From Kutzneria kofuensis (GTDB lineage Bacteria; Actinomycetota; Actinomycetes; Mycobacteriales; Pseudonocardiaceae): DNA of 64,000 nucleotides. The notes under the pieces were generated by a model. The model was not told the DNA's origin. It saw only the letters and a list, made by a program, of their open reading frames with translations, and made no database searches. The stretch is taken from positions 8,310,038 to 8,374,037 of the forward strand of contig NZ_JACHIR010000001.1 of the NCBI RefSeq assembly GCF_014203355.1, written 5' to 3'. Position numbers and translations under genes: made by a program. Positions within the stretch are counted from its first letter, which is position 1; each line of letters begins with the position of its first letter. Shown here one piece after another: positions 1-64,000 of this stretch.

Positions 1-1347
1 GGCCAACCGGACCAGGTCCACAGCGCGCCGCGCCAGATCGCTCAGGTCCACCGGTGCACGCATCTCCACCTGGAGCATCGTCGTTTCCTCGCCGTCCCAG
101 ACGGGACCGATCTCGTAGACCTTGTCCATGCCGCCGACCACGGCGAGCTGGTGGTGCAGCTGCGCGGACCGCCGGCGGGCCAGCCCCTCCGTGACGAGGT
201 CGGCGGGCACCAGGCACGGTGTCTGGATCTCGGCGAACCCCTCCGCCGCCAGCTGGTCTCGCCAGTGCGTCAGGACACGTGCGCGGTGCGCCAGCAGCCC
301 GGGGTCGTCTGGTGGTCGCCAGCTGACGACGGGTGGTGGTGCGGTCAGCGCCGTGATGACCTCCTCGGTCCACTCGCCGACGATCCGGCGCGCCTTGTTC
401 ACCGACTGCTTGCGTGCGGACAGGTTGCTGGCGGCGTCCTCGGACAGGTGGTCGATGCCGACGACCTCTGCGGTCGTCGTGGCGTCGAGCTGCCGGGTGA
501 TCGACGGCGAGGACATGTCGATCAGCAGGTGCCGCTCGGTCAGGTGGCCGAACAGCTTGCCCGCGTACGCCACCGTCTCCGGAGTGTTGGTCAGGCACAG
601 CACGATCACGTCCGCCTCGGCGATGCGGTCGAGATCGCCCCAGTCGACCTCGCGCGCGGCCCCGGCCTTGCCGGGCGTCCGGTTGCACGCGAACACCTCG
701 TGGGCGGTCTCCTTGCCGAGGATCTCGGCGATCAGCCGACCCGTGCGGCCGAGCCCGACCACGGCGACGGACCGGGCCGACGTGACCCGGGCGATGCGTG
801 AGCAGGCGACCCGCTCCAGGGAGACGTTGCCCTGTTGCAGCGAGGTGGTGGTGCGGACCGCGTGCAGCAGCGGACGCAGCCGGCGCGCGAGGAGGGTGAA
901 CGCGGAGTCCTGTCGTCCGGCCGTGCGGGCCTCGGCGAGGCCGGCGACGACCTGGGCGTAGACCTGGGAATCGCCCAGCACCACGCTGTGCAGGCCGACC
1001 GCGACCTCGCCGAGGAACTCGACGGCCTTGGCCCCGCAGTGGTGTTCGACCCGCGGCAGGTGCGGGCCGAGTCCGGGCGCGAGATCGAGCCACCGTCGCA
1101 GCAGCAGATCGCGGGCGAAATGCCGGTCGGTCGGCACGGCGAAGGTCGCCGCCACCATGATCGCGTTGCACTTGTCGATCACCGCGAGGTCGTCGACTGG
1201 GGCGCCGAGTCCACGGCGGAACAGTTCCGAACGGGACGTCTCGTTCCCGGCCGAGATGTGCGCGGCGGCCAGCTGGTCGAGCGCGTCCCGGTTCAGCTTG
1301 CGATGTTCCAGGGCCACGACCTGGAAGCGCGTGCCCGACTCCCCCAT
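1..1347 (-). CDS. Glutamyl-tRNA-reductase-like / class II aaRS-like fusion (partial)
   Basis: The reading frame is open for 449 codons and runs off the left edge, so the C-terminus is missing. Residues 1-330 resemble glutamyl-tRNA reductase (HemA): an N-terminal catalytic region with the conserved cysteine (about C60, in VIDKCN), the GLHSVVLGDSQV stretch (about 120-131), and an NAD(P)-binding domain with VAVVGLGRTG (about 194-203) and CNRT. The usual TCNR motif reads KCNA, so the Cys-Asn are kept but the Arg is lost. From about residue 345 the sequence resembles class IIb aminoacyl-tRNA synthetases (Asp/Asn/Lys type): RARVLTHWRDQL, GFAEIQTPCLV, QLAVVGGMDKVYEIGPVW. At motif 2 the usual RAE is DGE and the following loop is missing. 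HemA reduces glutamyl-tRNA to glutamate-1-semialdehyde. The fusion and its position beside an NRPS cluster suggest a specialised tRNA-dependent step rather than haem synthesis (inference). An upstream in-frame ATG at 1389 is possible, but 1347 fits the family N-terminus better. Confidence 0.75.
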   Translation of the reverse strand, partial: MGESGTRFQVVALEHRKLNRDALDQLAAAHISAGNETSRSELFRRGLGAPVDDLAVIDKCNAIMVAATFAVPTDRHFARDLLLRRWLDLAPGLGPHLPRVEHHCGAKAVEFLGEVAVGLHSVVLGDSQVYAQVVAGLAEARTAGRQDSAFTLLARRLRPLLHAVRTTTSLQQGNVSLERVACSRIARVTSARSVAVVGLGRTGRLIAEILGKETAHEVFACNRTPGKAGAAREVDWGDLDRIAEADVIVLCLTNTPETVAYAGKLFGHLTERHLLIDMSSPSITRQLDATTTAEVVGIDHLSEDAASNLSARKQSVNKARRIVGEWTEEVITALTAPPPVVSWRPPDDPGLLAHRARVLTHWRDQLAAEGFAEIQTPCLVPADLVTEGLARRRSAQLHHQLAVVGGMDKVYEIGPVWDGEETTMLQVEMRAPVDLSDLARRAVDLVRLA

Positions 1348-1504
1348 AAACCGCCCCCCGGCAACTCCCGCCGCATGGGCGGGCGACATCCTCGAATCAG
1401 GAAAGATGTTGGCGGACAACCAGCCTGCCCGCATGGCCCCTCGGCGAGTCTAACGCAGACCGTTCCGCCGTCAAGGCCGCGCAATCCGTTGCTCGGCCAG
1501 GGAT

Positions 1505-2845
1505 CTAGACCCGCGCGGCGAGCCGGTTGCGGACGTGCAACGTGGTCGGCGAGCCGCCGCCGTCGAAGCCGCCGAACACCACGAAACCCGAGTGGTAGGC
1601 GAACCTGTGATCGTCCAGCTGGCGCAGCGGCGCGGGCGCCTGCACCGGCTCCTCGAGGTGATAGACGTTGTCGGCCAACAACTTCAGGCCGTCCGTCCCA
1701 TGTGGCTCGACCCGGTACGAGTGGTAGAGGTCGTGGGTGTACGTCCCGGCGTACTTGGCGATGTCCCGGTCTCCGGACGGCCCCGGCTCGGCGTGGCCGG
1801 GGACCGTGAGCCCGTAGAGCCGGTCGAGCATCGCCTGGGACAGGTCGATGCAGACGTGTTCGCCCGCCTCGGAGTTGACCAGTGCCGCGTAGCCGACACC
1901 GGTGTCCACGTCCATGGCGATACTGCCGCTGGTGCCGCGGCCGAACGACTGGTGGAGCAGTAGGTCACGCCCACCCCATGTGGCTAGTTGCCAGCCGAGC
2001 CCCTGACTCATGCCGGGCGCGAACGCCGCGTGGATGGGACGCTGGGCGCGGGTGGCCTGCACGCGGCTGGTCTCGCTGAACACGGGCTGGGTGGCGTCGA
2101 CCGCTCCCCGTCGGGTGTACAGGGCCGCGAGTCGCACAAGATCCGTTGTGCTGGCGAACATCCCGGCCGTCGCGGCGAGCCCGACCGGGCACGGGTCGGT
2201 GACCGGCACGACCGTGGCACTGTCCTCATCGAACCGATGCCCGATGCCGACGTGCCGGGCCAGCGCGCGTTCCGTGGTGGTGCACGCGCCGGTCATGCCC
2301 AGCGGGTCGAGAACACCGTACTGTACGGCGGTCTCCCACGGCATGCCCGTGACATGTTCGATCACCGCGCCCAGCACGATGAAGGCCGTGGTGCTGTAGC
2401 TGTGTTGCGTGCCCGGCCGGAACAGCAGCGGCGCGCGCAGGATGTGCCCGGTCAGCTCGGCCGCCGGCCGGTGCAGGTTGTCGTTCGCCTCGGGCGGCAG
2501 GTCGGCCAGGCCGCTCTGGTGCGACAGCAGGTGCCGCACCGTCAACCCGGCCGGCGCCGCGCAGTCGGCGGGCAGGTGGTCACGGATCTCGTCGTCGAGA
2601 CCGAGCCGGCCCAGGTCGCACAGCTGGAGCACCAGAGCGGTGGTCACCAGCTTGGTGTGCGACTCGATCCGGAACACGGTCTCCGGCCCGACCGGCACCG
2701 GCGCGACGACCGAGGTGACCCCGGTGGTCCAGGTGGTGATCCCGTGTTCGTCGAGAACACTCAGCGAGCCGCCGACCGCCTGGCGGTCGGTCACCATCTC
2801 GACGAAAAGTGCCTCGATTTCGGCCTGTTCCTGCGGTGATGGCAT
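1505..2845 (-). CDS. Serine beta-lactamase/DD-peptidase-family hydrolase
   Basis: A 446-residue protein of the class C beta-lactamase / penicillin-binding-protein-like esterase family. The nucleophile motif SxxK is seen as SHTK at about residues 60-64. It is followed by the family's YST element (HSYSTTAFIVLG) and by a HQSFGRGTSG stretch where the third active-site motif normally falls. No signal peptide is evident at the chosen start, so a cytoplasmic hydrolase or esterase is more likely than a periplasmic lactamase. The frame stays open far upstream, but that extension overlaps the divergent NRPS gene. The start at 2845 (MPSPQEQ) is chosen because AAAGGGAAA precedes it and homology begins there. 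It lies upstream of the tRNA-reductase-like gene on the same strand and could be co-transcribed with it. A role in product release, maturation or self-resistance is inference. Confidence 0.85.
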   Translation of the reverse strand: MPSPQEQAEIEALFVEMVTDRQAVGGSLSVLDEHGITTWTTGVTSVVAPVPVGPETVFRIESHTKLVTTALVLQLCDLGRLGLDDEIRDHLPADCAAPAGLTVRHLLSHQSGLADLPPEANDNLHRPAAELTGHILRAPLLFRPGTQHSYSTTAFIVLGAVIEHVTGMPWETAVQYGVLDPLGMTGACTTTERALARHVGIGHRFDEDSATVVPVTDPCPVGLAATAGMFASTTDLVRLAALYTRRGAVDATQPVFSETSRVQATRAQRPIHAAFAPGMSQGLGWQLATWGGRDLLLHQSFGRGTSGSIAMDVDTGVGYAALVNSEAGEHVCIDLSQAMLDRLYGLTVPGHAEPGPSGDRDIAKYAGTYTHDLYHSYRVEPHGTDGLKLLADNVYHLEEPVQAPAPLRQLDDHRFAYHSGFVVFGGFDGGGSPTTLHVRNRLAARV

Positions 2846-2871
2846 CGGTTTCCCTTTGTTGCCAGAGAGGT

Positions 2872-2896
2872 TTCGGGCAGTGTACGCTCGCCCGAA
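2872..2896. promoter_or_regulatory. Inverted repeat with N11 spacer, StrR-type operator candidate
   Basis: In the divergent promoter between the hydrolase (start 2845) and the first NRPS (start 3053), TTCGGGC (2872-2878) and GCCCGAA (2890-2896) form a perfect inverted repeat separated by exactly 11 bp. StrR-family activators bind half-sites of the type GTTCGACTG-N11-CAGTCGAAC, and a StrR/ParB-like regulator is encoded at 7742. The link is inferred. Confidence 0.6.
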
Positions 2897-3052
2897 CCTG
2901 GCCACCGGCACTTTGGGAAAGCCGACCCGGTCGAGACGCTGCCACAAGGGGGGAACCATGTGGAGTAGTTCTGTTCGTGCTGCTCGAAGATTGTTCGGGG
3001 GCGATTCGTCCGCATCGGGCGGTGGACCGATCGCGCTCTGGGAGGCGCCCCT

Positions 3053-6000
3053 GTGAGCGGGGCTCGCATTCTGCCGAGTTCGCTCGCGCAGCAGCGTTTG
3101 TGGGTACTGAACCGGCTTGAGCCTCGCGATGCCGCCGACGTCGTGGTCTCGGTCTGGGAGACCGACGCCCCGCTCGACGTCGACGGGCTGGCCGCTGCGG
3201 CCCGTGACCTCGCCCGTGACCACGAGGTGTTGCGTACGGTGCTGCGGTCGGTGGACGGTCATGTCCGGCAGCTCGTGCTGGACCCGGCGCCGGACGTGGT
3301 GATCATCTCCCGCCCGGCGCGGTCGGTCGACGACGCCGTCGCCGTCGAGCTCGACGACGGATTCGATGTCGAATCGGGCCCGCTGTGGCGAATCTCCCTG
3401 GCACGGTTGGACGGTGATCGTCTGCTGTTCGTCGTGGCGATGCACGCGGCGATCGCCGACCAGCGGTCGGCCGACCTCGTCGCACGGCAGCTGATCGAGC
3501 CGAGGTCTTTGTCCGGTGTGGAAACCTCGACGTCACAGTCGATCTCCCCGGCCGAGTTCCTGGACCTCGTCCGGCGGCAGGGCGATGCCGACGAGGCGGC
3601 CGTCGAACTCCTCGAACACTGGCGATCACTTGTCACGAGCCGGCCGCCGGTGATCGACCTGCCGAGTGACCTGCCTCGGCCCAAGCTGCCGGTGCACCGC
3701 ACGCGGCGAATTCCCTTGGCAGTGGACGAGGCCCGGCTGGCGCAGCTCGACGCGCTCGCGACCTCGTGCGACACGACCGTCGACGTCGTCCTGCTCACCG
3801 CCTGTGCTCTGACCATCCGGGCGTTCAGCCAGCGGGACGAGTTCGTGCTCGGAGTCTGGCACGATCACCGGCGCGACGGCGCCGGGCGCGCCCTGGGCCC
3901 GTTCACCGACATCCGGCCGGTCGCTGTGGACCTGTCCGATGTGCCGTGCGTCCGGGACCACGTCACGCAGCTGCGAGATCAGACCAGGGACCAGATGACC
4001 GTCCCCTTCGGACGCTTGGTGGAGGAGCTCGGCGTCGCCCGTGACCCGGGGCGGCATCCGCTGGTGCAGGTGGCGTTTTCCTATCTGGACAGAACCGCCG
4101 CGCAGCGGTGCGCGCCGGTGTCGACAAAGGTCGGTGCGAGCCGGCTCGACCTCGAGTTCCTCGTCGAACGCTGCGCCGACGGTCCGCGGGCCCTGTTGTC
4201 GTACGCGACCGATGTCTTCGACGCCGGCACCATGACCGCGATGGCGCGGACCTTCGACCTTCTAACAGCCGCTCTTGCCGGCTCGGCCGAGTCCGAATTG
4301 TCCTACGTGGACGATGAACACTCCGCGGCCGGTGCCGCTGCCACTCCGAGCGCCGCGGCCGGACACACGACCGTCGTGCACCTGGTGGACGAACAGGCAC
4401 GGAATGCCCCCGACACGGTGGCTTTCGTGCACGGCACGGTCACCTGGACCTACCGTCAGCTCGTCGAACGATCCGAAGCGCTGGCTGACGCCCTGATCGA
4501 CGCCGGTGTCGGCGACGGGGACATGGTCGTCGTGCACGGCCACCGGCGGCCGGACCTCATCGCCGGCTACCTGGCTGTGCTCCGGATCGGTGCGGCGTAC
4601 GTGCCGATCGGGCCGGACATGCCGAGCGCCCGGCTGGCCGGGATCCTGGCCGACGCCGGGCCCAAGGTGGTGCTCACCGACCAGCCGGACGTCCCCGACG
4701 GTGCGTGGCGCTGCCTGCCGCTGGACGCCGAGGCCGCGACCCCGGCGCCCGGGAACCGGTCACGCCCGGGTGAGGTGGCCTATGTGTGCTACACCTCGGG
4801 GTCCACCGGCAAGCCCAAGGGCGTGGCGATCGAGCACGCGGCCCTCAGCCATTTCGTCGCCTGGTACCTGGACGAGTACCGGCTCGGCCCGTCCGATGTG
4901 GTCAGCTGGGCGACCGGCATCGGGTTCGACGCCTCCGTCGGCGACATCTGGCCGTCACTGGTCGCCGGGGCGACCATCGTGCTGCCCGAGGACGAGTTGC
5001 TGCGGTTGCAGCCGGAGGCGTTCGCCCGCTGGCTGGACGACGCCGGCGTGACGGTGTGCTTCCTGCCCTCCCCGCTGGCCGAGGCGTTCCTGGACAACAC
5101 CGACCCGGAGCAGGTGCCGCGGCTGCGCTTCTTGCTGACCGGCGGTGACAGGTTCAACCGCCGGCCCTCGCCCGCGGCCTCGTACCGCGTGGTCAACCAG
5201 TACGGACCGACCGAGAGCACGGTCTGGTCGACCTTCAGCGTGGTGTCCGCCTCCGGTGACGGCGCGCCGACGATCGGAACGCCGATCCCGAACGTCACGG
5301 CCTACGTGCTCGACGGGCGGCGGCGGGTGCTGCCACGAGGCGCCTTCGGCGAGCTCTACCTCGGCGGGCCGCAGGTCGCGCGGGGGTACCTGAACCGGCC
5401 GGAACTCTCGGCCGAACGCTTCGTGCCGGACCCGTTCGCCGCGCAGCCGGACGCGCGCATGTACCGCACCGGGGACATCGTGCGCTGGACGGCGGCCGGC
5501 GAGCTGCAGTTCCTCGGTCGGTCGGACGGGCAGGTCAAGATTCGGGGCGTGCGGATCGAGCCGGCCGAGATCGAGGCCGTGCTGCTGAGTCATCCCGCGG
5601 TACGGGAGGCGGCCGTGGTCGCGCGCCCGGGTCGGACCGGGCAGCTCGAACTCGTGGCCCACTTGGTCCCGGGCGTGCACGGGGTGGCAACCGCCGACCT
5701 GGCAGCGCTGGTCAAGCAGTGTCTTCCCCAGGCGTTCTGGCCATCGGCGTACCTGCTCACCGACCGCTTCCCGCTCAGCGCCAACGGCAAGCTCGACCGA
5801 ACCGCGCTTGCTGCTCGACCTCTGCCGGATGAGGCGCTACCCGGTTCGACACGTCCACCCGAGGGGCCGGTCGAGGAACTCGTCGCTCGCGTGTGGACGA
5901 AGGTGCTCAACCGGGACCGGATCGGCGCCGAGGACAACTTCTTCGCCCTCGGCGGCGATTCGCTGCTGGCGATCCAGGTGGTGTCCCAACTGGCTGCCGA

Positions 6001-7090
6001 CGGCATGCGCGTGCGGCTGATCGACGTGTTCGACCAGCCGACGGTCGCCGAACTCGCCGCTGTGGTCGGCCGCGATGAGGCCGTCGCGGTGACACCGGTG
6101 ATGCGTGCTACGGGCGCGGCGCTCGCCGTGGGCGCGCCGGTGGGCGGTCGGGTGCACGTCGTCCAGGTGCCTGACGGCATCGACACGAACGAGATCGTGA
6201 ACGAGGCGCGGCGAGTGGCTTCCCGGCATGACGGGTTGCGTCTCCGGTTCGACCCCGACGGGCCGTCCGCGACTCTGTGCGGCGATGGCGTCGTGCACGT
6301 CGAGGCGTGCGACGACGAGACGACCACAGTGGACGAGCACGCCGCCCGGCTCGGGGCCATGACAACCCGTTTCGACGGCCCGGTGCTGGCGATCGTGCAC
6401 ATGCGTGCCGCGAGCCAACTGGTCATCGCCGCTCATCCGCTGTGCGTCGATCCGGAGTCCTGGCCCGTGTTGCTCGCGGAGCTCGCGGGTGGAACTCCTG
6501 GTGCCGGCACGGGAAAACCGTGGTTGGCCGCTGCCAACGAGGCCTACCGCACCACCACGGTCGAGCTGCTCGTCGCCGCCGCGGTGCTGGCGGTCGGCGA
6601 ACGTCATGGCTGGTCCGACATCACGGTGGAGGTCGACAGCGACGGCCGCACGGATGGGGTCCCAGCGGTCGGACTGCACACCGCACGACGGCGTGTCGCG
6701 CTCAGCGTGGCCTCCGATGTCGCCGGCGTGATCACGGAGGCCAAGAACGCACTGCGGTCGCCCGAGAGTGGGGAACGCGCGGCCGGCGCACATACCCTGC
6801 GCCTGACCTACCACGATCCGCAGTGGGCGGACCTGCCGGCCGGGTGGCGGCGCATCCGGGAGATACGCCTGCCCACAGCGCAGGCCCACGACCTGGAGGT
6901 CGAGGTGACACCCGGTGAACCGAGTCCGGGTGTCGTGGCCTCGGATCGCTTCGAGGACGCCTTTCGGACGGCGTTGACGGCCGTGCTGGACCACTGCTCG
7001 AGTGTCCGCCCTGGTCAGTTCACCGCATCGGACTTCCCGCTTTTCAGCCTGGTCAAGCCGAAGGTGGCGGAACCGCGTCGATCACGCTGA
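3053..7090 (+). CDS. NRPS: C(divergent)-A-T-epimerase-like
   Basis: A 1345-residue nonribosomal peptide synthetase starting at GTG 3053 behind GGAGGC. The domain order is condensation (about 1-430), adenylation (about 440-920), thiolation (about 935-1010) and a short epimerisation-type domain (about 1020-1345). The C-domain HHxxxDG motif is altered to MHAAIADQ (about 129-136), which keeps the second His and the Asp. The A domain is intact: YTSGSTGKPKG near 576, YGPTES, YRTGD, and LSANGKLDR with the A10 lysine. My reading of its specificity residues is D-A-G-F-L-G-Q-V-W, a hydrophobic pocket without a firm substrate call. The carrier site is LGGDS near 966, as usual before an epimerase. The last domain has AHPLCVDPESW near 1126, matching the epimerase HHLVVDGVSW signature with the first His replaced, and ends in the epimerase-like SDFPL. 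The domain is about 100 residues short, so activity is uncertain. Confidence 0.93.
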   Translation: MSGARILPSSLAQQRLWVLNRLEPRDAADVVVSVWETDAPLDVDGLAAAARDLARDHEVLRTVLRSVDGHVRQLVLDPAPDVVIISRPARSVDDAVAVELDDGFDVESGPLWRISLARLDGDRLLFVVAMHAAIADQRSADLVARQLIEPRSLSGVETSTSQSISPAEFLDLVRRQGDADEAAVELLEHWRSLVTSRPPVIDLPSDLPRPKLPVHRTRRIPLAVDEARLAQLDALATSCDTTVDVVLLTACALTIRAFSQRDEFVLGVWHDHRRDGAGRALGPFTDIRPVAVDLSDVPCVRDHVTQLRDQTRDQMTVPFGRLVEELGVARDPGRHPLVQVAFSYLDRTAAQRCAPVSTKVGASRLDLEFLVERCADGPRALLSYATDVFDAGTMTAMARTFDLLTAALAGSAESELSYVDDEHSAAGAAATPSAAAGHTTVVHLVDEQARNAPDTVAFVHGTVTWTYRQLVERSEALADALIDAGVGDGDMVVVHGHRRPDLIAGYLAVLRIGAAYVPIGPDMPSARLAGILADAGPKVVLTDQPDVPDGAWRCLPLDAEAATPAPGNRSRPGEVAYVCYTSGSTGKPKGVAIEHAALSHFVAWYLDEYRLGPSDVVSWATGIGFDASVGDIWPSLVAGATIVLPEDELLRLQPEAFARWLDDAGVTVCFLPSPLAEAFLDNTDPEQVPRLRFLLTGGDRFNRRPSPAASYRVVNQYGPTESTVWSTFSVVSASGDGAPTIGTPIPNVTAYVLDGRRRVLPRGAFGELYLGGPQVARGYLNRPELSAERFVPDPFAAQPDARMYRTGDIVRWTAAGELQFLGRSDGQVKIRGVRIEPAEIEAVLLSHPAVREAAVVARPGRTGQLELVAHLVPGVHGVATADLAALVKQCLPQAFWPSAYLLTDRFPLSANGKLDRTALAARPLPDEALPGSTRPPEGPVEELVARVWTKVLNRDRIGAEDNFFALGGDSLLAIQVVSQLAADGMRVRLIDVFDQPTVAELAAVVGRDEAVAVTPVMRATGAALAVGAPVGGRVHVVQVPDGIDTNEIVNEARRVASRHDGLRLRFDPDGPSATLCGDGVVHVEACDDETTTVDEHAARLGAMTTRFDGPVLAIVHMRAASQLVIAAHPLCVDPESWPVLLAELAGGTPGAGTGKPWLAAANEAYRTTTVELLVAAAVLAVGERHGWSDITVEVDSDGRTDGVPAVGLHTARRRVALSVASDVAGVITEAKNALRSPESGERAAGAHTLRLTYHDPQWADLPAGWRRIREIRLPTAQAHDLEVEVTPGEPSPGVVASDRFEDAFRTALTAVLDHCSSVRPGQFTASDFPLFSLVKPKVAEPRRSR

Positions 7091-7222
7091 TCGGTTCGGG
7101 TCACCGGCTGTACGAATTGTCCCGTTCGGCGCATGGTTGATCGTTTCCGGCGGATCGAATCGCTGGTTTTCCACTGGTTCGCGGCCCGCCGGAGGCATCG
7201 GCGCGCGCGGCAAGATCATAAC

Positions 7223-7248
7223 TGCGCACGTCGGTGGTGTCGTGCGCG
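7223..7248. repeat. Inverted repeat downstream of first NRPS
   Basis: TGCGCACG (7223-7230) and CGTGCGCG (7241-7248) pair over at least 7 bp around a 10-bp spacer. It has no T-tract, so it could be a weak terminator for the NRPS transcript or a protein-binding site for the next promoter. Confidence 0.4.
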
Positions 7249-7415
7249 CATCGATGTGAGCTGGGTGTTCGGCCACGGAGCTGAGCACTGCTCGTGATCA
7301 TGCTCGCCGCCGGCGGTCACGGTTCGATCGGCGGAAATCGCTTCACCACCGAGACAGCAACGGGTCGGCCTGTTATGGTCGAGCCATCGCTGTCACGGAT
7401 TTTCGGGGGGCAACA

Positions 7416-7490
7416 ATGAACGCGGTTGGTTTGATCTGTTCGTCGCGCATGATCGTGACAGGTTCCGCCTTGCTGGGCGTCGCTGAATAG
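7416..7490 (+). CDS. Possible 24-residue peptide gene
   Basis: ATG at 7416 follows a GGGGGG run by 5 bases, and the frame stays open for 24 codons to TAG at 7488-7490. The product begins MNAVGLICSS, is mostly hydrophobic and has no recognisable family. It lies about 250 bp ahead of the activator gene and could be a leader peptide or chance. The good ribosome binding site is the only support. Confidence 0.3.
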   Translation: MNAVGLICSSRMIVTGSALLGVAE

Positions 7491-7502
7491 CCGGCTCAGC
7501 GC

Positions 7503-7540
7503 TCAGCTAATTCCCGACCGGGTCAGTTAATTCCCGACCG
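7503..7540. repeat. 18-bp tandem direct repeat ahead of activator gene
   Basis: TCAGCTAATTCCCGACCG (7503-7520) recurs as TCAGTTAATTCCCGACCG (7523-7540), 17 of 18 identical and 20 bp apart. Two near-helical turns of spacing on one face of the DNA is typical of tandem operator sites. It sits about 200 bp upstream of the activator start. Confidence 0.6.
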
Positions 7541-7741
7541 TCGTCGGTGTACAACGTGAAACCTGTCGTGCCCGGTGCGACAACGCCCGGGGCGACGTCG
7601 AATCCTGAGCGCCGGCCCGGTGGGCTCGGCGCGGGTGTTGCCGTGATCGCCTTTTCGTGTGAGGGAACTGTGGTTCGTCCTGGCTCTGGTGCCGTTGGTG
7701 ATGTGACGGCGGAAATTCGTTGTGGTGATGAGGAAACCGCA

Positions 7742-8695
7742 ATGCCCACGTTGCGGGTGGTGCCCGATCCCGTCGTCACGACGGTGCCGATCGACACGTT
7801 GCGGCCGGGGGAGCAGGTCCGGTCGGACGGTGAGGACGAGCACCATGTCGCGATGCTGGCCGAGTGCGGCCAGCGACTGCCGCCGGTGCTGGTCGATCCG
7901 GCCACCATGAGGGTCATCGACGGGATGCATCGGCTGAGCGCGGCGAGGCTGCGCGGTGAGAGCCACGTGGACGTCGAGTTCTTCCACGGCACCAGCACGG
8001 ACGCCTTCATCGCCGCGGTGGAGCGCAACACCGTGCAGGGGCTCCCGCTGAGCCGCAAGGACCGGTTGAGCGCGGCCGCCAGGATCGTCGCTTCGCGTCC
8101 ACAGTGGTCGAATCGGGTCATTGCCGCTAAGGTCGGCCTGTCGGACAAGACGGTGGCCGCAGTGCGACAGCGTTCGTCCTCGGACATTCCGCAGACGAAC
8201 GTCCGGCTCGGCCGGGACGGCCGGGCCCGACCCGCCGACATCAGCGCCGGCCGAAAGCGCGCCGCCGAGTTCATCATGGACAACCCGCAGGCATCGCTGC
8301 GCGAGATCGCCGCGGCCGCGGGCATCGCGGTCGCCACCGCGCGGGATGTGCGGATCAAGGTCCAGGACGGCGTCGATCCGGTCGGCCGGCGGTGCGGTGG
8401 GCGACCGGCCGGCGGCGACACGCGCCGGCGAACCGACGACGCCCCGCCCGATGTCGCCGAGCTGGCAAGGGTCTTGTCCCAGCTGCGCACCGATCCGACC
8501 CTCCGCTTCACGGACGCGGGACGCATGGTTCTGCGCCTGCTGGACGCCCACCAGGTCGAGGCGCGCAACTGGCGCAGCCTGCTGGACCGGCTGCCGGCGC
8601 ACTGCGTCACCAGGCTCGCGGACGCCGCCCGAAACTGCGCGCAGACCTGGCAGTTCGTCGAGTCGTACCTGCGTGACCGCACGGTCGAGGGTTGA
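7742..8695 (+). CDS. StrR/ParB-type pathway-specific transcriptional activator
   Basis: A 317-residue protein with an N-terminal ParB/sulfiredoxin-like domain (VPIDTLRPGEQVRSDGE, then LPPVLVDPATMRVIDGMHRLSAA) followed by a helix-turn-helix (VIAAKVGLSDKTVAAVRQR) and a second HTH-like element (SLREIAAAAGIAVATARDV). This layout is that of the StrR/NovG/Bbr family, which activate antibiotic clusters by binding long inverted repeats. The frame is open from 7547, but ATG 7742 is chosen because GATGAGGAAA sits at the right distance and the conserved region begins there. It lies between two NRPS genes in the same direction. It probably acts on the divergent promoter at 2846-3052, where an N11-spaced inverted repeat is seen, and perhaps on its own promoter. 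Confidence 0.88.
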   Translation: MPTLRVVPDPVVTTVPIDTLRPGEQVRSDGEDEHHVAMLAECGQRLPPVLVDPATMRVIDGMHRLSAARLRGESHVDVEFFHGTSTDAFIAAVERNTVQGLPLSRKDRLSAAARIVASRPQWSNRVIAAKVGLSDKTVAAVRQRSSSDIPQTNVRLGRDGRARPADISAGRKRAAEFIMDNPQASLREIAAAAGIAVATARDVRIKVQDGVDPVGRRCGGRPAGGDTRRRTDDAPPDVAELARVLSQLRTDPTLRFTDAGRMVLRLLDAHQVEARNWRSLLDRLPAHCVTRLADAARNCAQTWQFVESYLRDRTVEG

Positions 8696-8794
8696 ACATC
8701 CCTTGGCACGCTGGAAATATCCGCCGCCGCGCAGTTGAATGGCGCTGCCGCAGGCGGTTGCCCGTAAGACTCCTGGGGTGACCTGTGAGGGGGC

Positions 8795-11700
8795 GTGTTG
8801 CCTAACCACCACACCGTGCTGACCCGCTTCGAGCAGCGCGTCCGTACCCATCCCGATCGGATCGCCGTCGTCGACGGTGATCAGCGAATCAGCTATCTGG
8901 GCCTGGCCCGGGAAGCTGCCCGGGTCGGGGCGGTCCTGGACGATGCGGGAGTGGCGCCCGGCGGGTTGCTGGGTCTGCGGATGGCGCGGTCCTGGCGGAC
9001 GATCGCGGCGGTGCTCGGCATCTGGTCGCGTGGCCGCGGATACGTTCCTGTCGACCCGGACGCCCCGGAAGCGCGGCGTGCCCAGATCCTGGCCCAGGCG
9101 GGTCTGCGGCACGTGGTGGTGGAAACGCCCGAGGGTTACGCGGTGGACAGCCAAGCCACGACGGATGATGTCGCGACAGTCCCGGACGGCACTGCGTACG
9201 TCATCTTCACTTCCGGTAGCTCCGGCACGCCGAAGGGCGTGATCGTGAGCGACCGCAGCGTGTGCGCGCTGGTGGACGCGGCCAGCGCGACCGGCGTGCA
9301 CGAGGCCGGGACGTGGTCGCAGGCGCATACCCACAACTTCGACTTCAGCGTCTGGGAAATGTGGGTGCCGCTGCTGGCGGGCGGAACCTGCGTCGTCGTG
9401 CCCGGCGACGTCGTCGCCGACCCGGAACGCTTCGTGGAGCTGTTGGGGCGGCACAAGGTGACTGTGCTCAACATCGTCCCGTCCGTCTTCCGAGGTGTGG
9501 CCGAGTTCGCGGCGAGTCGGGGGGTGACGCTCCCGGACCTGCGCGATGTCGTGTTCGGCGGCGAGGCGATCGACGTGGCGTCGGTGCGGCAGTGGTGGTC
9601 GGCCGGCGTGGCCGATCGCGCGGTGCTCCACAACATGTACGGCATCACCGAATGCACGGTGCACGTCACCACACACGCCCTCACACCGCAGAGCATCGCC
9701 GACGCCACCCCGGGCACGCCGATCGGCAGCGCGTTGCCGCATCTGCGAGTCATGCTGATGGCCGACGGAAAAACGGTGCCGGAAGGTGAGATCGGCGAGA
9801 TCCACGTCTCCGGCGACGGTGTGGCCGACGGATACCTGAACCGACCGGACCTGACGGGGCAGCGGTTTGTCCGCGTCGAGGAGGACGGGTTCGCCCGGAT
9901 CTGGTACCGCAGCGGAGACCTGGCCCGTCTGCTTCCCGACGGATCGCTCGTGTACCTCGGCCGGTCGGACGACCAGGTCAAGATCCGGGGAATCAGGGTC
10001 GAGCCGGGGGAGACCGAGACGGCGCTCCGATCACACCCCGAGGTGGACCGCGCGGTTGTCGTCGCCGTCTCCGCCGTGGACGGCGCACTGGAACTGGCCG
10101 CCGCGATCACACCGTCCGATGTGGACGGACCGAGGCCGGACGAGGCGGCGCTGCGCGACCATCTCCTGGCCCGGCTGCCGGCCGCCTTCGTTCCGGTCAC
10201 GCTCAAGTGGTTCGACCGGTTACCCGTCACCGAGAGCGGAAAGATCGACCGGGCGCGACTGTCCGCCGAGTTGGTGTCGGCACGGCCCGCGCGTGTTGCG
10301 GCTTACGCGGACGGGCTCGACCGGCTATGGCACGACGCGGTCGGGGAGTGGCAGGACGCGGATGCCGGGTTTCTCAGCCTCGGTGGCCATTCCCTGACGG
10401 CCGCGCGCCTGGTCTCCGTACTCGACGACCAGTTCGGCGTGCGCCTTCCACTACGCAAGCTGTTGCAGGACAACATGTCGCTCAACGACCTGCGCGGCGA
10501 AGTCGGACACCTGCGGGAGCGGCCACGTGCCACCGTCACGGCGAGTTCGGGGCGGACCCGATGGAGGTTGACTTCCACTCAGCGGCGGATGTGGGTGCAG
10601 GACCGCATCGACCCGGATCCCGCTGCCTACAATGTTGTCGCGGCACTGCTGTGCCCGTCCGCCACGGATGTGGACGGGATCGTCGGCGCGTTGACCGACA
10701 CGGCGGATCGACATGCCGCGCTGTGCGCCCGGGTCGAGCTCGACGCGGACAACACGCCCGTGTGGGTGCGGGATGACAGCCCGCTGTCGGTGCAACGCCG
10801 GACGGTCGAGCACGACGTCGACGACGAGGCTGTGGCCGAACACGCGCGGGCCCTCGGTGCGCAGTCGATCGACCTGGTGGGCGAGAGGCCGTTGCGTCTC
10901 GGGATCGTCCATCGCCCCGGCACCCCCGGCGTGGGCATTGTGTTGTCCCTGCACCACATCGTCGCCGACCAGCGTTCCGTCGAAGTGTTCTTCGACGACT
11001 TCGCGCGGGTGCACCGGGCACGCTCGACCGGAGTTCAACCGGATCCGCCGCCGGCCGCACCCGACACCGAGACCGAGCTTCGCGCGCCCGACTCCGAGAA
11101 GCTCACGCACTGGGTGCGGATGCTGGCGGACGCGCCTGACGGCATCGCGCTGCCATTCCGTGCGGGCGACGGCACGTCGGCCGGACATCGCGGCCATGTC
11201 AGCCGGACGTCCCTCGGCGCGGAGGTCAGCGCGAGCGTCGACCGGACCGCGGCCGGTGTTCCCTCGACGGCCTTCATGGTGATGTTCGCCGCGCTGAGCG
11301 TGGTACTGGCCCGGTGGTCGGGACAACGGACCCTCGTGTTCGGTGTGCCGGCGTCGCACCGCGGCTCGGCGGAGGACCACGACCTGGTCGGCTTCATGCT
11401 GGACACGCTGGCGGTACGGCTGGATCCAGCCGACGACATGTCCGTGGTGGACCTGGTCCGCCACGTCCGCGACCGCTTCGTCGAGGCGCTGGAGCACCGC
11501 GAGGTTCCTTTCGACGACGTGGTGGCGGCCCTTGGCCGGCGGGCCACCCCTGGGCGGACGCCGGTGTTCAACGTCTGGCTCAACGATCTCACCCGGGCCG
11601 CCGCACCACCCGTGATCGCGGGCGAGCGGGTGCGGTTCGTCGACCCGGTGCGGCCGGTGGCCCTGTTCGAACTCAATCTCTATGTCCGACGCGACGACGA

Positions 11701-13681
11701 CGGCTATCTGGTCGAGTTCGTCGGCGAGGCCGCCAGGTTGCCGGCCGAGCTGGTGGACGAACTGGGCCGTCAGTTCGCCCATGTGCTCGACGAGATGATC
11801 GCGGCGCCAGATGCGACGGTGTCGGACCTGACGCTTGCGTCCGCGCGGCCGGCCGGACGTCTCGAATCGGTGGCCCACGCGGCCACTGAGATCGCCGACA
11901 TGATCCAGGATCTGCTCGCCGAGGCGACAAGCCGTGGCGCCGCGATCGCCATCGAGGCGGCCGGGCGTCACCTGTCGTACGGCGAACTCGCCGACGAGGT
12001 CTCTGCTTTCGGCGCACGGCTGCACCGCGCCGGGATCGGGCCGGGTGCGGCGGTCGAGCTGCTGGTCCGGCGCGAGGTCGGCTTCCCCGTCGCGCTGCTT
12101 GCGCTGTGGTCGATCGGCGCGGTGCCCTGCCTAGTGGATGCCGAGTGGCCGGACAAGCAGCTTTCCGCCGCCAGCAGGATCGTCAACGCCAGCCACGTCG
12201 TCGGCACCGACCTGCACGTCGAGCCGACCGGAAGGGTCGTGCGTCTGCTGCCGGGAACGGGCCACGTCCTGTTCACTTCCGGCACGGCGAGTGAACCCGC
12301 CGCCGTGTTGGTTCCCGCGACGGCGCTGCCGGCAGCCATGACGTGGTACCTGAACAGGTTCCAACCGACCAGCACGGATCGAGTGCCGGTGTTCAGCGGT
12401 GTGGCGCATGACCCGGTGCTGCGCGACATCCTGGTGCCGCTGCTGTGCGGAGGGACCTGCGTCCTGCCCGGCGGCGAGGTCCTACGCTCGCCGGCCCGCA
12501 TGGTGGATTTCCTCGACCATAACCGCGTGACGACACTGCACGCGACGCCGCCGCTGCTCAGGTTGCTGGTGGCGGCACTCGCCGACCACGACCGACGGCT
12601 GGACGCGCTGCGACTGATCATCTCCGGCGGTGCGCCGTTGGTCGCCGGGACCGTGCGCGCACTGCGGGAGCGGACGGCGGCGACGGTGGTGAACGCCTAC
12701 GGGATGACCGAGTCGCCACAGATCGCCGCGTGCGCTGAGGCGCCGAACCCGCTGCCCGTCGATGATTTCGCGCAACTGCCCATCGGCTCGGGGGTGAACG
12801 GCACCACGCTGGCCGTTCTCGACGGTCGAGGGCGACCGACAGCGGTCGGTGAGCGCGGCGAAGTCGTGCTTGTCGGACGCAATCTTGCCTCCGGCTACCT
12901 CCCGGGCTCCGGGCGGCCGGGCGTCTTCACCACGGACGGCGGTGGCCACGTGTGCTCACTGCGGACCGGCGATCTCGCCCGGACCGACGCCCAGGGCTCG
13001 GTGCATCTGGACGGTCGGTCCGACCGGCAGGTCCAGATCCGGGGATTCCGGTTGGAGCTGTCGGCCGTCGAGGAGGCGGCACTCGACGATCCCGATGTGG
13101 ACCAGGCCCTGGCCGCCGCGGTGCCGGACGGTGAGCACGATCGGTTGGCGCTCCAGGTCGTCCCCGCGGCCGGCGCCGCGCTGCGCGCCGACGAGTTGCG
13201 CGACCGGTTGCGTCAGCTGCTCCCCGCGTACGCCGTGCCGTCCGTGGTCGACATCGTCGACCAGATCCGGTTGAACGGCAACAACAAGGTCGTCTGGGAC
13301 GAGCGGCCGCCGGCGGCGGTCGAGGCCGACACCGGCGACGACGACGTCACCGAGGCGATCCTGGGGTCCATCGAGCAGACCCTGGGCCGTCGGATCGGCC
13401 TCGACGTGAACTTCTTCGACGCGGGCCTGACGTCGATGGGCCTGCTGCGACTGCAGGCCCGGTTGGCGGACCGCCTCGACCAACCCGTGTCGGTGACCGG
13501 AATGTTCGACCACACCACCGTTCGCGCACTGTCCCGGTACCTGTCCGCCGACCCGGCCTCGGCACGGCATCGCCGGTCGTCGGCGGTGGACCGGGCGGCG
13601 TTGGCCGCCGCCGGCCGGGCCAGGAGAGACATCCGCAGGCGGATCATCGCCGCCCAGCGGACGGCAGAGGAGACGGAATGA
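8795..13681 (+). CDS. NRPS: A(Thr)-T-C-A(degenerate)-T
   Basis: A 1628-residue NRPS that begins directly with an adenylation domain, as initiation modules do. The first A domain has TSGSSGTPKG near 138, and its specificity residues read D-F-W-N-V-G-M-V-H, essentially the established threonine code. T1 has LGGHS near 528. The condensation domain carries HHIVADQ near 720 (His pair and Asp kept, Gly replaced by Gln). The second A domain is atypical: A3 reads LFTSGTASEPAAVLVP, without the Gly-rich/Lys element, and A4 reads HDPVLRDIL instead of FDxS. The later core SLRTGDLAR and a lysine in NGNNKVVW remain, so substrate and activity are open. T2 carries AGLTSMG near 1543. GTG 8795 lies very close to GAGGGGG; TTG 8798 is an alternative. 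The stop overlaps the next start (ATGA), so translation is coupled. Confidence 0.93.
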   Translation: MLPNHHTVLTRFEQRVRTHPDRIAVVDGDQRISYLGLAREAARVGAVLDDAGVAPGGLLGLRMARSWRTIAAVLGIWSRGRGYVPVDPDAPEARRAQILAQAGLRHVVVETPEGYAVDSQATTDDVATVPDGTAYVIFTSGSSGTPKGVIVSDRSVCALVDAASATGVHEAGTWSQAHTHNFDFSVWEMWVPLLAGGTCVVVPGDVVADPERFVELLGRHKVTVLNIVPSVFRGVAEFAASRGVTLPDLRDVVFGGEAIDVASVRQWWSAGVADRAVLHNMYGITECTVHVTTHALTPQSIADATPGTPIGSALPHLRVMLMADGKTVPEGEIGEIHVSGDGVADGYLNRPDLTGQRFVRVEEDGFARIWYRSGDLARLLPDGSLVYLGRSDDQVKIRGIRVEPGETETALRSHPEVDRAVVVAVSAVDGALELAAAITPSDVDGPRPDEAALRDHLLARLPAAFVPVTLKWFDRLPVTESGKIDRARLSAELVSARPARVAAYADGLDRLWHDAVGEWQDADAGFLSLGGHSLTAARLVSVLDDQFGVRLPLRKLLQDNMSLNDLRGEVGHLRERPRATVTASSGRTRWRLTSTQRRMWVQDRIDPDPAAYNVVAALLCPSATDVDGIVGALTDTADRHAALCARVELDADNTPVWVRDDSPLSVQRRTVEHDVDDEAVAEHARALGAQSIDLVGERPLRLGIVHRPGTPGVGIVLSLHHIVADQRSVEVFFDDFARVHRARSTGVQPDPPPAAPDTETELRAPDSEKLTHWVRMLADAPDGIALPFRAGDGTSAGHRGHVSRTSLGAEVSASVDRTAAGVPSTAFMVMFAALSVVLARWSGQRTLVFGVPASHRGSAEDHDLVGFMLDTLAVRLDPADDMSVVDLVRHVRDRFVEALEHREVPFDDVVAALGRRATPGRTPVFNVWLNDLTRAAAPPVIAGERVRFVDPVRPVALFELNLYVRRDDDGYLVEFVGEAARLPAELVDELGRQFAHVLDEMIAAPDATVSDLTLASARPAGRLESVAHAATEIADMIQDLLAEATSRGAAIAIEAAGRHLSYGELADEVSAFGARLHRAGIGPGAAVELLVRREVGFPVALLALWSIGAVPCLVDAEWPDKQLSAASRIVNASHVVGTDLHVEPTGRVVRLLPGTGHVLFTSGTASEPAAVLVPATALPAAMTWYLNRFQPTSTDRVPVFSGVAHDPVLRDILVPLLCGGTCVLPGGEVLRSPARMVDFLDHNRVTTLHATPPLLRLLVAALADHDRRLDALRLIISGGAPLVAGTVRALRERTAATVVNAYGMTESPQIAACAEAPNPLPVDDFAQLPIGSGVNGTTLAVLDGRGRPTAVGERGEVVLVGRNLASGYLPGSGRPGVFTTDGGGHVCSLRTGDLARTDAQGSVHLDGRSDRQVQIRGFRLELSAVEEAALDDPDVDQALAAAVPDGEHDRLALQVVPAAGAALRADELRDRLRQLLPAYAVPSVVDIVDQIRLNGNNKVVWDERPPAAVEADTGDDDVTEAILGSIEQTLGRRIGLDVNFFDAGLTSMGLLRLQARLADRLDQPVSVTGMFDHTTVRALSRYLSADPASARHRRSSAVDRAALAAAGRARRDIRRRIIAAQRTAEETE

Positions 13682-16600
13682 ACGTGGGGCTGCCGCCTTC
13701 CCCGACCGCGCGTGCCGGCGAGTCGGTCACGACCAGGGAGAACTCGCTCTGGCTGTTGAACCACCTCGTGCCGGACAGCGGCGTCAGCAACATCGCGCTC
13801 GCGTTCGGCGTCGACAGCCGGTTGCGCTGGTGGCCGCTTCAGGCCGCGGTCAGCCAGTTGCTGCGGCGTCACGAGGTGCTGCGCACGACGTACCACGACC
13901 GCGCCGGCACTTTGACGCGCACGGTGTTGCCCGCCGACGAAGCTGTGGTGGACGTGGACATCGTGCAGGTCGACTCGCAACGACTGGACGACGAGCTGAC
14001 GGCGTTCGCCGCCGTTCCCTTCGAGCCGGACGGCGGGCTGCTGGTTCGGGCGGCGCTGTTCCTGTGCCCGGCCGGGGATGTGTTCTGCCTGGTCGCCCAC
14101 CACCTGGTGTTCGACGGCCGGTCGGTGTCGATCGCCACCCGTGAGCTGGTCGAACTCGTGACAGCCGCTGCCGCCGAGCAGCCGGTGCCGCCGGCGCTGA
14201 CCGGTGAGGTGCCGGCCCCGGTGCACCGGGAACCGGCGCGCTCAACCGTGGAGTACTGGCGGCAGGCCCTCGACGGCGTCGACGGCGCCAGCACCGCGCT
14301 GTCCGTCGGCGACGAACCGTCCGTGCAGTCGGATCTGCGTGGCGGCAGGATCCTTCACCACTTCGGCGAGCGGGCGCACGCCGCGGTGGCGGAACTGCGG
14401 GCCGGCCTCCGCGCCTCCGACCACGTCATCCTGCTCGCCGTCTTCCAGGCGCTGCTGGTCCGGCACGGCGCCGGCCCGGACGTGGTCGTCGGCTGTCCCG
14501 TCGACATCCGCGGCCCGGCCGACGCGGACACCATCGGGTACCTGATCAACACGATCGCGGTGCGCCAGCAGGTCACGGCCGACACGCCGTTCGCGGAGTT
14601 GGTGCGCCGGACCCGGGCCACGTTCCTGGAGGCGATCAGCCACGCCGACGCCTCGATCGACGCGGTGCTGGCCGAACTGCCCCGCCAGGTGGCCGGCTGG
14701 AAGTCGACGGTGTTCCGGCACATGTTCAACTTCATGGACGTGGGCGACCGGACGTCCGGGCCGCTGGATCGCATCGGTGCGCGCGGCGTCGACGTGCACA
14801 ACGGCTTCAGCCGCTTCGACTTCGAGTTCTTCGTTCAGCGGGGTGCCAAGGGAACGACGGTGCGAGCGCTGTACGGCGCGGACGCCTTCACCGCCGCCGA
14901 GATCGAGTTGCTGCTGCAGCGTTACGAGGCGCTGCTCACGGCCGCCACCGCGGCGCCGGATTCGCCGATCGGCCTGCTCGACGTGTTCGGCGAGCTTGAC
15001 CGCCAACTGATCGACGCGGCCAACGACACCGAGGCGCCGGTTCCGGTCGACACGGTGCCGGGGATGATCGCCCGCTGGGTGCTGGAGCGGCCGGACGCGG
15101 CGGCGGTGGTCGAAGCGGGACGGACCGTGTCCTACCGGCAGTTGTGGAGCCGGGTGCAGGATGTCGCGACGCGGCTGCGGGCGTGTGGAGTCGGCCCGGG
15201 CAGCATCGTCGGCGTTGCCGGTGAGCGCAGCGCGGATCTGGTCGCGGCGGTGCTCGGCGTGCTGCTGTGCGGAGCCGCCTACCTGCCGCTGGACCCGGAA
15301 CACCCGCATCGCCGGTTCGGCCAGGTGATCGAGAACTCGGGCGTCGACGTGGTGATCGGCGATGCCACGGCCCTCGGCGCCCAAGGCGACGCGCTCGCCG
15401 ACCTGACGACCGTGCCCTTGACCGACGACGGCTCGGCGGACCCGGCGCCCGTGGCGGTGGAAGACGCCTCGCTGATGGACGGGCCGGCATACGTGATCTA
15501 CACGTCCGGCACGACGGGCGTGCCGAAGGGCGTGCGCATCAGCCACCGCAGCCTGGCCAACACAGTGGTCCACTTCGGACGGTTGCTCGGCGCGGACGGA
15601 CCGCTGTCGACGGTGTGGCAGACGAGCTTCACGTTCGACATCTCGGCGCTGGAGCTGTTCCTGCCGCTGGCTCACGGCGCTGCCCTGGTAGTGGCCGACG
15701 ACGTGACCCGGTCCGACGGCGCGGCCTTCCTCGACCTGGTCGGCCGGCACGACGTACGGGTGGTGCAGGCGACTCCGACGAGCTGGCACCAGTTGCTCGG
15801 CGACCAGGACGTCCAACTGGCCGGCCGCGTGCTGCTCTGTGGCGGCGAGCCGCTGACACCCGCCCTGGCCCGGCGACTGACGGCCACCGGCGCGCGCGTG
15901 TTCAACGTCTACGGTCCGACCGAGACGACGATCTGGTCGACGTGCGCGGAGCTGGACCGGACCGGCGTGGACGACGTGCACGTGGGCCGGCCGATCGCCA
16001 ACACCACGGTGTTCATCGCCGACGAGTCGGGCCGCGAACTGCCCGTCGGACCCGTGGGCGAGCTCTGCATCGCCGGTGCCGGTGTGGCCGAGGGGTACCA
16101 CCGCGCCGACGAGCTCACCGCCGACCGGTTCGGCTCGCACGGCACCCATGGCCGCTTCTACCGGACCGGCGACCTCGCGCGTTGGGACGTCGCCGGCCGG
16201 ATCCGGCTGGTTGGCCGGGCCGACCGCCAGGTGAAGATCCGTGGCAACCGGATCGAGCTGGACGAGATCGAGTCGGTGCTCCAGGAGCATCCGGAGGTGA
16301 CGGCGGCGGCCGTCGTACTCGAACGCGCCGGCGAGCCCGACGCGCGGCTCGTGGCGGTGGTGCAGGCGCAGGATCGTCCCGGGCTGGCCGCCGACCTGTG
16401 GGCGCATGCCCGGGCGGCGCTGGCGCCCGCCGCCGTCCCACAGGAGTTCCGTGTGGCGGCACGGCTGCCGGTCACTGCCAACGGAAAGCTGGATCGCAAG
16501 GCGGCACTGGTGGCGCTACCGGCGCTCACGGAGGCGGTCCAGCGGCCCGAGCCGACGGACGAGCGGCTGCGGAACCGCCTGGAGCTGTTGGTGCGGCTGT

Positions 16601-16851
16601 GGGGGCGAGTACTGGGCCGGGACGACACGACCGCGGACACCAACTTCTTCCTGCACGGCGGGCATTCGTTGCTCGGCATCTCGCTGCTGCGTCGCCTTCG
16701 GGAGGCGACATCGGTGCGGGTACGGCTCGCGGAACTGTTCGCGAACCCCACGCCCCGGGACATGTTGACCAGGTTGTCCGGATCTGACGCCGGTAAGCAG
16801 TGGCCGGCGGAAGCGCCCGGCGCGACATCACCTCGTGGGGGGACACGGTGA
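13678..16851 (+). CDS. NRPS: C-A(Gly)-T module
   Basis: A 1057-residue single elongation module. The condensation domain (about 1-430) has an intact HHLVFDG near 140. The adenylation domain has IYTSGTTGVPKG near 607, FDISALEL, YGPTETT, YRTGDLARWD and a terminal VTANGKLDRK. Its specificity residues read D-I-L-Q-L-G-V-I-W, very close to the known glycine code. The carrier protein has HGGHSLLG near 994. The ATG overlaps the stop of the preceding NRPS by ATGA, and its own stop overlaps the PKS start by GTGA. The expected role is to add glycine to the chain delivered by the previous NRPS and pass it to the polyketide synthase. Confidence 0.94.
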   Translation: MNVGLPPSPTARAGESVTTRENSLWLLNHLVPDSGVSNIALAFGVDSRLRWWPLQAAVSQLLRRHEVLRTTYHDRAGTLTRTVLPADEAVVDVDIVQVDSQRLDDELTAFAAVPFEPDGGLLVRAALFLCPAGDVFCLVAHHLVFDGRSVSIATRELVELVTAAAAEQPVPPALTGEVPAPVHREPARSTVEYWRQALDGVDGASTALSVGDEPSVQSDLRGGRILHHFGERAHAAVAELRAGLRASDHVILLAVFQALLVRHGAGPDVVVGCPVDIRGPADADTIGYLINTIAVRQQVTADTPFAELVRRTRATFLEAISHADASIDAVLAELPRQVAGWKSTVFRHMFNFMDVGDRTSGPLDRIGARGVDVHNGFSRFDFEFFVQRGAKGTTVRALYGADAFTAAEIELLLQRYEALLTAATAAPDSPIGLLDVFGELDRQLIDAANDTEAPVPVDTVPGMIARWVLERPDAAAVVEAGRTVSYRQLWSRVQDVATRLRACGVGPGSIVGVAGERSADLVAAVLGVLLCGAAYLPLDPEHPHRRFGQVIENSGVDVVIGDATALGAQGDALADLTTVPLTDDGSADPAPVAVEDASLMDGPAYVIYTSGTTGVPKGVRISHRSLANTVVHFGRLLGADGPLSTVWQTSFTFDISALELFLPLAHGAALVVADDVTRSDGAAFLDLVGRHDVRVVQATPTSWHQLLGDQDVQLAGRVLLCGGEPLTPALARRLTATGARVFNVYGPTETTIWSTCAELDRTGVDDVHVGRPIANTTVFIADESGRELPVGPVGELCIAGAGVAEGYHRADELTADRFGSHGTHGRFYRTGDLARWDVAGRIRLVGRADRQVKIRGNRIELDEIESVLQEHPEVTAAAVVLERAGEPDARLVAVVQAQDRPGLAADLWAHARAALAPAAVPQEFRVAARLPVTANGKLDRKAALVALPALTEAVQRPEPTDERLRNRLELLVRLWGRVLGRDDTTADTNFFLHGGHSLLGISLLRRLREATSVRVRLAELFANPTPRDMLTRLSGSDAGKQWPAEAPGATSPRGGTR

Positions 16852-19800
16852 CCGAACTTCTCGAACCCATCGCGGTCATCGGCATGGCCGGGCGGTTTCC
16901 CGGCGCACGCGACGTGACGGAGTTCTGGGACGTCCTCGCGGGCGGCGTCGAGTGCGTCAGGTCGGCCTCGGCCGACGAGCTGCTGGCCGTCGGCGTGCCG
17001 CCGTCGGCCCTCGATCACCCGGACTACGTTCCCGCGATCGCCCTGCCCGACGGCCTCACCGACTTCGACGCCGGCCTGTTCGGCTTCACGCCCCGCGAAG
17101 CGACCCTGTGCGATCCGCAGATCCGGCTGTTCCTGGAGACCGCCCACGCCGCGCTCGAGAACGCCGGCTACGCACCCGATCGGCTGGACTCGGTCGGCGT
17201 CTTCGGCTCTGCGGGCGTGAACCGCTACCACGAGGTGTACGGCCGATCGGCGGCCGATGAGCTGCGCAGCGCGTCCGGCATGTCGATCGGCACTCTCAAC
17301 AACCCGGACTACGTCGGCACCCTCGTGTCGTACAAGTTCGGCTTCCGTGGTCCGAGCATGACCGTGCAGACGGCGTGCTCCAGCAGCCTGGTCGCCGCGC
17401 ACCTGGCCGCGCAGGCGCTGCGTTCCGGCGAGTGCGACATCGCCGTTGCCGGCGGCGCGGATGTGGAGCTGCCGCTGGGACACGGGCACTGGTGGGCACC
17501 GGGCAGTCCGCTCAGCAGGGACGGTCACTGCCGGCCGTTCGACGCCGGGGCGACTGGCACCGTCTTCGGCAGCGGCGCCGGCGTCGTGGTGCTCAAGCTG
17601 CTCTCCGACGCGCTGGCGGACGGTGACGAGATCCATGCCGTCATCCGGTCCTCGGCGATCAACAACGACGGCTCGGACAAGGTCGGGTTCAGCGCGCCGA
17701 GCGTGCGCGGCCAGGCCGCCGCGGTGGTGGAGGCCATGGAGATGGGCGGCTTCGTGCCGTCGGACATCTCCTATCTGGAGGCGCACGCCACCGGCACCGA
17801 ACTCGGCGACCCGGTGGAGCTGGAGGCCCTCAACCAGGCATACCGGCAGTTGGCCGGCGACGACTTGACGCCGGGGCTTGTCCCGATCGCCTCGGTGAAG
17901 GGCAACGTCGGCCACCTCGGCCACGCGTCCGGGGTCACGTCGCTGATCAAGGTCGCGCTGGCGCTGCGCAACGAGCTGATCCCGGCCAGCGTGAACTTCA
18001 CCGCGCCGAACCCGAAGCTCCCCCTGGACGGATCGCCGTTCGTGGTCAACGACCGGGCTCGGCCCTGGCCCACCGCGGCCCATCGACCGCGGCTGGCCGG
18101 CGTCAACTCGCTCGGCATCGGCGGCACGAACGTGCACATGATCGTCGGGGAGGCGCCCGCCGTCACGCCGACGTCGACCGATGACCGACCCCGTCTGGTC
18201 GTCTGGTCGGCGAGGACCCGAGAGGCGCTCGACGCCTACCGACCGGCGCTGGCCGATCACTTCCGCACCATGGACACGGACCGGTTCGACGACGCTGTCG
18301 CGACGCTGCAACGGGGCCGCACCGAACACGCCGAGCGGGCCGCGGTCGTGGTGACCGACGCGGCAGATGCCGAGCGGGCGGTGCGGTCGTGGTCCGCGCC
18401 CGCTCGGACCACTGTGGACACCGTCGGCTTCCTGTTGCCGGGCCAGGGGACACAGTATGCGGGGATGGCGCGCGAGCTGTACGACCGCGACCAGACCTTC
18501 CGCGCGACCTTCGACGAGTGCCTGGACAACCTGCGGACCCACGGCGCCGACGTCCGCGAGCACTGGATCGCCGCGGACGACGCCGAACTGGCCGACACCC
18601 GCCTCGCCCAACCTCTGCTGTTCGCCGTGGAGTACGCACTGGCCACCATGTGGCAGGCGTGGGGGGTACGCCCGAACTGGTTGCTCGGCCACAGCATCGG
18701 TGAGCTCACGGCGGCGGCGGTGGCCGGTGTCGTCGATCTGCCGGACGCCGCGGCGCTGGTCGCCGGACGGGCAAGGTCGATGGCCGCGGCGGAGCCGGGG
18801 GCGATGCTCGCCGTACGTGCCAGCGAGGACGAGATCGCCGCGCACCTGTCCGACGGCGAGCTGAGCATCGCAGTGGTCAACGGGCCGCGTCAGGTCGTGC
18901 TGGCCGGTGCCGAGGACCGCATCGACGCCTGCGCTGGGCGGCTGCGCGACGCCGGCATCGCGGTGCGTCGGCTCAGGACGTCACACGCATTCCACAGCGG
19001 CCGCATGCGCGCGGCGGAACCCTCGTTCCTCGCCGCGTTCGCCGGAGTCGCGCTGCGCGCGCCTCGGATCCCGATCGTGTCCGCGGCCACCGGTGCCCCG
19101 ATCAGTGACGAGCAGGCGACCGACCCGATGTTCTGGGTGGGCCAGTTGAGCCGGCCCGTGCTGTTCGGACAGGCGTTGGACACCGCGTTGGCCGACCGCT
19201 CCGCGCTGGTGGTCGAAGTCGGTCCCGGTCGCGTGCTCACCGAACTGGTGGGCGACCGAGCGGTGGCTGTGCCGTCGTTGCCGTCCGAAGCCGGCAGCGA
19301 CTGGCAGGCCGTGTTGGACGCCGTGGGCACGGTATGGCGCCATGGCACGAGCGTCGACTGGTCGGCGATCGACCAGGACCGGCCGCTGCGTCGCACCGTT
19401 GTGCCCGGCTACCGGTACGAGCGCCAGCGCTACTGGCTGGACCCGGTGGCGGCGCCGACCGAGGCGGAGCCGCAGGAGGTCGTGGCCGAGGGACCGGCGG
19501 CAGGACCCGGACCCGTGGTGACGGGCGTGGCCAGTGAATTCACCGTGCCCACCTGGGTTGTCGTCGATCCCGTGCAGGGCAACGACTTCGAGCACGGCGA
19601 CACGGCCGTGGCGCTGCTGCCGTCCGACCGGGACAGCGCGGTGGAGCTCATGGTGGCGATGCAGCGCGCCGGGTTGCGGGTGGTGCCGCTCTACGAGTCG
19701 ACGGAGTTCCGCGCGCTGCCGGACGGCTACGAACTCGGCGCCGATGTCGACGCCGGGGTTGAGCGTGCACTCACCGACCTGGCCGCGCGTGGCGTCGCCG

Positions 19801-22145
19801 TGCGGCTCCTCGTGCACGCGCTCGGCGCGGCCGGGTGGGAGGCGCCGAGCACCCGGTCGGTCGACCGGCAACTAGCCCAGTCCTTCCACAGCCTGCTGTC
19901 CCTGGTCCGGCACGGTCACCGGCATGCCCTCGGTGCTCTGCCCGGCGTCGTCGTGGTGACACGGAACTCGGTGGACGTTTCCGGCGACGAGGGCACGGAG
20001 CCGGTCAAGGCGACGATGCACGGGGCGATGCTCAGCCTCGCCGAGGAGGAGCCGCGCGCCAGCTACAAGCTCGTCGACCTCGGACGTTCCGTGGACGAGG
20101 ACCTGCTGGTGGCCGAACTGTGCGCGAGTGGGCGCACCGAGTTCGTCGCACTGCGCGGGGCACGCCGGTGGCTGCGCGGACTCCGGCCGTTCGAGGCTTC
20201 GCCCGGCGGTGACCGCACCTTGCGTCGCAACGGCGTCTACCTGATCACCGGCGGTCTCGGCGGCCTCGGTCGGGCCGTCGCGAGGGAGCTGGCGGGTACC
20301 GGGCTGCGCCCGACTCTGTTGCTGCTCGGGCGGTCCGCCGAGGCCGATGACACCCGGTATCGGGCCGAGATCGAAGCCTGGGAACGGATGGGCAGCCGCG
20401 TCGCGGTGCTGCAGGCGGACGTGACCGACGTCCGCGGGCTGCGCCGGGCCCTGGACATCGCGGCCAGCAGGTACGGCGCGGTGAACGGCGTGTTCCACCT
20501 CGCCGGCGTGCCGGGCGACGGGATGCTGCACGTGCGCTCCGTCGCCGATGCCGAGCGGGTGCTGGCCCCCAAGGTGAAAGGCACCCTCGTGCTGGCCGAG
20601 GTGCTGGCCACCCGGCCGGCGCTCGACTTCTTCGTCGCTTTCTCCAGTCGAGCGGCCCTGGCCGGGCATCGCGGCAGCGGCGACTACGCCGCGGCCAATG
20701 CCTTCCTGGACGCGTTCGTCGTGACCGACGCGTTGCCCGGGTGCAGGAAGATCAGCATCAACTGGCCGGCGTGGCACACCGTCGGTATGGCGGTGCCCGC
20801 GCCGCCGGCCGGAGTGGTCCGTTGGCGGACCACCCTGCGCCCGGACGCGTGCCCGGTTCTCGACGAACATCGGATCAACGGCCGGGCGCTGCTGCCCGGC
20901 ACCGGTCACCTGGACCTGATCGTCCGTGCGTACCGGGAAACCGTCGCCACCGACGAGGAGATGGCCGTCCGGGTCGAAGACGTCGTCTTCCAGCGGCCCT
21001 TCGTGGTCCTCGCCGCGCTCGACTGGGAGATCGACTTCGAGCCTCACGCGGCGGGCGGACACCTGTTCCGAGTGTGTTCGCAACTACCGGGCGAGGACCG
21101 CGTGGTGCACGTCCAGGGGCGGATCGGCGCGTGCGCCTCCGATCCCGAGCCGTGCGACCTCGACGCGCTGCGCGACCGGATGCCGGACACGCAGCCGCCG
21201 CCGCGACGGCTGCCGGGACGGCGGATGTTTCTGCTCGGCCCGCGCTGGTCGAACGTGACCGCGATCCGGACGGGCGGGGGATCGGCGTCGGAAAAGCTCG
21301 TGTCGCTCGCCCTGCCCGAGGTCTTCGCCGCGGAGGCCGGGGACCACTGGCTGCACCCCACCCTGCTCGACTCGGCCACCGCACACGCGAGGGACACGAC
21401 CGACGGCTTCTTCCTGCCGTTCGGCTACGAGTCGGTGACCGTGCACGGCCGGCTCGGGCCGGAGTTGGTCAGCCACATCCGCCGTCAACCCGGCGGCGAC
21501 GAGCTGATCCGGGCGGACGTCGACGTGCTGGATCCGCACGGTCGCCTGGTCGTGGCCGTCACCGGCTTCACCATGCGCCGCGTCACCGACACCGCGTTCG
21601 CCGACCAGGAGCCGGTGGCGACGGTGGCGGCGGATGAGGAGCCGGCCGGCATCGATCCCGACACCGGCACCAGGATGCTGCTGCGGCTGCTGGACTCGCG
21701 CCCGCCCCGGCAAGTTGCCGTGAGCAGGCACCGCGGCGGTCGGCCCGTTCCGGAGGACCTCGCGCTGTCCGTGACCCACGTGGCACCACCCGCCGTGGCC
21801 GAGCCCGTGCACACCGCCCGACCCGTGGTCGCCGAGGCGACTGCGCCCGAGACGATGGCGCTCCGGCCGACGCCGGACACCAGCGCGACAACCACTGCGG
21901 AACCGGCGGCGCCGGACGGCTCCCTCGTCGGGCGGGTGACCGCGGTGTTCGCCCGGTCGCTGGGCATCCCGGGCGTCGACGCCGGTGACGACTTCTTCGA
22001 GCTCGGCGGCAATTCGCTCACCGCGGTCGAGGTCATGAGCCAGATCCGCAAGGAGTTCGCGGTCGACCTGAGCATCGCGGCGCTGTTCGACTACCCGACG
22101 ATCGGACAGCTCGCCGAGGAACTCCAACGGCGGGGCGTCGCGTGA
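16848..22145 (+). CDS. Type I polyketide synthase: KS-AT-KR-DH-ACP
   Basis: About 1765 residues from GTG 16848, which overlaps the previous stop (GTGA) and follows GGGGGG. The ketosynthase has TACSSS near 174, EAHATGT near 313 and KGNVGH near 353, so Cys-His-His are intact. The acyltransferase has GQGTQ, GHSIGE near 614 and HAFHS near 714, the pattern of malonyl-CoA-specific domains. The ketoreductase has ITGGLGGLG near 1134 and the Ser-Tyr-Asn set (FSSRAA, GDYAAAN near 1279). The dehydratase follows it, with DEHRINGRALLPG near 1340 and LLDSATAHA near 1507. The ACP carries LGGNS near 1719. KR before DH is unlike the usual actinobacterial DH-ER-KR order. The predicted chemistry is addition of one malonate unit, reduction and dehydration, giving an alpha,beta-unsaturated acyl chain after glycine. 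There is no thioesterase. Confidence 0.95.
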   Translation: MTELLEPIAVIGMAGRFPGARDVTEFWDVLAGGVECVRSASADELLAVGVPPSALDHPDYVPAIALPDGLTDFDAGLFGFTPREATLCDPQIRLFLETAHAALENAGYAPDRLDSVGVFGSAGVNRYHEVYGRSAADELRSASGMSIGTLNNPDYVGTLVSYKFGFRGPSMTVQTACSSSLVAAHLAAQALRSGECDIAVAGGADVELPLGHGHWWAPGSPLSRDGHCRPFDAGATGTVFGSGAGVVVLKLLSDALADGDEIHAVIRSSAINNDGSDKVGFSAPSVRGQAAAVVEAMEMGGFVPSDISYLEAHATGTELGDPVELEALNQAYRQLAGDDLTPGLVPIASVKGNVGHLGHASGVTSLIKVALALRNELIPASVNFTAPNPKLPLDGSPFVVNDRARPWPTAAHRPRLAGVNSLGIGGTNVHMIVGEAPAVTPTSTDDRPRLVVWSARTREALDAYRPALADHFRTMDTDRFDDAVATLQRGRTEHAERAAVVVTDAADAERAVRSWSAPARTTVDTVGFLLPGQGTQYAGMARELYDRDQTFRATFDECLDNLRTHGADVREHWIAADDAELADTRLAQPLLFAVEYALATMWQAWGVRPNWLLGHSIGELTAAAVAGVVDLPDAAALVAGRARSMAAAEPGAMLAVRASEDEIAAHLSDGELSIAVVNGPRQVVLAGAEDRIDACAGRLRDAGIAVRRLRTSHAFHSGRMRAAEPSFLAAFAGVALRAPRIPIVSAATGAPISDEQATDPMFWVGQLSRPVLFGQALDTALADRSALVVEVGPGRVLTELVGDRAVAVPSLPSEAGSDWQAVLDAVGTVWRHGTSVDWSAIDQDRPLRRTVVPGYRYERQRYWLDPVAAPTEAEPQEVVAEGPAAGPGPVVTGVASEFTVPTWVVVDPVQGNDFEHGDTAVALLPSDRDSAVELMVAMQRAGLRVVPLYESTEFRALPDGYELGADVDAGVERALTDLAARGVAVRLLVHALGAAGWEAPSTRSVDRQLAQSFHSLLSLVRHGHRHALGALPGVVVVTRNSVDVSGDEGTEPVKATMHGAMLSLAEEEPRASYKLVDLGRSVDEDLLVAELCASGRTEFVALRGARRWLRGLRPFEASPGGDRTLRRNGVYLITGGLGGLGRAVARELAGTGLRPTLLLLGRSAEADDTRYRAEIEAWERMGSRVAVLQADVTDVRGLRRALDIAASRYGAVNGVFHLAGVPGDGMLHVRSVADAERVLAPKVKGTLVLAEVLATRPALDFFVAFSSRAALAGHRGSGDYAAANAFLDAFVVTDALPGCRKISINWPAWHTVGMAVPAPPAGVVRWRTTLRPDACPVLDEHRINGRALLPGTGHLDLIVRAYRETVATDEEMAVRVEDVVFQRPFVVLAALDWEIDFEPHAAGGHLFRVCSQLPGEDRVVHVQGRIGACASDPEPCDLDALRDRMPDTQPPPRRLPGRRMFLLGPRWSNVTAIRTGGGSASEKLVSLALPEVFAAEAGDHWLHPTLLDSATAHARDTTDGFFLPFGYESVTVHGRLGPELVSHIRRQPGGDELIRADVDVLDPHGRLVVAVTGFTMRRVTDTAFADQEPVATVAADEEPAGIDPDTGTRMLLRLLDSRPPRQVAVSRHRGGRPVPEDLALSVTHVAPPAVAEPVHTARPVVAEATAPETMALRPTPDTSATTTAEPAAPDGSLVGRVTAVFARSLGIPGVDAGDDFFELGGNSLTAVEVMSQIRKEFAVDLSIAALFDYPTIGQLAEELQRRGVA

Positions 22146-22146
22146 C

Positions 22147-24360
22147 ATGACCGCGATCATCGACGTGAAACCGGAGGCGGCGGGGCATCTCGTCGACCTG
22201 ACCGAGGGCTGGTCGTTGTGGCGGCAGGCCGTGCTGCGCTCCGCCGGCATGCCGTTCGAATGGCTGTCCTGCCTGTCGGACGAGACGTTGTCGGCGCGGG
22301 ACCGGATCGCCCGGCTGCTCGGGCACGAACGGTTCCTGGAGGCGTTGACCTGGCAGAGCCCGGCCGTCGTCGCCAACTGGGTGGGCGACTACCTGGCGAC
22401 GGGCCGGCTGGCCCGGGCCGGGCAGCGGGAGGCGCTGCTGGCCCGGTACGCGCAGCGCTACTGCGCGAAGAACGACACCATCGGCTTTTTCGGTCCCGTG
22501 GCCTGGGCGGAACTCGACGAGGCCGGCGACCCGCTCGAACTCCATGGCACGGTCGAGACCAGGCGCCATAGCGTGCATCTGGAAAGCTGGGCGGTCGCGC
22601 TCGTCGCCAACTCATGGCCGCGGGAGCAGCAGCCGGTGCGCGTGCACCCGGCAGTGTCGTGGCGAGACTCGTGGGCCTGGCGTCCGCGACGACGACCGCA
22701 CCAACTTTCGCCGCTGGCGGCGGAACTCTTGGCCCGAGCTCGTGACCAGTCGCTGCGTGCGCTGGTCGCCGAGGTCACGGCGGGCACAGGTGTCGAGCCA
22801 GCGTCGGTGGCAGCCGAGATCGACCGGTTGGTCGAGGCGGACGTGCTGGTCGTGGGCTACCGCGTGCCCCTCGACGGTGAACCCGAGAGGCACCTGCGCG
22901 CCGACGTCAGCCGGGTCGCCGACGAGCCGGACCGCCAAGGAATGCTCGCAACCCTCGACCGGCTGAGCGGGTTGCGTGAGCGGCTCGGTGAAACGGTGGG
23001 CCGGCCGGCGGAGGTGTACGAGGCCCTGACCGAGCTGACCGCCGGCGTTGCCTCCGCCAGCGGCCTGGACCGGGTCGACGCCGCCCGAAGCGGACAGGGT
23101 GGCCGCGCTGTGGCCTATCTGGACAGTCGGCGGGACCTCGACGTGGTGATCGGCGGGGAACTGATCGACAAACTGCGCGAGCCGCTGGGAATCGCGCTCG
23201 ACGCCGCTCGTTGGCTCGCCGCGGAGGTGGGCGACGCGGTGGAGGAGCTCCTCTGGCAGCGGTACACGGAGCTCGCCGCGAGCGCCGACCCGGTGCGGCT
23301 GTGTGACCTGCAGTTCGCGGCGGCGGACGTGCTTTCCGGCGCTCCGGGTACCGTCGTCCACGACGTCGCCGAGGACTTCCTGCTGCGGTGGAAGGAAATC
23401 CTGGCGGCGGGCGAGCATACGGACGACGGCCGGGAGATCCGGCTCGACCTCGCGGCTGTCGCCCCTCTCGCGGCCGTCCTGTTCCCGCGTCGCGAGCCCC
23501 GGTGGCAAGCCGCCCGGTGCCACAGCCCGGACCTCATGCTCGATCACCACGGCGGGACCTGGCGTTGGGTACTCGGCGAGTTGCACGTCGGCCTGAACAC
23601 CATGGAGAACCGGGTGTTCCACAACCAGGCCGACGATCCGGCCCGCCTCGCCGCGGCCGTCGCCGCCGACATGTCGGCCGGGCGGATGGTCGCGTTGCAG
23701 CCGTGGAACTCGCCCGAGGTCAGCTCGCGCACGTATCCGCCGCTGGCGGTGCACGTGCCCGACAGGTACGTGTACTGGTCGTTCGGCAACGACGTGGGCT
23801 CGCCGGCCGGTGCCGCGCTGCCCGGCACCGAACTGCTGGTCATGGCCGACGGCGACAGGTTGGCGGTGCGCCCGGAACGCGGCGGCTGGCAGGCGTCGCT
23901 GCTGGAAGCGTTCGGCGAGTTCCTGTCCGCGCTCGTGGCCGACCGGTTCGCGATCCTCGCCGCCGACCAGCACCAGCCGCGCGTCTGTCTCGGCGACCTG
24001 GTGCTGCGGCGGGAATCCTGGACGATCGCCGCCGCGGACATCGTGGCGTGCGCGGGCCCGGGCCGGCTGCGCGCGCGGCTGACCGAACTCGGCGTGCCGG
24101 TCCACTTCTTCGCCCGCACGCCGGCCGAACGCAAGCCGTTCTACGTGGACATGCGGTCGACAGCGCTGTTGGCCAACGTGACGAGGGCAGCGCGGTTGTG
24201 CGAAGGGGCTCAGGTGGTGATGAGCGAGATGCTGCCCGGTCCCGAGGGACTGTGGTTGCGCGACGACGCCGGCAACGGCCACACCGCGGAGTTCCGGGTG
24301 GTGGCGGTCGACGAGGCCGCGGCGCCGCCGGTCGTATTCGAGCGCGACGGGGGACGGTGA
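22147..24360 (+). CDS. LanB-type dehydratase N-terminal (tRNA-dependent) domain protein
   Basis: A 737-residue protein starting one base after the PKS stop. It resembles the N-terminal domain of LanB lantibiotic dehydratases, which in characterised members uses glutamyl-tRNA to glutamylate Ser/Thr. The segment RYCAKNDTIGFFGPVAW (about 101-117) corresponds to the family's R-x-TPFG region. Later family-like features are FPRREPRWQAARCHSPDLML, WVLGELHVGLNTMENRV and RESWTI. The C-terminal elimination domain (SpaB_C) is absent, and no separate copy or precursor peptide is visible nearby. Standalone proteins of this size include split-LanB glutamylation enzymes and PEARLs, which add an amino acid from aminoacyl-tRNA. 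Its location inside an NRPS/PKS operon suggests action on a carrier-bound or released peptide, for example on the Thr residue or at the C-terminus. That is inference. Confidence 0.8.
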   Translation: MTAIIDVKPEAAGHLVDLTEGWSLWRQAVLRSAGMPFEWLSCLSDETLSARDRIARLLGHERFLEALTWQSPAVVANWVGDYLATGRLARAGQREALLARYAQRYCAKNDTIGFFGPVAWAELDEAGDPLELHGTVETRRHSVHLESWAVALVANSWPREQQPVRVHPAVSWRDSWAWRPRRRPHQLSPLAAELLARARDQSLRALVAEVTAGTGVEPASVAAEIDRLVEADVLVVGYRVPLDGEPERHLRADVSRVADEPDRQGMLATLDRLSGLRERLGETVGRPAEVYEALTELTAGVASASGLDRVDAARSGQGGRAVAYLDSRRDLDVVIGGELIDKLREPLGIALDAARWLAAEVGDAVEELLWQRYTELAASADPVRLCDLQFAAADVLSGAPGTVVHDVAEDFLLRWKEILAAGEHTDDGREIRLDLAAVAPLAAVLFPRREPRWQAARCHSPDLMLDHHGGTWRWVLGELHVGLNTMENRVFHNQADDPARLAAAVAADMSAGRMVALQPWNSPEVSSRTYPPLAVHVPDRYVYWSFGNDVGSPAGAALPGTELLVMADGDRLAVRPERGGWQASLLEAFGEFLSALVADRFAILAADQHQPRVCLGDLVLRRESWTIAAADIVACAGPGRLRARLTELGVPVHFFARTPAERKPFYVDMRSTALLANVTRAARLCEGAQVVMSEMLPGPEGLWLRDDAGNGHTAEFRVVAVDEAAAPPVVFERDGGR

Positions 24361-24391
24361 CGGCAGTGTCCGCCATGATTGGAGCGATGAG

Positions 24392-25357
24392 ATGAGCGGT
24401 GCCCCCGTCGAGGTGGTCGACCTTCGGCGCGAGTACATCGCGAAGGGCAGGCGCCGGGACACCCGGCGCGTGGTCGCCCTCGACGGTGTGTCCCTGACTG
24501 TGGAGCAGGGCACGGTACATGGTCTGCTCGGCCCGAACGGCGCCGGCAAGACGACACTGGTGAAGATCCTCTCCACCATCCTGCTGCCGACCTCGGGCAC
24601 GGCGACGGTGTTCGGCCACGACGTCAGCACCGAGCCGATGGCGGTGCGGCGGTCCATCGGGCTGGTGCTGGGCGGCGACCGCGGCCTGTACGGCAGCCTG
24701 ACCGGGCGGCGCAACCTCGAGTACTGGGCCGCGCTGTACGGCCTCGACGCCGGGCAGGGCCGGCGGCGGGCGGGCGAGCTGTTGGAACGGCTGGGGTTGG
24801 CCGATCGGGCGGACACCCGCGTCGAAACGTACTCACGGGGGATGAAGCAGCGCCTGCACCTGGCCCGCGGGCTGATGGGCGACTCGCGGCTGTTGATCTT
24901 CGACGAGCCGACCGTCGGCATGGATCCGGTTGCCGCCAGGGCCTTTCGCGAGCTGGTCCGAGACCTCCTTGCCGACGGCCGGTCGATGCTGCTGACCACC
25001 CACGACATGGCCGAGGCCGAACAGCTGTGCCACCAGGTGACGCTGATCGCCGACGGCGCGGTGCTCGCGACCGAGTCGCCGCGCACGCTGTCCGGCTGGA
25101 TCGACGCCTACGAGTACGTCGACGTCGACCAGGTGCCCGGCGCGGTGGTGGACGAGATCGCGTTGCTGGACGGGGTGGCGGAGGTGACATCCCGGCCGGA
25201 CGGCGGCGCGCGGATCTCCACCGTCGCCGCCGGAACCACCGCCGTCGTGCTCCGCAGGCTGCTCGACGCGGGCGTGACCGGGATCCGGACCGGACGGCCC
25301 AGCCTGGACGAGGTCTACGTGCGACTCATCGGCGACCGCGGACTGGAGGTCTCCTGA
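24392..25357 (+). CDS. ABC transporter ATP-binding protein (DrrA-like)
   Basis: A 321-residue ATPase of the antibiotic-export/ABC-2 type. Walker A is GPNGAGKTT, the signature is YSRGMKQR (a variant of LSGGQ), Walker B is LLIFDEPTVGMDP, and the switch His lies in LLTTHDMAEAE. A C-terminal extension of about 80 residues after the nucleotide-binding core is typical of DrrA-type proteins. ATG 24392 follows GGAGCGATGAG. The stop overlaps the start of the first permease (TGATG). With the two permeases it should form an exporter for the cluster product or a self-resistance pump. Confidence 0.95.
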   Translation: MSGAPVEVVDLRREYIAKGRRRDTRRVVALDGVSLTVEQGTVHGLLGPNGAGKTTLVKILSTILLPTSGTATVFGHDVSTEPMAVRRSIGLVLGGDRGLYGSLTGRRNLEYWAALYGLDAGQGRRRAGELLERLGLADRADTRVETYSRGMKQRLHLARGLMGDSRLLIFDEPTVGMDPVAARAFRELVRDLLADGRSMLLTTHDMAEAEQLCHQVTLIADGAVLATESPRTLSGWIDAYEYVDVDQVPGAVVDEIALLDGVAEVTSRPDGGARISTVAAGTTAVVLRRLLDAGVTGIRTGRPSLDEVYVRLIGDRGLEVS

Positions 25358-26124
25358 TGCACGCCCTGCGCGCGGCCTTCGTGCTCCAGTTGGGTCTGCT
25401 ACGGGCCAAGCTCGGACATGCCGGTGTCCTGGTCGCGATCCCGTTCTACGTGCTGATCTTCTTCTCCATCGTGCGGTCGAACGGCCGGGCCGACCTCGAC
25501 TCGGCCGCCCTGCTTGCGCCCGCACTGGCCGGCATGTGGACGCTCGGACTGCACTTCGCCGGTGACATCGTCGACGGCGACCGTTGGGACGGCGTGCTGG
25601 AGGCGGTGCTCGCCGCACCGACCTCGTTGGTGCGAGTGGTGCTGGGCCGGTCGGCGGCGATCGGCCTGGTCAGCCTGCTCGGCTTCGTCGAGGCCCTGCT
25701 GTTCGGCCTGCTGTTCTTCCGCTCGGCGCTGGCGGTCGGCCACCCGTGGTGGTTCACCGCCGCGCTGCTGGCGACCACCTTCGCGTCGGTGTGCACGTGC
25801 TCGCTGATCGCCGTGGTGTGCGTGCTCGGGAAGTCGGCGCTGTCGTTCAAGAACTCGCTCATCTACCCGATCTACGTGCTGGGCGGCGTTTTCCTTCCGG
25901 TGGTCTACCTGCCCGGCTGGCTCGGCGTGCCCGCCAGAGCCGTGTACCTGTCGTGGAGCTCGGATCTGTTGCGGGCGGCGGCGTCCGGCGCTCCGCTCGT
26001 GGATCCGGCGCCGGCACTGGCCGCGATCGTCGGCCTGGGCGTCGCCGCGCTCGTGATCGGCGCGGTGGTGTCGGAACTCGTCGTCCACAAGGTGCGCAGG
26101 AGCGGAAGGGTCCTGGTGTCATGA
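25357..26124 (+). CDS. ABC-2 type transporter permease
   Basis: A 255-residue membrane protein with about six hydrophobic segments, among them VLVAIPFYVLIFFSIV, AALLAPALAGMWTLGL and IYPIYVLGGVFLPVVYLP. This is the architecture of DrrB/NodJ-like ABC-2 permeases. ATG 25357 overlaps the stop of the ATPase gene and follows GGAGGT. The frame is open further upstream inside the ATPase gene, but that part is not homologous. It is probably one half of a heterodimeric membrane channel with the next gene. Confidence 0.92.
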   Translation: MHALRAAFVLQLGLLRAKLGHAGVLVAIPFYVLIFFSIVRSNGRADLDSAALLAPALAGMWTLGLHFAGDIVDGDRWDGVLEAVLAAPTSLVRVVLGRSAAIGLVSLLGFVEALLFGLLFFRSALAVGHPWWFTAALLATTFASVCTCSLIAVVCVLGKSALSFKNSLIYPIYVLGGVFLPVVYLPGWLGVPARAVYLSWSSDLLRAAASGAPLVDPAPALAAIVGLGVAALVIGAVVSELVVHKVRRSGRVLVS

Positions 26125-26927
26125 CATCACCCGTCGCCGCGGCCGCCCGGGTCGGCCGCCGGGCGTTGCTGATCGGTTTCGCCGACTTCCGCAGCAACCA
26201 CACCGCGGCCGAGTGGCTCGGCGGCTGGGCGCTGCGCCTGGTGTTCCAGGTGGTCTTCTTCGCCAGCGCCGGCCTGCTCGTCGGCGGCGACGAGACGGTC
26301 CGGTACATGGCCGTGGGCAACGCGCTCGCGGTCGGTGTGATCGAATCGGCCACGTCGGTGCTCGCGCTCGGCTGGGAGCGCGCCAGCGGGCGGTTGGCCC
26401 TGATGATGGCGACTCCCGGCAACCACGTCGCCGCGCTGCTGGCCAGGCAGGGCAGTGCCCCGTTCCAGGGACTGCTCAGCTCGACCGTGGTGTTTCTCGT
26501 GGTGTGGGGGCTGTTCCGGCTGCCCGTGCCCGGACCGTCGGCGCTGCTGCTGCTCCCGGTGGCGCTGCTGACGTTCGTGTCGGTGTACTGCTACGGCCTG
26601 CTCATCGGCGTGGTGGTGATTCGCCGGCCCAGTGCCGGCTGGGCCGCCCTGAACGTCTCCTACCTGCTGCTCATGACGTTCTGCGGGGTGAATGTCGCTC
26701 CCGGGTTCTGGCCGGGACCGATCACCACGGTGGCGCAGGTGTTGCCGGTGACGCACGGAATCGAGGCGTTCCGCGGTCTCCTGGCCGGGCGGCCGCTCCC
26801 GTGGGTCGCGGCTCAGTCGGGACTCGAGCTGCTGGTCGCCATGGGCTGGCTCGCCGCCGCCGTGCTGGTCCTGCGGGCGAAGCTGGTGGCCGACCGGCGG
26901 GCCGGAACTCTGGATTTCGGGGGATGA
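26121..26927 (+). CDS. ABC-2 type transporter permease, second subunit
   Basis: A 268-residue membrane protein with roughly six transmembrane segments (for example LVFQVVFFASAGLLVGG, ALLLLPVALLTFVSVYCYGLL, VSYLLLMTFCGVNVAPGFW). It is of the ABC-2 family and distinct in sequence from the preceding permease. Its ATG overlaps the preceding stop (ATGA), so the two subunits are translationally coupled. A pair of different permeases with a single ATPase suggests a heterodimeric exporter. Confidence 0.92.
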   Translation: MTSPVAAAARVGRRALLIGFADFRSNHTAAEWLGGWALRLVFQVVFFASAGLLVGGDETVRYMAVGNALAVGVIESATSVLALGWERASGRLALMMATPGNHVAALLARQGSAPFQGLLSSTVVFLVVWGLFRLPVPGPSALLLLPVALLTFVSVYCYGLLIGVVVIRRPSAGWAALNVSYLLLMTFCGVNVAPGFWPGPITTVAQVLPVTHGIEAFRGLLAGRPLPWVAAQSGLELLVAMGWLAAAVLVLRAKLVADRRAGTLDFGG

Positions 26928-26930
26928 GCG

Positions 26931-27986
26931 ATGGACTTCAGCCTGTTCTACTTCGCCGACGACGCCGACCGTGACGGCGCCGAGTCCCGCTACCGGCTGC
27001 TGCTGGAGGGCGCGCAACTCGCGGACCGGTCCGGACTGGCCGCCGTGTGGACGCCGGAACGGCACTTCCACCGGTTCGGCGGCGTGTACCCGGACCCGGC
27101 GGTCACCGGCGCGGCGCTGGCGACCGTCACCGAGCGGATCCAGATCCGGGCCGGCAGCGTCGTGTCGCCGCTGCACGACCCGCTCGAGGTGGTGGAACGG
27201 TGGGCGGTGGTGGACAACCTGTCGCACGGCAGGGTCGGCCTGTCGCTGGCATCCGGTTGGCACGCCACCGACTTCGCCACCCGGCCCGAGGCGTTCGAGC
27301 GCCGGCGCGAACTCGTGGTCGAGTCCGTCGAGCAGATCAGGCAGCTGTGGGCAGGCGTTCCGGTCAAGCGCACGGACGGCGGCGGTCGTACGGTCGAGGT
27401 GCGCGCCTTCCCGCCGCCGGTGCGCGGGGCGTTGCCGCTGTGGCTGACCAGCGCGGGGTCGATCGAGACCTTCCAAGCCGCGGGACGACTGGGCGTCGGC
27501 GTGCTGACCTATCTGGTCGGACACACGCTGGCGGAACTGGCGGACAAGATCGCCGCTTACCGGGCAGCGGCCAGGGCAGCGTCGGGTGACAGCTGGGCGG
27601 GGCACGTCGTGCTGATGGTCCACGTGTACCTGGACCGGACGATGGAGGACGCCAAGGAGGCGGTGCGCGGGCCGCTGCGCAACTACCTGCGCAGTTCGCT
27701 GGACCTCAATGCGCGCTCGACTCGGCGCGGCGCGGGAGAGGGGACCGAACAGATGAGCCCCGCCGACGCGGAGGCTCTGGTCGACCGGTCGCTTGCGGGC
27801 TACTTCTCCCATCACGGCGTCTTCGGCACGGTCGACTACGCCGCGACCCGAGCCGACGAGCTCGCCGGGATCGGGGTCGACGAGATGGCATGCCTGATCG
27901 ACTTCGGCGTCGCGGACGAGGTGGCGCTGGCATCGGTGCGGCGGATCGCCGAGCTGAACCGGGAGTTCAACGGTGAGCCCAGCTGA
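26931..27986 (+). CDS. LLM-class flavin-dependent monooxygenase (natural-product type)
   Basis: A 351-residue luciferase-like monooxygenase of the subfamily common in NRPS/PKS clusters (MupA-like). The N-terminus MDFSLFYFADDA, the AVWTPERHFHRFGG segment and GRVGLSLASGWHATDFA are characteristic of these FMNH2-dependent TIM-barrel enzymes. The ATG follows GGGGGATGAGCG and lies three bases after the permease stop. The enzyme needs a separate flavin reductase, and none is encoded close by. It is likely to oxygenate a carrier-bound or free intermediate, for example by N- or C-hydroxylation or Baeyer-Villiger-type chemistry. The sequence does not show which. Confidence 0.93.
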   Translation: MDFSLFYFADDADRDGAESRYRLLLEGAQLADRSGLAAVWTPERHFHRFGGVYPDPAVTGAALATVTERIQIRAGSVVSPLHDPLEVVERWAVVDNLSHGRVGLSLASGWHATDFATRPEAFERRRELVVESVEQIRQLWAGVPVKRTDGGGRTVEVRAFPPPVRGALPLWLTSAGSIETFQAAGRLGVGVLTYLVGHTLAELADKIAAYRAAARAASGDSWAGHVVLMVHVYLDRTMEDAKEAVRGPLRNYLRSSLDLNARSTRRGAGEGTEQMSPADAEALVDRSLAGYFSHHGVFGTVDYAATRADELAGIGVDEMACLIDFGVADEVALASVRRIAELNREFNGEPS

Positions 27987-28794
27987 GCAGACGAGCCTGG
28001 GCGTCCGGCAGTTTCGGGAGCGCGTGGCCGCTCAGCGCGCCGAGCACTACCGGCGACTCTTCGGTCCCGTCACGGCGTCCGTCCTGCCGGCGTTGGCCGC
28101 TGCTGCCGGACTCGGCGCCGGCGGTAGGGCACTCGACCTGGGATGCGGGGACGGCCGGCTGTCGGCGATGCTGACGGGGCTCGGCTGGTGCTGCCTGCCG
28201 GCGGACCTGTCGATGTCGGCGATGCGGTCTGAGACCGGTCGTATTCCGGTCAACGCCATCGTCGCCGACGCGATGGCGCTGCCGGTGGCCGATGGCGCCG
28301 TCGAACTCGTGGCCGCTGCCTTCCTGACGCCGCATCTGCCCGACCTGCACCGCGGTCTGGCCGAGATGCGGCGGGTCCTGTGCCGGGACGGACGTGTGGT
28401 TCTCGCCGGTTGGAGCCGTCCGGCTCGATCGCCGTTCAACGGCCTGCTCGTCGAACTCATCCGGGACGGCGCGGGCCCGGCGGACCGCTCGGCGTTGGAC
28501 GAGTCCGTCAGGCGGGCCGATCCGGAGTGTGTGGGCACTGAGCTCACGCGGGCCGGATTCACCGATGTCCGTGTCGACGCCGTGCCGACGACGGCACGGA
28601 TCGCATCGCCGGAGGTCTGGTGGGACGGGCTCACGCGGGGCTCCGGCGGAATCGCGTTTCTGCTGCAGCAGCGCACGCCGTCCGATCGCGAGGACATCCG
28701 TCGGAGGTTTCTCGCCGAGGCGGCGAAGTTCGTGCAGGGTGCGGTCGTGTCCGTGGCCGCCGAGGCGTTCGTCATCGCCGCGACGGCGGCGTGA
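27973..28794 (+). CDS. Class I SAM-dependent methyltransferase
   Basis: A 273-residue methyltransferase with a Rossmann-type SAM-binding motif I ALDLGCGDGRLSAML, then PADLSMSAM, DAMALPVADGAVELVAAAFL and the post-motif LAEMRRVLCRDGRVVLAG. The pattern is that of UbiE/Methyltransf_11-type small-molecule enzymes. The GTG start overlaps the end of the monooxygenase gene by 14 bp, so it belongs to the same transcript. It is probably a tailoring O-, N- or C-methyltransferase for the cluster product. Confidence 0.92.
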   Translation: MSPAEQTSLGVRQFRERVAAQRAEHYRRLFGPVTASVLPALAAAAGLGAGGRALDLGCGDGRLSAMLTGLGWCCLPADLSMSAMRSETGRIPVNAIVADAMALPVADGAVELVAAAFLTPHLPDLHRGLAEMRRVLCRDGRVVLAGWSRPARSPFNGLLVELIRDGAGPADRSALDESVRRADPECVGTELTRAGFTDVRVDAVPTTARIASPEVWWDGLTRGSGGIAFLLQQRTPSDREDIRRRFLAEAAKFVQGAVVSVAAEAFVIAATAA

Positions 28795-28848
28795 GCCGAT
28801 CACATCGCTGTCGTTTCCGCAGTTGTCACACGAGTAAGGGAATTGGTC

Positions 28849-29220
28849 ATGAGTAGTCGTCCGTTGTTCTCCTCCTTGGCGGTGGCCGCAGTCATCGGCG
28901 CCGGCATCAGCGCATCCGTGGCACCCGCGTCCGCGACCCCAGCAGACGCGACCTGTGACAGTGGGTACTGTGTGTGGTCCGGTGCGAACTACACCGGGAC
29001 GAAGGTCGTGCTGGACATCCACAGCGTCAACAGCTGCATCACGCCCTCGGCACCTGGGTTCGACGCCACCAGGTCCGCCGCGTCCACAGGGGACGTCTAC
29101 GCGCTGGAGTTCTTCGCCACCCCGGACTGCACCGGTCCCGAACAGACGGTCATGTATCGGACTGTGCCGACATTCGACACGCCGATGCGGGGCATCAAGG
29201 CCTTCATCATCCGGTTCTGA
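28849..29220 (+). CDS. Secreted peptidase-inhibitor I36-like small protein
   Basis: A 123-residue protein with a classic Sec signal peptide (Arg near the start, a hydrophobic run LAVAAVIGAGISASVA, and cleavage probably after ASA). The mature part has four cysteines (DATCDSGYCVW, NSCIT, PDCTG), enough for two disulfides, and resembles the I36 / Streptomyces metalloproteinase-inhibitor fold of single beta/gamma-crystallin domains. ATG 28849 follows GTAAGGG at suitable spacing. It is 54 bp behind the methyltransferase gene and ahead of a strong hairpin terminator, so it may be the last gene of the cluster transcript or an unrelated neighbour. Confidence 0.78.
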   Translation: MSSRPLFSSLAVAAVIGAGISASVAPASATPADATCDSGYCVWSGANYTGTKVVLDIHSVNSCITPSAPGFDATRSAASTGDVYALEFFATPDCTGPEQTVMYRTVPTFDTPMRGIKAFIIRF

Positions 29221-29244
29221 AGCCCGTCATGAGCCGCTCCCTGT

Positions 29245-29268
29245 CTCGTGGGTTCGGTTCCCCACGAG
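29245..29268 (+). terminator. Hairpin terminator at the end of the biosynthetic cluster
   Basis: CTCGTGGG (29245-29252) and CCCACGAG (29261-29268) form a perfect 8-bp stem with an 8-base loop, 25 bp after the I36-like gene. It has no long T-run, which is common in high-GC actinobacteria. Confidence 0.75.
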
Positions 29269-29339
29269 GATGTGACGACCTCGTCCGCTCGGGCTAGCGT
29301 CGTCACCAGCTCGGTAGCGCCGCGATCGGCGTCGAGATC

Positions 29340-29520
29340 GGCGTCGATCGCGGGCGCGGTTCGACGAGGCCGAGTTCGCCGATGAGGCCTGGGCCGCCGT
29401 GGTGCTGCACTCCTACCGCCACCGCTGGGGCTTCGTCGCCGGCGACCCTCGCTACGACGAGGACGCGCGCCGGGTGCTGCTGCACGGCGTCAGCCACCTA
29501 GCCACGGCTGCCACTGAGCG
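29340..29520 (+). pseudogene. Alpha/beta-hydrolase C-terminal remnant
   Basis: In frame from about 29357 the translation contains RFDEAEFADEAW, VVLHSYRHRWG and GDPRYDEDARRVL. This matches the SYRHRWG...GDPRYD segment of alpha/beta-hydrolase/epoxide-hydrolase-type proteins near their C-terminal lid region. No nucleophile elbow, start or N-terminal part exists upstream: only about 70 bp separate it from the terminator. It then runs into the IclR promoter. It is best read as a degraded gene fragment left by a deletion. Confidence 0.6.
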
Positions 29521-29598
29521 GCAGTTCGCGGCGAGCCGCTCGGCTGTTCTCCCGATACAGTCGGCAAACCTGAGTGGCGGGGCGTCACTCAGCGGCAG
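29509..29598. promoter_or_regulatory. Probable IclR operator sites in its own promoter
   Basis: TGCCACTGAGCGGCA (29509-29523) and GTCACTCAGCGGCA (29584-29597) are imperfect palindromes of the form GCCACT-n-AGYGGC. A partial third copy, CTGAGTGGCG, lies at 29570-29579. The same motif occurs as a perfect palindrome at 32539-32551. They flank the likely promoter of the IclR gene, which fits autoregulation. Confidence 0.6.
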
Positions 29599-29607
29599 AC
29601 GGGAGTG

Positions 29608-30360
29608 ATGATGGCCGGCAACACCAGCAGCCCGGGGGCGAGCGTCGTCGAACGCGTGCTGGCCATCCTCGCCTGCTTCGACCTGTCCCGGACCGAGCTC
29701 ACCCTGACCGAGATCGCCCGCCAGTCCGACCTGCCGCTGTCCACCGCCCGTCGGCTGCTCGCGCAACTGGTCGACTGGGGCGCGCTGGAGCGCATGGCCG
29801 GCAACCGCTACCGCGTGGGCATGCGCCTGTGGCACATCGGGATCCTGGCCCCACGGCAGCGCGGCCTGCGGGACGCGGCCATGCCGATGCTGTCCGACCT
29901 GTACGCGGCGACCGACGAAACCGTGCAACTCGTTGTCCTACAAGGACATGAGGCGCTGTGCGTGGAGAAGGTGTTCGGCCCGAAATCGGCGCCGACCGCG
30001 ACCGAGGTGGGCGGCCGGCTGCCGTTGCACACCACGGCCGTCGGCAAGTGCCTGCTGGCCCACTCCCCGCGCAGCCTGGTCGACGAGGTCATCGCCGACG
30101 GGCTCACGCGGCGCACGGCGTACTCCATCCAACAGCCGGCGCGGCTGATAGAGGAGCTCCGGCGGGCCCGTCAGGACGGCGTCGCCTACTCGCACGAGGA
30201 GATGACCATCGGCGCGGCCTCGGTGGCCGCGCCGATCCTGGCCGGTAACGGCCTGCTGCTGGGTGCCGTGGGCATTGTCGTGCGGTCGACCACCCGCGTC
30301 GACACCCTCGCCGCCGCGGTGCGGACCGCGGCCCGCACCATCGCCCGCTTCGCCGAGTAG
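29608..30360 (+). CDS. IclR-family transcriptional regulator
   Basis: About 250 residues. The N-terminal winged helix-turn-helix (VVERVLAILACFDL, LTEIARQSDLPLSTARRLLAQLVDWGALER) is followed by the IclR effector-binding domain (GRLPLHTTAVGKCLLAH, HEEMTIGAASVAAPIL). Start candidates GTG 29605, ATG 29608 and ATG 29611 lie behind GGGAG; the exact one cannot be decided. It probably binds the GCCACT-n-AGYGGC palindromes in its own promoter and in the divergent DoxX/aquaporin-like promoter at 32.5 kb, which would make it a local regulator of the following oxidoreductase and aldehyde dehydrogenase genes. Confidence 0.93.
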   Translation: MMAGNTSSPGASVVERVLAILACFDLSRTELTLTEIARQSDLPLSTARRLLAQLVDWGALERMAGNRYRVGMRLWHIGILAPRQRGLRDAAMPMLSDLYAATDETVQLVVLQGHEALCVEKVFGPKSAPTATEVGGRLPLHTTAVGKCLLAHSPRSLVDEVIADGLTRRTAYSIQQPARLIEELRRARQDGVAYSHEEMTIGAASVAAPILAGNGLLLGAVGIVVRSTTRVDTLAAAVRTAARTIARFAE

Positions 30361-30487
30361 CCCGCTGCCGCCCCCGTTGCCGCTCAGCGGCCGCCAGGAA
30401 ACCGACAGGCCGCCAGCCCCGACCCCGGCGGGTTCCGCTGCTAGCGTCGTTGTTGTTCAACATTCAACTAAGTGGGGAACAGTAACG

Positions 30488-30682
30488 ATGGCAACGACTT
30501 CACCCTGGTACGGCGTCACCACGGCGGCGCTGCTGGTGGTCGGCACGGCCGTGGCGCTGGATCTCGGGCTCTCCGCGCCGGACACGTCGCCGGTCACCGC
30601 GCCCGTCGTCGTCGCGACGGAGCCGGCCGGCGAGCTGCACGGCCACAACCATTCGCATCACCGCGGCGGCAACCATGTCTGA
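30488..30682 (+). CDS. Small membrane-anchored His-rich protein
   Basis: A 64-residue protein with one N-terminal hydrophobic segment (VTTAALLVVGTAVALDLGL), a short Pro/Val/Thr linker and a histidine-rich tail HGHNHSHHRGGNHV. The tail looks like a metal-binding element, probably displayed outside the membrane. ATG 30488 follows GTGGGGAACAG. The end overlaps the start of the ferric-reductase-like gene by 8 bp, so the two are coupled and the peptide may deliver or sense a metal for that membrane oxidoreductase (inference). No family name is recognised. Confidence 0.65.
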   Translation: MATTSPWYGVTTAALLVVGTAVALDLGLSAPDTSPVTAPVVVATEPAGELHGHNHSHHRGGNHV

Positions 30683-31982
30683 CCGGGCGACGCGCATTCT
30701 GCTGGTGATCGGTGCGGGGGCGGCGGCGACGGTGGCGTTGGCCGCGCCCGGCACGCTGGCCGCGCTGGCCGCGCCGTCGAGCCTGGCTCCCGTGATCGCG
30801 CACAACGCGGGCATGCTCGCCGGCTACGGCGCGGCGGTCATGCTGGTGATGATGTCGCGGTGGCCGCTGCTCGAGAACGCGGTCGGCGCGGACCGTCTCG
30901 CCCGCTGGCACGCCACCGGCGGGCGCACTTTCCTTGTGCTCGCACTGATGCACGCCATCGCGGCCGTGCAGGGCTGGGCCCAGGTCCGGCGCATCGCCGT
31001 GCTGCCGGCGCTGGCCGAGGTGCTCGGCATGCCCGGGTTGATCGCGGCCACCGTGGCCACCGCGCTGTTCCTGTTCGTCGCGGCCATGTCGATCCGGGCG
31101 GCGCGGCGGCGGATGTCCTACGAGCGCTGGCATCTGACTCATCTCAGCGTGTACGCGGCGGTCGGGCTGTCGTTCGGCCACGAACTGGCCGGGCCCGACG
31201 TCGCCGGCAACCGGGCGGCGCAGATCACCTTGAGCCTGCTCTACGTCTACGCTTACGTGCTGGTGTTGCGCTACCGCGTGATCAGCCCGGTGTGGCAGGC
31301 TTTCCGGCACCGGATGCGGGTCGTCCGGGTCAGCCGGGAGGCGGACGGCGTGGTCAGCATCGTGGTGCGCGGACGGCGTCTGGGCGAGCTTTCCCCACGG
31401 CCGGGCCAGTTCTTCCGCTGGCGGTTCCTGACCGCCCGCACCTGGCAGTCGGCCCATCCGTTCTCGCTGTCCGCGCCGCCGATCGGCGAGTTCCTCCGGC
31501 TCACGGTCAAGGAGCTCGGGCCGGGAAGCGCTTGCCTGCAACGGATCCGGCCCGGCGTCCGGGTGGTCACCGAAGGCCCGTACGGGGCGATGACCGCTGA
31601 GCGGCGGACCAGGCCGGGCGTGGTGCTGATCGCCGGCGGCATCGGGATCACGCCGATGCGGGCGCTGTTCGAGACGATCGGCGCCGCGCCCGGCCGGCTC
31701 ACCCTCATCTACCGCGCGACCTCGGTGCGGGACATCGTCTTCCGGGCGGAGCTCGACGAGATCGCCCGCCGCCGCGGTGCCCGCGTCCACTACCTCGTCG
31801 GTCCCTCCTCGGCGTCGGCCAACCGCATGGACGCCGCCAACCTGACCCGCCTCGTGTCCGATCTGCGGGACCGTGACGTGTACCTGTGCGCTTCGCCGCG
31901 ACTGGCCGAGGCCGTTCGTGAAGCAGTGCGCGAGGCCGGCGTGCCGCGCGCACAGTTCCATGAGGAAGTCTTTGCCTTCTAA
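30675..31982 (+). CDS. Ferric-reductase-like transmembrane flavoprotein
   Basis: A 435-residue protein. The N-terminal half has about six transmembrane helices with histidines (LARWHATGGRTFLVLALMHAI, YERWHLTHLSVYAAVGLSFGHEL) as in haem-binding ferric-reductase domains. The C-terminal half is a ferredoxin-NADP reductase module: PGQFFRWRF, HPFSLSAPP for FAD, GPYGAM, and IAGGIGITPMRALFE for NAD(P). It should move electrons from NAD(P)H through FAD and haem across the membrane. It overlaps the His-rich miniprotein gene, and its stop overlaps the convergent DoxX gene end by 4 bp. Confidence 0.9.
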   Translation: MSDRATRILLVIGAGAAATVALAAPGTLAALAAPSSLAPVIAHNAGMLAGYGAAVMLVMMSRWPLLENAVGADRLARWHATGGRTFLVLALMHAIAAVQGWAQVRRIAVLPALAEVLGMPGLIAATVATALFLFVAAMSIRAARRRMSYERWHLTHLSVYAAVGLSFGHELAGPDVAGNRAAQITLSLLYVYAYVLVLRYRVISPVWQAFRHRMRVVRVSREADGVVSIVVRGRRLGELSPRPGQFFRWRFLTARTWQSAHPFSLSAPPIGEFLRLTVKELGPGSACLQRIRPGVRVVTEGPYGAMTAERRTRPGVVLIAGGIGITPMRALFETIGAAPGRLTLIYRATSVRDIVFRAELDEIARRRGARVHYLVGPSSASANRMDAANLTRLVSDLRDRDVYLCASPRLAEAVREAVREAGVPRAQFHEEVFAF

Positions 31983-32464
31983 CGGAACAACGTCAGCGTC
32001 ACGACGGCGACCACGATGCCGAGCACCACGGCCGCGACGCCGTACCGGACGCGATGGGCGCGTAGCACCGGCACGAAGCGATCGGCGGCGAAGCGGCCCG
32101 GGCCGGCGATCGCGACGGCCGCGGCGGAGACGGCCATCAGGAGCTCGTACTCGATGCCGCGCGGGGCGAAGAAGCCGCCGGACCACTTGACCGCCATGGC
32201 ATTGACCATGGTGCCGACGATCGCGGCGGCGGCCAGCGGCGTGAGCAGGCCGGCGGCCAGGCCGAGGCCGCCGAGGGTCTCGGACAGGCCGGCGACGACG
32301 GCCATGAGGTCGGCGCTGCGATAGCCGCTGCGGGCGAAGAAGGCGGCGGCGCCGGACAACCCGCCGCCGCCGAACCAGCCGAACAGGTACTGCGTCCCGT
32401 GCGCGGCCATGGTGAGTCCGGCGACAAGGCGCACCATCAACAGGCCGGTATCGGTACTACGCAT
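31979..32464 (-). CDS. DoxX family membrane protein
   Basis: A 161-residue protein with four hydrophobic segments and the DoxX pattern: RLVAGLTMAAHGTQYLFGWFGGGG near the start, GLSETLGGLGLAAGLLTPLAA and ALVG-like central helices. Members are small membrane proteins often linked to quinone or thiol redox functions; the role here is unknown. It is divergent from the aquaporin-like gene and shares with it the palindrome at 32539-32551. Confidence 0.88.
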   Translation of the reverse strand: MRSTDTGLLMVRLVAGLTMAAHGTQYLFGWFGGGGLSGAAAFFARSGYRSADLMAVVAGLSETLGGLGLAAGLLTPLAAAAIVGTMVNAMAVKWSGGFFAPRGIEYELLMAVSAAAVAIAGPGRFAADRFVPVLRAHRVRYGVAAVVLGIVVAVVTLTLFR

Positions 32465-32538
32465 GGGTTTCCTCCGACAAGTTCGAATTGGAACGAGCCG
32501 AAGCTAACGGTCGCCGAGCCGTGGGCCAACGGTGAAGC

Positions 32539-32551
32539 GCCACTCAGTGGC
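32539..32551. promoter_or_regulatory. Perfect palindrome GCCACTCAGTGGC, IclR operator candidate
   Basis: A 13-bp perfect palindrome in the 172-bp divergent promoter of the DoxX and aquaporin-like genes. It matches the imperfect copies at 29509 and 29584 in the IclR promoter. It lies about 90 bp before the aquaporin-like gene start. Confidence 0.65.
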
Positions 32552-32636
32552 AGTCGCCGGTTGACCCGAGCGGCGTCCGTGACCACCCTGTCGGGACCTC
32601 GGAAAGTCGAACCCCTCAGAGTCGAGGAGTCCTCGC

Positions 32637-33350
32637 ATGAGCAGACCCGTGATGACCCGTGGTGAGATCGCCGCCAACGCCGGCCGCGAACTCGTGCTCA
32701 CCACGGCGTTGATCTTCACCGTGGTGACTATCGTCCGCTGGCTCGGCGGACCGGGCTCACCGCTGGCCATCGGCACGCCGGCGGTGCTGTTCGCGGTGGC
32801 GGGTGCGCTCGTGGCCGTCCTGATCGCCGGACTGATGTACAGCCCGCTCGGCCGCCGCTCGGGCGGGCACATGCATGCCGGTGTAAGTCTGTTCATCTGG
32901 CTCAACGGCGGCTTACCCGGCGTGGCCGTGCTGCCGTACATTGCCGCGCAGCTCATCGGTTCCGTCGCCGGCGCGGGCCTGGCGCGGCTGGTGTGGGGGA
33001 GTGCGGTGACGCAGGTCGGGTACGCGGCCGTGCAGCCGGAGCCGGGCCTCGGTGCGGTCGGGCTGGTGTTGGCCGAGGCGATCCCACTGCTGGTGATCTT
33101 CACCGTCGTCACGCCGTTTCTGGCCACGCCGGGGCGGCGGAGGTGGATTCCGGTCGTCATCGGGGTCGGCGTCGGCCTGACCATCGCCCTGCTGGCCGGC
33201 GTCAGCGGCGCCTCGCTGAGCCCGGCCCGCCAGCTCGGCCCGGCGCTGTTGTCCGGCCAGACCGCCTACCTGTGGATCTACCTGCTCGTGCCGGCCGCGG
33301 CACCGCCGCTGGTCGCGTTGACCCGCCGGGCCGTGCGGACCTCCGCCTGA
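32637..33350 (+). CDS. Divergent aquaporin/MIP-family channel
   Basis: A 237-residue protein with about six transmembrane helices and two half-helix loops in MIP positions. The first loop reads GGHMHAGVSLFIW where aquaporins have the GAHxNPA motif. The second reads GASLSPARQLGPALL where NPA(R) is expected. So the first NPA is MHAG and the second is SPAR: the pore asparagines are both replaced while the second-loop arginine is kept. The substrate is therefore unlikely to be plain water or glycerol. ATG 32637 is used; no strong Shine-Dalgarno is seen. The aldehyde dehydrogenase starts 18 bp after its stop, so the two genes form an operon. Confidence 0.82.
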   Translation: MSRPVMTRGEIAANAGRELVLTTALIFTVVTIVRWLGGPGSPLAIGTPAVLFAVAGALVAVLIAGLMYSPLGRRSGGHMHAGVSLFIWLNGGLPGVAVLPYIAAQLIGSVAGAGLARLVWGSAVTQVGYAAVQPEPGLGAVGLVLAEAIPLLVIFTVVTPFLATPGRRRWIPVVIGVGVGLTIALLAGVSGASLSPARQLGPALLSGQTAYLWIYLLVPAAAPPLVALTRRAVRTSA

Positions 33351-33367
33351 ACTCCGAGGAGAACACC

Positions 33368-34828
33368 ATGCCCATCACCCGCGACCTGATCATCGACGGC
33401 AAGGATGTGCCCGCCGCCGACGGCCGCACCACCGACGACGTCAATCCCTTCACCGGCAAGGTTTTCGCCACGGTGGCCGCCTCCGGCCCCGAGGACGTGA
33501 CCCGCGCGGTCGACGCCGCCGACCGCGCGCTGCCCGCATGGTCGGCCACACCACCCTCGGCCCGGCGGGCGATCTTCCTCCGGGCGGCCGAGCTGTTCGA
33601 GTCCCGTGTGGACGAAGCCGTGGCGATCACGGCCGCCGAAGTCGGCGGGGCCGCGCCCTGGGCCCGGTTCAATGCCGTGCTGGCGGCCAACATGCTGCGC
33701 GAGGCCGCCGCCGCGATCACCCAGCCGCTCGGCGAGGTGCTGGCCACCGACACGCCGGGCCAGCTGTCCTACGCGGTGCGCGAACCGATGGGCGTGGTCG
33801 CCGCCTTCGCACCGTGGAACGCACCGCTGATCCTCGGCATCCGCGCCGTCGCCGTGCCGATGGCCGTCGGCAACACCGCCGTGCTCAAGCCCAGCGAGGA
33901 TGCCCCGATCGGCGGCGGCCTGTTCCTGGCCGACATCTTCCGCGACGCCGGGCTGCCCGCCGGCGTGCTCAACGTGATCACCAACGACCGGGCCGACGCC
34001 GCCGCCGTCGCGCAGACCCTGATCGCCGACGACCGCGTGCGGGTCGTCAACTTCACCGGGTCGACCGAGGTCGGCCGGATCATCGGCGCCACCGCCGCCC
34101 AGCATCTCAAGCCGGCCGTGCTGGAGCTCGGCGGCAAGAACTCCCTGCTCGTGCTGGACGACGCCGACATCGACTACGCCGTGGACGCGGCGGCGTTCGG
34201 CTCGTTCCACAATGCCGGCCAGGTCTGCATGTCCACCGACCGGGTGCTGGTGCACCGGTCCGTCGTCGAGGAGTTCACCGCCAAGCTGGCCGCCAAGATC
34301 GAGTCGTTGCCGCACGGCGACCCGGCCGACCCCGCCACGGTCGTCGGCCCGCTGATCAACGCCCGCGGCGCCGCCCATGTCGCCGAGCTCGTCGCCGAGG
34401 CCGTGGCGGCCGGCGCCCGGGTCCGCACCGGCGGCCGGCCCGCCGACGGCACCCGTTACACCGCCACCGTGCTCGACAAGGTCACCCCGCAGATGCGCAT
34501 CTACCGTGAGGAGATCTTCGGCCCCGCGGTCACGGTCATCGCCGTCGACAGCGATGACGAGGCCGTGGCCGTCGCCAACGACACCCCGTACGGCCTGTCC
34601 GCCGGCATCATCACTGAGGACACGCGCCGCGGTCTCGCCCTGGCCCGCCGCCTGCGCACCGGCATCGTGCACGTCGGCAACCAGACCATCGACGACGAGG
34701 CCCAAGCGCCCTTCGGCGGCGTCAAGTCCTCCGGCTACGGCCGTTTCGGCGGCCGTTGGGGCATCGACGCCTTCACCGACGTCCGCTGGGTGACCGTCGC
34801 CGACCGGCACAACCATTTCCCGTTCTGA
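33368..34828 (+). CDS. NAD(P)-dependent aldehyde dehydrogenase
   Basis: A 486-residue aldehyde dehydrogenase of usual family length. Visible motifs are FAPWNAPLIL (N of the oxyanion hole), KPSEDAP, FTGSTEVGR, the general base in LELGGKNS and the nucleophilic cysteine in NAGQVCMS, then EEIFGP near the C-terminus. The sequence is closest in feel to benzaldehyde/vanillin/salicylaldehyde dehydrogenases; the substrate is not certain. ATG 33368 follows GAGGAG. It is co-transcribed with the aquaporin-like gene and probably under the IclR regulator, suggesting uptake and oxidation of a small organic compound. Confidence 0.93.
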   Translation: MPITRDLIIDGKDVPAADGRTTDDVNPFTGKVFATVAASGPEDVTRAVDAADRALPAWSATPPSARRAIFLRAAELFESRVDEAVAITAAEVGGAAPWARFNAVLAANMLREAAAAITQPLGEVLATDTPGQLSYAVREPMGVVAAFAPWNAPLILGIRAVAVPMAVGNTAVLKPSEDAPIGGGLFLADIFRDAGLPAGVLNVITNDRADAAAVAQTLIADDRVRVVNFTGSTEVGRIIGATAAQHLKPAVLELGGKNSLLVLDDADIDYAVDAAAFGSFHNAGQVCMSTDRVLVHRSVVEEFTAKLAAKIESLPHGDPADPATVVGPLINARGAAHVAELVAEAVAAGARVRTGGRPADGTRYTATVLDKVTPQMRIYREEIFGPAVTVIAVDSDDEAVAVANDTPYGLSAGIITEDTRRGLALARRLRTGIVHVGNQTIDDEAQAPFGGVKSSGYGRFGGRWGIDAFTDVRWVTVADRHNHFPF

Positions 34829-34920
34829 GGGCGGGCCCGGCCGACCAGGACTGCCCGTTCGCGGGCCGGATCGCGATCGGCACGCTGCTGCCGGTATCCG
34901 CGCCTGCGGGGGTCAGCGGA

Positions 34921-35835
34921 CTAACACGGGGCGTCAGTCGCGATTTCGTGAGCCACTGCGGTGATGTTGACGTCCATCAGGGTTGGCAGTGACGCCACGT
35001 TGGGGTAGTCCGGGTACTTCGCCTCCACCTGAGCCTTGACCGTGGCCAGCTCCTCCGGCGTGACGGTCGTGCCACCGGGTGACGACGGCGCGACCGCCGG
35101 CGCGACGAGCGCGCGGAAGTCCTTGATATAGCGCTTCTGGTGGGCGATCAGGCTCGGTGAGCCAGGGGCACCGTGTCCCGGGTACAGCGTCGCCGCGTAG
35201 GGAAAGCGGTCGCGCAGCCGGTCCAGGTCGGTCAGCCAGCCGCACGTGTGGGCCTCCAGCAGTGCCGGAGTCATGTGGTTCGACACGATGTCGCCCGGGA
35301 ACAGCTTGTGGGTCAGCGGCTCGTAGAACACTGTCTCCGCGTCGGTCTCGCCCGGGCCGAACTCGGCGGTCTCCAGGCGGAGACCGCCCACGAACAGGGG
35401 CTGGTTCGGCTGGATCACGTGATCCGGCACCGTCATGGTCTTCGGGTAGTTGTCGTGCTCGATTTCGCGGGTCAGTTCGTAGAAGCCTTTCGAGTCGGTC
35501 CGGATTTCCTCGGCGGTCGCGGCCGTCGCGTACATCGGCGCGGTCGGGAACGCCTCGTGCAGCACGCCCAGTCCGCCGACGTGGTCGGGATGGGCGTGGG
35601 TGATCAGGATTGCGGCCACCGGGCGCCGGGCAGCGCGGATCGCCTTGAGCGCATTGCTGGCCTCGGACAGGGTGCGGCCCGAGTCGATCACGATGAGGCC
35701 GCGTGGTGCGGAGATCCACAGGACGTTGACCGAGCCGGGGTTCGGCGACGCGTACCGGCCGACGTCGAGCGGCCGGGCGGCGGCCGGCGCGGCGGTCAGG
35801 ACCAGCAGCAGGACCGTGATGACGAGCTTTCTCAC
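34921..35835 (-). CDS. Secreted metallo-beta-lactamase-fold hydrolase
   Basis: A 304-residue protein with an N-terminal signal peptide (KLVITVLLLVLTAAPAAA, cleavage likely after AAA) and the metallo-beta-lactamase-fold zinc motif THAHPDHVGG. Further metal ligands are plausible in FPGDIVSNH and LYPGHGAPG. The C-terminal 80 residues form a helical extension. The GTG start overlaps the stop of the upstream NmrA-like gene by GTGA, so both come from the promoter with the palindrome at 36669. It is an extracytoplasmic hydrolase, substrate unknown; a true carbapenemase is not implied. Confidence 0.88.
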   Translation of the reverse strand: MRKLVITVLLLVLTAAPAAARPLDVGRYASPNPGSVNVLWISAPRGLIVIDSGRTLSEASNALKAIRAARRPVAAILITHAHPDHVGGLGVLHEAFPTAPMYATAATAEEIRTDSKGFYELTREIEHDNYPKTMTVPDHVIQPNQPLFVGGLRLETAEFGPGETDAETVFYEPLTHKLFPGDIVSNHMTPALLEAHTCGWLTDLDRLRDRFPYAATLYPGHGAPGSPSLIAHQKRYIKDFRALVAPAVAPSSPGGTTVTPEELATVKAQVEAKYPDYPNVASLPTLMDVNITAVAHEIATDAPC

Positions 35836-36653
35836 TGGAGTCGCTCCACGTTGGCTCGGGCCCAGTCCGCGAAGGTGCGGGGCGGACGGCCGGTGACTTG
35901 CTCGACGGACGGGAACACTGTCGCCTCGTCCAGCTTTCCTTCGGAGTAGAAGCTGAAGAATGCGTCAACGTACGGCTCGGGCATCTGGGTGAGCATCTCC
36001 GCACGGGCCTCGTCGTCGGGCTGGGCCTCGTAGCGAATCTCGCGGCCGAGTACCTCGCCGAGGATGCGGACCCGGTCCGCCGGACGCAGTGCCTCCGGTC
36101 CGGTCACCGGGTACTCGCGGCCCTCGTGTTCCGCCGAGACCAACGCTTTCGCGGCCACAGCGGCAATGTCGGCCGGGTCGATGACGGCGGAGGGAACATC
36201 CGGCCACGGTGCCCGCACCACACCGGCCCTGAGCTGCGGCAGCCACTGGAACGCGTTCGTCATGAACATTCGTGGCCGGACCATGGTCCACGCGAGCCCG
36301 GACGCACGCAGCGCGTCCTCGGTGTCGATCATGTAGCGGGCGACGGCGTTGGACCGGTCGCCGGTCTCGGCCGAACCGCCGGACAGTAGGACGACGCGAC
36401 GCACGCCGGCCTTCTCCGCCTCGGCGAAGATCTCTGGTGCGTAGCCGCTGAGCAGGAACAACGCCTCCGCGCCGGCCAATGCCGGGGCCAGCGACGACGG
36501 GTCGGTCAGGTCCCCGGCCACAGCCTCGGCCCCGGCCGGCATCGTCGCCATGGCCGGGTCCCTGCTCAGGGCCCTCACCCGCGCACCGCTCCCGGCCAGC
36601 AGGCGGACGACTTCCCGCCCGACGTTTCCGGTCGCCCCGGTCACAACGATCAT
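35832..36653 (-). CDS. NmrA-like NAD(P)H-binding SDR protein
   Basis: A 273-residue atypical short-chain dehydrogenase of the NmrA/quinone-reductase type. It starts with MIVVTGATGNVGREVVRLLAG (GxxGxxG nucleotide-binding motif), and continues with VRALSRDP, VAGDLTDPSSL and a C-terminal half that lacks the classical YxxxK. Such proteins act as NAD(P)H-dependent quinone or nitro reductases or as redox sensors. It is the first gene after the palindromic promoter divergent from the TetR gene and is translationally coupled to the MBL-fold gene. Confidence 0.9.
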   Translation of the reverse strand: MIVVTGATGNVGREVVRLLAGSGARVRALSRDPAMATMPAGAEAVAGDLTDPSSLAPALAGAEALFLLSGYAPEIFAEAEKAGVRRVVLLSGGSAETGDRSNAVARYMIDTEDALRASGLAWTMVRPRMFMTNAFQWLPQLRAGVVRAPWPDVPSAVIDPADIAAVAAKALVSAEHEGREYPVTGPEALRPADRVRILGEVLGREIRYEAQPDDEARAEMLTQMPEPYVDAFFSFYSEGKLDEATVFPSVEQVTGRPPRTFADWARANVERLQ

Positions 36654-36668
36654 GCTTCCCCCCGGAAT

Positions 36669-36688
36669 GTTAGGGATCGTTCCCTAAC
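36669..36688. promoter_or_regulatory. TetR operator palindrome
   Basis: GTTAGGGATCGTTCCCTAAC matches its own reverse complement at 18 of 20 positions. It lies between the divergent NmrA-like gene (start 36653) and TetR gene (start about 36706), 15-20 bp from each, where it would block both promoters. Confidence 0.8.
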
Positions 36689-36705
36689 ATGTAGACTACG
36701 TGATC

Positions 36706-37251
36706 ATGAGGCGCATGGCCAGGGAGACGCGGGAACACATCCTGGCGGTGGCGCATGACCTCTTCTACTGGCACAGCATCAAAGGCACCGGCGTCGACAC
36801 CATCGCCGCGGCGGCCGGTGTCGCGCCGACGACCCTCTATCGCCTGTTCGCGTCGAAGGACGATCTCGTCGCGGCGTACGTCGAGCGCGCCAGTGGGCTC
36901 TACAAGCAATGGTTCCTCGACGCGACCGCCGAAGGCGAGCCCGCTGACCGGATCCTGTCACTGTTCGACGCGCTCATCGAGCAGGTGCAGCCCGAACACT
37001 GCCGGGGTTGCCCGTTCCTGATGGCGATGGCCGAGCTGCCGGACGCGTCGACGAAGGCGCACACGCTGGCCGTCGAGACCAAGGCGTGGGTCCGCGCGCG
37101 GATCGGCGAACTGACCCCGTCGGACGTTCTCGCGGACCAGATCTTCCTTGTCATGGAAGGGATTTACGCGTCGGTGCAGTCACACGGCGCCGACGGGCCC
37201 GCGCGGCAGGCCCGCGGGCTGGTCGAGTCGCTGCTCAGGGCAGCCCGTTGA
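36706..37251 (+). CDS. TetR/AcrR-family regulator
   Basis: A 181-residue repressor. The N-terminal HTH is IKGTGVDTIAAAAGVAPTTLYRLFASKDDLVAAYV; the C-terminal ligand domain includes EHCRGCPFLMAMAEL with a CxxC pair that could respond to electrophiles or thiol stress (inference). GTG 36700 and ATG 36706 are possible starts. No ribosome binding site precedes them, while a TAGACT element at 36692 suggests a short or leaderless transcript. It most likely represses itself and the divergent NmrA/MBL operon through the palindrome at 36669-36688. Confidence 0.92.
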   Translation: MRRMARETREHILAVAHDLFYWHSIKGTGVDTIAAAAGVAPTTLYRLFASKDDLVAAYVERASGLYKQWFLDATAEGEPADRILSLFDALIEQVQPEHCRGCPFLMAMAELPDASTKAHTLAVETKAWVRARIGELTPSDVLADQIFLVMEGIYASVQSHGADGPARQARGLVESLLRAAR

Positions 37252-37291
37252 GGAACCGCCGTGGTCCTGCCCGCCGCGTCCGTTCGTGCGC

Positions 37292-38275
37292 TTACGGCTG
37301 CTTGAGCCGCTCCAGCACTGTCCGCGCCTGCGACTGCGCGATCGCGGAAAGATCGTCCAGCTTCAGCGGGCCCTCGCCACGCGCACGGTGGACCGCGACC
37401 TGGACCTCCACCGACACGTTGCTGTCCTGCACCCCGACGACGTAGCTCGCGCCCGGGGCCGGGTCCGTGACGGCGATCCCGCGCCAGTAGTTGCGGGCGC
37501 CGAGTCCGGGGATCGTGCCGGTGCTCCACCCCTGCTGCGCGGCTCCGGCGTTGTTCCACCTGTCGTATCCCGGTGGCTCGCCGGCAGAGGTGAACTCGAC
37601 GCGGACGCCGATTCCGGCTTCGTCGGTGGTGACACCATCGATGGGGGATGTGCTGGTGTATTTCAGATCGCACGTCAGGCCGCCGCCGTAGCCGCCGCTG
37701 GGCGGGTCTTCCCGGTGTGTCGGCGGGGTCGGCGTGGAGGACCACTTCGTCAACGGCGTGGAGTCGAGCAGATCGCAGGCATTGGCGATCGCCGTCATCG
37801 AGTACTTTCCCGGCGCCGCGGAGGGCGGGGCGGTGGTCGCGGACGGAACCAGGCTCGGTGAAGCCGGAGTCGGCGCGGGCACGGCCCCGGTGGACGAGCC
37901 GCCGCTCACGGAGAGTCCGATCGCGACTCCGACGCCGAGTACCGTGACCAGCCCGACCGCGGCGACCACCATCGGCCCGGCCTTGGACCCGCCGGCCCGG
38001 CTGGGCGGGGCTGCGGGCGGCGGATAGCCGGACCCGGGACCGTAGCCCGGGCCGTACCCGTACCCGGGGGAACTGGATGTGGGCGGGCCCGCGACGAAGC
38101 TGGGCGTTGCTGGGGCGGGACCGGGCACCGGCGGAGCAGAGCCAGGCGGCACGTGGCCGGATGCGCCACAGACCGAGCCGTGCGGATCCACCGGGGTCGG
38201 GTGCGGCGGCCCGGCACCGGGATCGAGGTGGTTCGCGCCGCGCCGGTCGTCAGCTTCGCCCGGGAAATCGGTCAT
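37292..38275 (-). CDS. Membrane-anchored extracellular protein, Pro-rich N-terminus
   Basis: A 327-residue protein. Residues 1-95 are Pro/Gly/Tyr-rich and probably cytoplasmic. One transmembrane helix follows (PMVVAAVGLVTVLGVGVAIGL), then a Ser/Thr/Pro linker and an extracellular domain with two cysteines (NACDLLDSTPLTKW and LTCDLKY). The layout is that of the DUF3558-like proteins common in actinomycetes; the function is unknown. It is a tandem paralogue of the next gene, with the same NACDL(L/V)D...PLTKWS and C-terminal LERLKQ/LNGLKQ pattern. Its start is 35 bp downstream of that gene's stop, so the pair is co-transcribed. Confidence 0.8.
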   Translation of the reverse strand: MTDFPGEADDRRGANHLDPGAGPPHPTPVDPHGSVCGASGHVPPGSAPPVPGPAPATPSFVAGPPTSSSPGYGYGPGYGPGSGYPPPAAPPSRAGGSKAGPMVVAAVGLVTVLGVGVAIGLSVSGGSSTGAVPAPTPASPSLVPSATTAPPSAAPGKYSMTAIANACDLLDSTPLTKWSSTPTPPTHREDPPSGGYGGGLTCDLKYTSTSPIDGVTTDEAGIGVRVEFTSAGEPPGYDRWNNAGAAQQGWSTGTIPGLGARNYWRGIAVTDPAPGASYVVGVQDSNVSVEVQVAVHRARGEGPLKLDDLSAIAQSQARTVLERLKQP

Positions 38276-38310
38276 CGGTGCCGTACCTCGGTGTGCCGCA
38301 TCGCGTCCCC

Positions 38311-39108
38311 TTAGTTCTGCTTCAGCCCGTTCAGCGTCTTGCGGATCTCAGCCTCGGCGATCGACTGCAGTTCGGCGCTGTCTACCTGCGAACTGTCCTT
38401 GCTGCGGCTGACGTTGAGCCGGACGCGCACCGAGACGTTGCCGTCCAGCACGGCCAGCACGTACCGCGTGTTGGTGACCAGGTTGCCGAAAACCTCGGAG
38501 TGCCAGTAGCCCTGGGTCCCGATTCCGGTGATCGGGCCGGACTCCATGCCCGCATCGGTCTTGGCCGTGTCACCGCGTTTCCAGTTGTCGTAGGAAGGCG
38601 GGGCGTCGCCGGTGGTGAAGTCCGCGTCGACGAGGATTTCGGCCGTGCCCAAGGCGTCGCCGCTGGAGTAGCCGATCTGGCAGCTCAGGCTGCCGGCGCC
38701 GTTGACACCCGGGCGGACCTCCCGGTGCTGGCGCGGGCCCGCGGGGGTGGGCGACCATTTCGTCAGCGGAGCGGGGTCGACGAGATCACAGGCGTTGGAG
38801 ACCGCGTTCATCGAGTAGACCGGGGCTGCGGTCGGTTTCGGCGGCTGGCCGGAGGACTGTCTGACGACGACGCCGATCGCCACCCCGGCGCCCAGCACGA
38901 TCACCAGCGCGACGACTCCGGCCACGATCCAGCCCGTCCGGCGCGGCCTGGCCGGTGGCGGATAGCCGTAGCCGGGATGGGGGTACGGAGGCCGGGGCCG
39001 GCTGAGATGGGGCGGCGGAGCGTTCCCTGCTGGCGCGAAGGGAGCCGGGGTGGACCCGACACTGCCCGGAGCCCGCTGATCATCACGCCCGTGGTCGGAT
39101 TCGCTCAT
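38311..39108 (-). CDS. Membrane-anchored extracellular protein, paralogue
   Basis: A 265-residue protein with the same plan as its neighbour: a Pro/Tyr-rich N-terminus (PRPPYPHPGYGYPPPARP), one transmembrane segment (WIVAGVVALVIVLGAGVAIGVVV) and an extracellular domain with NACDLVDPAPLTKWSPT and LSCQIGYSS. It is the first gene of the pair. The two arose by tandem duplication and have diverged well below half identity outside the cysteine motifs. No enzymatic motif is visible; an envelope or sensor role is guesswork. Confidence 0.8.
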   Translation of the reverse strand: MSESDHGRDDQRAPGSVGSTPAPFAPAGNAPPPHLSRPRPPYPHPGYGYPPPARPRRTGWIVAGVVALVIVLGAGVAIGVVVRQSSGQPPKPTAAPVYSMNAVSNACDLVDPAPLTKWSPTPAGPRQHREVRPGVNGAGSLSCQIGYSSGDALGTAEILVDADFTTGDAPPSYDNWKRGDTAKTDAGMESGPITGIGTQGYWHSEVFGNLVTNTRYVLAVLDGNVSVRVRLNVSRSKDSSQVDSAELQSIAEAEIRKTLNGLKQN

Positions 39109-39222
39109 CCCCCGGCAGCCCTCCTCCCGGCCGCCTGGCCATCCTCGGATGCACTCACCGGGGACGCCGGTCGTGGCGGCGAGTCGATCGTAGTAGATCC
39201 GGTACGGGCGTTTGCCCCTTGA

Positions 39223-39891
39223 TCACCGTGCGCTTCCGTCTGACGGCCTGCGTCGAGGTACCGATACCGCAGGCGTCAGTTGCGGCACTGGCGGCAGCGG
39301 CGACGGCGCGGGTGAGGCTTGGAACGCCTGGATCATGAGGGCGGCGAAGCGCCGGGAGGCCGCGATCCCTGCTGCCGGTGTGCTCGCGTTGATGCCGGCG
39401 TTGGCCATGATCATGAGGATGAGATCCTCCAGGACGGCGTCGGGGCGCAGGCGGCCGGCGTCCTTGGCCCGGCGGATCAGTTCGGCTGCGGAGGTCAGCG
39501 AGGAAGAGCGGTTCGCGGCGAAATCCATCGCGCGCGGGAAGGCGGACTTGAAGGCCGCGATGAAGCCGCGGTCACGTGCTTGCAGCTCACACAGCTTCTC
39601 GACCGTGACGCAGAAGCCGTGCCAGGGATCGGGGTCGGCGAGCCCTTCGTCCAGGATGGATCGCCATGCCAGCATCTGGTCGGTGAACGCCGCGGCGACC
39701 AGCATCTCCTTGGTCGGGAAATGACGGTAGACGGTCGCGGGCCCGACCTCGGCGCGTCGGGCGATCTCGCGGATCGGCACGTCCAAGCCGCCGGTGAGGA
39801 ACGCCGAGCGCGTCGCGTCGAGGATGCGGTCGCGGTTGTCCCGGGCGTCGGAACGCAGGTTGCGAGGCAAACGAGCGGTCACCGCTATCAC
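39223..39891 (-). CDS. TetR/AcrR-family regulator
   Basis: A 222-residue regulator with the HTH RILDATRSAFLTGGLDVPIREIARRAEVGPATVYRHFPTKEML split over residues about 22-64. The C-terminal domain ends in a Pro-rich tail. The start may be GTG 39891 or GTG 39882; no clear Shine-Dalgarno is seen. It is divergent from the methyltransferase at 39997 across a 105-bp gap, its likely target, although I see no clear palindrome there. Confidence 0.9.
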   Translation of the reverse strand: MIAVTARLPRNLRSDARDNRDRILDATRSAFLTGGLDVPIREIARRAEVGPATVYRHFPTKEMLVAAAFTDQMLAWRSILDEGLADPDPWHGFCVTVEKLCELQARDRGFIAAFKSAFPRAMDFAANRSSSLTSAAELIRRAKDAGRLRPDAVLEDLILMIMANAGINASTPAAGIAASRRFAALMIQAFQASPAPSPLPPVPQLTPAVSVPRRRPSDGSAR

Positions 39892-39996
39892 TTTAGTTAG
39901 ACGGACGGGGGTGTCCCGCTACGGTCTGCTGATCAGTCCTGATCGAACAGATCACGCCACCACGGGACCCAAGTCCTGGGAAAGACCGGGCCGAGC

Positions 39997-40917
39997 ATGA
40001 CTTCCACCAGGCACGACGGGGACACCTGGGACCTGGCGTCCAGCGTCGGCGCGACCGCCACCGCGGCCGCGGCGGCCCGGGCGATAGCGACCCGCGCGGA
40101 TCCTCGGCTCATCAACGACCCGTTCGCCGAACCGCTCGTCCGGGCGGTCGGCATCGACCTGCTCACCCGGCTGGCGACCGGCGAACTGCCTCCCGGCGAC
40201 CTGGTCGAGCAAACAGCGATCGACGTGGCCAAGGTACGGACCAAGTTCTACGACGAGTTCTTCCTCGATGCGACGAGCGCGGGCATCACGCAGGTCGTGA
40301 TCCTGGCCTCGGGGCTGGATTCCCGCGCGTACCGACTGCCCTGGCCGGCCGGGACCGTGGTGTACGAGGTCGACCAGCCGCAGGTCGTCGAATTCAAGAC
40401 CCGCACACTGGCCGAGTTGGGCGCCGAACCCACCGCCGACCGGAAAGTGGTCGCGGTCGACCTGCGCGACGATTGGCCCACCGCACTGCGCACCGCCGGA
40501 TTCGACCCGGCCCGGCCGACCGCGTGGAGCGCCGAAGGCCTGCTGGGCTACCTGCCGCCCGAGGCGCAGGACCGCCTGCTGGACACCATCACCGAGCTCA
40601 GCGCGCCGGGCAGCCGGGTGGCCACCGAGAGCAGGCCCAACCCGAAACCGGGCGAGGACGACACGACGAAGGCCAGCCTGAACCGCGTCTCCGAACGCTG
40701 GCGTGCCCAGGGTTTCGATCCCGACATGGCGAAGCTGCGCTATTTCGGCGAGCGCAACGAAGCCGCTCCCTACCTGACCGACCGCGGCTGGGCCCTGAAC
40801 ACGATCACCATCCGGGACCTGCTCGCCGCCAACGACCTTCCGCCCCTGAAGACGGACGACTTGCGCATGGGCGACGTGCTCTACGTCAGCGGCGCCCTCG
40901 ACAAGGCCACGGAGTAG
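39997..40917 (+). CDS. SAM-dependent methyltransferase, LCM/TIGR00027 type
   Basis: A 306-residue protein of the leucine-carboxyl-methyltransferase-like family abundant in actinobacteria. Motifs include [26 protein letters not shown] near the N-terminus (spread over the family's usual positions), [30 protein letters not shown] for SAM binding, and [18 protein letters not shown]. Members are putative O-methyltransferases with mostly unknown substrates. It is divergent from the TetR gene and ends just before a strong bidirectional terminator. Confidence 0.92.
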
Positions 40918-40987
40918 CAGCCACCTGCATGACGGCCGACTCCGCACGCGGGACGGTGGGCGCAGATGTCCGCTACTGCCGATGTGC

Positions 40988-41016
40988 GGGGATCCCGGTG
41001 ATCGTCCGGGATCCCC
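40988..41016. terminator. Bidirectional terminator hairpin
   Basis: GGGGATCCCGG (40988-40998) pairs perfectly with CCGGGATCCCC (41006-41016) around a 7-base loop. The 11-bp stem lies between two convergent methyltransferase genes (stops at 40917 and 41031) and should stop both transcripts. Confidence 0.88.
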
Positions 41017-41030
41017 TCCGCCCGTGTCGA

Positions 41031-41777
41031 TCAGCGGTTCATCAGCGCGAAGACGCCCCAGCCGAGGTATTCGCGTTGGTTCCGGGCGTAGCGTGCCGGC
41101 GCGGTGGCCAGATCCGTGCGCATCTTCTCCGCCAGCTCGTCGTCGGGATGTGCGTCCAGCCAGCGGCGGGTGTTGAGCCACTGGGCCGCGACATAGCGGT
41201 CCCAGCTGTCCTGGTCGGCGAGGACCATCTCGACGACGTCGCAGCCGAGATCCCCGAACTGTTCCAGTAGGGCTGGAAGTGCGTGGAAATCGTCTTTCCT
41301 GGTGGCGTGACAGGCTTCGACCGTGGCTTGGTCCGGAGGTTCCCGGCGCCAGTACGGTTCACCGATCAGCATGGTGCCGCCGGGACGCAGGCTGCGCCGC
41401 AGCAGTTCCACCGTGCCGGCGACGCCACCACCGATCCAGGTGGCGCCGACGCATGACCCGATGTCCACCGGGTCGTCGGCAACGTGGTTCGACGCGTCGC
41501 CGTGGATGAAGGTGACCCGCTCGGCTACGTCCAACTCGATCGCTCGTGCTTCGGCCGAGGCCAGGAACACCGTGCTGATGTCCACACCGGTTCCAGTGAT
41601 GTGGTGATCGCGGGCCCAGGTGCACAGCATCTCGCCCGAGCCGCAGGCCAGGTCGAGCATTCGAGCGCCGGGTGGCGGGTTCAACGCCTGGCCGAGGACA
41701 GCCAGTTTCTCGCTGGTGAGAGGGTTATGGATGCGATGACTGCTCTCGCGGATGGTGAAGCCGCGGGGAAGATCCAC
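41031..41777 (-). CDS. Class I SAM-dependent methyltransferase
   Basis: A 248-residue methyltransferase with SAM motif I MLDLACGSGEMLCTWA, then GVDISTVFLASAEARA, THIHGDAS-type motif II (TFIHGDASNHVADDPVDIGSCVGATWIGG) read in pieces, and LRPGGTMLIGEPYW as the post-motif. The start GTG 41777 follows AAGGA at 9 bases. The family is UbiE/Methyltransf_25-like; the substrate is not predictable. It is convergent with the previous methyltransferase. Confidence 0.9.
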   Translation of the reverse strand: MDLPRGFTIRESSHRIHNPLTSEKLAVLGQALNPPPGARMLDLACGSGEMLCTWARDHHITGTGVDISTVFLASAEARAIELDVAERVTFIHGDASNHVADDPVDIGSCVGATWIGGGVAGTVELLRRSLRPGGTMLIGEPYWRREPPDQATVEACHATRKDDFHALPALLEQFGDLGCDVVEMVLADQDSWDRYVAAQWLNTRRWLDAHPDDELAEKMRTDLATAPARYARNQREYLGWGVFALMNR

Positions 41778-42109
41778 TTCTGGAATTCCTTACGTCCAAG
41801 GGTGAGATCACGGTGGTCAGCACGAGGTCGGTCGTCATGGACCGGGCTGCTCGGACCCGCATGAGATTCCCCCTTCGGACGAAAGGCCGGGTGGTTCGAC
41901 GGGAAGGCTAGGCACGTCGCGCGTGCCTGTCGACCGGTTATCGCATCGGCAGCGGATGCGCTCACGCACGGGACACCTGGTCGATGGCGCTCACGCTGTC
42001 GCTGCCAGTACGCACCGCAGCTGCTACCTCGTGCCGGCCGGCAGTGACGGTCGTCCCGCGCTGCTGGAACGGAAACCTGCCCCGTAGCGCGGGTCGGCCG
42101 TTGAGGTCG
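41778..42109. other. Intergenic region, no gene recognised
   Basis: A 332-bp stretch between the methyltransferase start and the end of the DUF1259 gene. The only structure I see is a hairpin, AGGCACG (41910-41916) with CGTGCCT (41922-41928) around 5 bases, which may end the DUF1259 transcript. Confidence 0.5.
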
Positions 42110-43075
42110 TCAGCTGACGTTGGTGGCGTCCACTGCCACGCGCAGTGCGTTGGCCAGGGTGACGCCGTCGTCGACGGCCCAGAAGTGGGTGTAGAACAGC
42201 CGGGGCTGCTCGGTGAAACTGTGGTTGTGCAGCTCGACGACGTCGATGTTGCCCTTGCGGAGCGCCTGGAGCACTTTCTGCACCTCCGGGACGGTCATGG
42301 CGAAGTCGCCGTTGATCGCGGCCCGGCCACCGCCGACCGGCTGGAAGTTGATCCCCGTCGTCACGCCGAACGTCGGCGGGAGCACGTGGCCGTTGTCGAC
42401 GATGGTGTCGTTGCGGGCGATGGTGACCTTGTAGATCCCGCCGTCGGCGGTTCCCTTGTGTCCCAATGCCTTGTCGATGCCGGCGGTGTCCAGGTCCAGG
42501 GGCGGCTGCGGCCCGGGCGGCGCGGCGGGTGGGATCGTGGTGGCGTCCAGCGCGGCCTTGATGCCTCGGGCGAGTTCGGCCGGGTTGGTGTTCATGGCGT
42601 GGATGTGCGTCCACCAGACCGGCGGCGTCTGCTCAAGCAAGTGCTTGTGTAGCGCGGTCTGTTCGATCCCGTGCGCCTGCAACGCGTCGGTGACCATGGG
42701 CAACTCGTCCTCCGTGACCACCAGGTCACCCATCACCATGACGCCGTCGCGGTATTCGGCGAACGCGGCATAGCCGCCGAAGGACAGACCGGGCTTGATC
42801 GCCACGCCGTAGGAGCTGACGTGCAGGTCGGTGCGGGGCAGCGGGATGCGGTAGACCGTGGAGTGGTCGCCGAACTTCCCGGTCCGGCCCAACAGGGCGG
42901 TGACGGGCTTCCAGTCCGCCTCGGCGGTGGGGATCGGTTGGTGCCGGCAGTGGTTCGCGTCGTAGTCGGAGTCCGTGCCCGCGGGGGCGTCAAATGCGTT
43001 CGGGCTGCCGGCGAGCAGCAGCGCGGGCAGTGGCAACACCGCGCGCCGGGCCATTCTCGCGGGGGTGAAGGGCAT
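42110..43075 (-). CDS. Secreted DUF1259 (LppY/LpqO-type) protein
   Basis: A 321-residue protein with an N-terminal Arg-containing hydrophobic segment (RMARRAVLPLPALLLAGSPNAF) that looks like a signal peptide. It contains two related halves of the DUF1259 type: WKPVTALLGRTGKFG...YRIPLPRTDLHV and IDKALGHKG...YKVTIARND. Each is followed by the THIHAM and LHNHSF segments, where histidines may bind a metal. Function is unknown. ATG 43075 follows AAAGGA; the longer frame to 43138 has no ribosome binding site. It lies 84 bp downstream of the M1 peptidase gene on the same strand and may be co-transcribed. Confidence 0.85.
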   Translation of the reverse strand: MPFTPARMARRAVLPLPALLLAGSPNAFDAPAGTDSDYDANHCRHQPIPTAEADWKPVTALLGRTGKFGDHSTVYRIPLPRTDLHVSSYGVAIKPGLSFGGYAAFAEYRDGVMVMGDLVVTEDELPMVTDALQAHGIEQTALHKHLLEQTPPVWWTHIHAMNTNPAELARGIKAALDATTIPPAAPPGPQPPLDLDTAGIDKALGHKGTADGGIYKVTIARNDTIVDNGHVLPPTFGVTTGINFQPVGGGRAAINGDFAMTVPEVQKVLQALRKGNIDVVELHNHSFTEQPRLFYTHFWAVDDGVTLANALRVAVDATNVS

Positions 43076-43159
43076 GCCTGTCCTTTCTTCGAGGATGTGT
43101 CGGCGGTCGCGCGGCCGGACGATGTCGCCCAGAACCACCAGAAACGTTCACGAGTCCGT

Positions 43160-44596
43160 TCACGCGGCCGGCTTCAGGAAGCCCGGGAAGAGGTACTCCG
43201 CGGCCGGCTTGGCGTTCCCGTACACCCAGGCGTCGAAGAAGCACTTCAGGTTCCGGTGCGCACTCAGCTCGGTCAGCAGCTGGAACTGCCGCATGGTCGC
43301 GTTGCTGTTGCGGTGGAGCGACGGCCATGTCCGCAGCACCCGGTCGAACGCCTGCTGCCCGATATAGTTCCGCAGCGCGTGCAGCATCATCGGGCCCTTC
43401 AGATACACGGCCGCCGTGAACTCGTTCCCCGGGCCCATGTCGTAGAGCTTGCCCGTCCAGAACGCCGTCGGCGCCGACTCGACCCACGCGAGGTACCGGG
43501 CGTTGAGGTCCTTGCCCTCCTTGGCCTCGTCCCACAGCCACTCGGCATACGACGCGAAGCATTCGTTGAGGCAGATGTCCTTCCAGTGCTCGACGGCCAC
43601 CGAGTCGCCGTACCACTGGTGGGCATTCTCGTGCACGATCACGGCTATCCTGCCTCCCCAGCGGCCGGAGTAGATCGGTCGGCTCATCGTCTCCAGCGAG
43701 AAGCGGATCCCCTTGTCGAGGAAGATGCCGCCTGCCGCGTCGATCGGGTATGGACCGAATTTTGATTCGAGGAAATCCAGGATCTCCGGCAGTCGCGCCT
43801 CGGCCTGCTTCGCTGAATCCGGCGTGCCCGGGGCGAACGCGCTCACGATCGGCGCGCCGTCCTTACGCTTCTGCCGATCGAAGGTCCATTTGTCGACCGC
43901 CACCGTCGTCATGTACGGCACGATCGGCGTTTCTTCCGCCCACACGTGGGTGGTGCCGCCCGGGGCCGTGAACGTTCCGCGCTCGCGGCCGTTCGCGATC
44001 ACGCCCCACCCATCCGGCACGGTGATCGCCAGGTGGAAGACGGCCTTGTCGAGCGGAGTGTCGTTGACCGGGTACCAGGTCGTCGCCGAGTGCGGCTCGC
44101 CGGCCACGAACGCGCCGCCGTCCTCGCTGAACTGCCAGCCGTTGTCGCCCAGCTTCGGGTCGTGGATCGGCGCCGGCACGCCGTGGTAGGCGAGTTTGGT
44201 CCGAAACGGCTGCCCGCGCCACAGCGGGAACGCCGGCGTGATCACCAACTCGTGCTCGCCGGTGCGGCTGAACTTCGCGGCCCGGCCGTCGACCTTGACC
44301 GAATCGACGGTCAACCCGCGCAGGTCGAGGTCGAACGAGCTGAGCGACTGCGTCGCCCGCGCGGTGATCGTCTGCAGGCCGCTGAGCTGATGCGACACGG
44401 GATCGTAGCGGACGTTCAGGTCGTAGTCCGAGACGTCATAGCCCCCGTTACCGTCCTGCGGATAGTAACTGTCCCCCGCACCGTCGCTGCCGGGTTTCGG
44501 AGCGCCCCTGTCCCCGGCCGACGCGACGCCGCCGCTCAGGCCGATCGCGGTGACCACGGCGGCCGCCATGAGCGCCCAGCGCTGGTTTCCCTTCAT
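43160..44596 (-). CDS. Secreted M1-family zinc metallopeptidase
   Basis: A 478-residue aminopeptidase-type protein with a signal peptide (WALMAAAVVTAIGLSGGVASA, cleavage likely after ASA). The gluzincin motif HENAHQWYGDS is near residue 320 with the third zinc ligand in NECFASYAEW about 20 residues later. The substrate-side GxMEN motif corresponds to the AAGGIFLD/FSLETMSRP region, where the canonical GAMEN is not kept. The N-terminal beta domain (YDVSDYDLNVRYDP) is typical of M1 peptidases. ATG 44596 follows AGGAG. It lacks the large C-terminal domain of PepN and resembles the short secreted M1 peptidases of actinomycetes. Confidence 0.92.
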   Translation of the reverse strand: MKGNQRWALMAAAVVTAIGLSGGVASAGDRGAPKPGSDGAGDSYYPQDGNGGYDVSDYDLNVRYDPVSHQLSGLQTITARATQSLSSFDLDLRGLTVDSVKVDGRAAKFSRTGEHELVITPAFPLWRGQPFRTKLAYHGVPAPIHDPKLGDNGWQFSEDGGAFVAGEPHSATTWYPVNDTPLDKAVFHLAITVPDGWGVIANGRERGTFTAPGGTTHVWAEETPIVPYMTTVAVDKWTFDRQKRKDGAPIVSAFAPGTPDSAKQAEARLPEILDFLESKFGPYPIDAAGGIFLDKGIRFSLETMSRPIYSGRWGGRIAVIVHENAHQWYGDSVAVEHWKDICLNECFASYAEWLWDEAKEGKDLNARYLAWVESAPTAFWTGKLYDMGPGNEFTAAVYLKGPMMLHALRNYIGQQAFDRVLRTWPSLHRNSNATMRQFQLLTELSAHRNLKCFFDAWVYGNAKPAAEYLFPGFLKPAA

Positions 44597-45028
44597 GTGC
44601 GCTCCTGTTCGTAGGTCCAGATCCGCAACGCGTCGCGGACGACGCATAACCCCTGAGATGCATCGTCGAAGTCACATTCGCACTCACCCATGTCGAGTGC
44701 GACCGACTCGGGTGAAAGTGACTGAGACAAACTCAACTATGGGGTGGAAAACAGTTCACGCGACACCGCGCACTTTCCGTCTTGGACACGCGTCAGACCT
44801 ACTCTCGTAGCTTCGACGGCGCAATGTCGAAGTGGGGCGACATGCCGACTCTGACGCGGTATGGACATGTCATAGGTGCCGCGTCCACGCGGGTGGCGCT
44901 ACGTGATGCGCATCCAGGTGAATATCGGGGCGACCTATTCGGGCTACCGGTGATAGCCGAAATGCCTCGAATCGTCGGAATCGCGCGAACCCCCTACGGG
45001 TACCGTGACAGTGGAGTAAGGAGGCGTC
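44597..45028. other. Divergent promoter region, no gene recognised
   Basis: A 432-bp stretch between the divergent M1 peptidase and DUF4396 genes. It is somewhat less GC-rich than its surroundings around 44670-44760 and presumably holds both promoters. I see no conserved coding frame and no clear palindrome. Confidence 0.5.
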
Positions 45029-45487
45029 ATGGGCCACTCCGCCACGACGACCTGGAAGGCGGCGGCGCAGGCCACACTGCACTGCCTGACCGGCTGCGCC
45101 ATCGGCGAAGTCCTGGGCATGGTGATCGGCACGATGCTGGGCCTGCACAACGCCGGCACCGTGCTGTTGTCGATCGCGCTGGCGTTCGTGTTCGGCTACG
45201 CGCTGACCATGCGCGGCGTGCTGCGCGCCGGAGTCGCGTTCACGGCGGCGGTGAAGGTGGCGCTGGCCGCCGACACCGTGTCCATCCTGGTCATGGAGAT
45301 CCTGGACAACGCGATCATGGTCGCGGTCCCGGGCGCGATGGACGCGGGCCTGGACAGCCTGCTGTTCTGGGGCTCGCTCGCCGCATCGCTGCTGGTGGCG
45401 TTCGTGCTGACCGTCCCGGTCAATCGGTGGATGATCTCCCGCGGCCGGGGCCACGCTGTGGCGGCGGCCTACCACGCCCACCACTGA
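45029..45487 (+). CDS. DUF4396 membrane protein
   Basis: A 152-residue integral membrane protein with four hydrophobic segments (TLHCLTGCAIGEVLGMVIGTMLGL, VLLSIALAFVFGYALTMRGVL, a central segment with ILVMEILDNAIM, and LLVAFVLTVPVNRWM). The HCxxGC and N-terminal H/C residues are as in DUF4396 proteins, and the tail is His-rich (GHAVAAAYHAHH). Some relatives are fused to or sit beside copper or other metal proteins, but the role is unknown. ATG 45029 follows a strong AAGGAGG. Confidence 0.88.
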   Translation: MGHSATTTWKAAAQATLHCLTGCAIGEVLGMVIGTMLGLHNAGTVLLSIALAFVFGYALTMRGVLRAGVAFTAAVKVALAADTVSILVMEILDNAIMVAVPGAMDAGLDSLLFWGSLAASLLVAFVLTVPVNRWMISRGRGHAVAAAYHAHH

Positions 45488-45641
45488 ACACCCGCTCACC
45501 ACCGCCGACTCGGCCTGCGGGCAGCGGTCCTTCAAGGCCACCAGGACCGGTGACGCCCCGAAGGCGCGGGGTCGACGGTTGGCTCGCCGGGCCGCTGGCG
45601 GTTGTGGGAACGGATGGAGTAGCCTCACACGACCTGAAGAC

Positions 45642-45657
45642 TTGCAAAGTTGTGCAA
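45642..45657. promoter_or_regulatory. ArsR-type operator candidate TTGCA-N6-TGCAA
   Basis: TTGCAAAGTTGTGCAA is a perfect 5-bp inverted repeat around a 6-bp spacer, about 95 bp upstream of the chosen start of the ArsR gene and just before its longest possible start. The location suits autoregulation of the operon. Confidence 0.55.
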
Positions 45658-45750
45658 TTGCTGATTTTGTGAAGGGTGGGTGTGTTCGATCCTCCGACGG
45701 CAGAGGCAGGGGAGAGCACGGCGCATGACGACGAGGGCGGGGTGGTCGGC

Positions 45751-46209
45751 GTGAGCAGGCCGCTGTACCAGCTGAAGGCCGAGTTCTTCAAGACGTTGGG
45801 GCATCCGGCGCGGATCAGGGTGCTGGAGCTGCTCAGCCAGCGCGAGCACGCGGTGGCCGAGATGCTGCCCGAGGTCGGCATCGAGGCCGCCAACCTGTCA
45901 CAGCAGCTGGCGGTGCTGCGCCGGGCCGGCCTGGTGACCAGCCGCAAGGAAGGCTCGAACGTCTACTACTCGCTGACCAGTCCGCAGGTGGCCGAGTTGC
46001 TCGCGGTGGCCCGGTCGATCCTGACCGGGGTGCTGGCGGGGCAGATCGAGCTGCTGGAAGACCTCCGCACCGCCGTGCCCAGCACGACAGCGGAACTACC
46101 CGGGTCGGGGACGCGGGCGGCTGAGCCCGCGGTCACCCCCGTTGCACACCTCCACGCCGGCGGGGCGACCGCCGGCGGACGTGACAGAAATGGAGCAGGG
46201 GAGTGCTGA
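45751..46209 (+). CDS. ArsR-family regulator (Rv0081-like)
   Basis: A 152-residue winged-helix regulator. The core LYQLKAEFFKTLGHPARIRV, LLSQREHAVAEML, NLSQQLAVLRRAGLVTSRKEG and VYYSL closely follows M. tuberculosis Rv0081, the regulator of the Rv0082-Rv0087 operon in the hypoxia network. The frame is open from 45676, but GTG 45751 gives the N-terminus MSRPLYQLK that matches the family. The C-terminal 50 residues are low-complexity Ala/Gly/Thr. It lacks the cysteine motif of metal sensors. The last bases overlap the start of the small-subunit gene, so it is the first gene of the Ehr-like operon and probably its autorepressor through the inverted repeat at 45642. Confidence 0.9.
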   Translation: MSRPLYQLKAEFFKTLGHPARIRVLELLSQREHAVAEMLPEVGIEAANLSQQLAVLRRAGLVTSRKEGSNVYYSLTSPQVAELLAVARSILTGVLAGQIELLEDLRTAVPSTTAELPGSGTRAAEPAVTPVAHLHAGGATAGGRDRNGAGEC

Positions 46210-46688
46210 GGTTGTGGCGCAGGATCCGGAGCGTCGGGCGGGCGGCGGAGCCGGCGCCGCCAGAACCGGCCGGCGACCGGCCGGCCGCCGCCGCGCGGAT
46301 GCGGGGCTCGGTGCAGGTGCGCCACGTCGACGCGGGTTCCTGCAACGGCTGCGAGATCGAGATCGCGGCGGCGTTCGGACCGGTGCACGACGCCGAGCGC
46401 TACGGCGCCCGGCTGGTGGCCTCGCCCCGCCATGCGGACGCGCTGCTGGTGACCGGACCGGTGACCCGCAACATGGTCGAGCCGCTGCGCCGCACCCACG
46501 ACGCGGTCCCCGCACCCGGTGTTGTCCTCGCGGTCGGCGACTGTGCCCGTGACTGCGGCGTGTTCGCCGGCGCATACGGTGTGGTGGGCCGGGTCCGCGA
46601 CGTGATTCCGGTCGACCTGGAGGTCGCCGGCTGCCCACCCCGCCCGGAGGCGATCACCGAGGCGCTGCGAAAGCTGACCGGCCGGTGA
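46203..46688 (+). CDS. NuoB/HycG-like [4Fe-4S] small subunit
   Basis: A 161-residue protein of the hydrogenase small-subunit / complex I NuoB family. Iron-sulfur ligands of the N2-type cluster are seen as GSCNGCEIE, VGDCARDCG and GCPPRPEA. After a 35-residue charged N-terminus the protein consists of this single domain. GTG 46203 overlaps the ArsR gene end and its own stop overlaps the next start (GTGA). In energy-converting complexes it passes electrons between the large subunit and the membrane arm. Confidence 0.92.
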   Translation: MLRLWRRIRSVGRAAEPAPPEPAGDRPAAAARMRGSVQVRHVDAGSCNGCEIEIAAAFGPVHDAERYGARLVASPRHADALLVTGPVTRNMVEPLRRTHDAVPAPGVVLAVGDCARDCGVFAGAYGVVGRVRDVIPVDLEVAGCPPRPEAITEALRKLTGR

Positions 46689-48697
46689 ATCCCACCGGGC
46701 TGGGGCTCGACGTCGCGCTGGCGCTGGGCGTGCTCGCCGCCGCTCTCGGTGCCGTTGCCCCGCAACGAATCCGTCCTTACGCGAGCGGCACCGCCACGGC
46801 GCTGTGCGGGGCAGCCGGCGCGGCGGCCGGCGTCAGCGCGATGGCCGGGGTGGTGTACACGGCCGCCTTCCCGGCGCTGCTGCCGCTGTCCGGCGTGACG
46901 ATCACCGTCGACTCGATGAGCGGCTTGTTCCTGGCCGTGACGGGGGCGGTCGCGCTCGTGTCGGCGGTCTACGGCGTCGGCTACGCTCGCGCCGACGCGA
47001 ACGGCCGGTTGCCGCAGGCGGTGTTGCCGCTGTTCGTGGTCGCGATGATGCTCGTCGTCTCGGCCGGCAACGTAGCGGCGCTGTTGATGTGCTGGGAACT
47101 GATGGCGTTGTGCTCGCTGGTGTTGGTGCTCACCGAGCATCGGCGCCGGCCGGAGGTCGCCGGGGCGGGGCGTTGGTACGCTGCGATGACCCACTTCGGC
47201 TTCGTGGCGATTCTGGCCGGCTTGCTGGTGTTCACGGCCGCTGCCGGCGACGACTCGTTCTCGGCGCTGCGTGCCGCCGCGCACCACCTGTCGCCGACGG
47301 CCGCATCGGTGGTGTTCCTGGCAACGCTGGCAGGATTCGGGTCGAAGGCCGGCGTCGTGCCGCTGCACGTGTGGTTGCCGCGGGCGCATCCGGAAGCGCC
47401 CAGCCATGTTTCGGCGTTGATGTCGGCGGCGATGGTCAACCTCGGCGTGTACGGCATCGTACGGGTCGGGTTCGACCTGCTCGGCGGCGGACAGCGCTGG
47501 TGGTGGCTGCTGACCTTGGCAGTGGGGGCCGTCTCCGCGGTCTACGGCATCCTGCAGGCGGCGATGAGCACGGATCTCAAACGGCTGCTGGGCTACTCGA
47601 CCACGGAGAACATGGGCCTGGTGCTGGTGGGGCTCGGCGCCGCCGGCATGGTCGCCGACGACCCGGTCCTTGCCGGCCTCGCGGTTGCCGCGGCGTTGCT
47701 GCACATGGTCAACCACGCGGCGTTCAAGACCGTGCTGTTCCTGGCCGCGGGTTCGGTGCAGCACGGAGCCGGAAGCCGAGACCTGGACGCGCTCGGCGGT
47801 CTGCAGAAGTCGATGCCGTTCACCGCCGGCGCGTTCGGGCTTGGCGCACTGGCCGCGTCGGCATTGCCGCCGGGCACGGCGTTCGTCTCGGAGTGGCTGT
47901 TGCTGCAGGCGTTGATCCACGGTCGGCCGAGTTCCGGGACCGCAGCCGCGATCATGATGCCGGTCGCGGTCGCGGCGGTGGCGTTGACCGCCGGGCTTGC
48001 GGTCGCCACCTTTGTCAAGGCGTTCGGCGTCGGGTTCCTGGCGCGCCCGCGAAGCGACGGCGCCGCTGCGGCGCGGGAGAGCCCGGCGTCGATGGTGGTC
48101 GCGATGGCGATCGCCGTGGCGGCCTGTGTCGTGCTCGCTGTGCTGCCGACCGCACTGCTGCCGGCGTTGGGCACACTGTCCGGTCGCCTGGTCGGCGCTG
48201 GCGAACCGGCGGTGGTCGACGGGATCACCATCCGACTGTCCGGCGTGTCCGGGGTGCTGTCGCCGCTGATGCTCGCGCTCGCGCTGGCGGCCGCGGTGCT
48301 GGTGCTGGTGGCGTTGGTGCGGCTGGTGGTGACGCGACGGGCCCGCCGTGCCGCGCGGTTGTGGGACTGCGGGGCCGGTCCGCTGTCCCCGCGCATGGAG
48401 TACACCGCGACCTCGTTCGCTGAGCCCCTGCAGCGGGTCTTCGACGACGTGGTGCGGCCGGAGACCGATGTGGACATCACTCATGTACGCGAGTCCAGCT
48501 ACCTGGTGAAAGCCGTCCAGTACCGCAGCCAGGTGCCGGACCGGATCGAACGGCGGCTCTACGCCCCACTGCTGAAAGCCGTCGGTGTGTGGGGCACGGC
48601 GGCGCGCCGGCTGGCCACCGGCAGCGTGCACCGCTACCTCGGCTACGGCTTCTACGCCGTGTGCGGCCTGCTGATCCTCTTGGTGGTGACGAGATGA
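46685..48697 (+). CDS. Hydrogenase-4 subunit B-like proton-pumping membrane subunit
   Basis: A 670-residue protein with about 14-16 transmembrane helices, of the NuoL/MrpA antiporter-like family in its HyfB/HycC branch. Family features are MLVVSAGNVAALLMCWELMALCSL (with the conserved Glu), SKAGVVPLHVWLPRAHPEAPSHVSALMSAAMV, DLKRLLGYSTTENMG, and the lysine/histidine helix MVNHAAFKTVLFLAAGSV. Such subunits translocate protons. It is coupled to the genes on both sides. In M. tuberculosis the matching position is Rv0083. Confidence 0.93.
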   Translation: MNPTGLGLDVALALGVLAAALGAVAPQRIRPYASGTATALCGAAGAAAGVSAMAGVVYTAAFPALLPLSGVTITVDSMSGLFLAVTGAVALVSAVYGVGYARADANGRLPQAVLPLFVVAMMLVVSAGNVAALLMCWELMALCSLVLVLTEHRRRPEVAGAGRWYAAMTHFGFVAILAGLLVFTAAAGDDSFSALRAAAHHLSPTAASVVFLATLAGFGSKAGVVPLHVWLPRAHPEAPSHVSALMSAAMVNLGVYGIVRVGFDLLGGGQRWWWLLTLAVGAVSAVYGILQAAMSTDLKRLLGYSTTENMGLVLVGLGAAGMVADDPVLAGLAVAAALLHMVNHAAFKTVLFLAAGSVQHGAGSRDLDALGGLQKSMPFTAGAFGLGALAASALPPGTAFVSEWLLLQALIHGRPSSGTAAAIMMPVAVAAVALTAGLAVATFVKAFGVGFLARPRSDGAAAARESPASMVVAMAIAVAACVVLAVLPTALLPALGTLSGRLVGAGEPAVVDGITIRLSGVSGVLSPLMLALALAAAVLVLVALVRLVVTRRARRAARLWDCGAGPLSPRMEYTATSFAEPLQRVFDDVVRPETDVDITHVRESSYLVKAVQYRSQVPDRIERRLYAPLLKAVGVWGTAARRLATGSVHRYLGYGFYAVCGLLILLVVTR

Positions 48698-48801
48698 GCG
48701 ACCCTATACCCGATCTCCGTTCCAGCCCGCCATGCGCCCGAGCCGCGGCGGCCGCGCTGTTGGCGGCGGCCGCACACGCCGAGCACGGAGAGACCACCTG
48801 A
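48694..48801 (+). CDS. Possible 35-residue peptide coupled within the Ehr-like operon
   Basis: ATG 48694 overlaps the stop of the HyfB-like gene (ATGA), and the frame stops at TGA 48799-48801, which overlaps the ATG of the HyfC-like gene at 48801. The peptide starts MSDPIPDLRSS and has an Ala-rich centre; no homology is recognised. The exact overlaps at both ends suggest it is translated, or at least that ribosomes cross it to couple the two large genes. It could also be a relic of a longer subunit such as HyfD. Confidence 0.5.
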   Translation: MSDPIPDLRSSPPCARAAAAALLAAAAHAEHGETT

Positions 48802-49748
48802 TGAGTCTGTTGGGTGTGGTCGGTGGCGTGGTGCAACCGCTGGCGGTAGTGGCCGGATCCCCGGTCCTGGTCGGGATGATGCGGCAGACGCGGGCGCGCC
48901 TGGAGGGCCGGGCCGGCGCCGGGATCGGCCAGCCGTGGCGCGACCTACGTAAGCTGTTCGGCAAGGAGCCGGTCGCTCCCCGTGGCACCGGCTTGGTGTT
49001 CCGGGCCGCGCCATACGTGCTGGTGGCCACCACGCTCGTGGTCTCGCTCGTCGCCCCACTGGTGACCACCGACTCCGCGCTGGACCCGGTCGCCGACCTG
49101 TTCGCCGTGGTCGCCCTGCTGGCCGCGGGCACCGTCGCGCTCGCCCTCGCCGGGCTGGACACCGGGACCGCGTTCGGCGGGATGGGCGCCAGCCGCGAGA
49201 TGACCATCATCGCGCTGGTCGAGCCGACCCTGCTGGTGGCCGTCTTCGCCCTCTCGGTGCCGGTCGGGTCGACCAACCTGGCCGCGATCGTGTCCTCGAC
49301 ACTGCGCGAACCGGCCCGAGTGATGTCGCCGGTGAGCCTGCTCGCGGCAGTGGCGTTGGTCATCGTGATCGTCGCCGAGACCGGGCGGCTGCCGGTGGAC
49401 AACCCGTCCACGCACCTGGAGCTGACGATGGTGCACGAGGCGATGGTGTTGGAGTACGCCGGCCCGGACCTGGCGCTGGTGGAGTTGGCCTCGGCGATGC
49501 GGCTGAGCGTGTTCCTCGGGCTGTTGTCGAACCTGTTCGTCCCCTGGGGAATCGCCACGACGCCCGGGCCGCTCGCGGTGCTCGGCGGCGTCCTGGCGGT
49601 TGCGCTGAAAGTCGGGATCCTCGGATTCGCGCTCGCTGTCGGCGAGGTGTTCCTGGCGAAGTTGCGTCTGTTCCGGGTGCCGGAGCTGCTGGCCGGCTCG
49701 TTCCTGTTGGCGCTGCTCGCGGTCGCCGCGTCGTTCTTCCTGGCCTGA
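48801..49748 (+). CDS. HyfC/HycD-like (NuoH-type) membrane subunit
   Basis: A 315-residue protein with about eight transmembrane helices of the NuoH/HyfC family, the anchor between hydrophilic and membrane arms. Motifs: GIGQPWRDLRKLFGKEPVAPRG near the N-terminus (the quinone-site-like loop of the family), AETGRLPVDNPSTHLELTMVHEAMVLEYAG (the conserved acidic loop, shown in two parts by its residues ETGRLPVDNP and HEAMVLEY), and FVPWG. It corresponds in position to M. tuberculosis hycD (Rv0084). Confidence 0.93.
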   Translation: MSLLGVVGGVVQPLAVVAGSPVLVGMMRQTRARLEGRAGAGIGQPWRDLRKLFGKEPVAPRGTGLVFRAAPYVLVATTLVVSLVAPLVTTDSALDPVADLFAVVALLAAGTVALALAGLDTGTAFGGMGASREMTIIALVEPTLLVAVFALSVPVGSTNLAAIVSSTLREPARVMSPVSLLAAVALVIVIVAETGRLPVDNPSTHLELTMVHEAMVLEYAGPDLALVELASAMRLSVFLGLLSNLFVPWGIATTPGPLAVLGGVLAVALKVGILGFALAVGEVFLAKLRLFRVPELLAGSFLLALLAVAASFFLA

Positions 49749-49768
49749 CAAGGAGGTTTGCCGCGATC

Positions 49769-50431
49769 GTGAGTGACACAACCTACGTGCAGGTGCTGGA
49801 TCTGGCCTGCGGCGGACTGTTGCTGACTTCGGTGCTGATGCTGTGGCGGCGAGAGCTCGCCGTGCTCATTCGTGTGTTCGTCGTGCAGGGGCTCGCCCTG
49901 GCCGTGGTGGCCGGTGTCGGCGCGGCCCACACCGGCAGCGTCGAGCTCGGAGGCGTTGCGGTGGGGATTCTCGCGCTCCGGGCTGGAGTTCTGCCCTGGG
50001 TGCTGCGCCGTGCGGTGGCCGCGGTAGGTCCGGCCAGCCGGGAAACGCGGCCGCTGGTCAACGTCGCCACGTCGCTGCTGGTCGCCGCGCTGCTCACGCT
50101 GGTGGCCTACGCGGTGTCCCGGCCGTTGGTCGCGCTCGCCCCCTCGGCCGCGACCAGCGCCATTCCGGTCGGCGTGGCGGTGGTGCTCATCGGATTCTTC
50201 GTGCTGGTCACCAGACGCAGGGCGCCGTCGCAACTGGTCGGATTCTTGTTGATGGACAACGGCATCACCGCCGTCGGCCTGTTGACCACGGCCGGCGTCG
50301 GGGTGACCGTCGAGCTGGGCGTGTCGCTCGACGTGCTGCTCGCCGTGCTGGTGCTGCAGATCCTGACCGGACGGATGCGCGAGACGTTCGGCGACACCGA
50401 CGTCGCCGAGCTGCGGGAGTTGCACGACTGA
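49769..50431 (+). CDS. HyfE-like membrane subunit
   Basis: A 220-residue protein with about six or seven transmembrane helices, of the hydrogenase-4 component E family (related to NuoK at its C-terminus: GFLLMDNGITAVGLL). GTG 49769 is preceded by AAGGAGG about 11 bases upstream. Its stop is immediately followed by the ATG of the HyfF-like gene. It corresponds in position to Rv0085 (hycP). Confidence 0.9.
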   Translation: MSDTTYVQVLDLACGGLLLTSVLMLWRRELAVLIRVFVVQGLALAVVAGVGAAHTGSVELGGVAVGILALRAGVLPWVLRRAVAAVGPASRETRPLVNVATSLLVAALLTLVAYAVSRPLVALAPSAATSAIPVGVAVVLIGFFVLVTRRRAPSQLVGFLLMDNGITAVGLLTTAGVGVTVELGVSLDVLLAVLVLQILTGRMRETFGDTDVAELRELHD

Positions 50432-51912
50432 TGATCACGGTGCTGATACTCACCCCGGTCGGCCTGCCGGTGTTGGGCGCGCTGACCTACCTCGTGGTCG
50501 GATGGCGTCCGGTCACCGCCTTGATCGCGACCGGGACGGCGGCGGGCGAACTGGCGGCGGCCGTCGGCATCGCCGCGGTTGTCGGCGCGAGCGGTCCGCA
50601 GGTCGCGTTGAGCGGACTGGTTCGCGTCGACGCGCTTTCGGCGTTCATGTTGCTGGTGATCGGAGCGGTTGGGCTGCTGGCCACCGCCACCACTCCGTCC
50701 CACCTGACGACCGAGATCCGCGCCGGCCGCGCAAGCAGCCGGACCGCGGCCCGGCACAGCCTGCTCGCACAGGCGTTCCTGGCCGCGATGACGGCCGCCG
50801 TGCTGGCCGCCGACCTCGGCGTGCTGTGGATCGCGATCGAGGCGACCACGATCATCACGGCCTTCCTGGTCGGACAGCGCCGCACCCGCGAGGCAGTCGA
50901 GGCGGCGTGGAAGTACGTGGTGATCTGCTCGACCGGCATCGCCCTGGCCCTGCTGGGCGCATTGCTGCTCAACTACGCCGCACAGCACACACCGACCAAG
51001 CCCGGCCTGGACCTGGTCGGTCTGCTCGGTGCGGCGCACTCGCTCGACCCCGCGGTGACCAGGATCGCGGTGGCGTTGTTGGTGATCGGCTTCGGCTGCA
51101 AGGCCGGGCTCGCGCCGCTGCACGCCTGGCTGCCCGACGCGCACAGCCAGGCCCCGGCGCCGGTATCGGCCCTGATGTCCGGAGTGCTGCTGGCCGTGGC
51201 CTTCTACGCGATCCTGCGCGTGAAGCTCGTCTCCGACGCAGTGCTCGGCGCCGGCTTCGTGCGAGCGCTGCTGGTGGTGATGGCGCTGGCGTCGCTCGCG
51301 CTGGCGGCCTCATTGCTGATCGCGCAGCGCGACTACAAGCGGATGCTCGCGTACTCCAGCGTCGAACACCTGGGGTTGATCGCCATCGGCGCCGCGGTCG
51401 GCAGCCCGGTGGCGATGGCTGCGGTGCTGCTGCACGTGTTGGGCCACGGGCTGGCCAAGGGCGTGCTGTTCCTCGGCCTCGGGCGGTTGTCCCAGACGGC
51501 CGGCACCAGCCGCATCGAGCAGATCCGGGGCGTGGCCGCGCGACAGCCCGTGCTGGCAGGGTGCCTGGGCTTCGGTGTGCTGGCGCTCATCGGGCTGCCG
51601 CCGTTCAGCATCTTCGCCAGTGAACTGGGCATTGCGCGGGCCGGGTTCTCTGCCGGCCTGGGGTGGGCCATCGCGGCCGCACTGCTGCTGGCGGCGATCG
51701 CCGGAGCGGCTCTGGTGATCCACATGAGCCGCATGCTGCTGGGTGCCCCGGCCGAAGGGCCTGGCACCGCCACGGCGGCGCCCCGCCTGCCGGGCATGAC
51801 CGCTGCCGTCCTGCTCGCCGGGCTCGCGTTGAGCGCGGCGCTCGGCGTGTCCGCCGGGCCACTGACCGACCTGCTGCACTCGGCAGCAGCCATAGCCACG
51901 GGGACGCCATGA
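50431..51912 (+). CDS. HyfF-like antiporter-type membrane subunit
   Basis: A 493-residue protein with about 12-14 transmembrane helices of the NuoN/HyfF antiporter-like family. It has ADLGVLWIAIEATTIITAFLVG with the conserved Glu, FGCKAGLAPLHAWLPDAHSQAPAPVSALMSG split over the broken-helix region, RDYKRMLAYSSVEHLGLI, and HVLGHGLAKGVLFLG with the pumping-helix lysine. It is a second proton-translocating subunit. ATG directly follows the HyfE-like stop, and its own stop overlaps the large-subunit start (ATGA). It corresponds to Rv0086 (hycQ). Confidence 0.93.
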   Translation: MITVLILTPVGLPVLGALTYLVVGWRPVTALIATGTAAGELAAAVGIAAVVGASGPQVALSGLVRVDALSAFMLLVIGAVGLLATATTPSHLTTEIRAGRASSRTAARHSLLAQAFLAAMTAAVLAADLGVLWIAIEATTIITAFLVGQRRTREAVEAAWKYVVICSTGIALALLGALLLNYAAQHTPTKPGLDLVGLLGAAHSLDPAVTRIAVALLVIGFGCKAGLAPLHAWLPDAHSQAPAPVSALMSGVLLAVAFYAILRVKLVSDAVLGAGFVRALLVVMALASLALAASLLIAQRDYKRMLAYSSVEHLGLIAIGAAVGSPVAMAAVLLHVLGHGLAKGVLFLGLGRLSQTAGTSRIEQIRGVAARQPVLAGCLGFGVLALIGLPPFSIFASELGIARAGFSAGLGWAIAAALLLAAIAGAALVIHMSRMLLGAPAEGPGTATAAPRLPGMTAAVLLAGLALSAALGVSAGPLTDLLHSAAAIATGTP

Positions 51913-53408
51913 CACACGCCTTCGGTGAACTTGTCGGTCACCGCCGCACCGCCCGGGCCGTCGCCGCCGGTGAACTCCCGGACCACGTCCACGGGTTGCT
52001 CACCGCCGGATACCGCCCGGCACTGGTGGCCGGCCACGACGACACCACCCGGTTGCGCGCGGTGTACCTGTTCACCCATGCCGGCAGCGACCATCGCGTC
52101 GAACTGCACGTCCTGCTCGACCGCGACGCCCCGCAGGTGCCGAGCCTGGCCGACCTGTCGTTCCCGATCGGCCGTTTCGAACGAGAGATGCGCGACCTGT
52201 TCGGCATCGTGCCGGCAGACCATCCCCTGCCGCGCCGCCTGGTCCGGCACTTCCACTGGCCACAGGGCTGGTACCCGATGCGCGTCGACGCCGGCGACCC
52301 ACCCGAGTTCGGCGACCTCGACGGCCCGTACCCGTTCCGGACCGTCGAGGGGCCCGGCGTCTACGAGATCCCCGTCGGGCCCGTGCACGCCGGCATGATC
52401 GAACCCGGCCACTTCCGGTTCTCCGTGGTGGGGGAGACCATCCTCAACCTCAAGGCCCGGCTTTGGTTCGTCCACAAGGGACTCGAGAAGTTGTTCCAGG
52501 GACGGCGACCGGGCGAGGGCGTCGAACTGGCCGAGTGCATCAGCGGCGACACCGCTGTCGGCCACGCGTTGGCGTACTGCATGGCCGTGGAGGACGCGCT
52601 CGGCATCCCGGTGCCGATCGCCGCGCGGCGGGATCGGGCGCTGCTGCTGGAGTTGGAGCGGCTGCACAACCACGTCGCCGACATCGGTGCGCTGTGCAAC
52701 GACGTCGGGCACGGCATCCTCCACGCGCATGCCGGCCGCATCCGGGAACGGCTCTTGCGTGTCAACGAGGAGGTCACCGGGCACCGACTTCTCCGCGGTG
52801 CCATCCGGCCGGGGACAACCGCGCTGCGCGCGGTACCCGACGCCGAATTGTTGACGGCCACCGCCTTGGATGTCGTGGAGATCGTCGAGCTGGCGGTCGG
52901 CCACAGCGTCGTTCGTGACCGATTCGCCGGGACCGCCCGCCTGACCGCCGATCAGGCGGCCGATCTCGGCGTGCTCGGCTACGTGGCCCGCGCGAGCGGC
53001 CTGACCTTCGACGCACGCCACGACCATCCGTTCATCAAACCCCCGCTGCCGCGGTCCGAGCCGTCGCACGCCGAAGGCGACGTGCTGTCCCGTTTCCTCG
53101 TCCGCGTCGGAGAGATCCAGGAATCCGTGGCCTGGATCTCGGCCCTGCTCGACGCGGACGACGACCCTGAACAGGGTGAGACGGCTGGTGCGGCACTGTC
53201 CGGGGTGGGCATCGTCGAGGGCTGGCGGGGCACCATCGTGCACCGGGTCGAGCTCGCCGGCGACGGCACGCTCGCGCGGGTGAAGATCGTCGATCCGAGC
53301 TTCTTCAACTGGCCGGCCCTGCCGGTCGCGCTCGCGGACACCATCGTCCCGGACTTCCCGCTGGTCAACAAGAGCTTCAACCTCTCGTACGCCGGAAACG
53401 ACCTGTAG
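51909..53408 (+). CDS. HycE/NuoCD-like large subunit without NiFe ligands
   Basis: A 499-residue protein. The N-terminal domain is NuoC-like (SLADLSFPIGRFEREMRDLFGIVPADHP, given by its key residues EREMRDLFGI); the C-terminal domain is the NuoD/NiFe-hydrogenase large-subunit fold (LELERLHNHVADIGALCNDVG). In HycE the first nickel motif is CGICG before HSxAY; here the place reads AECISGDTAVGHALAYC. The C-terminal DPCxxC motif is DPSFFN. So both CxxC pairs are lost and no NiFe centre can form in the usual way. This fits Ehr-type complexes related to energy-converting hydrogenases, whose electron donor or acceptor is unknown. No HyfA/HyfH ferredoxin-like subunit or formate dehydrogenase is nearby. 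Confidence 0.92.
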   Translation: MTHAFGELVGHRRTARAVAAGELPDHVHGLLTAGYRPALVAGHDDTTRLRAVYLFTHAGSDHRVELHVLLDRDAPQVPSLADLSFPIGRFEREMRDLFGIVPADHPLPRRLVRHFHWPQGWYPMRVDAGDPPEFGDLDGPYPFRTVEGPGVYEIPVGPVHAGMIEPGHFRFSVVGETILNLKARLWFVHKGLEKLFQGRRPGEGVELAECISGDTAVGHALAYCMAVEDALGIPVPIAARRDRALLLELERLHNHVADIGALCNDVGHGILHAHAGRIRERLLRVNEEVTGHRLLRGAIRPGTTALRAVPDAELLTATALDVVEIVELAVGHSVVRDRFAGTARLTADQAADLGVLGYVARASGLTFDARHDHPFIKPPLPRSEPSHAEGDVLSRFLVRVGEIQESVAWISALLDADDDPEQGETAGAALSGVGIVEGWRGTIVHRVELAGDGTLARVKIVDPSFFNWPALPVALADTIVPDFPLVNKSFNLSYAGNDL

Positions 53409-53477
53409 GCCGAGGGAGAGAGGGGCGGCGGTGCCGTTGATCAGCGGCGCTGTCGAGCGGCAAGTCGAGGCCGTGGT

Positions 53478-53506
53478 CCCGCCGGTCCCCGAGGACAGCG
53501 GGTTTT
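53478..53506 (+). terminator. Terminator after the Ehr-like operon
   Basis: CCCGC (53478-53482) pairs with GCGGG (53498-53502), with an inner GTCC/GGAC helix, and TTTTGTT follows directly. It lies 70 bp after the large-subunit gene. Confidence 0.7.
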
Positions 53507-53586
53507 GTTGCCTGGTTACGTTTTCCCGCCGCGGGCGATCTATTGCTCCGGGATGTGTGGAGCGGAACCGGAGAAGAGGGGGGCGC

Positions 53587-53643
53587 GTGACCGAGAGCTG
53601 CGATGCGGACAGGGACGGCACCCAGCACGGTGCGGCGCGATGA
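53587..53643 (+). CDS. 18-residue leader peptide upstream of the STAND gene
   Basis: GTG 53587 follows GAGGGGGGCGC, the best ribosome binding site in the area, and encodes MTESCDADRDGTQHGAAR before TGA at 53641-53643. That stop overlaps the ATG of the STAND gene at 53640 (ATGA). The STAND start has no Shine-Dalgarno of its own, so its translation probably depends on this leader. Confidence 0.55.
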   Translation: MTESCDADRDGTQHGAAR

Positions 53644-55877
53644 CGTCGGGGCCGGAGCCGGCGGACGAGACGAACAACGTCATCATCGGCGGCATCGCGG
53701 GCAACGTGGTCCAGGCCGGCCACATCGACGTGGTGCACTTCGCGACGCCCGTGCCGGTGGCGCTGGCGGGCCTGCCGGCCGAGGTGGGCTTCACGGACCG
53801 TGTCGACGAACAGGCCGGGTTGGCCGCACTGCTCGATCCCGAGGCGAAGGGGCTGCCGAGCGTCGCGACGATCACCGGGCTGCCCGGGATCGGCAAGACC
53901 GCTCTGGCGGTGCGCGCGGCGCACGAGGCGGTGGCGGCCGGGTGGTTCCCGGGCGGTGTGCTGTTCATCGACCTGCACGGTTACGATCCGGCCGGTGGTG
54001 TCTCGGTGAACGCGGCGCTGCTGGCGATGTTGGGCGAACTGGGCACCGAACGGGCCCCGGCCACGCAGGGGGAGCGGGAGAACCGCTACCGCTCGATACT
54101 GGCCGAGATGGCCGACCGGGGCCGCCGCGTGCTCGTGCTGGCGGACAACGTCTCGGATGTGGCGCAGGCCAACGCGTTGCGGCCGGGCAGCCCCGTGCAT
54201 CGAATGCTGATCACCAGCCGGGACAACCTGCCGGTGCCCGGGGCGCGCCGCGTCGAGTTGGGCGTGCTGCGGGATGTGGATGCGGTCGGTGTGATGGCCC
54301 AGGCGCTGGAGGCGGCGATGCCCGGCGACACGCGTGTGGCTGACGAACCACAGGAAGCCATCAGGCTCGCACAGTTGTGTGAGGGCCTGCCGTTGGCGTT
54401 GCGGATCGTCGCCGAGTTGCTCGCGGACCGACCCAGGCACGGCATCGGCCGGCTGGTGCGGACCGTCGGCGCGGCCACGGACCGGCTCGACATGCTCTCC
54501 TACGGCGAATCGGTCGCGGTCCGGGCTGCTTTCGACACGTCCTACCTGCGATTACCGCGGACCCTGGCGCGACTGTTCCGGCTGCTGTCCCTGCATCCCG
54601 GCCCACACATCGGCGTCGGGGCGGTCGCGGCGCTCGCCAACGTGTCGGAGAACGAGGCATGCCGGCTCGCAGAGGGCCTGTGCCGGGCCCACCTGATCGA
54701 GCCGTCGATCGTGCCCGACTGCTACCGATTCCACGACCTGGTCCGCCTCTACTCCGGACAGTGCTGCGAAACCGACGAACAACCGGCCGACCGTGCGGCG
54801 GCGGTCAGTCGGCTCCTGGGGTACTACCGAGCCGCGACCCAGGCCGTGCGCACGCACCTCGACTCCCGTACGCCCCCTGAGCACAAGTCATGGCTGTTCG
54901 GCGGACGGAGCGACGCGGTGGCGTGGTCGGAGGGCGAACGCCCGAACCTGATCCCGGTGGTGAGCCTGTCGGCGCGTTGCGGACTCGACGATCTGACCTG
55001 CGAGGTCGTGTCGGCGCTGCACCCGTTCTTCGAGCTGCGCAACCACCCGGACGAGTGGATCACCATCGCCAAGTTCGGCCTCGCGGCGGCACTGCGGCTC
55101 GGCGATCAGTTCGCCGAAGGGCAGAGCCTCACCGCGCTGGGCCTGGCCCACCAGGAACTTCAGTGGTACGACGAGGCACGCGACTACCACGGGCAGGCGC
55201 TGGCCGTGTGCCGGCGGACCGGCGACCGGCTCGGACAGGCCAAGGCCCTGATCAACGTTGGCGGGGTCAGCTACCAGCTCGGGCAGTTCGAGGACGCCGA
55301 GAGCAGGTGGGAGGAGGCCCTGACCATCGCGTGGGAGCGGGAGGACCGCTACCTGGCGGCAAGGACCTTGAACAACCTCGGCTTCCTCTCGGCGCTGCAC
55401 CGCCGCTACGGCCTGGCCGAGTCCCGCTACCGACAGGCCCTCGCCTGCGCACGGGAACTGGGCGATCCGCAGGCCGAAGGCGGGGTGCTGACCAATCTCG
55501 GCGCCGTGTTGCAGCGTACGGGCCGCCACACCGACGCCGTCGAGTGCCACCGGCAGGCCCTCGATGTGCTGGCACAGAGCGGGGACCGGCTGCGTGCCGG
55601 CCGGGCGTTGCACAACATGGCGTTGGTGTACCAGGATCTCGGACAGTGGGGCGACGCGTCAGCCTGTCACCGGCGCGCGCTGGCGCTCCGCCGGGAGATC
55701 GGGGACCGGCACGGTGAAGGTCTGACCCTGACCCAGCTCGGCCGGATCCACGCCAGGCAGGGGCAGCGGGAAGAAGCCCTTACGTGCCAACGGCAAGCGC
55801 TCGCCGCCTTCGTGCAGACCGGTGCCACCGGCGACGCCGACGAGGTCCGGGGCCTGATCGACGAGCTGACGGCCTGA
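53640..55877 (+). CDS. STAND NB-ARC ATPase with TPR repeats
   Basis: A 745-residue protein. The short N-terminal motif NNVIIGGIAGNVVQAGHIDVVHF (key part GNVVQAGHI) is the usual start of actinobacterial STAND proteins that lack a SARP domain. The NB-ARC domain has the P-loop GLPGIGKTALA near residue 79, Walker B VLVLADN, the sensor RMLITSRDNLPVPGA and GLPLALRIVAELL. The C-terminal 300 residues are TPR repeats of the tetratricopeptide_7/12 type (AKALINVGGVSYQLGQFEDAE, LNNLGFLSALHRRYGLAESRY and similar). Such proteins sense a ligand and oligomerise; known relatives include transcriptional activators and phage-defence sensors. With no effector domain visible, the output is unknown. ATG 53640 is chosen because the family motif begins there and the frame overlaps the leader stop. 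Confidence 0.88.
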   Translation: MTSGPEPADETNNVIIGGIAGNVVQAGHIDVVHFATPVPVALAGLPAEVGFTDRVDEQAGLAALLDPEAKGLPSVATITGLPGIGKTALAVRAAHEAVAAGWFPGGVLFIDLHGYDPAGGVSVNAALLAMLGELGTERAPATQGERENRYRSILAEMADRGRRVLVLADNVSDVAQANALRPGSPVHRMLITSRDNLPVPGARRVELGVLRDVDAVGVMAQALEAAMPGDTRVADEPQEAIRLAQLCEGLPLALRIVAELLADRPRHGIGRLVRTVGAATDRLDMLSYGESVAVRAAFDTSYLRLPRTLARLFRLLSLHPGPHIGVGAVAALANVSENEACRLAEGLCRAHLIEPSIVPDCYRFHDLVRLYSGQCCETDEQPADRAAAVSRLLGYYRAATQAVRTHLDSRTPPEHKSWLFGGRSDAVAWSEGERPNLIPVVSLSARCGLDDLTCEVVSALHPFFELRNHPDEWITIAKFGLAAALRLGDQFAEGQSLTALGLAHQELQWYDEARDYHGQALAVCRRTGDRLGQAKALINVGGVSYQLGQFEDAESRWEEALTIAWEREDRYLAARTLNNLGFLSALHRRYGLAESRYRQALACARELGDPQAEGGVLTNLGAVLQRTGRHTDAVECHRQALDVLAQSGDRLRAGRALHNMALVYQDLGQWGDASACHRRALALRREIGDRHGEGLTLTQLGRIHARQGQREEALTCQRQALAAFVQTGATGDADEVRGLIDELTA

Positions 55878-56011
55878 GGCACGGCCCCGTTCGCGGAACC
55901 CTGTCCGCCATGCGGTGGGATTCCAGATGTCGACCCCCGCATTCAAGCTGCGCCGACAGGCACGGTCAACGAGCACGGCATGATCGCCAGCGGTGTGATG
56001 GCGGCAGCCCA

Positions 56012-57202
56012 TCAGACGCGCGGGCGGGCTGGGGCGTCGTCTTCATCGGTCGGCCGCCGCCAGATGAGCACGGTGACGGCCCCGGCGAGGATTGCCGCCG
56101 TGAGGGCGAAGGGGACCGGGATGAGGGGGTCGACGAGGGTGAGGAACCCGGCCACGGGCAGGGCGGTGTTGACGACGTGGTCGGCGTGGGGCCTGATCGC
56201 GAGGGCCCAGATGCCGAGGACGAAGACGGCGAGGGGGACTGTGTAGGCGAAGGACGCGTAGGGCTGGTGCAGTGTGGTGTGCCCGGTGAGGACGTCGATC
56301 GCGACCTCGGTGCCGGCGGAGAACGCGCCTGCGGCGGCGAAGATGAGGAAGTGCCCGTACACGTAGGCCAGGGAGCTCTTGACGTCCTTGATGGCGTGGT
56401 GGTGCGGCGGCCAGAAGTAGACCCACCACATGGCCGCCGTGGCGACGAGCGTGAGCGCGGCGATACCGATGAGCTGGCCGGACGACCCGACGTCCCGCTG
56501 GGCCTCGATGATCGCGTTGGCGGAGGCGAGCAGGCTCTCACCGAGGAGGATGAGGGTGAACAGGCCGTAGCGCTCGGTGATGTGGTGTGGGTGCCAGGGC
56601 GTGGTCCCGGTGCGCTCGGCGACGATCGGTACGACGAGTTCCGCGGCGATGAGCACGATCAGCGCGACGGTGAACACCCCGGAGGGAAGCAGCAGGCAGG
56701 CGAGCCACAAGGCTTGGACCAGTGCGATGCCCGCCGCGTAGATGAGTGTGGCTCGGCGCGTGGGGCCTGATGACCGCGACGCGCGGAGCCACTGCGCGAC
56801 GAGTGCCACGCGCATGACGACGTAGGCGATGATGAGCACCGCGTAGTCGTGTTCCTCGAAGGCGGGGCCGATGCCGGAGGCGAAGACGAGCACGCCGCCC
56901 ATCTGCACGATGGTGAGCACCCGGTACAGCCAGTCGTCGGTGTCGAAGGAGGTGGCGAACCAGGTGAAGTTCATCCAGGCCCACCAGATCCCGAAGAACA
57001 CGAAGCCGTAGTTGACGATCCCGTCGAGCACATGCCCCTCGATGAGCGCGTGGTGCAGTTGCGCGGCGGCGATGCTCACGGCGACGACGAAGACGAGGTC
57101 GAAGAACAGCTCCAGCGTGGACGCGGCCCGCCCGGCCTCGTCCGGGTCGCGCGGCGTCATCGGGACGAGTCGGAGTCCCGCCGGCCGTCGAGAACTGACC
57201 AT
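56012..57202 (-). CDS. ltrA: Low temperature requirement protein A (LtrA) family membrane protein
   Basis: A 396-residue protein with about 10-11 transmembrane helices and the LtrA hallmarks: ASTLELFFDLVFVVAVSIAAAQL near the N-terminus (key part ELFFDLVFV), WWAWMNFTWFA, HHITERYGLFTLILLGESLLA (key part ERYGLFTLILLGE) and DPLIPV. The biochemical role of the family is not established. It follows the SDR gene on the same strand with only 9 bp between, so they share a transcript. ATG 57202 is used; ATG 57160 (MTPRDPDEAGR) is an alternative. Confidence 0.93.
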   Translation of the reverse strand: MVSSRRPAGLRLVPMTPRDPDEAGRAASTLELFFDLVFVVAVSIAAAQLHHALIEGHVLDGIVNYGFVFFGIWWAWMNFTWFATSFDTDDWLYRVLTIVQMGGVLVFASGIGPAFEEHDYAVLIIAYVVMRVALVAQWLRASRSSGPTRRATLIYAAGIALVQALWLACLLLPSGVFTVALIVLIAAELVVPIVAERTGTTPWHPHHITERYGLFTLILLGESLLASANAIIEAQRDVGSSGQLIGIAALTLVATAAMWWVYFWPPHHHAIKDVKSSLAYVYGHFLIFAAAGAFSAGTEVAIDVLTGHTTLHQPYASFAYTVPLAVFVLGIWALAIRPHADHVVNTALPVAGFLTLVDPLIPVPFALTAAILAGAVTVLIWRRPTDEDDAPARPRV

Positions 57203-57211
57203 GTCGTGTGG

Positions 57212-57958
57212 TCAGATGGCCAAGCCGGAGCCCCCGGAGACCACGATCTCCTGCCCGGTGATGTACGCGGCATCGTCCGAAGCCAGGAACGCGACGGCCC
57301 CGGCGATGTCCTCCGGCACGGCGAGGCGGCCGAACGGGTTCTTCTCCGCCATCGCCGTCATCGTCGCCTCGACGTCATCGGACTGTGCGCGGAGCGAGGT
57401 CCGCGTCATGGGGGTGTCGGTGAATCCCGGGCTGACCGCGTTGACTCGGATGCGACGGGGGGCGAGCTCGAGGGCGAGTGTTGGGATCATCGCCAGCAAC
57501 GCGCCGTGTGACCCGGCCGTGACGCTGTTGCCGGTCAGGCTACGCGTCGCTCCGATACCCACGGTGACAATGACCGAAGCGCCGTCGGACAGCAACGGCA
57601 GCGCCTTGACCAGCGTGAAGAACTGCCCTTTGGTGTTGACGGCGAACACCTCGTCGTACGCGGCTTCGTCGCTGGTGTCCAGCGTCATCGGACGGCTGAC
57701 GCCGGCGTTCAGGAACAGCGTCGTCAGGCTCCCGAACCGTGCTCCGACTTCGGACACGACCTCGTCGGTGTCAGCGAGCGAGCGCGCGTCGGCCAGCAAG
57801 ACCAGGACATCTTCGGGCAGTTCCGCCCGCGCCCGCGCGACGCTCTCCGGACGTTGTCCGGTGACGGCGACGCGGTAACCGCGGTTGTGCAGAATCTCGG
57901 CGGTCGCCTTCCCGATCCCGCTGGTACCGCCGGTGATCAGGGCTGTACGTGCCGACAT
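57212..57958 (-). CDS. SDR-fold protein with altered catalytic residues
   Basis: A 248-residue classical-length short-chain dehydrogenase. The cofactor motif TGGTSGIG, the DARSL acidic position, FLNAGVSRP and the C-terminal PEDIAGAVAFLASDDAAYITGQEIVVSGG (key parts PEDIA and ITGQ) are normal. The catalytic region reads TVGIGATRSLTGNSVTAGSHGALLAM: where YxxxK is expected there is TAGSH, so both the Tyr and Lys are missing, and the usual Ser is also unclear. It may be a non-catalytic binder or use a different mechanism. ATG 57958 follows GGAG at 9 bases. It is first in an operon with the LtrA gene, behind the palindrome at 58096. Confidence 0.9.
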   Translation of the reverse strand: MSARTALITGGTSGIGKATAEILHNRGYRVAVTGQRPESVARARAELPEDVLVLLADARSLADTDEVVSEVGARFGSLTTLFLNAGVSRPMTLDTSDEAAYDEVFAVNTKGQFFTLVKALPLLSDGASVIVTVGIGATRSLTGNSVTAGSHGALLAMIPTLALELAPRRIRVNAVSPGFTDTPMTRTSLRAQSDDVEATMTAMAEKNPFGRLAVPEDIAGAVAFLASDDAAYITGQEIVVSGGSGLAI

Positions 57959-58092
57959 GGTGATCACTCCACTGTGGTCATTGCCTTGGTTGGACAGCTC
58001 GATGGCGTCGCGCCGATGCCTGGCCGGTGGCAAAGGCGCAAGGGGAACGTGCCGGCAGTCGCTGAGCTCGCCGGTCGAAGTCACGTCGGACT

Positions 58093-58180
58093 CCCTGGAC
58101 GCGGTAGTCCAGTTGGTTGACGCTAACCCGGTTCCGGCCCGGATTCTGGGTCCACTTGGCATCAGGGAACGGGAACCACT
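58093..58180 (-). repeat. Dispersed promoter repeat, copy A
   Basis: Read on the minus strand, this roughly 85-bp segment is highly similar to copy C at 62582-62672 and partly to copy B at 59960-60019. The shared core includes GCCAAGTGGACCCAG and, in A and C, GGGTTAGCGTCAACCAACTG followed by the TGGACTACC-type palindrome. It lies upstream of the SDR gene and is oriented toward it. Confidence 0.75.
58096..58111. promoter_or_regulatory. TetR operator candidate, site 1 (SDR/LtrA promoter)
   Basis: TGGACGCGGTAGTCCA has perfect 5-bp ends TGGAC/GTCCA and on the other strand reads TGGACTACCGCGTCCA, matching site 4 at 62651. It is about 140 bp upstream of the SDR start. Confidence 0.6.
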
Positions 58181-58225
58181 GTGAAGTCCCTGGGAATCGC
58201 CAGAGTCGAACACCAGCAGGCCTGA

Positions 58226-58678
58226 TCACTCCCCGGGGTGGTAGTCGTTCGCCACCCGCTCGTCCTTCAGCACTTTCGTCCAGTCCACTGTGGCTTGGGC
58301 GGGCCGAGGTGCCGCCCTGATCATGTGTCGGTGCCGCTCGGACACCAGATCCCACAGCTCGTCGTGCCGTGCAAGGAAATCCTGGACGAACGGGCAGCGC
58401 GGGACAACCGAACGACCTGCCGCGCGGAGGAGGTCGAGCGCTGCAACGGTCATGGCCGTCGCCACGCCCCGTCCCCGCCAGGCCGGCTCGGTCACGGTGT
58501 GCACCAGGAACGTCTCGCTTCCGTTGTGTCGGTAGCTGGTGTACCCGACAAGCTCGCCGTCGCCGTTACGTGCCTCGAACAGCCCCGATGCCGGAACGTC
58601 TGCGACCACCAGTGCCACGCCGTCCGCGGTCACCCCGGCGCTCTTCCCCGACGACTCGCACGGTCCGTGCATGCTCAC
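58226..58678 (-). CDS. GNAT-family N-acetyltransferase
   Basis: A 150-residue acetyltransferase of the YjdJ/Gcn5-like small type. The acetyl-CoA-binding motif is FLVHTVTEPAWRGRGVATAM (R-G-R-G-V-A, the family's Q/RxxGxG/A), and the C-terminal part includes RSVVPRCPFVQDFLARH, as in the YidJ-type proteins. GTG 58678 follows GGAGG at 6 bases. It is divergent from the TetR-like fragment gene and shares the palindrome at 58702. Confidence 0.9.
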   Translation of the reverse strand: MSMHGPCESSGKSAGVTADGVALVVADVPASGLFEARNGDGELVGYTSYRHNGSETFLVHTVTEPAWRGRGVATAMTVAALDLLRAAGRSVVPRCPFVQDFLARHDELWDLVSERHRHMIRAAPRPAQATVDWTKVLKDERVANDYHPGE

Positions 58679-58701
58679 GATCGACCTCCGCTGATCAATC
58701 G

Positions 58702-58715
58702 GGACTAATTAGTCC
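58702..58715. promoter_or_regulatory. TetR operator candidate, site 2
   Basis: GGACTAATTAGTCC is a perfect 14-bp palindrome in the 64-bp divergent promoter between the GNAT gene and the HTH-less TetR-like gene. It has the same GGACTA/TAGTCC arms as site 5 at 62779. Confidence 0.75.
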
Positions 58716-58742
58716 AAACACTATCAGCTGGCCGGGCGATCA

Positions 58743-59240
58743 TTGCCTATAGTGGACCTCGTGGACCGTTATGGCCAGGACGGCGGCGGCCGTGCCGACG
58801 AGCGTCCGACAGGGGAGACCGTCAAAACCAGGCTCGGTAGGCTGCTCGCGATTCAGGAACAGTTGCTGACCAACCTGCACTCGCTGCGGGACCTCGTCCA
58901 ATGGCTGGACGAGGTGGTCCGCCTGGAGCGGGGGCGCGACGACGAGATCTGCCCGCTGGCCGACCTGGCCGAGCTGCTCGCCGATGGCGACGAAGCTGGA
59001 CGGTCGGCGGTTCGCGCGTGCTTCGCGGCATGGGAGTCGCTGCTGGCGGTCGGAATCACCGGGGTTCGGGACAACGGCGAACTCGCCGCGGATGTCGATC
59101 CGGAAAGGCTTGCGACCGGCCTGATGGCCGCGCTACAGGGTGGTCTGCTGCTTGCCCGCACCACCCGCGACGTGCGGCGGTTGGAGGTGGCCCTCGACAT
59201 CGCGCTCGGCTACGTCCGGACCCACGCCGTCACGCCGTGA
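58743..59240 (+). CDS. TetR ligand-binding domain without DNA-binding domain
   Basis: About 165 residues or fewer. From about residue 40 on it aligns with the C-terminal domain of the neighbouring TetR protein: AACFAAWESLLAVGITGVRDNGELAADVDPERLATGLMAALQGGLLLARTTRDVRRLEVALDIALGYV mirrors that gene's PEKLATGLMAALQGGYLLAET and IALDMALDHVKSF (key shared part RLATGLMAALQGG). No helix-turn-helix precedes it: only about 30 unrelated residues and then the GNAT promoter. Starts at TTG 58743, GTG 58752 or GTG 58761 are possible. A TATAGT element at 58748-58753 would fit a leaderless start at 58761. It may be a decaying copy or a dimerisation partner that sequesters the full TetR (inference). Confidence 0.65.
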   Translation: MPIVDLVDRYGQDGGGRADERPTGETVKTRLGRLLAIQEQLLTNLHSLRDLVQWLDEVVRLERGRDDEICPLADLAELLADGDEAGRSAVRACFAAWESLLAVGITGVRDNGELAADVDPERLATGLMAALQGGLLLARTTRDVRRLEVALDIALGYVRTHAVTP

Positions 59241-59859
59241 GGAACGACTTCACGTGGTCAAGCGCCATGTCGAGGGCGATTTCCATGGGCTTGACGTCAT
59301 GCGCGGTCTCAGCGAGGAGGTATCCGCCCTGCAAGGCCGCCATCAGACCCGTGGCGAGCTTCTCCGGATCGGCGTCCGGCCTGAGCGTCCCGCTCTCGCG
59401 CATCCGCTGCAGGCCGGCGGCGAGCAGCCCTTCCCATTCCATGAACGACTCGGCGAGCGTGGCGCGGGCCTGGTCGTCCTGGTCGGCCAGTTCGCTGGCC
59501 ATCGAGCCCAGCGCACAGCCGTAGGCGCCGTTCTGCAACGCGTTTCGCTGCACCAGCGCGTCGCGCCAGCGGACCAGACCGCGGAACGACTTCAAGCGCT
59601 GAAGGTAGCCGCGTTCGCGCTCGAGGACCTGCGCGGCACGCGCCGCGACGACGGCGCGGACCAGTTCCTCCTTGTCCGGGAAGTGGTTGTAGAGCTGGGA
59701 CTTGCTGGTACTGCTCGCGGCCCGGACGTCGTCCAGTGTGGTCGCGTTCACGCCCTTCACGTACATCAGCTCGGCAGCGGCCGCCACGATGCGCGCGCGG
59801 GTGGCGGCGCCACGTGGCGTCAGCCTCCGCCCCGGCTGTGCGTTCTCCGGCGTGCTCAC
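59230..59859 (-). CDS. TetR/AcrR-family regulator
   Basis: A 209-residue regulator with HTH residues ARIVAAAAELMYVKGVNATTLDDVRAASSTSKSQLYNHFPDKEELVRAVV (key recognition helix STSKSQLYNHF). The C-terminal domain is of the TetR_C_11-like type (ALQNGAYGCALGSMASEL, ATGLMAALQGGYLLA). Its last 11 bp overlap the end of the convergent HTH-less paralogue. The GTG start lies 42 bp from the palindrome at 59901. It is the obvious candidate to bind the five TGGACTA-type palindromes found between 58.1 and 62.8 kb. Confidence 0.92.
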   Translation of the reverse strand: MSTPENAQPGRRLTPRGAATRARIVAAAAELMYVKGVNATTLDDVRAASSTSKSQLYNHFPDKEELVRAVVAARAAQVLERERGYLQRLKSFRGLVRWRDALVQRNALQNGAYGCALGSMASELADQDDQARATLAESFMEWEGLLAAGLQRMRESGTLRPDADPEKLATGLMAALQGGYLLAETAHDVKPMEIALDMALDHVKSFLTA

Positions 59860-59900
59860 GGGTCTCAGGCTACCTCATTTGATCACAGCCGCCGCCGCAT

Positions 59901-59916
59901 TGGACTACACGGTCCT
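59901..59916. promoter_or_regulatory. TetR operator candidate, site 3 (TetR promoter)
   Basis: TGGACTACACGGTCCT is an imperfect copy of the regional palindrome (GGAC/GTCC arms), 42 bp upstream of the TetR start; suited to autoregulation. Confidence 0.55.
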
Positions 59917-59959
59917 GCTCGTGCGCGCTGGTTCGCGCTCTTCGGTGAACGCGCACACG

Positions 59960-60019
59960 AGTGGCTCCCGTTCCCGGATGCCAAGTGGACCCAGGCCCCG
60001 AGTCGAAAACGGGCTAGTT
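59960..60019 (+). repeat. Dispersed promoter repeat, copy B
   Basis: About 60 bp similar to the 5' parts of copies A and C, sharing CCCGTTCCCGGATGCCAAGT and GTGGACCCAGG. The downstream promoter/palindrome half is diverged here. It lies about 100 bp upstream of the DoxX-like gene at 60114. Confidence 0.6.
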
Positions 60020-60113
60020 TCGGAGCCGTGTTGGCAGTCGACCGAGTCGACCCGGCACGGACCGTAACGCGCCCGTTCGAGGGTGTTGATCAAGCGTAGA
60101 CCAGGGAGATCTG

Positions 60114-60635
60114 ATGGTTGTGCAGGCCAGCGGCCGACGGGGGAAGGGGGGACGTTCGAGGGAGTTGTCCTTGAAGGCTGTCGCCCGGCGGGAGCGCGTG
60201 TGGCCGGTCGCGACCGTGCTCACGCGCCTGGCGTTGGCCGCTGGGTTCCTCTCGGCCGTTGCCGATCGGTTCGGCTGGTGGGGCCCGCCGCACACCGCGT
60301 CGGTCGGGTGGGGCGATTTCGCCGCCTACACCGCCTATACGCACACCCTCTCGCCGTACGTGCCCGACGGGCTCCAAGACGCCGCCGCGTGGGCCGCGAC
60401 CACTGCGGAATCGGTGCTGGGCCTGACGTTGCTGGCCGGCATCCTCGTGCGCTGGTCCGCATGGGCCGCCGCGGCGCTGCTGCTCGGGTTCGCGCTGTCG
60501 ATGGGCCTGTTCCTGGACTGGGAAGCACCGCTGAGCAACTCCGTCTTCGCCGCCGCGGCCGCCGCCCTGCTGCTGGCCCTCGCGCCCGTGGACACGTTCG
60601 CCCTCAGCGTCGACCGCATTTTCACATACCGCTAG
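60114..60635 (+). CDS. DoxX-like membrane protein
   Basis: A 173-residue protein with four transmembrane segments (TVLTRLALAAGFLSAVADRFG, WAATTAESVLGLTLLAGILV, WAAAALLLGFALSMGLFL, AAAAAALLLALAPVDTFALS) and the DoxX/DUF417-like RLALAxGFLSAVADRFGWWG start. ATG 60114 follows AGGGAG. The following cupin gene starts 11 bp after its stop, so they form an operon with the MocR gene behind. Confidence 0.82.
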   Translation: MVVQASGRRGKGGRSRELSLKAVARRERVWPVATVLTRLALAAGFLSAVADRFGWWGPPHTASVGWGDFAAYTAYTHTLSPYVPDGLQDAAAWAATTAESVLGLTLLAGILVRWSAWAAAALLLGFALSMGLFLDWEAPLSNSVFAAAAAALLLALAPVDTFALSVDRIFTYR

Positions 60636-60646
60636 TGGGAGCACTC

Positions 60647-61108
60647 ATGGTTCCATCGCAGATCGTCGGCCGTCTTCTGGCCATTGCCGCGCTGGCCGGC
60701 GCAACAGCCTGCGGCTCTGCCAACGAGAGCACGCCCGCGGCAGCCTCGGCGACGAGCACGGCCACCTCGTCGCCGCCCCAGGTGAGTGTCCTGCTCCAGC
60801 AGGCCCTTCCCAACGCTGAGGGCAAGACGTTCACGTCGCAGATCGTGGACTTCCCGCCAGGTGCGGCTGCGCCGCCGCACCGGCACGGTCAGGCTTTCGT
60901 GTACGCCTACGTACTGCAAGGTGCTGTGCGAAGCCAGGTCGACGACCAGTCCGCGACCACGTACCACCAAGGCGAGAACTGGTTCGAACAGCCAGGTGCC
61001 CACCACGTCGTCGCCGCGAATCCCAGCACGACAGAACGGGCCAAGCTGCTGGTCGTCTACGTCTCCGACACCGGAGACCCGCTCCAGGCCAACGATCCGC
61101 ACTCGTGA
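60647..61108 (+). CDS. Cupin-domain lipoprotein
   Basis: A 153-residue protein. The N-terminus RLLAIAALAGATACGS looks like a lipoprotein signal with the modified cysteine at the end of ATAC. The rest is a single cupin: PPHRHGQAFVYAYVLQGAV (metal-binding His pair and the conserved Gly) and a second motif GENWFEQPGAHHVV. ATG 60647 follows GTGGGAGC. The stop overlaps the GTG of the MocR-type gene. It is probably an extracytoplasmic metal-binding cupin of unknown substrate. Confidence 0.88.
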   Translation: MVPSQIVGRLLAIAALAGATACGSANESTPAAASATSTATSSPPQVSVLLQQALPNAEGKTFTSQIVDFPPGAAAPPHRHGQAFVYAYVLQGAVRSQVDDQSATTYHQGENWFEQPGAHHVVAANPSTTERAKLLVVYVSDTGDPLQANDPHS

Positions 61109-62574
61109 GTCCTGATGCCGACGGCGCGGTTGCGCCAGCCTGGTCCGTATCGTTGTCCGACATGACCGAGCAAGCGGCCAGCGGTACCCGGACATCCGGC
61201 CTCGACCTGCATCTGGGCCATATCGGCCGCAATGTGCGCGCGGGGCTCATGGATGCCTTCCGGGAGGCGATCCGCAGCGGGCGGTTGGCGCCGGGGACGC
61301 GGCTGCCCTCGAGCCGGGTGCTGGCCGCCGACCTCGGGCTCGGCCGGAACACCGTGGTTCGCGTCTACTCGGAGCTGATCAACGAAGGATGGCTCACCGG
61401 GGTGCACGGCTCTGGCACCGAAGTGGCGCAGCGTTCGGCGGAGCCGGCGGGCGAACGGGAACGGCCGCGCCCGCCCGCGGCACGCCCGCAGTTGGTGCAC
61501 AACCTCCGGCCGGGGCAGCCGGATCTGTCGTCGTTCCCGCGGGACGAGTGGATTCGGGCGGTGAAGCGGACGGTGAGCACGGCGCCGTTCGAAGCGTTCG
61601 GGTACACCGATCCACACGGCCGCAGTGAACTGCGTGATGCCGTCGCCCGGTATCTGGCCCGTGCCCGGGGCCTGCGTGCGCGAGCGGACAACGTCGTGGC
61701 GTGCAGCGGGGCCGCGGAAGGCCTGCGGCTCGTCGCCGCCGCGCTGGCGAAGGCCGGAGTCACGACGGTGGCGGTCGAAGAGTTCGGCCTGCAGACCCAG
61801 CGCGAGACCTTGGTGAAGGCCGGGCTCGACACCGTCCCGATCCCGGTGGACGCGGACGGAGCCGACCTGTCGACGCTCGATCAGGCGCCGTACCCGGGAG
61901 CGGTGCTGCTCACGCCGTCACACCAGTTCCCCCTGGGCGTGGCATTGCACTCCGACCGGCGGGCGGCGGTCGTGGACTGGGCGCGGCGGCGGGGCACGCT
62001 GATCATCGAGGACGACTACGACGGCGAGTTTCGCTACGACCGGTCGCCCGTGGGCGCGTTGCAGGGGCTGGACCACGACCACGTGGTCTACCTGGGCACC
62101 GCGAGCAAGTCCCTGGCACCGGGGCTGCGCCTCGGCTGGCTCGTGCTGCCGGACCACCTGGTCGGCTCGATCGTCGCGCAGAAGGGGGAAACCGAGGAGA
62201 CGGTCGGCTTCGTCAACCAGTTGGCGATGACCGAATTCATCGAGTCGGGGGCGTACGACCGGCACATCCGCGCGATGCGCTCGCAGTACCGCCGCCGACG
62301 CCAGCAGCTGGTCGAGACGATCGGCCGACACGCGCCCACCGCGCGGGTGACCGGGATGTCCGCCGGACTGCACATCGTTCTCGAACAGCTCGGTCGAACC
62401 GGCGCCGACATCGTGCGCCGTGCGGCCCGCGAACAGGTGACGGTCGAGCCCCTCGACTTCTTCCGGCACCCCGGCTCCACATCGGACCGGGACGGTGTGG
62501 TGATCGGGTTCGCCGCGCCGTCCCCCAGCGCCTGGTCGGGCGTGCTGGACGCGCTGGTTCGTGCCCTTCGGTGA
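61105..62574 (+). CDS. MocR/PdxR-type GntR regulator with aminotransferase domain
   Basis: A 489-residue protein (or 470 from ATG 61162). The N-terminal GntR winged helix is LMDAFREAIRSGRLAPGTRLPSSRVLAADLGLGRNTVVRVYSELINEGWL (key part LPSSRVLAADLGLGRNTV). The C-terminal 350 residues are a fold-type I aminotransferase-like domain with EDDYDGEFRYDRSP and the PLP lysine in TASKSLAPGLRLGW. This family senses PLP or related ligands. The GTG overlaps the cupin stop (GTGA). The binding targets are not evident from the sequence. Confidence 0.93.
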   Translation: MSPDADGAVAPAWSVSLSDMTEQAASGTRTSGLDLHLGHIGRNVRAGLMDAFREAIRSGRLAPGTRLPSSRVLAADLGLGRNTVVRVYSELINEGWLTGVHGSGTEVAQRSAEPAGERERPRPPAARPQLVHNLRPGQPDLSSFPRDEWIRAVKRTVSTAPFEAFGYTDPHGRSELRDAVARYLARARGLRARADNVVACSGAAEGLRLVAAALAKAGVTTVAVEEFGLQTQRETLVKAGLDTVPIPVDADGADLSTLDQAPYPGAVLLTPSHQFPLGVALHSDRRAAVVDWARRRGTLIIEDDYDGEFRYDRSPVGALQGLDHDHVVYLGTASKSLAPGLRLGWLVLPDHLVGSIVAQKGETEETVGFVNQLAMTEFIESGAYDRHIRAMRSQYRRRRQQLVETIGRHAPTARVTGMSAGLHIVLEQLGRTGADIVRRAAREQVTVEPLDFFRHPGSTSDRDGVVIGFAAPSPSAWSGVLDALVRALR

Positions 62575-62581
62575 GCGCTGT

Positions 62582-62672
62582 ACTGGTTCCCGTTCGCGGA
62601 GGCCAAGTGGACCCAGGTTCCGAGCCGAAACCGGGTTAGCGTCAACCAACTGGACTACCACGTCCAGGGGAG
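62582..62672 (+). repeat. Dispersed promoter repeat, copy C
   Basis: About 90 bp starting 8 bp after the MocR stop, closely matching copy A (58093-58180) on the opposite strand, including GGGTTAGCGTCAACCAACTG and the following TGGACTACCACGTCCA palindrome. It points toward the oxidoreductase gene at 62845. Confidence 0.75.
62651..62666. promoter_or_regulatory. TetR operator candidate, site 4
   Basis: TGGACTACCACGTCCA, with perfect TGGAC/GTCCA arms, at the end of repeat copy C and about 180 bp upstream of the oxidoreductase start. It differs from the other-strand reading of site 1 by one base. Confidence 0.65.
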
Positions 62673-62778
62673 TTTGGCGTGACATCGATCGGCAACCTCA
62701 CTCGACTGTCTGTGGTCCTTCGCAGCACCACGTCTGACGGTCGCGGCGGTACGTCCTCGTGTGGCGGGGACGTCATAA

Positions 62779-62794
62779 TGGACTATATAGTCCA
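62779..62794. promoter_or_regulatory. TetR operator candidate, site 5
   Basis: TGGACTATATAGTCCA is a perfect 16-bp palindrome about 50 bp upstream of the oxidoreductase start, where it would cover the promoter's -10 region (TATAGT). Confidence 0.8.
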
Positions 62795-62844
62795 TGTAGC
62801 CGTCCGGAGCGTGGCCGCGTGGACTGAATACAGGGAGGTGCCGG

Positions 62845-63762
62845 ATGAAGGCGATCGTGGTGACGGACCAGGCCGCGGGAACGGCCGGGATGACGCTGGC
62901 GGAACGTCCCCAGCCCGCGGCGGCGGGGAACGATGTGCTGGTCGAGGTTCACGCGTCCGGGTTCACGACGGGGGAGCTGGAGTGGAACACGACCTGGACC
63001 GACCGTCTCGACCGTGATCGGACGCCGTCTATTCCCGGTCACGAGCTGGCCGGGGTGGTCAGCGCTCTCGGCTATGGCACCACCGGTCTGTCGGTAGGTC
63101 AGCGGGTGTTCGGACTCACGGACTGGACCCGCGACGGCACCCTGGCCGAGTACGTAGCCGTCGAGGCGCGCAACCTCGCGCCGCTGCCGGGCGATGTCGA
63201 CTTCACGGTAGGCGCCAGCCTTCCGATCTCGGGCCTGACCGCGTGGCAGGGATTGTTCGTGCACGGCCGCGTCCAGGTGGGGCAGAGCGTCCTCGTGCAC
63301 GGCGCGGCCGGTGGAGTCGGTTCAGTGGTGACGCAGCTCGCCCGTGAGGCCGGCGCTCACGTCATTGGCACCGGACGTGCCGCCGACCGGCAGACCGCGC
63401 TCGACTTCGGCGCGCACGAGTTCGTCGACCTGCAGGACGACTCGTTGGAAGACGTCGGTGGCGTCGATCTGGTGTTCGACATTTTCGGCGGAGAAGTCCA
63501 GAAGCGGTCCGCGGGCCTGATCCGAGCCGGGGGAACACTGGTGACCATCGCCGGCCCGCCCGAGGCGCGGCCCGCCGACGGCTTGGCGATCGACTTCGTC
63601 GTCGAGGCCGACCGTGCCCAACTGGGTGAGATCGCCCAGCGGGTGCGGGACGGACGACTGCGGACACTCATCGGAAACGTCGCGACCCTGGACGATGCCG
63701 TCGCCGCCTTCAACCCGACCGAGCGGGTCAAGGGGAAGACGATCATCCGCGTTCGTCCGTGA
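62845..63762 (+). CDS. Zinc-less MDR-type NADP-dependent quinone oxidoreductase
   Basis: A 305-residue medium-chain dehydrogenase of the quinone-oxidoreductase (QOR/zeta-crystallin) type. It has PSIPGHELAGVVSALG, GLTDWTRDGTLAEYVAVEARNLAPLP (shown by its key part GTLAEYV), the NADPH motif VLVHGAAGGVGSVVTQLA and VFDIFGGEV. The zinc-binding cysteines of alcohol dehydrogenases are absent. ATG 62845 follows GGGAGGT. It sits behind two TGGACTA palindromes and is probably de-repressed by the TetR ligand. A near-identical second copy begins 104 bp downstream. Confidence 0.93.
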   Translation: MKAIVVTDQAAGTAGMTLAERPQPAAAGNDVLVEVHASGFTTGELEWNTTWTDRLDRDRTPSIPGHELAGVVSALGYGTTGLSVGQRVFGLTDWTRDGTLAEYVAVEARNLAPLPGDVDFTVGASLPISGLTAWQGLFVHGRVQVGQSVLVHGAAGGVGSVVTQLAREAGAHVIGTGRAADRQTALDFGAHEFVDLQDDSLEDVGGVDLVFDIFGGEVQKRSAGLIRAGGTLVTIAGPPEARPADGLAIDFVVEADRAQLGEIAQRVRDGRLRTLIGNVATLDDAVAAFNPTERVKGKTIIRVRP

Positions 63763-63786
63763 GGACTCCCCGAACAACACGATACG

Positions 63787-63805
63787 GCCGGCTGGTCGAG
63801 CCGGC
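63787..63805 (+). terminator. Hairpin between tandem oxidoreductase genes
   Basis: GCCGGCT (63787-63793) and AGCCGGC (63799-63805) form a perfect 7-bp stem with a 5-base loop between the two gene copies. There is no T-tract. Confidence 0.55.
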
Positions 63806-63865
63806 ATGGAACGCAAGCCAGCCCAAGAGCCGGGTAGGCACGGACTGATACAGCGAGGGATCCAC

Positions 63866-64000
63866 ATGAAGGCGATCGTGGTGACGGACCAGGCCGCCGG
63901 GACAGCCGGGATGGCGCTGGTGGAGCGGCCAGATCCGGATGCGGCGAGGCTCGCCGGCCTCTCGGGCGCAAGCTACGGCGATGTCGTCGTTGCCGTTCAC
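63866..64000 (+). CDS. Second quinone-oxidoreductase-type gene (partial)
   Basis: The first 45 codons of a gene cut by the right edge. It begins MKAIVVTDQAAGTAGM, identical to the start of the gene at 62845, and stays very similar at DNA level for the first 60 bases before diverging (ALVERPDPDAARLAGLSGA). The ATG follows GCGAGGGATCC. It is a tandem duplicate of the preceding MDR gene; no TGGACTA palindrome is seen in front of this copy. Confidence 0.85.
   Translation, partial: MKAIVVTDQAAGTAGMALVERPDPDAARLAGLSGASYGDVVVAVH

Follow-up and report, generated by a model that had tools for sequence, protein, structure and literature searches.

Can one thiotemplate assembly line enlist two different enzymes of aminoacyl-tRNA-using families? 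The question is raised by an NRPS/PKS cluster of Kutzneria kofuensis that extends from about -24 kb to +28 kb in the coordinates of the window (the whole stretch of 64,000 nucleotides analysed here) and that contains both a gene for a fused GluTR-like/AspRS-like protein and a LanB-like gene. An earlier note on this DNA had proposed that the two genes bracket a hybrid pathway in which thiotemplate and tRNA-dependent chemistry are mixed. The best explanation of the findings as a whole is that a single hybrid NRPS/PKS cluster recruited two separate aminoacyl-tRNA-type enzymes with the roles proposed below, a reading to which we assign a probability of roughly one half. The genes and their domains, the kept and lost residues, the common cluster, the PKS-LanB neighbourhood and the scarcity of the fusion in the samples are observations; every reaction and substrate, and the part that the fusion plays in the product, are proposals.

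Gene content and extent of the cluster

The fusion gene is on the minus strand at positions 1..1434 and runs on past the left edge of the window to base -455 (L003:17482-19371:-). Upstream of it on the same strand is a gene of the PF00144 serine hydrolase/acyltransferase family (1505..2845), the start of which is uncertain; its ORF is open to 3445 and the domain covers about 1861-2812. The genes that follow are on the plus strand. An NRPS gene (3053..7090) gave Pfam matches for C-A-T together with ~340 aa without a Pfam match, and its C motif reads MHAAIADQ, with the second His replaced. A probable regulator (7742..8695), which had weak HTH Pfam matches and is presumably ParB/StrR-like as judged by eye, precedes two NRPS genes with the organization A-T-C-A-T (8795..13681) and C-A-T (13678..16851), a PKS module KS-AT-KR-DH-ACP with no thioesterase match (16800..22145) and the LanB-like gene (22147..24360, 737 aa), which encodes a putative aminoacyl-tRNA ligase of the PEARL (peptide aminoacyl-tRNA ligase) type. 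The A-domain regions inspected yielded no safely readable specificity codes. Thus the NRPS/PKS genes and the one regulator-like gene that had been noted between the fusion and the LanB-like gene are present, and a real LanB-like gene ends the megasynthase run. Beyond it are genes for an ABC transporter ATPase (24392..25357; a 56% identical gene is near the LanB of G132), an ABC-2 type permease (25357..26124), a probable second permease (26121..26927; a longer ORF in the same frame, 25584-26927, matches ABC2_membrane, and the G132 homologue is 34% identical) and a luciferase-like monooxygenase of the MupA/Atu3671 family (26931..27986; TIGR04020, 2.3e-129). Outside the window the same cluster holds an ATP-grasp gene, a class I LysRS gene, E1/E2/ACP, a methoxymalonyl-type cassette and more NRPS/PKS genes. 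The open reading frames, the codon statistics and the matches to known families all speak against chance for the named genes.

In Saccharothrix sp. ALI-22-I (G127/L066), relatives of E1 (61%), E2 (51%), C-ACP, A-T-C-A-T (38%), the PKS (52%) and the LanB (48%) form one run, whereas the counterparts in K. kofuensis flank the fusion on both sides. This points to a single cluster here and bears out the proposal that the fusion and the LanB-like gene belong to one thiotemplate cluster. A ureido-forming pathway of the kind found in the SnaE setting was rejected, as the ureido motif EHHxxHDG was present in 0 of the 89 called cluster-region proteins; we count this null result against the best explanation.

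The class I LysRS gene near the fusion

The class I LysRS could be a self-resistance copy against a product inhibiting the class II enzyme, instead of providing the fusion or the LanB-like protein with lysyl-tRNA. The genome also encodes a class II LysRS, the class I enzyme was found in none of 6 other genomes of the genus, and its motifs HLGN and KMSS, which we take to be those of class I LysRS, look intact by eye; all of this fits self-resistance, whereas the scattered occurrence of the class I gene in the family (29 of 249 genomes, including that of K. kofuensis) and the 7 of 7 inspected contexts in which it adjoins neither a LanB nor a fusion gene do not. We hold self-resistance to be possible, on the doubtful side. 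A conserved partnership of class I LysRS with the two enzymes was also considered, and it is unsupported by the same distribution. As a separate observation, in one of the seven contexts (L175) two ATP-grasp genes ~5 kb away share 28-33% identity with their counterpart in the cluster.

The GluTR-like/AspRS-like fusion

The fusion of HemA and aaRS parts described for the left arm proved real. A single 629-aa ORF contains Pfam matches to GlutR_N (6.9e-9, residues 42-189), Shikimate_DH/Rossmann (3.7e-8, residues 216-331) and tRNA-synt_2 (1.8e-20, residues 380-614), and NCBIfam matches to hemA (9.6e-26) and archaeal-type AspRS (1.8e-21), both of them far below the curated cut-offs (90.7 bits for hemA, with a cut-off of 209.55). 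The start was placed at the ATG at window position 1434, with ATG 1389 and ATG 1347 as further candidates. Taken with the matches of the LanB-like protein given below, these results support the assignment of both genes to aminoacyl-tRNA-using families.

The match to GluTR (glutamyl-tRNA reductase) is weak (25-32% identity). Cys89 of the fusion corresponds to the catalytic Cys of GluTR, and all 10 distinct GluTRs compared share this residue and the Rossmann glycines with it. The GluTR motif TCNR reads KCNA in the fusion, with Ala in place of an Arg found in all 10, which we take to be the residue that recognises Glu. The remaining active-site candidates were uninformative: His132 matches 5/10 and Gln157 6/10 of the distinct GluTRs, and the Glu of LGE is replaced by Asp155. 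The C-terminal dimerisation domain of GluTR is missing. Compared with HemA (PDB 1gpj), the fusion has the same catalytic Cys and Rossmann glycines but lacks the TCNR Arg, carries an aaRS-like domain in the place of the dimerisation domain and scores far below the hemA cut-off.

In the AspRS-like part, FRAE of motif 2 is changed to WDGE with ~9 residues deleted, and the motif 2 Arg is Asp447. QSPQxxK reads RSAQLHH and GGQR reads GGLH, and the Lys/Arg residues of the Asp pocket are replaced; the roles of these residues and of the motif 2 Arg are presumably those assigned to them in AspRS generally. Retained are the motif 3 Arg (DRL), the motif 2 Glu and PPHGGF, while two motif 3 glycines are Arg and Ser. 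The fusion thus resembles archaeal-type non-discriminating AspRS (PDB 3nel; L154 of the same genome) in its class II catalytic domain by sequence, in PPHGGF and in the motif 3 Arg, but differs from it in the replaced motif 2 and Asp-pocket residues and in the missing anticodon-binding OB-fold domain.

We infer that the fusion works as an aminoacyl reductase, that its aaRS domain is degenerate and that its product is an amino aldehyde. In this NADPH-dependent reaction an aminoacyl ester would hand its aminoacyl group to Cys89, and the resulting thioester would be reduced by hydride to the aldehyde. The AspRS-like domain, without adenylation and Asp-binding residues, may hold the dimer, the tRNA acceptor end or both. 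The aldehyde would feed the ATP-grasp ligase encoded directly downstream; the gene for this protein has a LAL_C2 match and overlaps the stop of the fusion gene by 4 bases, which suggests that the two are co-translated. GluTR chemistry is otherwise known from the biosynthesis of haem-type tetrapyrroles. Reduction of aminoacyl-tRNA by the fusion, if it occurs, would bring this chemistry into natural-product assembly and open a new enzymatic way to make amino aldehydes. A fully specified version of the scheme has a thiotemplate cluster with two different tRNA-dependent steps: a PEARL-type ligase, and a GluTR-derived reductase in which the dimerisation domain was swapped for a tRNA-holding degenerate AspRS core, which is possibly fed by the class I LysRS and the aldehyde of which is joined by the ATP-grasp ligase. 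In all of these particulars it is tentative and rather unlikely to hold.

No second fusion was found in six genome samples, which overlap and in which a few candidates were scored per genome. The only match was the genome of K. kofuensis itself in the samples of the family (1/297 genomes, E<=1e-20), the order (1/298, E<=1e-12) and the class (1/133, E<=1e-15). The phylum sample gave 11/396 genomes at E<=1e-12, namely K. kofuensis and 10 matches to the GluTR part only, of HemA-like length. A further genus of that class with large genomes, perhaps Streptomyces, gave 0/343 (E<=1e-18), and 20 genomes with LanB relatives gave none, both searches being without a positive control; three matches at E<=1e-6 in the latter were, on inspection, ordinary AspRS (two) and HemA (one). 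Nine plasmid records matched, none covering 80% of the fusion query, and these were partial hemA- or aspS-type matches. A pattern scan of genome contigs, which required one of six 8-residue stretches to match exactly and so addressed close relatives only, found no fusion. A GluTR-aaRS fusion in an NRPS/PKS-type cluster was not found among CC-licensed PMC papers, and the words reductase, hemA and GluTR do not occur in passages of a 2026 review of aminoacyl-tRNA-dependent natural-product enzymes (PMC12945691).

This rarity would also be expected of a decaying or non-enzymatic paralogue present in the cluster by chance, for which the loss of several family-defining residues and the lack of a fusion match in the two genomes with the closest LanB relatives outside K. 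kofuensis (L066, L067) can be cited as well. With no relative found in the samples against which selection could be checked, the residue changes may reflect decay or a different chemistry. The frame is free of stops over its full length with codon use resembling that of the cluster, the catalytic Cys is retained and the ATP-grasp overlap suggests co-translation, so that we regard decay as clearly unlikely. It is also conceivable that the reductase is independent of tRNA, with the AspRS-like domain adenylating an amino acid and handing it to Cys89 for reduction to the aldehyde by the GluTR-like part. An amino-acid-activating fold and a reductase are indeed combined in one chain that has no anticodon-binding domain and keeps the motif 3 Arg and motif 2 Glu. 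The altered positions of motifs 2 and 3 usually bind ATP, and with the motif 2 Arg changed to Asp, the motif 2 loop shortened and two motif 3 glycines replaced, such adenylation appears highly doubtful.

The LanB-like protein and the adjoining PKS module

The LanB-like protein matches Lant_dehydr_N, the LanB glutamylation domain PF04738 (2.9e-18, residues 61-361). The elimination domain PF14028 was absent from this protein and from the cluster genes scanned, the scan leaving aside some small ORFs. A profile of the LanB-like alignment (A2) matches TbtB (6ec7) at 7e-12. Key residues of the protein are R31, Y101, R104, D462, E478, R612, R622, F655, E715 and R717; R104, D462, E478, R612, R622, E715 and R717 are invariant in 37/37 sequences of the alignment, F655 is nearly invariant and Y101 is kept in 32/37.

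In BhaBCTrp (PMC11962472), the reported PEARL residues are D558, E575, R715, F755, E813 and R815, with R208 as the 3'-CCA-binding Arg and Y205, Q201 and R197 in the same helix. Paired by spacing and family invariance, R104, D462, E478, R612 or R622, E715 and R717 would correspond to R208, D558, E575, R715, E813 and R815, and F655 to F755; the tRNA-helix positions Q201 and R197 read L97 and Q93. BhaBCTrp and TglB would share the spacing-matched ATP-grasp residues and the 3'-CCA Arg but reportedly act on ribosomal carrier peptides. TbtB (PDB 6ec7/6ec8) shares the Y..R helix and the stretches PRV..R..W, KP..D and E.LP but reportedly does not use ATP, unlike the proposed ligase.

From these residues, the LanB-like protein is probably a SnaE-like ligase, dependent on ATP and aminoacyl-tRNA, and not a glutamylating dehydratase. 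SnaE, a PEARL-like ligase, is encoded in the NRPS-PKS cluster for threopeptin (Yu and van der Donk 2024, PMC11212132); it too is a stand-alone protein that lacks an elimination domain, and transporter genes are likewise present in its cluster. The present locus differs in that it has no ureido-forming C domain motif, has a PKS module with KR and DH adjoining the LanB-like gene and comprises many more genes. A SnaE-like ligase is an already published kind of enzyme, and the combination of LanB with NRPS/PKS genes has been counted in about 2000 BGCs (PMC11212132). The claim of an undescribed system therefore falls for this combination. Nor was glutamyl-tRNA upheld as the likely substrate, given the PEARL-type residues, placed by spacing, the addition of Trp, Cys or Thr by the PEARL-type enzymes on record and the loss of the TCNR Arg from the GluTR-like part. 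That the protein is the glutamyl-tRNA-dependent half of a dehydratase, glutamylating a hydroxyl of the assembly-line product, is very improbable: the match to TbtB, a glutamyl-tRNA-dependent LanB, would fit, whereas the spacing-matched ATP-site residues in 37/37 sequences, the lack of PF14028 among the cluster genes scanned and the SnaE precedent of peptide-bond formation do not.

As a PEARL-type ligase, the protein would use its ATP-grasp-like site to phosphorylate a carboxylate of the assembly-line product or of an intermediate. The amine of an aminoacyl-tRNA would attack the activated carboxylate and the tRNA would then be hydrolysed off, with the net addition of one amino acid outside the thiotemplate. 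The ligase may act jointly with the adjoining KS-AT-KR-DH-ACP module.

The earlier note had looked to co-occurrence of the two families elsewhere, and in the loci and genomes covered this check went against it, the pairing not being conserved. Neither fusion half was within 10 kb (or up to the contig end) of a LanB in any of 80 loci, 20 of which were shortened by contig ends, and the 20 genomes with LanB relatives likewise yielded no pairing. The PKS gene is a more regular neighbour: of the 15 loci in the closest LanB group (40-48% identity), 13 have a same-strand PKS homologue at <=400 bp, as against 7/65 of the others, a count that used all matches and included a contig-end fragment in L068. 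This adjacency suggests that PEARL-like ligases associated with a KR/DH PKS module form a clade open to testing, in surroundings unlike the ureido setting of SnaE.

One cluster on both sides of the fusion gene

The source genome comprises 10.4 Mb in five contigs, and the window lies on the 8.7-Mb contig. Genes to its left on the same contig were called from codon statistics and the region was scanned with Pfam, giving an approximate left cluster boundary at -24.4 kb. Reading rightward, the order begins with an unknown protein, an APH-like protein, an FAD oxidoreductase, an A-T didomain protein and a KS-AT-ACP PKS. Then come 3HCDH, ACP, acyl-CoA dehydrogenase, HAD-family and methyltransferase proteins, a set that we take to resemble a methoxymalonyl-ACP cassette, followed by a class IV aminotransferase, LigB, an SDR with a LigA stretch, and E1 and E2 components with an ACP, the last three presumably resembling a glycolyl-ACP loading set. 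A stand-alone C domain (minus strand), a class I LysRS (plus), an ATP-grasp protein with LAL_C2 (minus), the 629-aa GluTR/AspRS-like fusion (minus; window 1434 to base -455, L003:17482-19371) and a PF00144 hydrolase (minus) complete the left side. Within the window the order is NRPS C-A-T, regulator, A-T-C-A-T, C-A-T, KS-AT-KR-DH-ACP and the LanB-like protein (22147-24360, plus), with an ABC ATPase, two permeases and a TIGR04020 luciferase-like monooxygenase to its right.

The short-chain dehydrogenase at L003:7767-8771 carries its LigA-like stretch N-terminally and adjoins the LigB gene. The NRPS gene at 3053-7090 encodes a C domain whose HHxxxD motif is degenerate, and its product ends in some 340 residues that match no Pfam family. 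In the PKS at 16800-22145 DH follows KR in the Pfam order (KS-AT-KR-DH-ACP), opposite to the usual PKS order of DH before KR.

Saccharothrix sp. ALI-22-I (G127) carries, in one run on contig C43, counterparts of the Kutzneria E2 (51% identity), E1 (61%), A-T-C-A-T (38%), PKS (52%) and LanB (48%) proteins, together with a C-ACP protein matching the cluster ACP (57.5% over 66 aa) and another LAL_C2 ATP-grasp protein (27% over 242 aa to the Kutzneria one). The Kutzneria counterparts of this single run sit both left and right of the fusion. The fusion therefore lies inside the cluster, and the genes on its two sides are one cluster, not two. A blastp comparison (E≤1e-8) with 51 kb of G127 matched neither the fusion nor the class I LysRS. 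The earlier note was correct in observing that two tRNA-type enzymes bracket an assembly line: both genes are real and the fusion belongs to the same cluster.

The LanB-like protein and its neighbouring PKS

PMC11212132 counts some 2000 NRPS/PKS clusters that include an enzyme annotated as LanB, and reports that Thr addition to a carboxylate requires the PEARL-like ligase SnaE. Relatives of the window protein (E≤1e-30) were present in 43 of 249 family genomes, its own included; only three matches in these genomes, query aside, exceeded 40% identity (G127, G246 and a second own-genome copy on C4). A scan of genome contigs with alignment A1 yielded at least 391 confirmed LanB relatives, and the best 80 loci were kept. 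Fifteen of these (L066-L080) form a group at 40-48% identity, the remaining 65 being at or below 36%. Of the 15, 13 have a homologue of the window PKS within 400 bp on the same strand, upstream of LanB in L066, L067, L068, L070-L074, L076, L078 and L079 and downstream in L077 and L080; L068 was counted on a 109-residue PKS piece at a contig end. In the two exceptions, L069 and L075, the distance is 6.2 kb and 4.0 kb, respectively. A PKS homologue within the same 400 bp, with an alignment over 300 residues, was found at 7 of the 65 distant loci. The C4 copy likewise adjoins such a PKS module (45%).

Alignment A2 joined the window protein to 36 sequences chosen from the 80 best loci. Counterparts of the PEARL ATP-site residues given for BhaBCTrp and TglB in PMC11962472, matched by spacing, are D462, E478, R612 or R622, E715 and R717, each present in 37/37. 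For the tRNA residues, also given there, R104 was found in 37/37 and Y101 in 32/37. R31 was likewise present in 32/37. PEARL positions Q201 and R197 read L97 and Q93, which counts against a PEARL assignment. The A2 profile matched the glutamyl-tRNA-dependent TbtB at 7e-12, mainly via a C-terminal stretch; the single sequence as query matched no LanB structure. With moderate confidence, the window protein is assigned to the PEARL type. It is probably a further member of a published enzyme kind, and its pairing with a PKS is notable.

The second PKS-LanB pair of the own genome (L022:5497-13225, on the 228-kb contig C4) is 41-45% identical to the window pair. Two LanB-like genes stand near each other in G126 (L024:10474-17890), separated by genes that resemble NRPS A domains and carrier proteins, and such close pairs recur in several other family-genome matches. 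Some LanB frames are about 2000 aa long with NRPS sequence matches (e.g. L064:8948-15010).

The fusion and the class I LysRS

The fusion is a genuine open frame, and its function is one that we infer. Ten distinct GluTRs (nine from the phylum plus the own HemA) were compared with its first part. Cys89 and the Rossmann glycines match all ten. The TCNR Arg and the LGE Glu, each present in 10/10, are Ala and Asp155 in the fusion. His132 and Gln157 are uninformative because only 5/10 and 6/10 GluTRs agree. Unlike GluTR, the fusion has no C-terminal dimerisation domain, and the AspRS-like catalytic domain comes next instead. That domain is 27% identical to the own archaeal-type AspRS (L154). Compared with real AspRSs (L149, L150 and, in PDB alignments, 3nel), it has no OB-fold domain and shows two deletions, one of about 11 residues following motif 1 and one of about 9 within the motif 2 loop. 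The motif 2 Arg is replaced by Asp447, the QSPQxxK Lys by His428 and the GGQR Arg by His569; speculatively, the two His and the Asp that stand in for AspRS pocket residues might together bind a metal.

The fusion architecture was found neither in the sampled genomes nor in the literature searched, and no genome sample searched contained a second fusion, a statement about the samples and not about nature. The 80 best LanB loci, of which 20 span less than 22 kb, gave no match to the GluTR half, the AspRS half, the class I LysRS or the ATP-grasp protein at E≤1e-6. The check suggested by the earlier note, whether the two tRNA-type families co-occur elsewhere, came out negative at these loci; the bracket appears to be a one-off within the data searched, and the LanB-like protein and the fusion seem to have been recruited separately.

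The class I LysRS gene (L003:14604-16283, plus) sits within the cluster and is transcribed towards the ATP-grasp gene; its place there suggests recruitment to the cluster, where it may serve as a Lys-tRNA source or as a resistance copy. It is the sole class I LysRS match in a genome that also encodes a class II LysRS, a bacterial AspRS and an archaeal-type AspRS. Both LysRS classes in one organism are known (PMC1475646). Class I LysRS occurred in 29 of 249 family genomes, its own included, and within the genus in one of seven, its own. Contexts from seven of the 28 other genomes contained no LanB or fusion homologue in their 20-kb stretches. In one of the seven, L175 (G143), the class I LysRS is 76% identical to that of Kutzneria. 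About 5 kb from it lie two ATP-grasp genes (L175:15631-18068), 28-33% identical to the cluster ATP-grasp.
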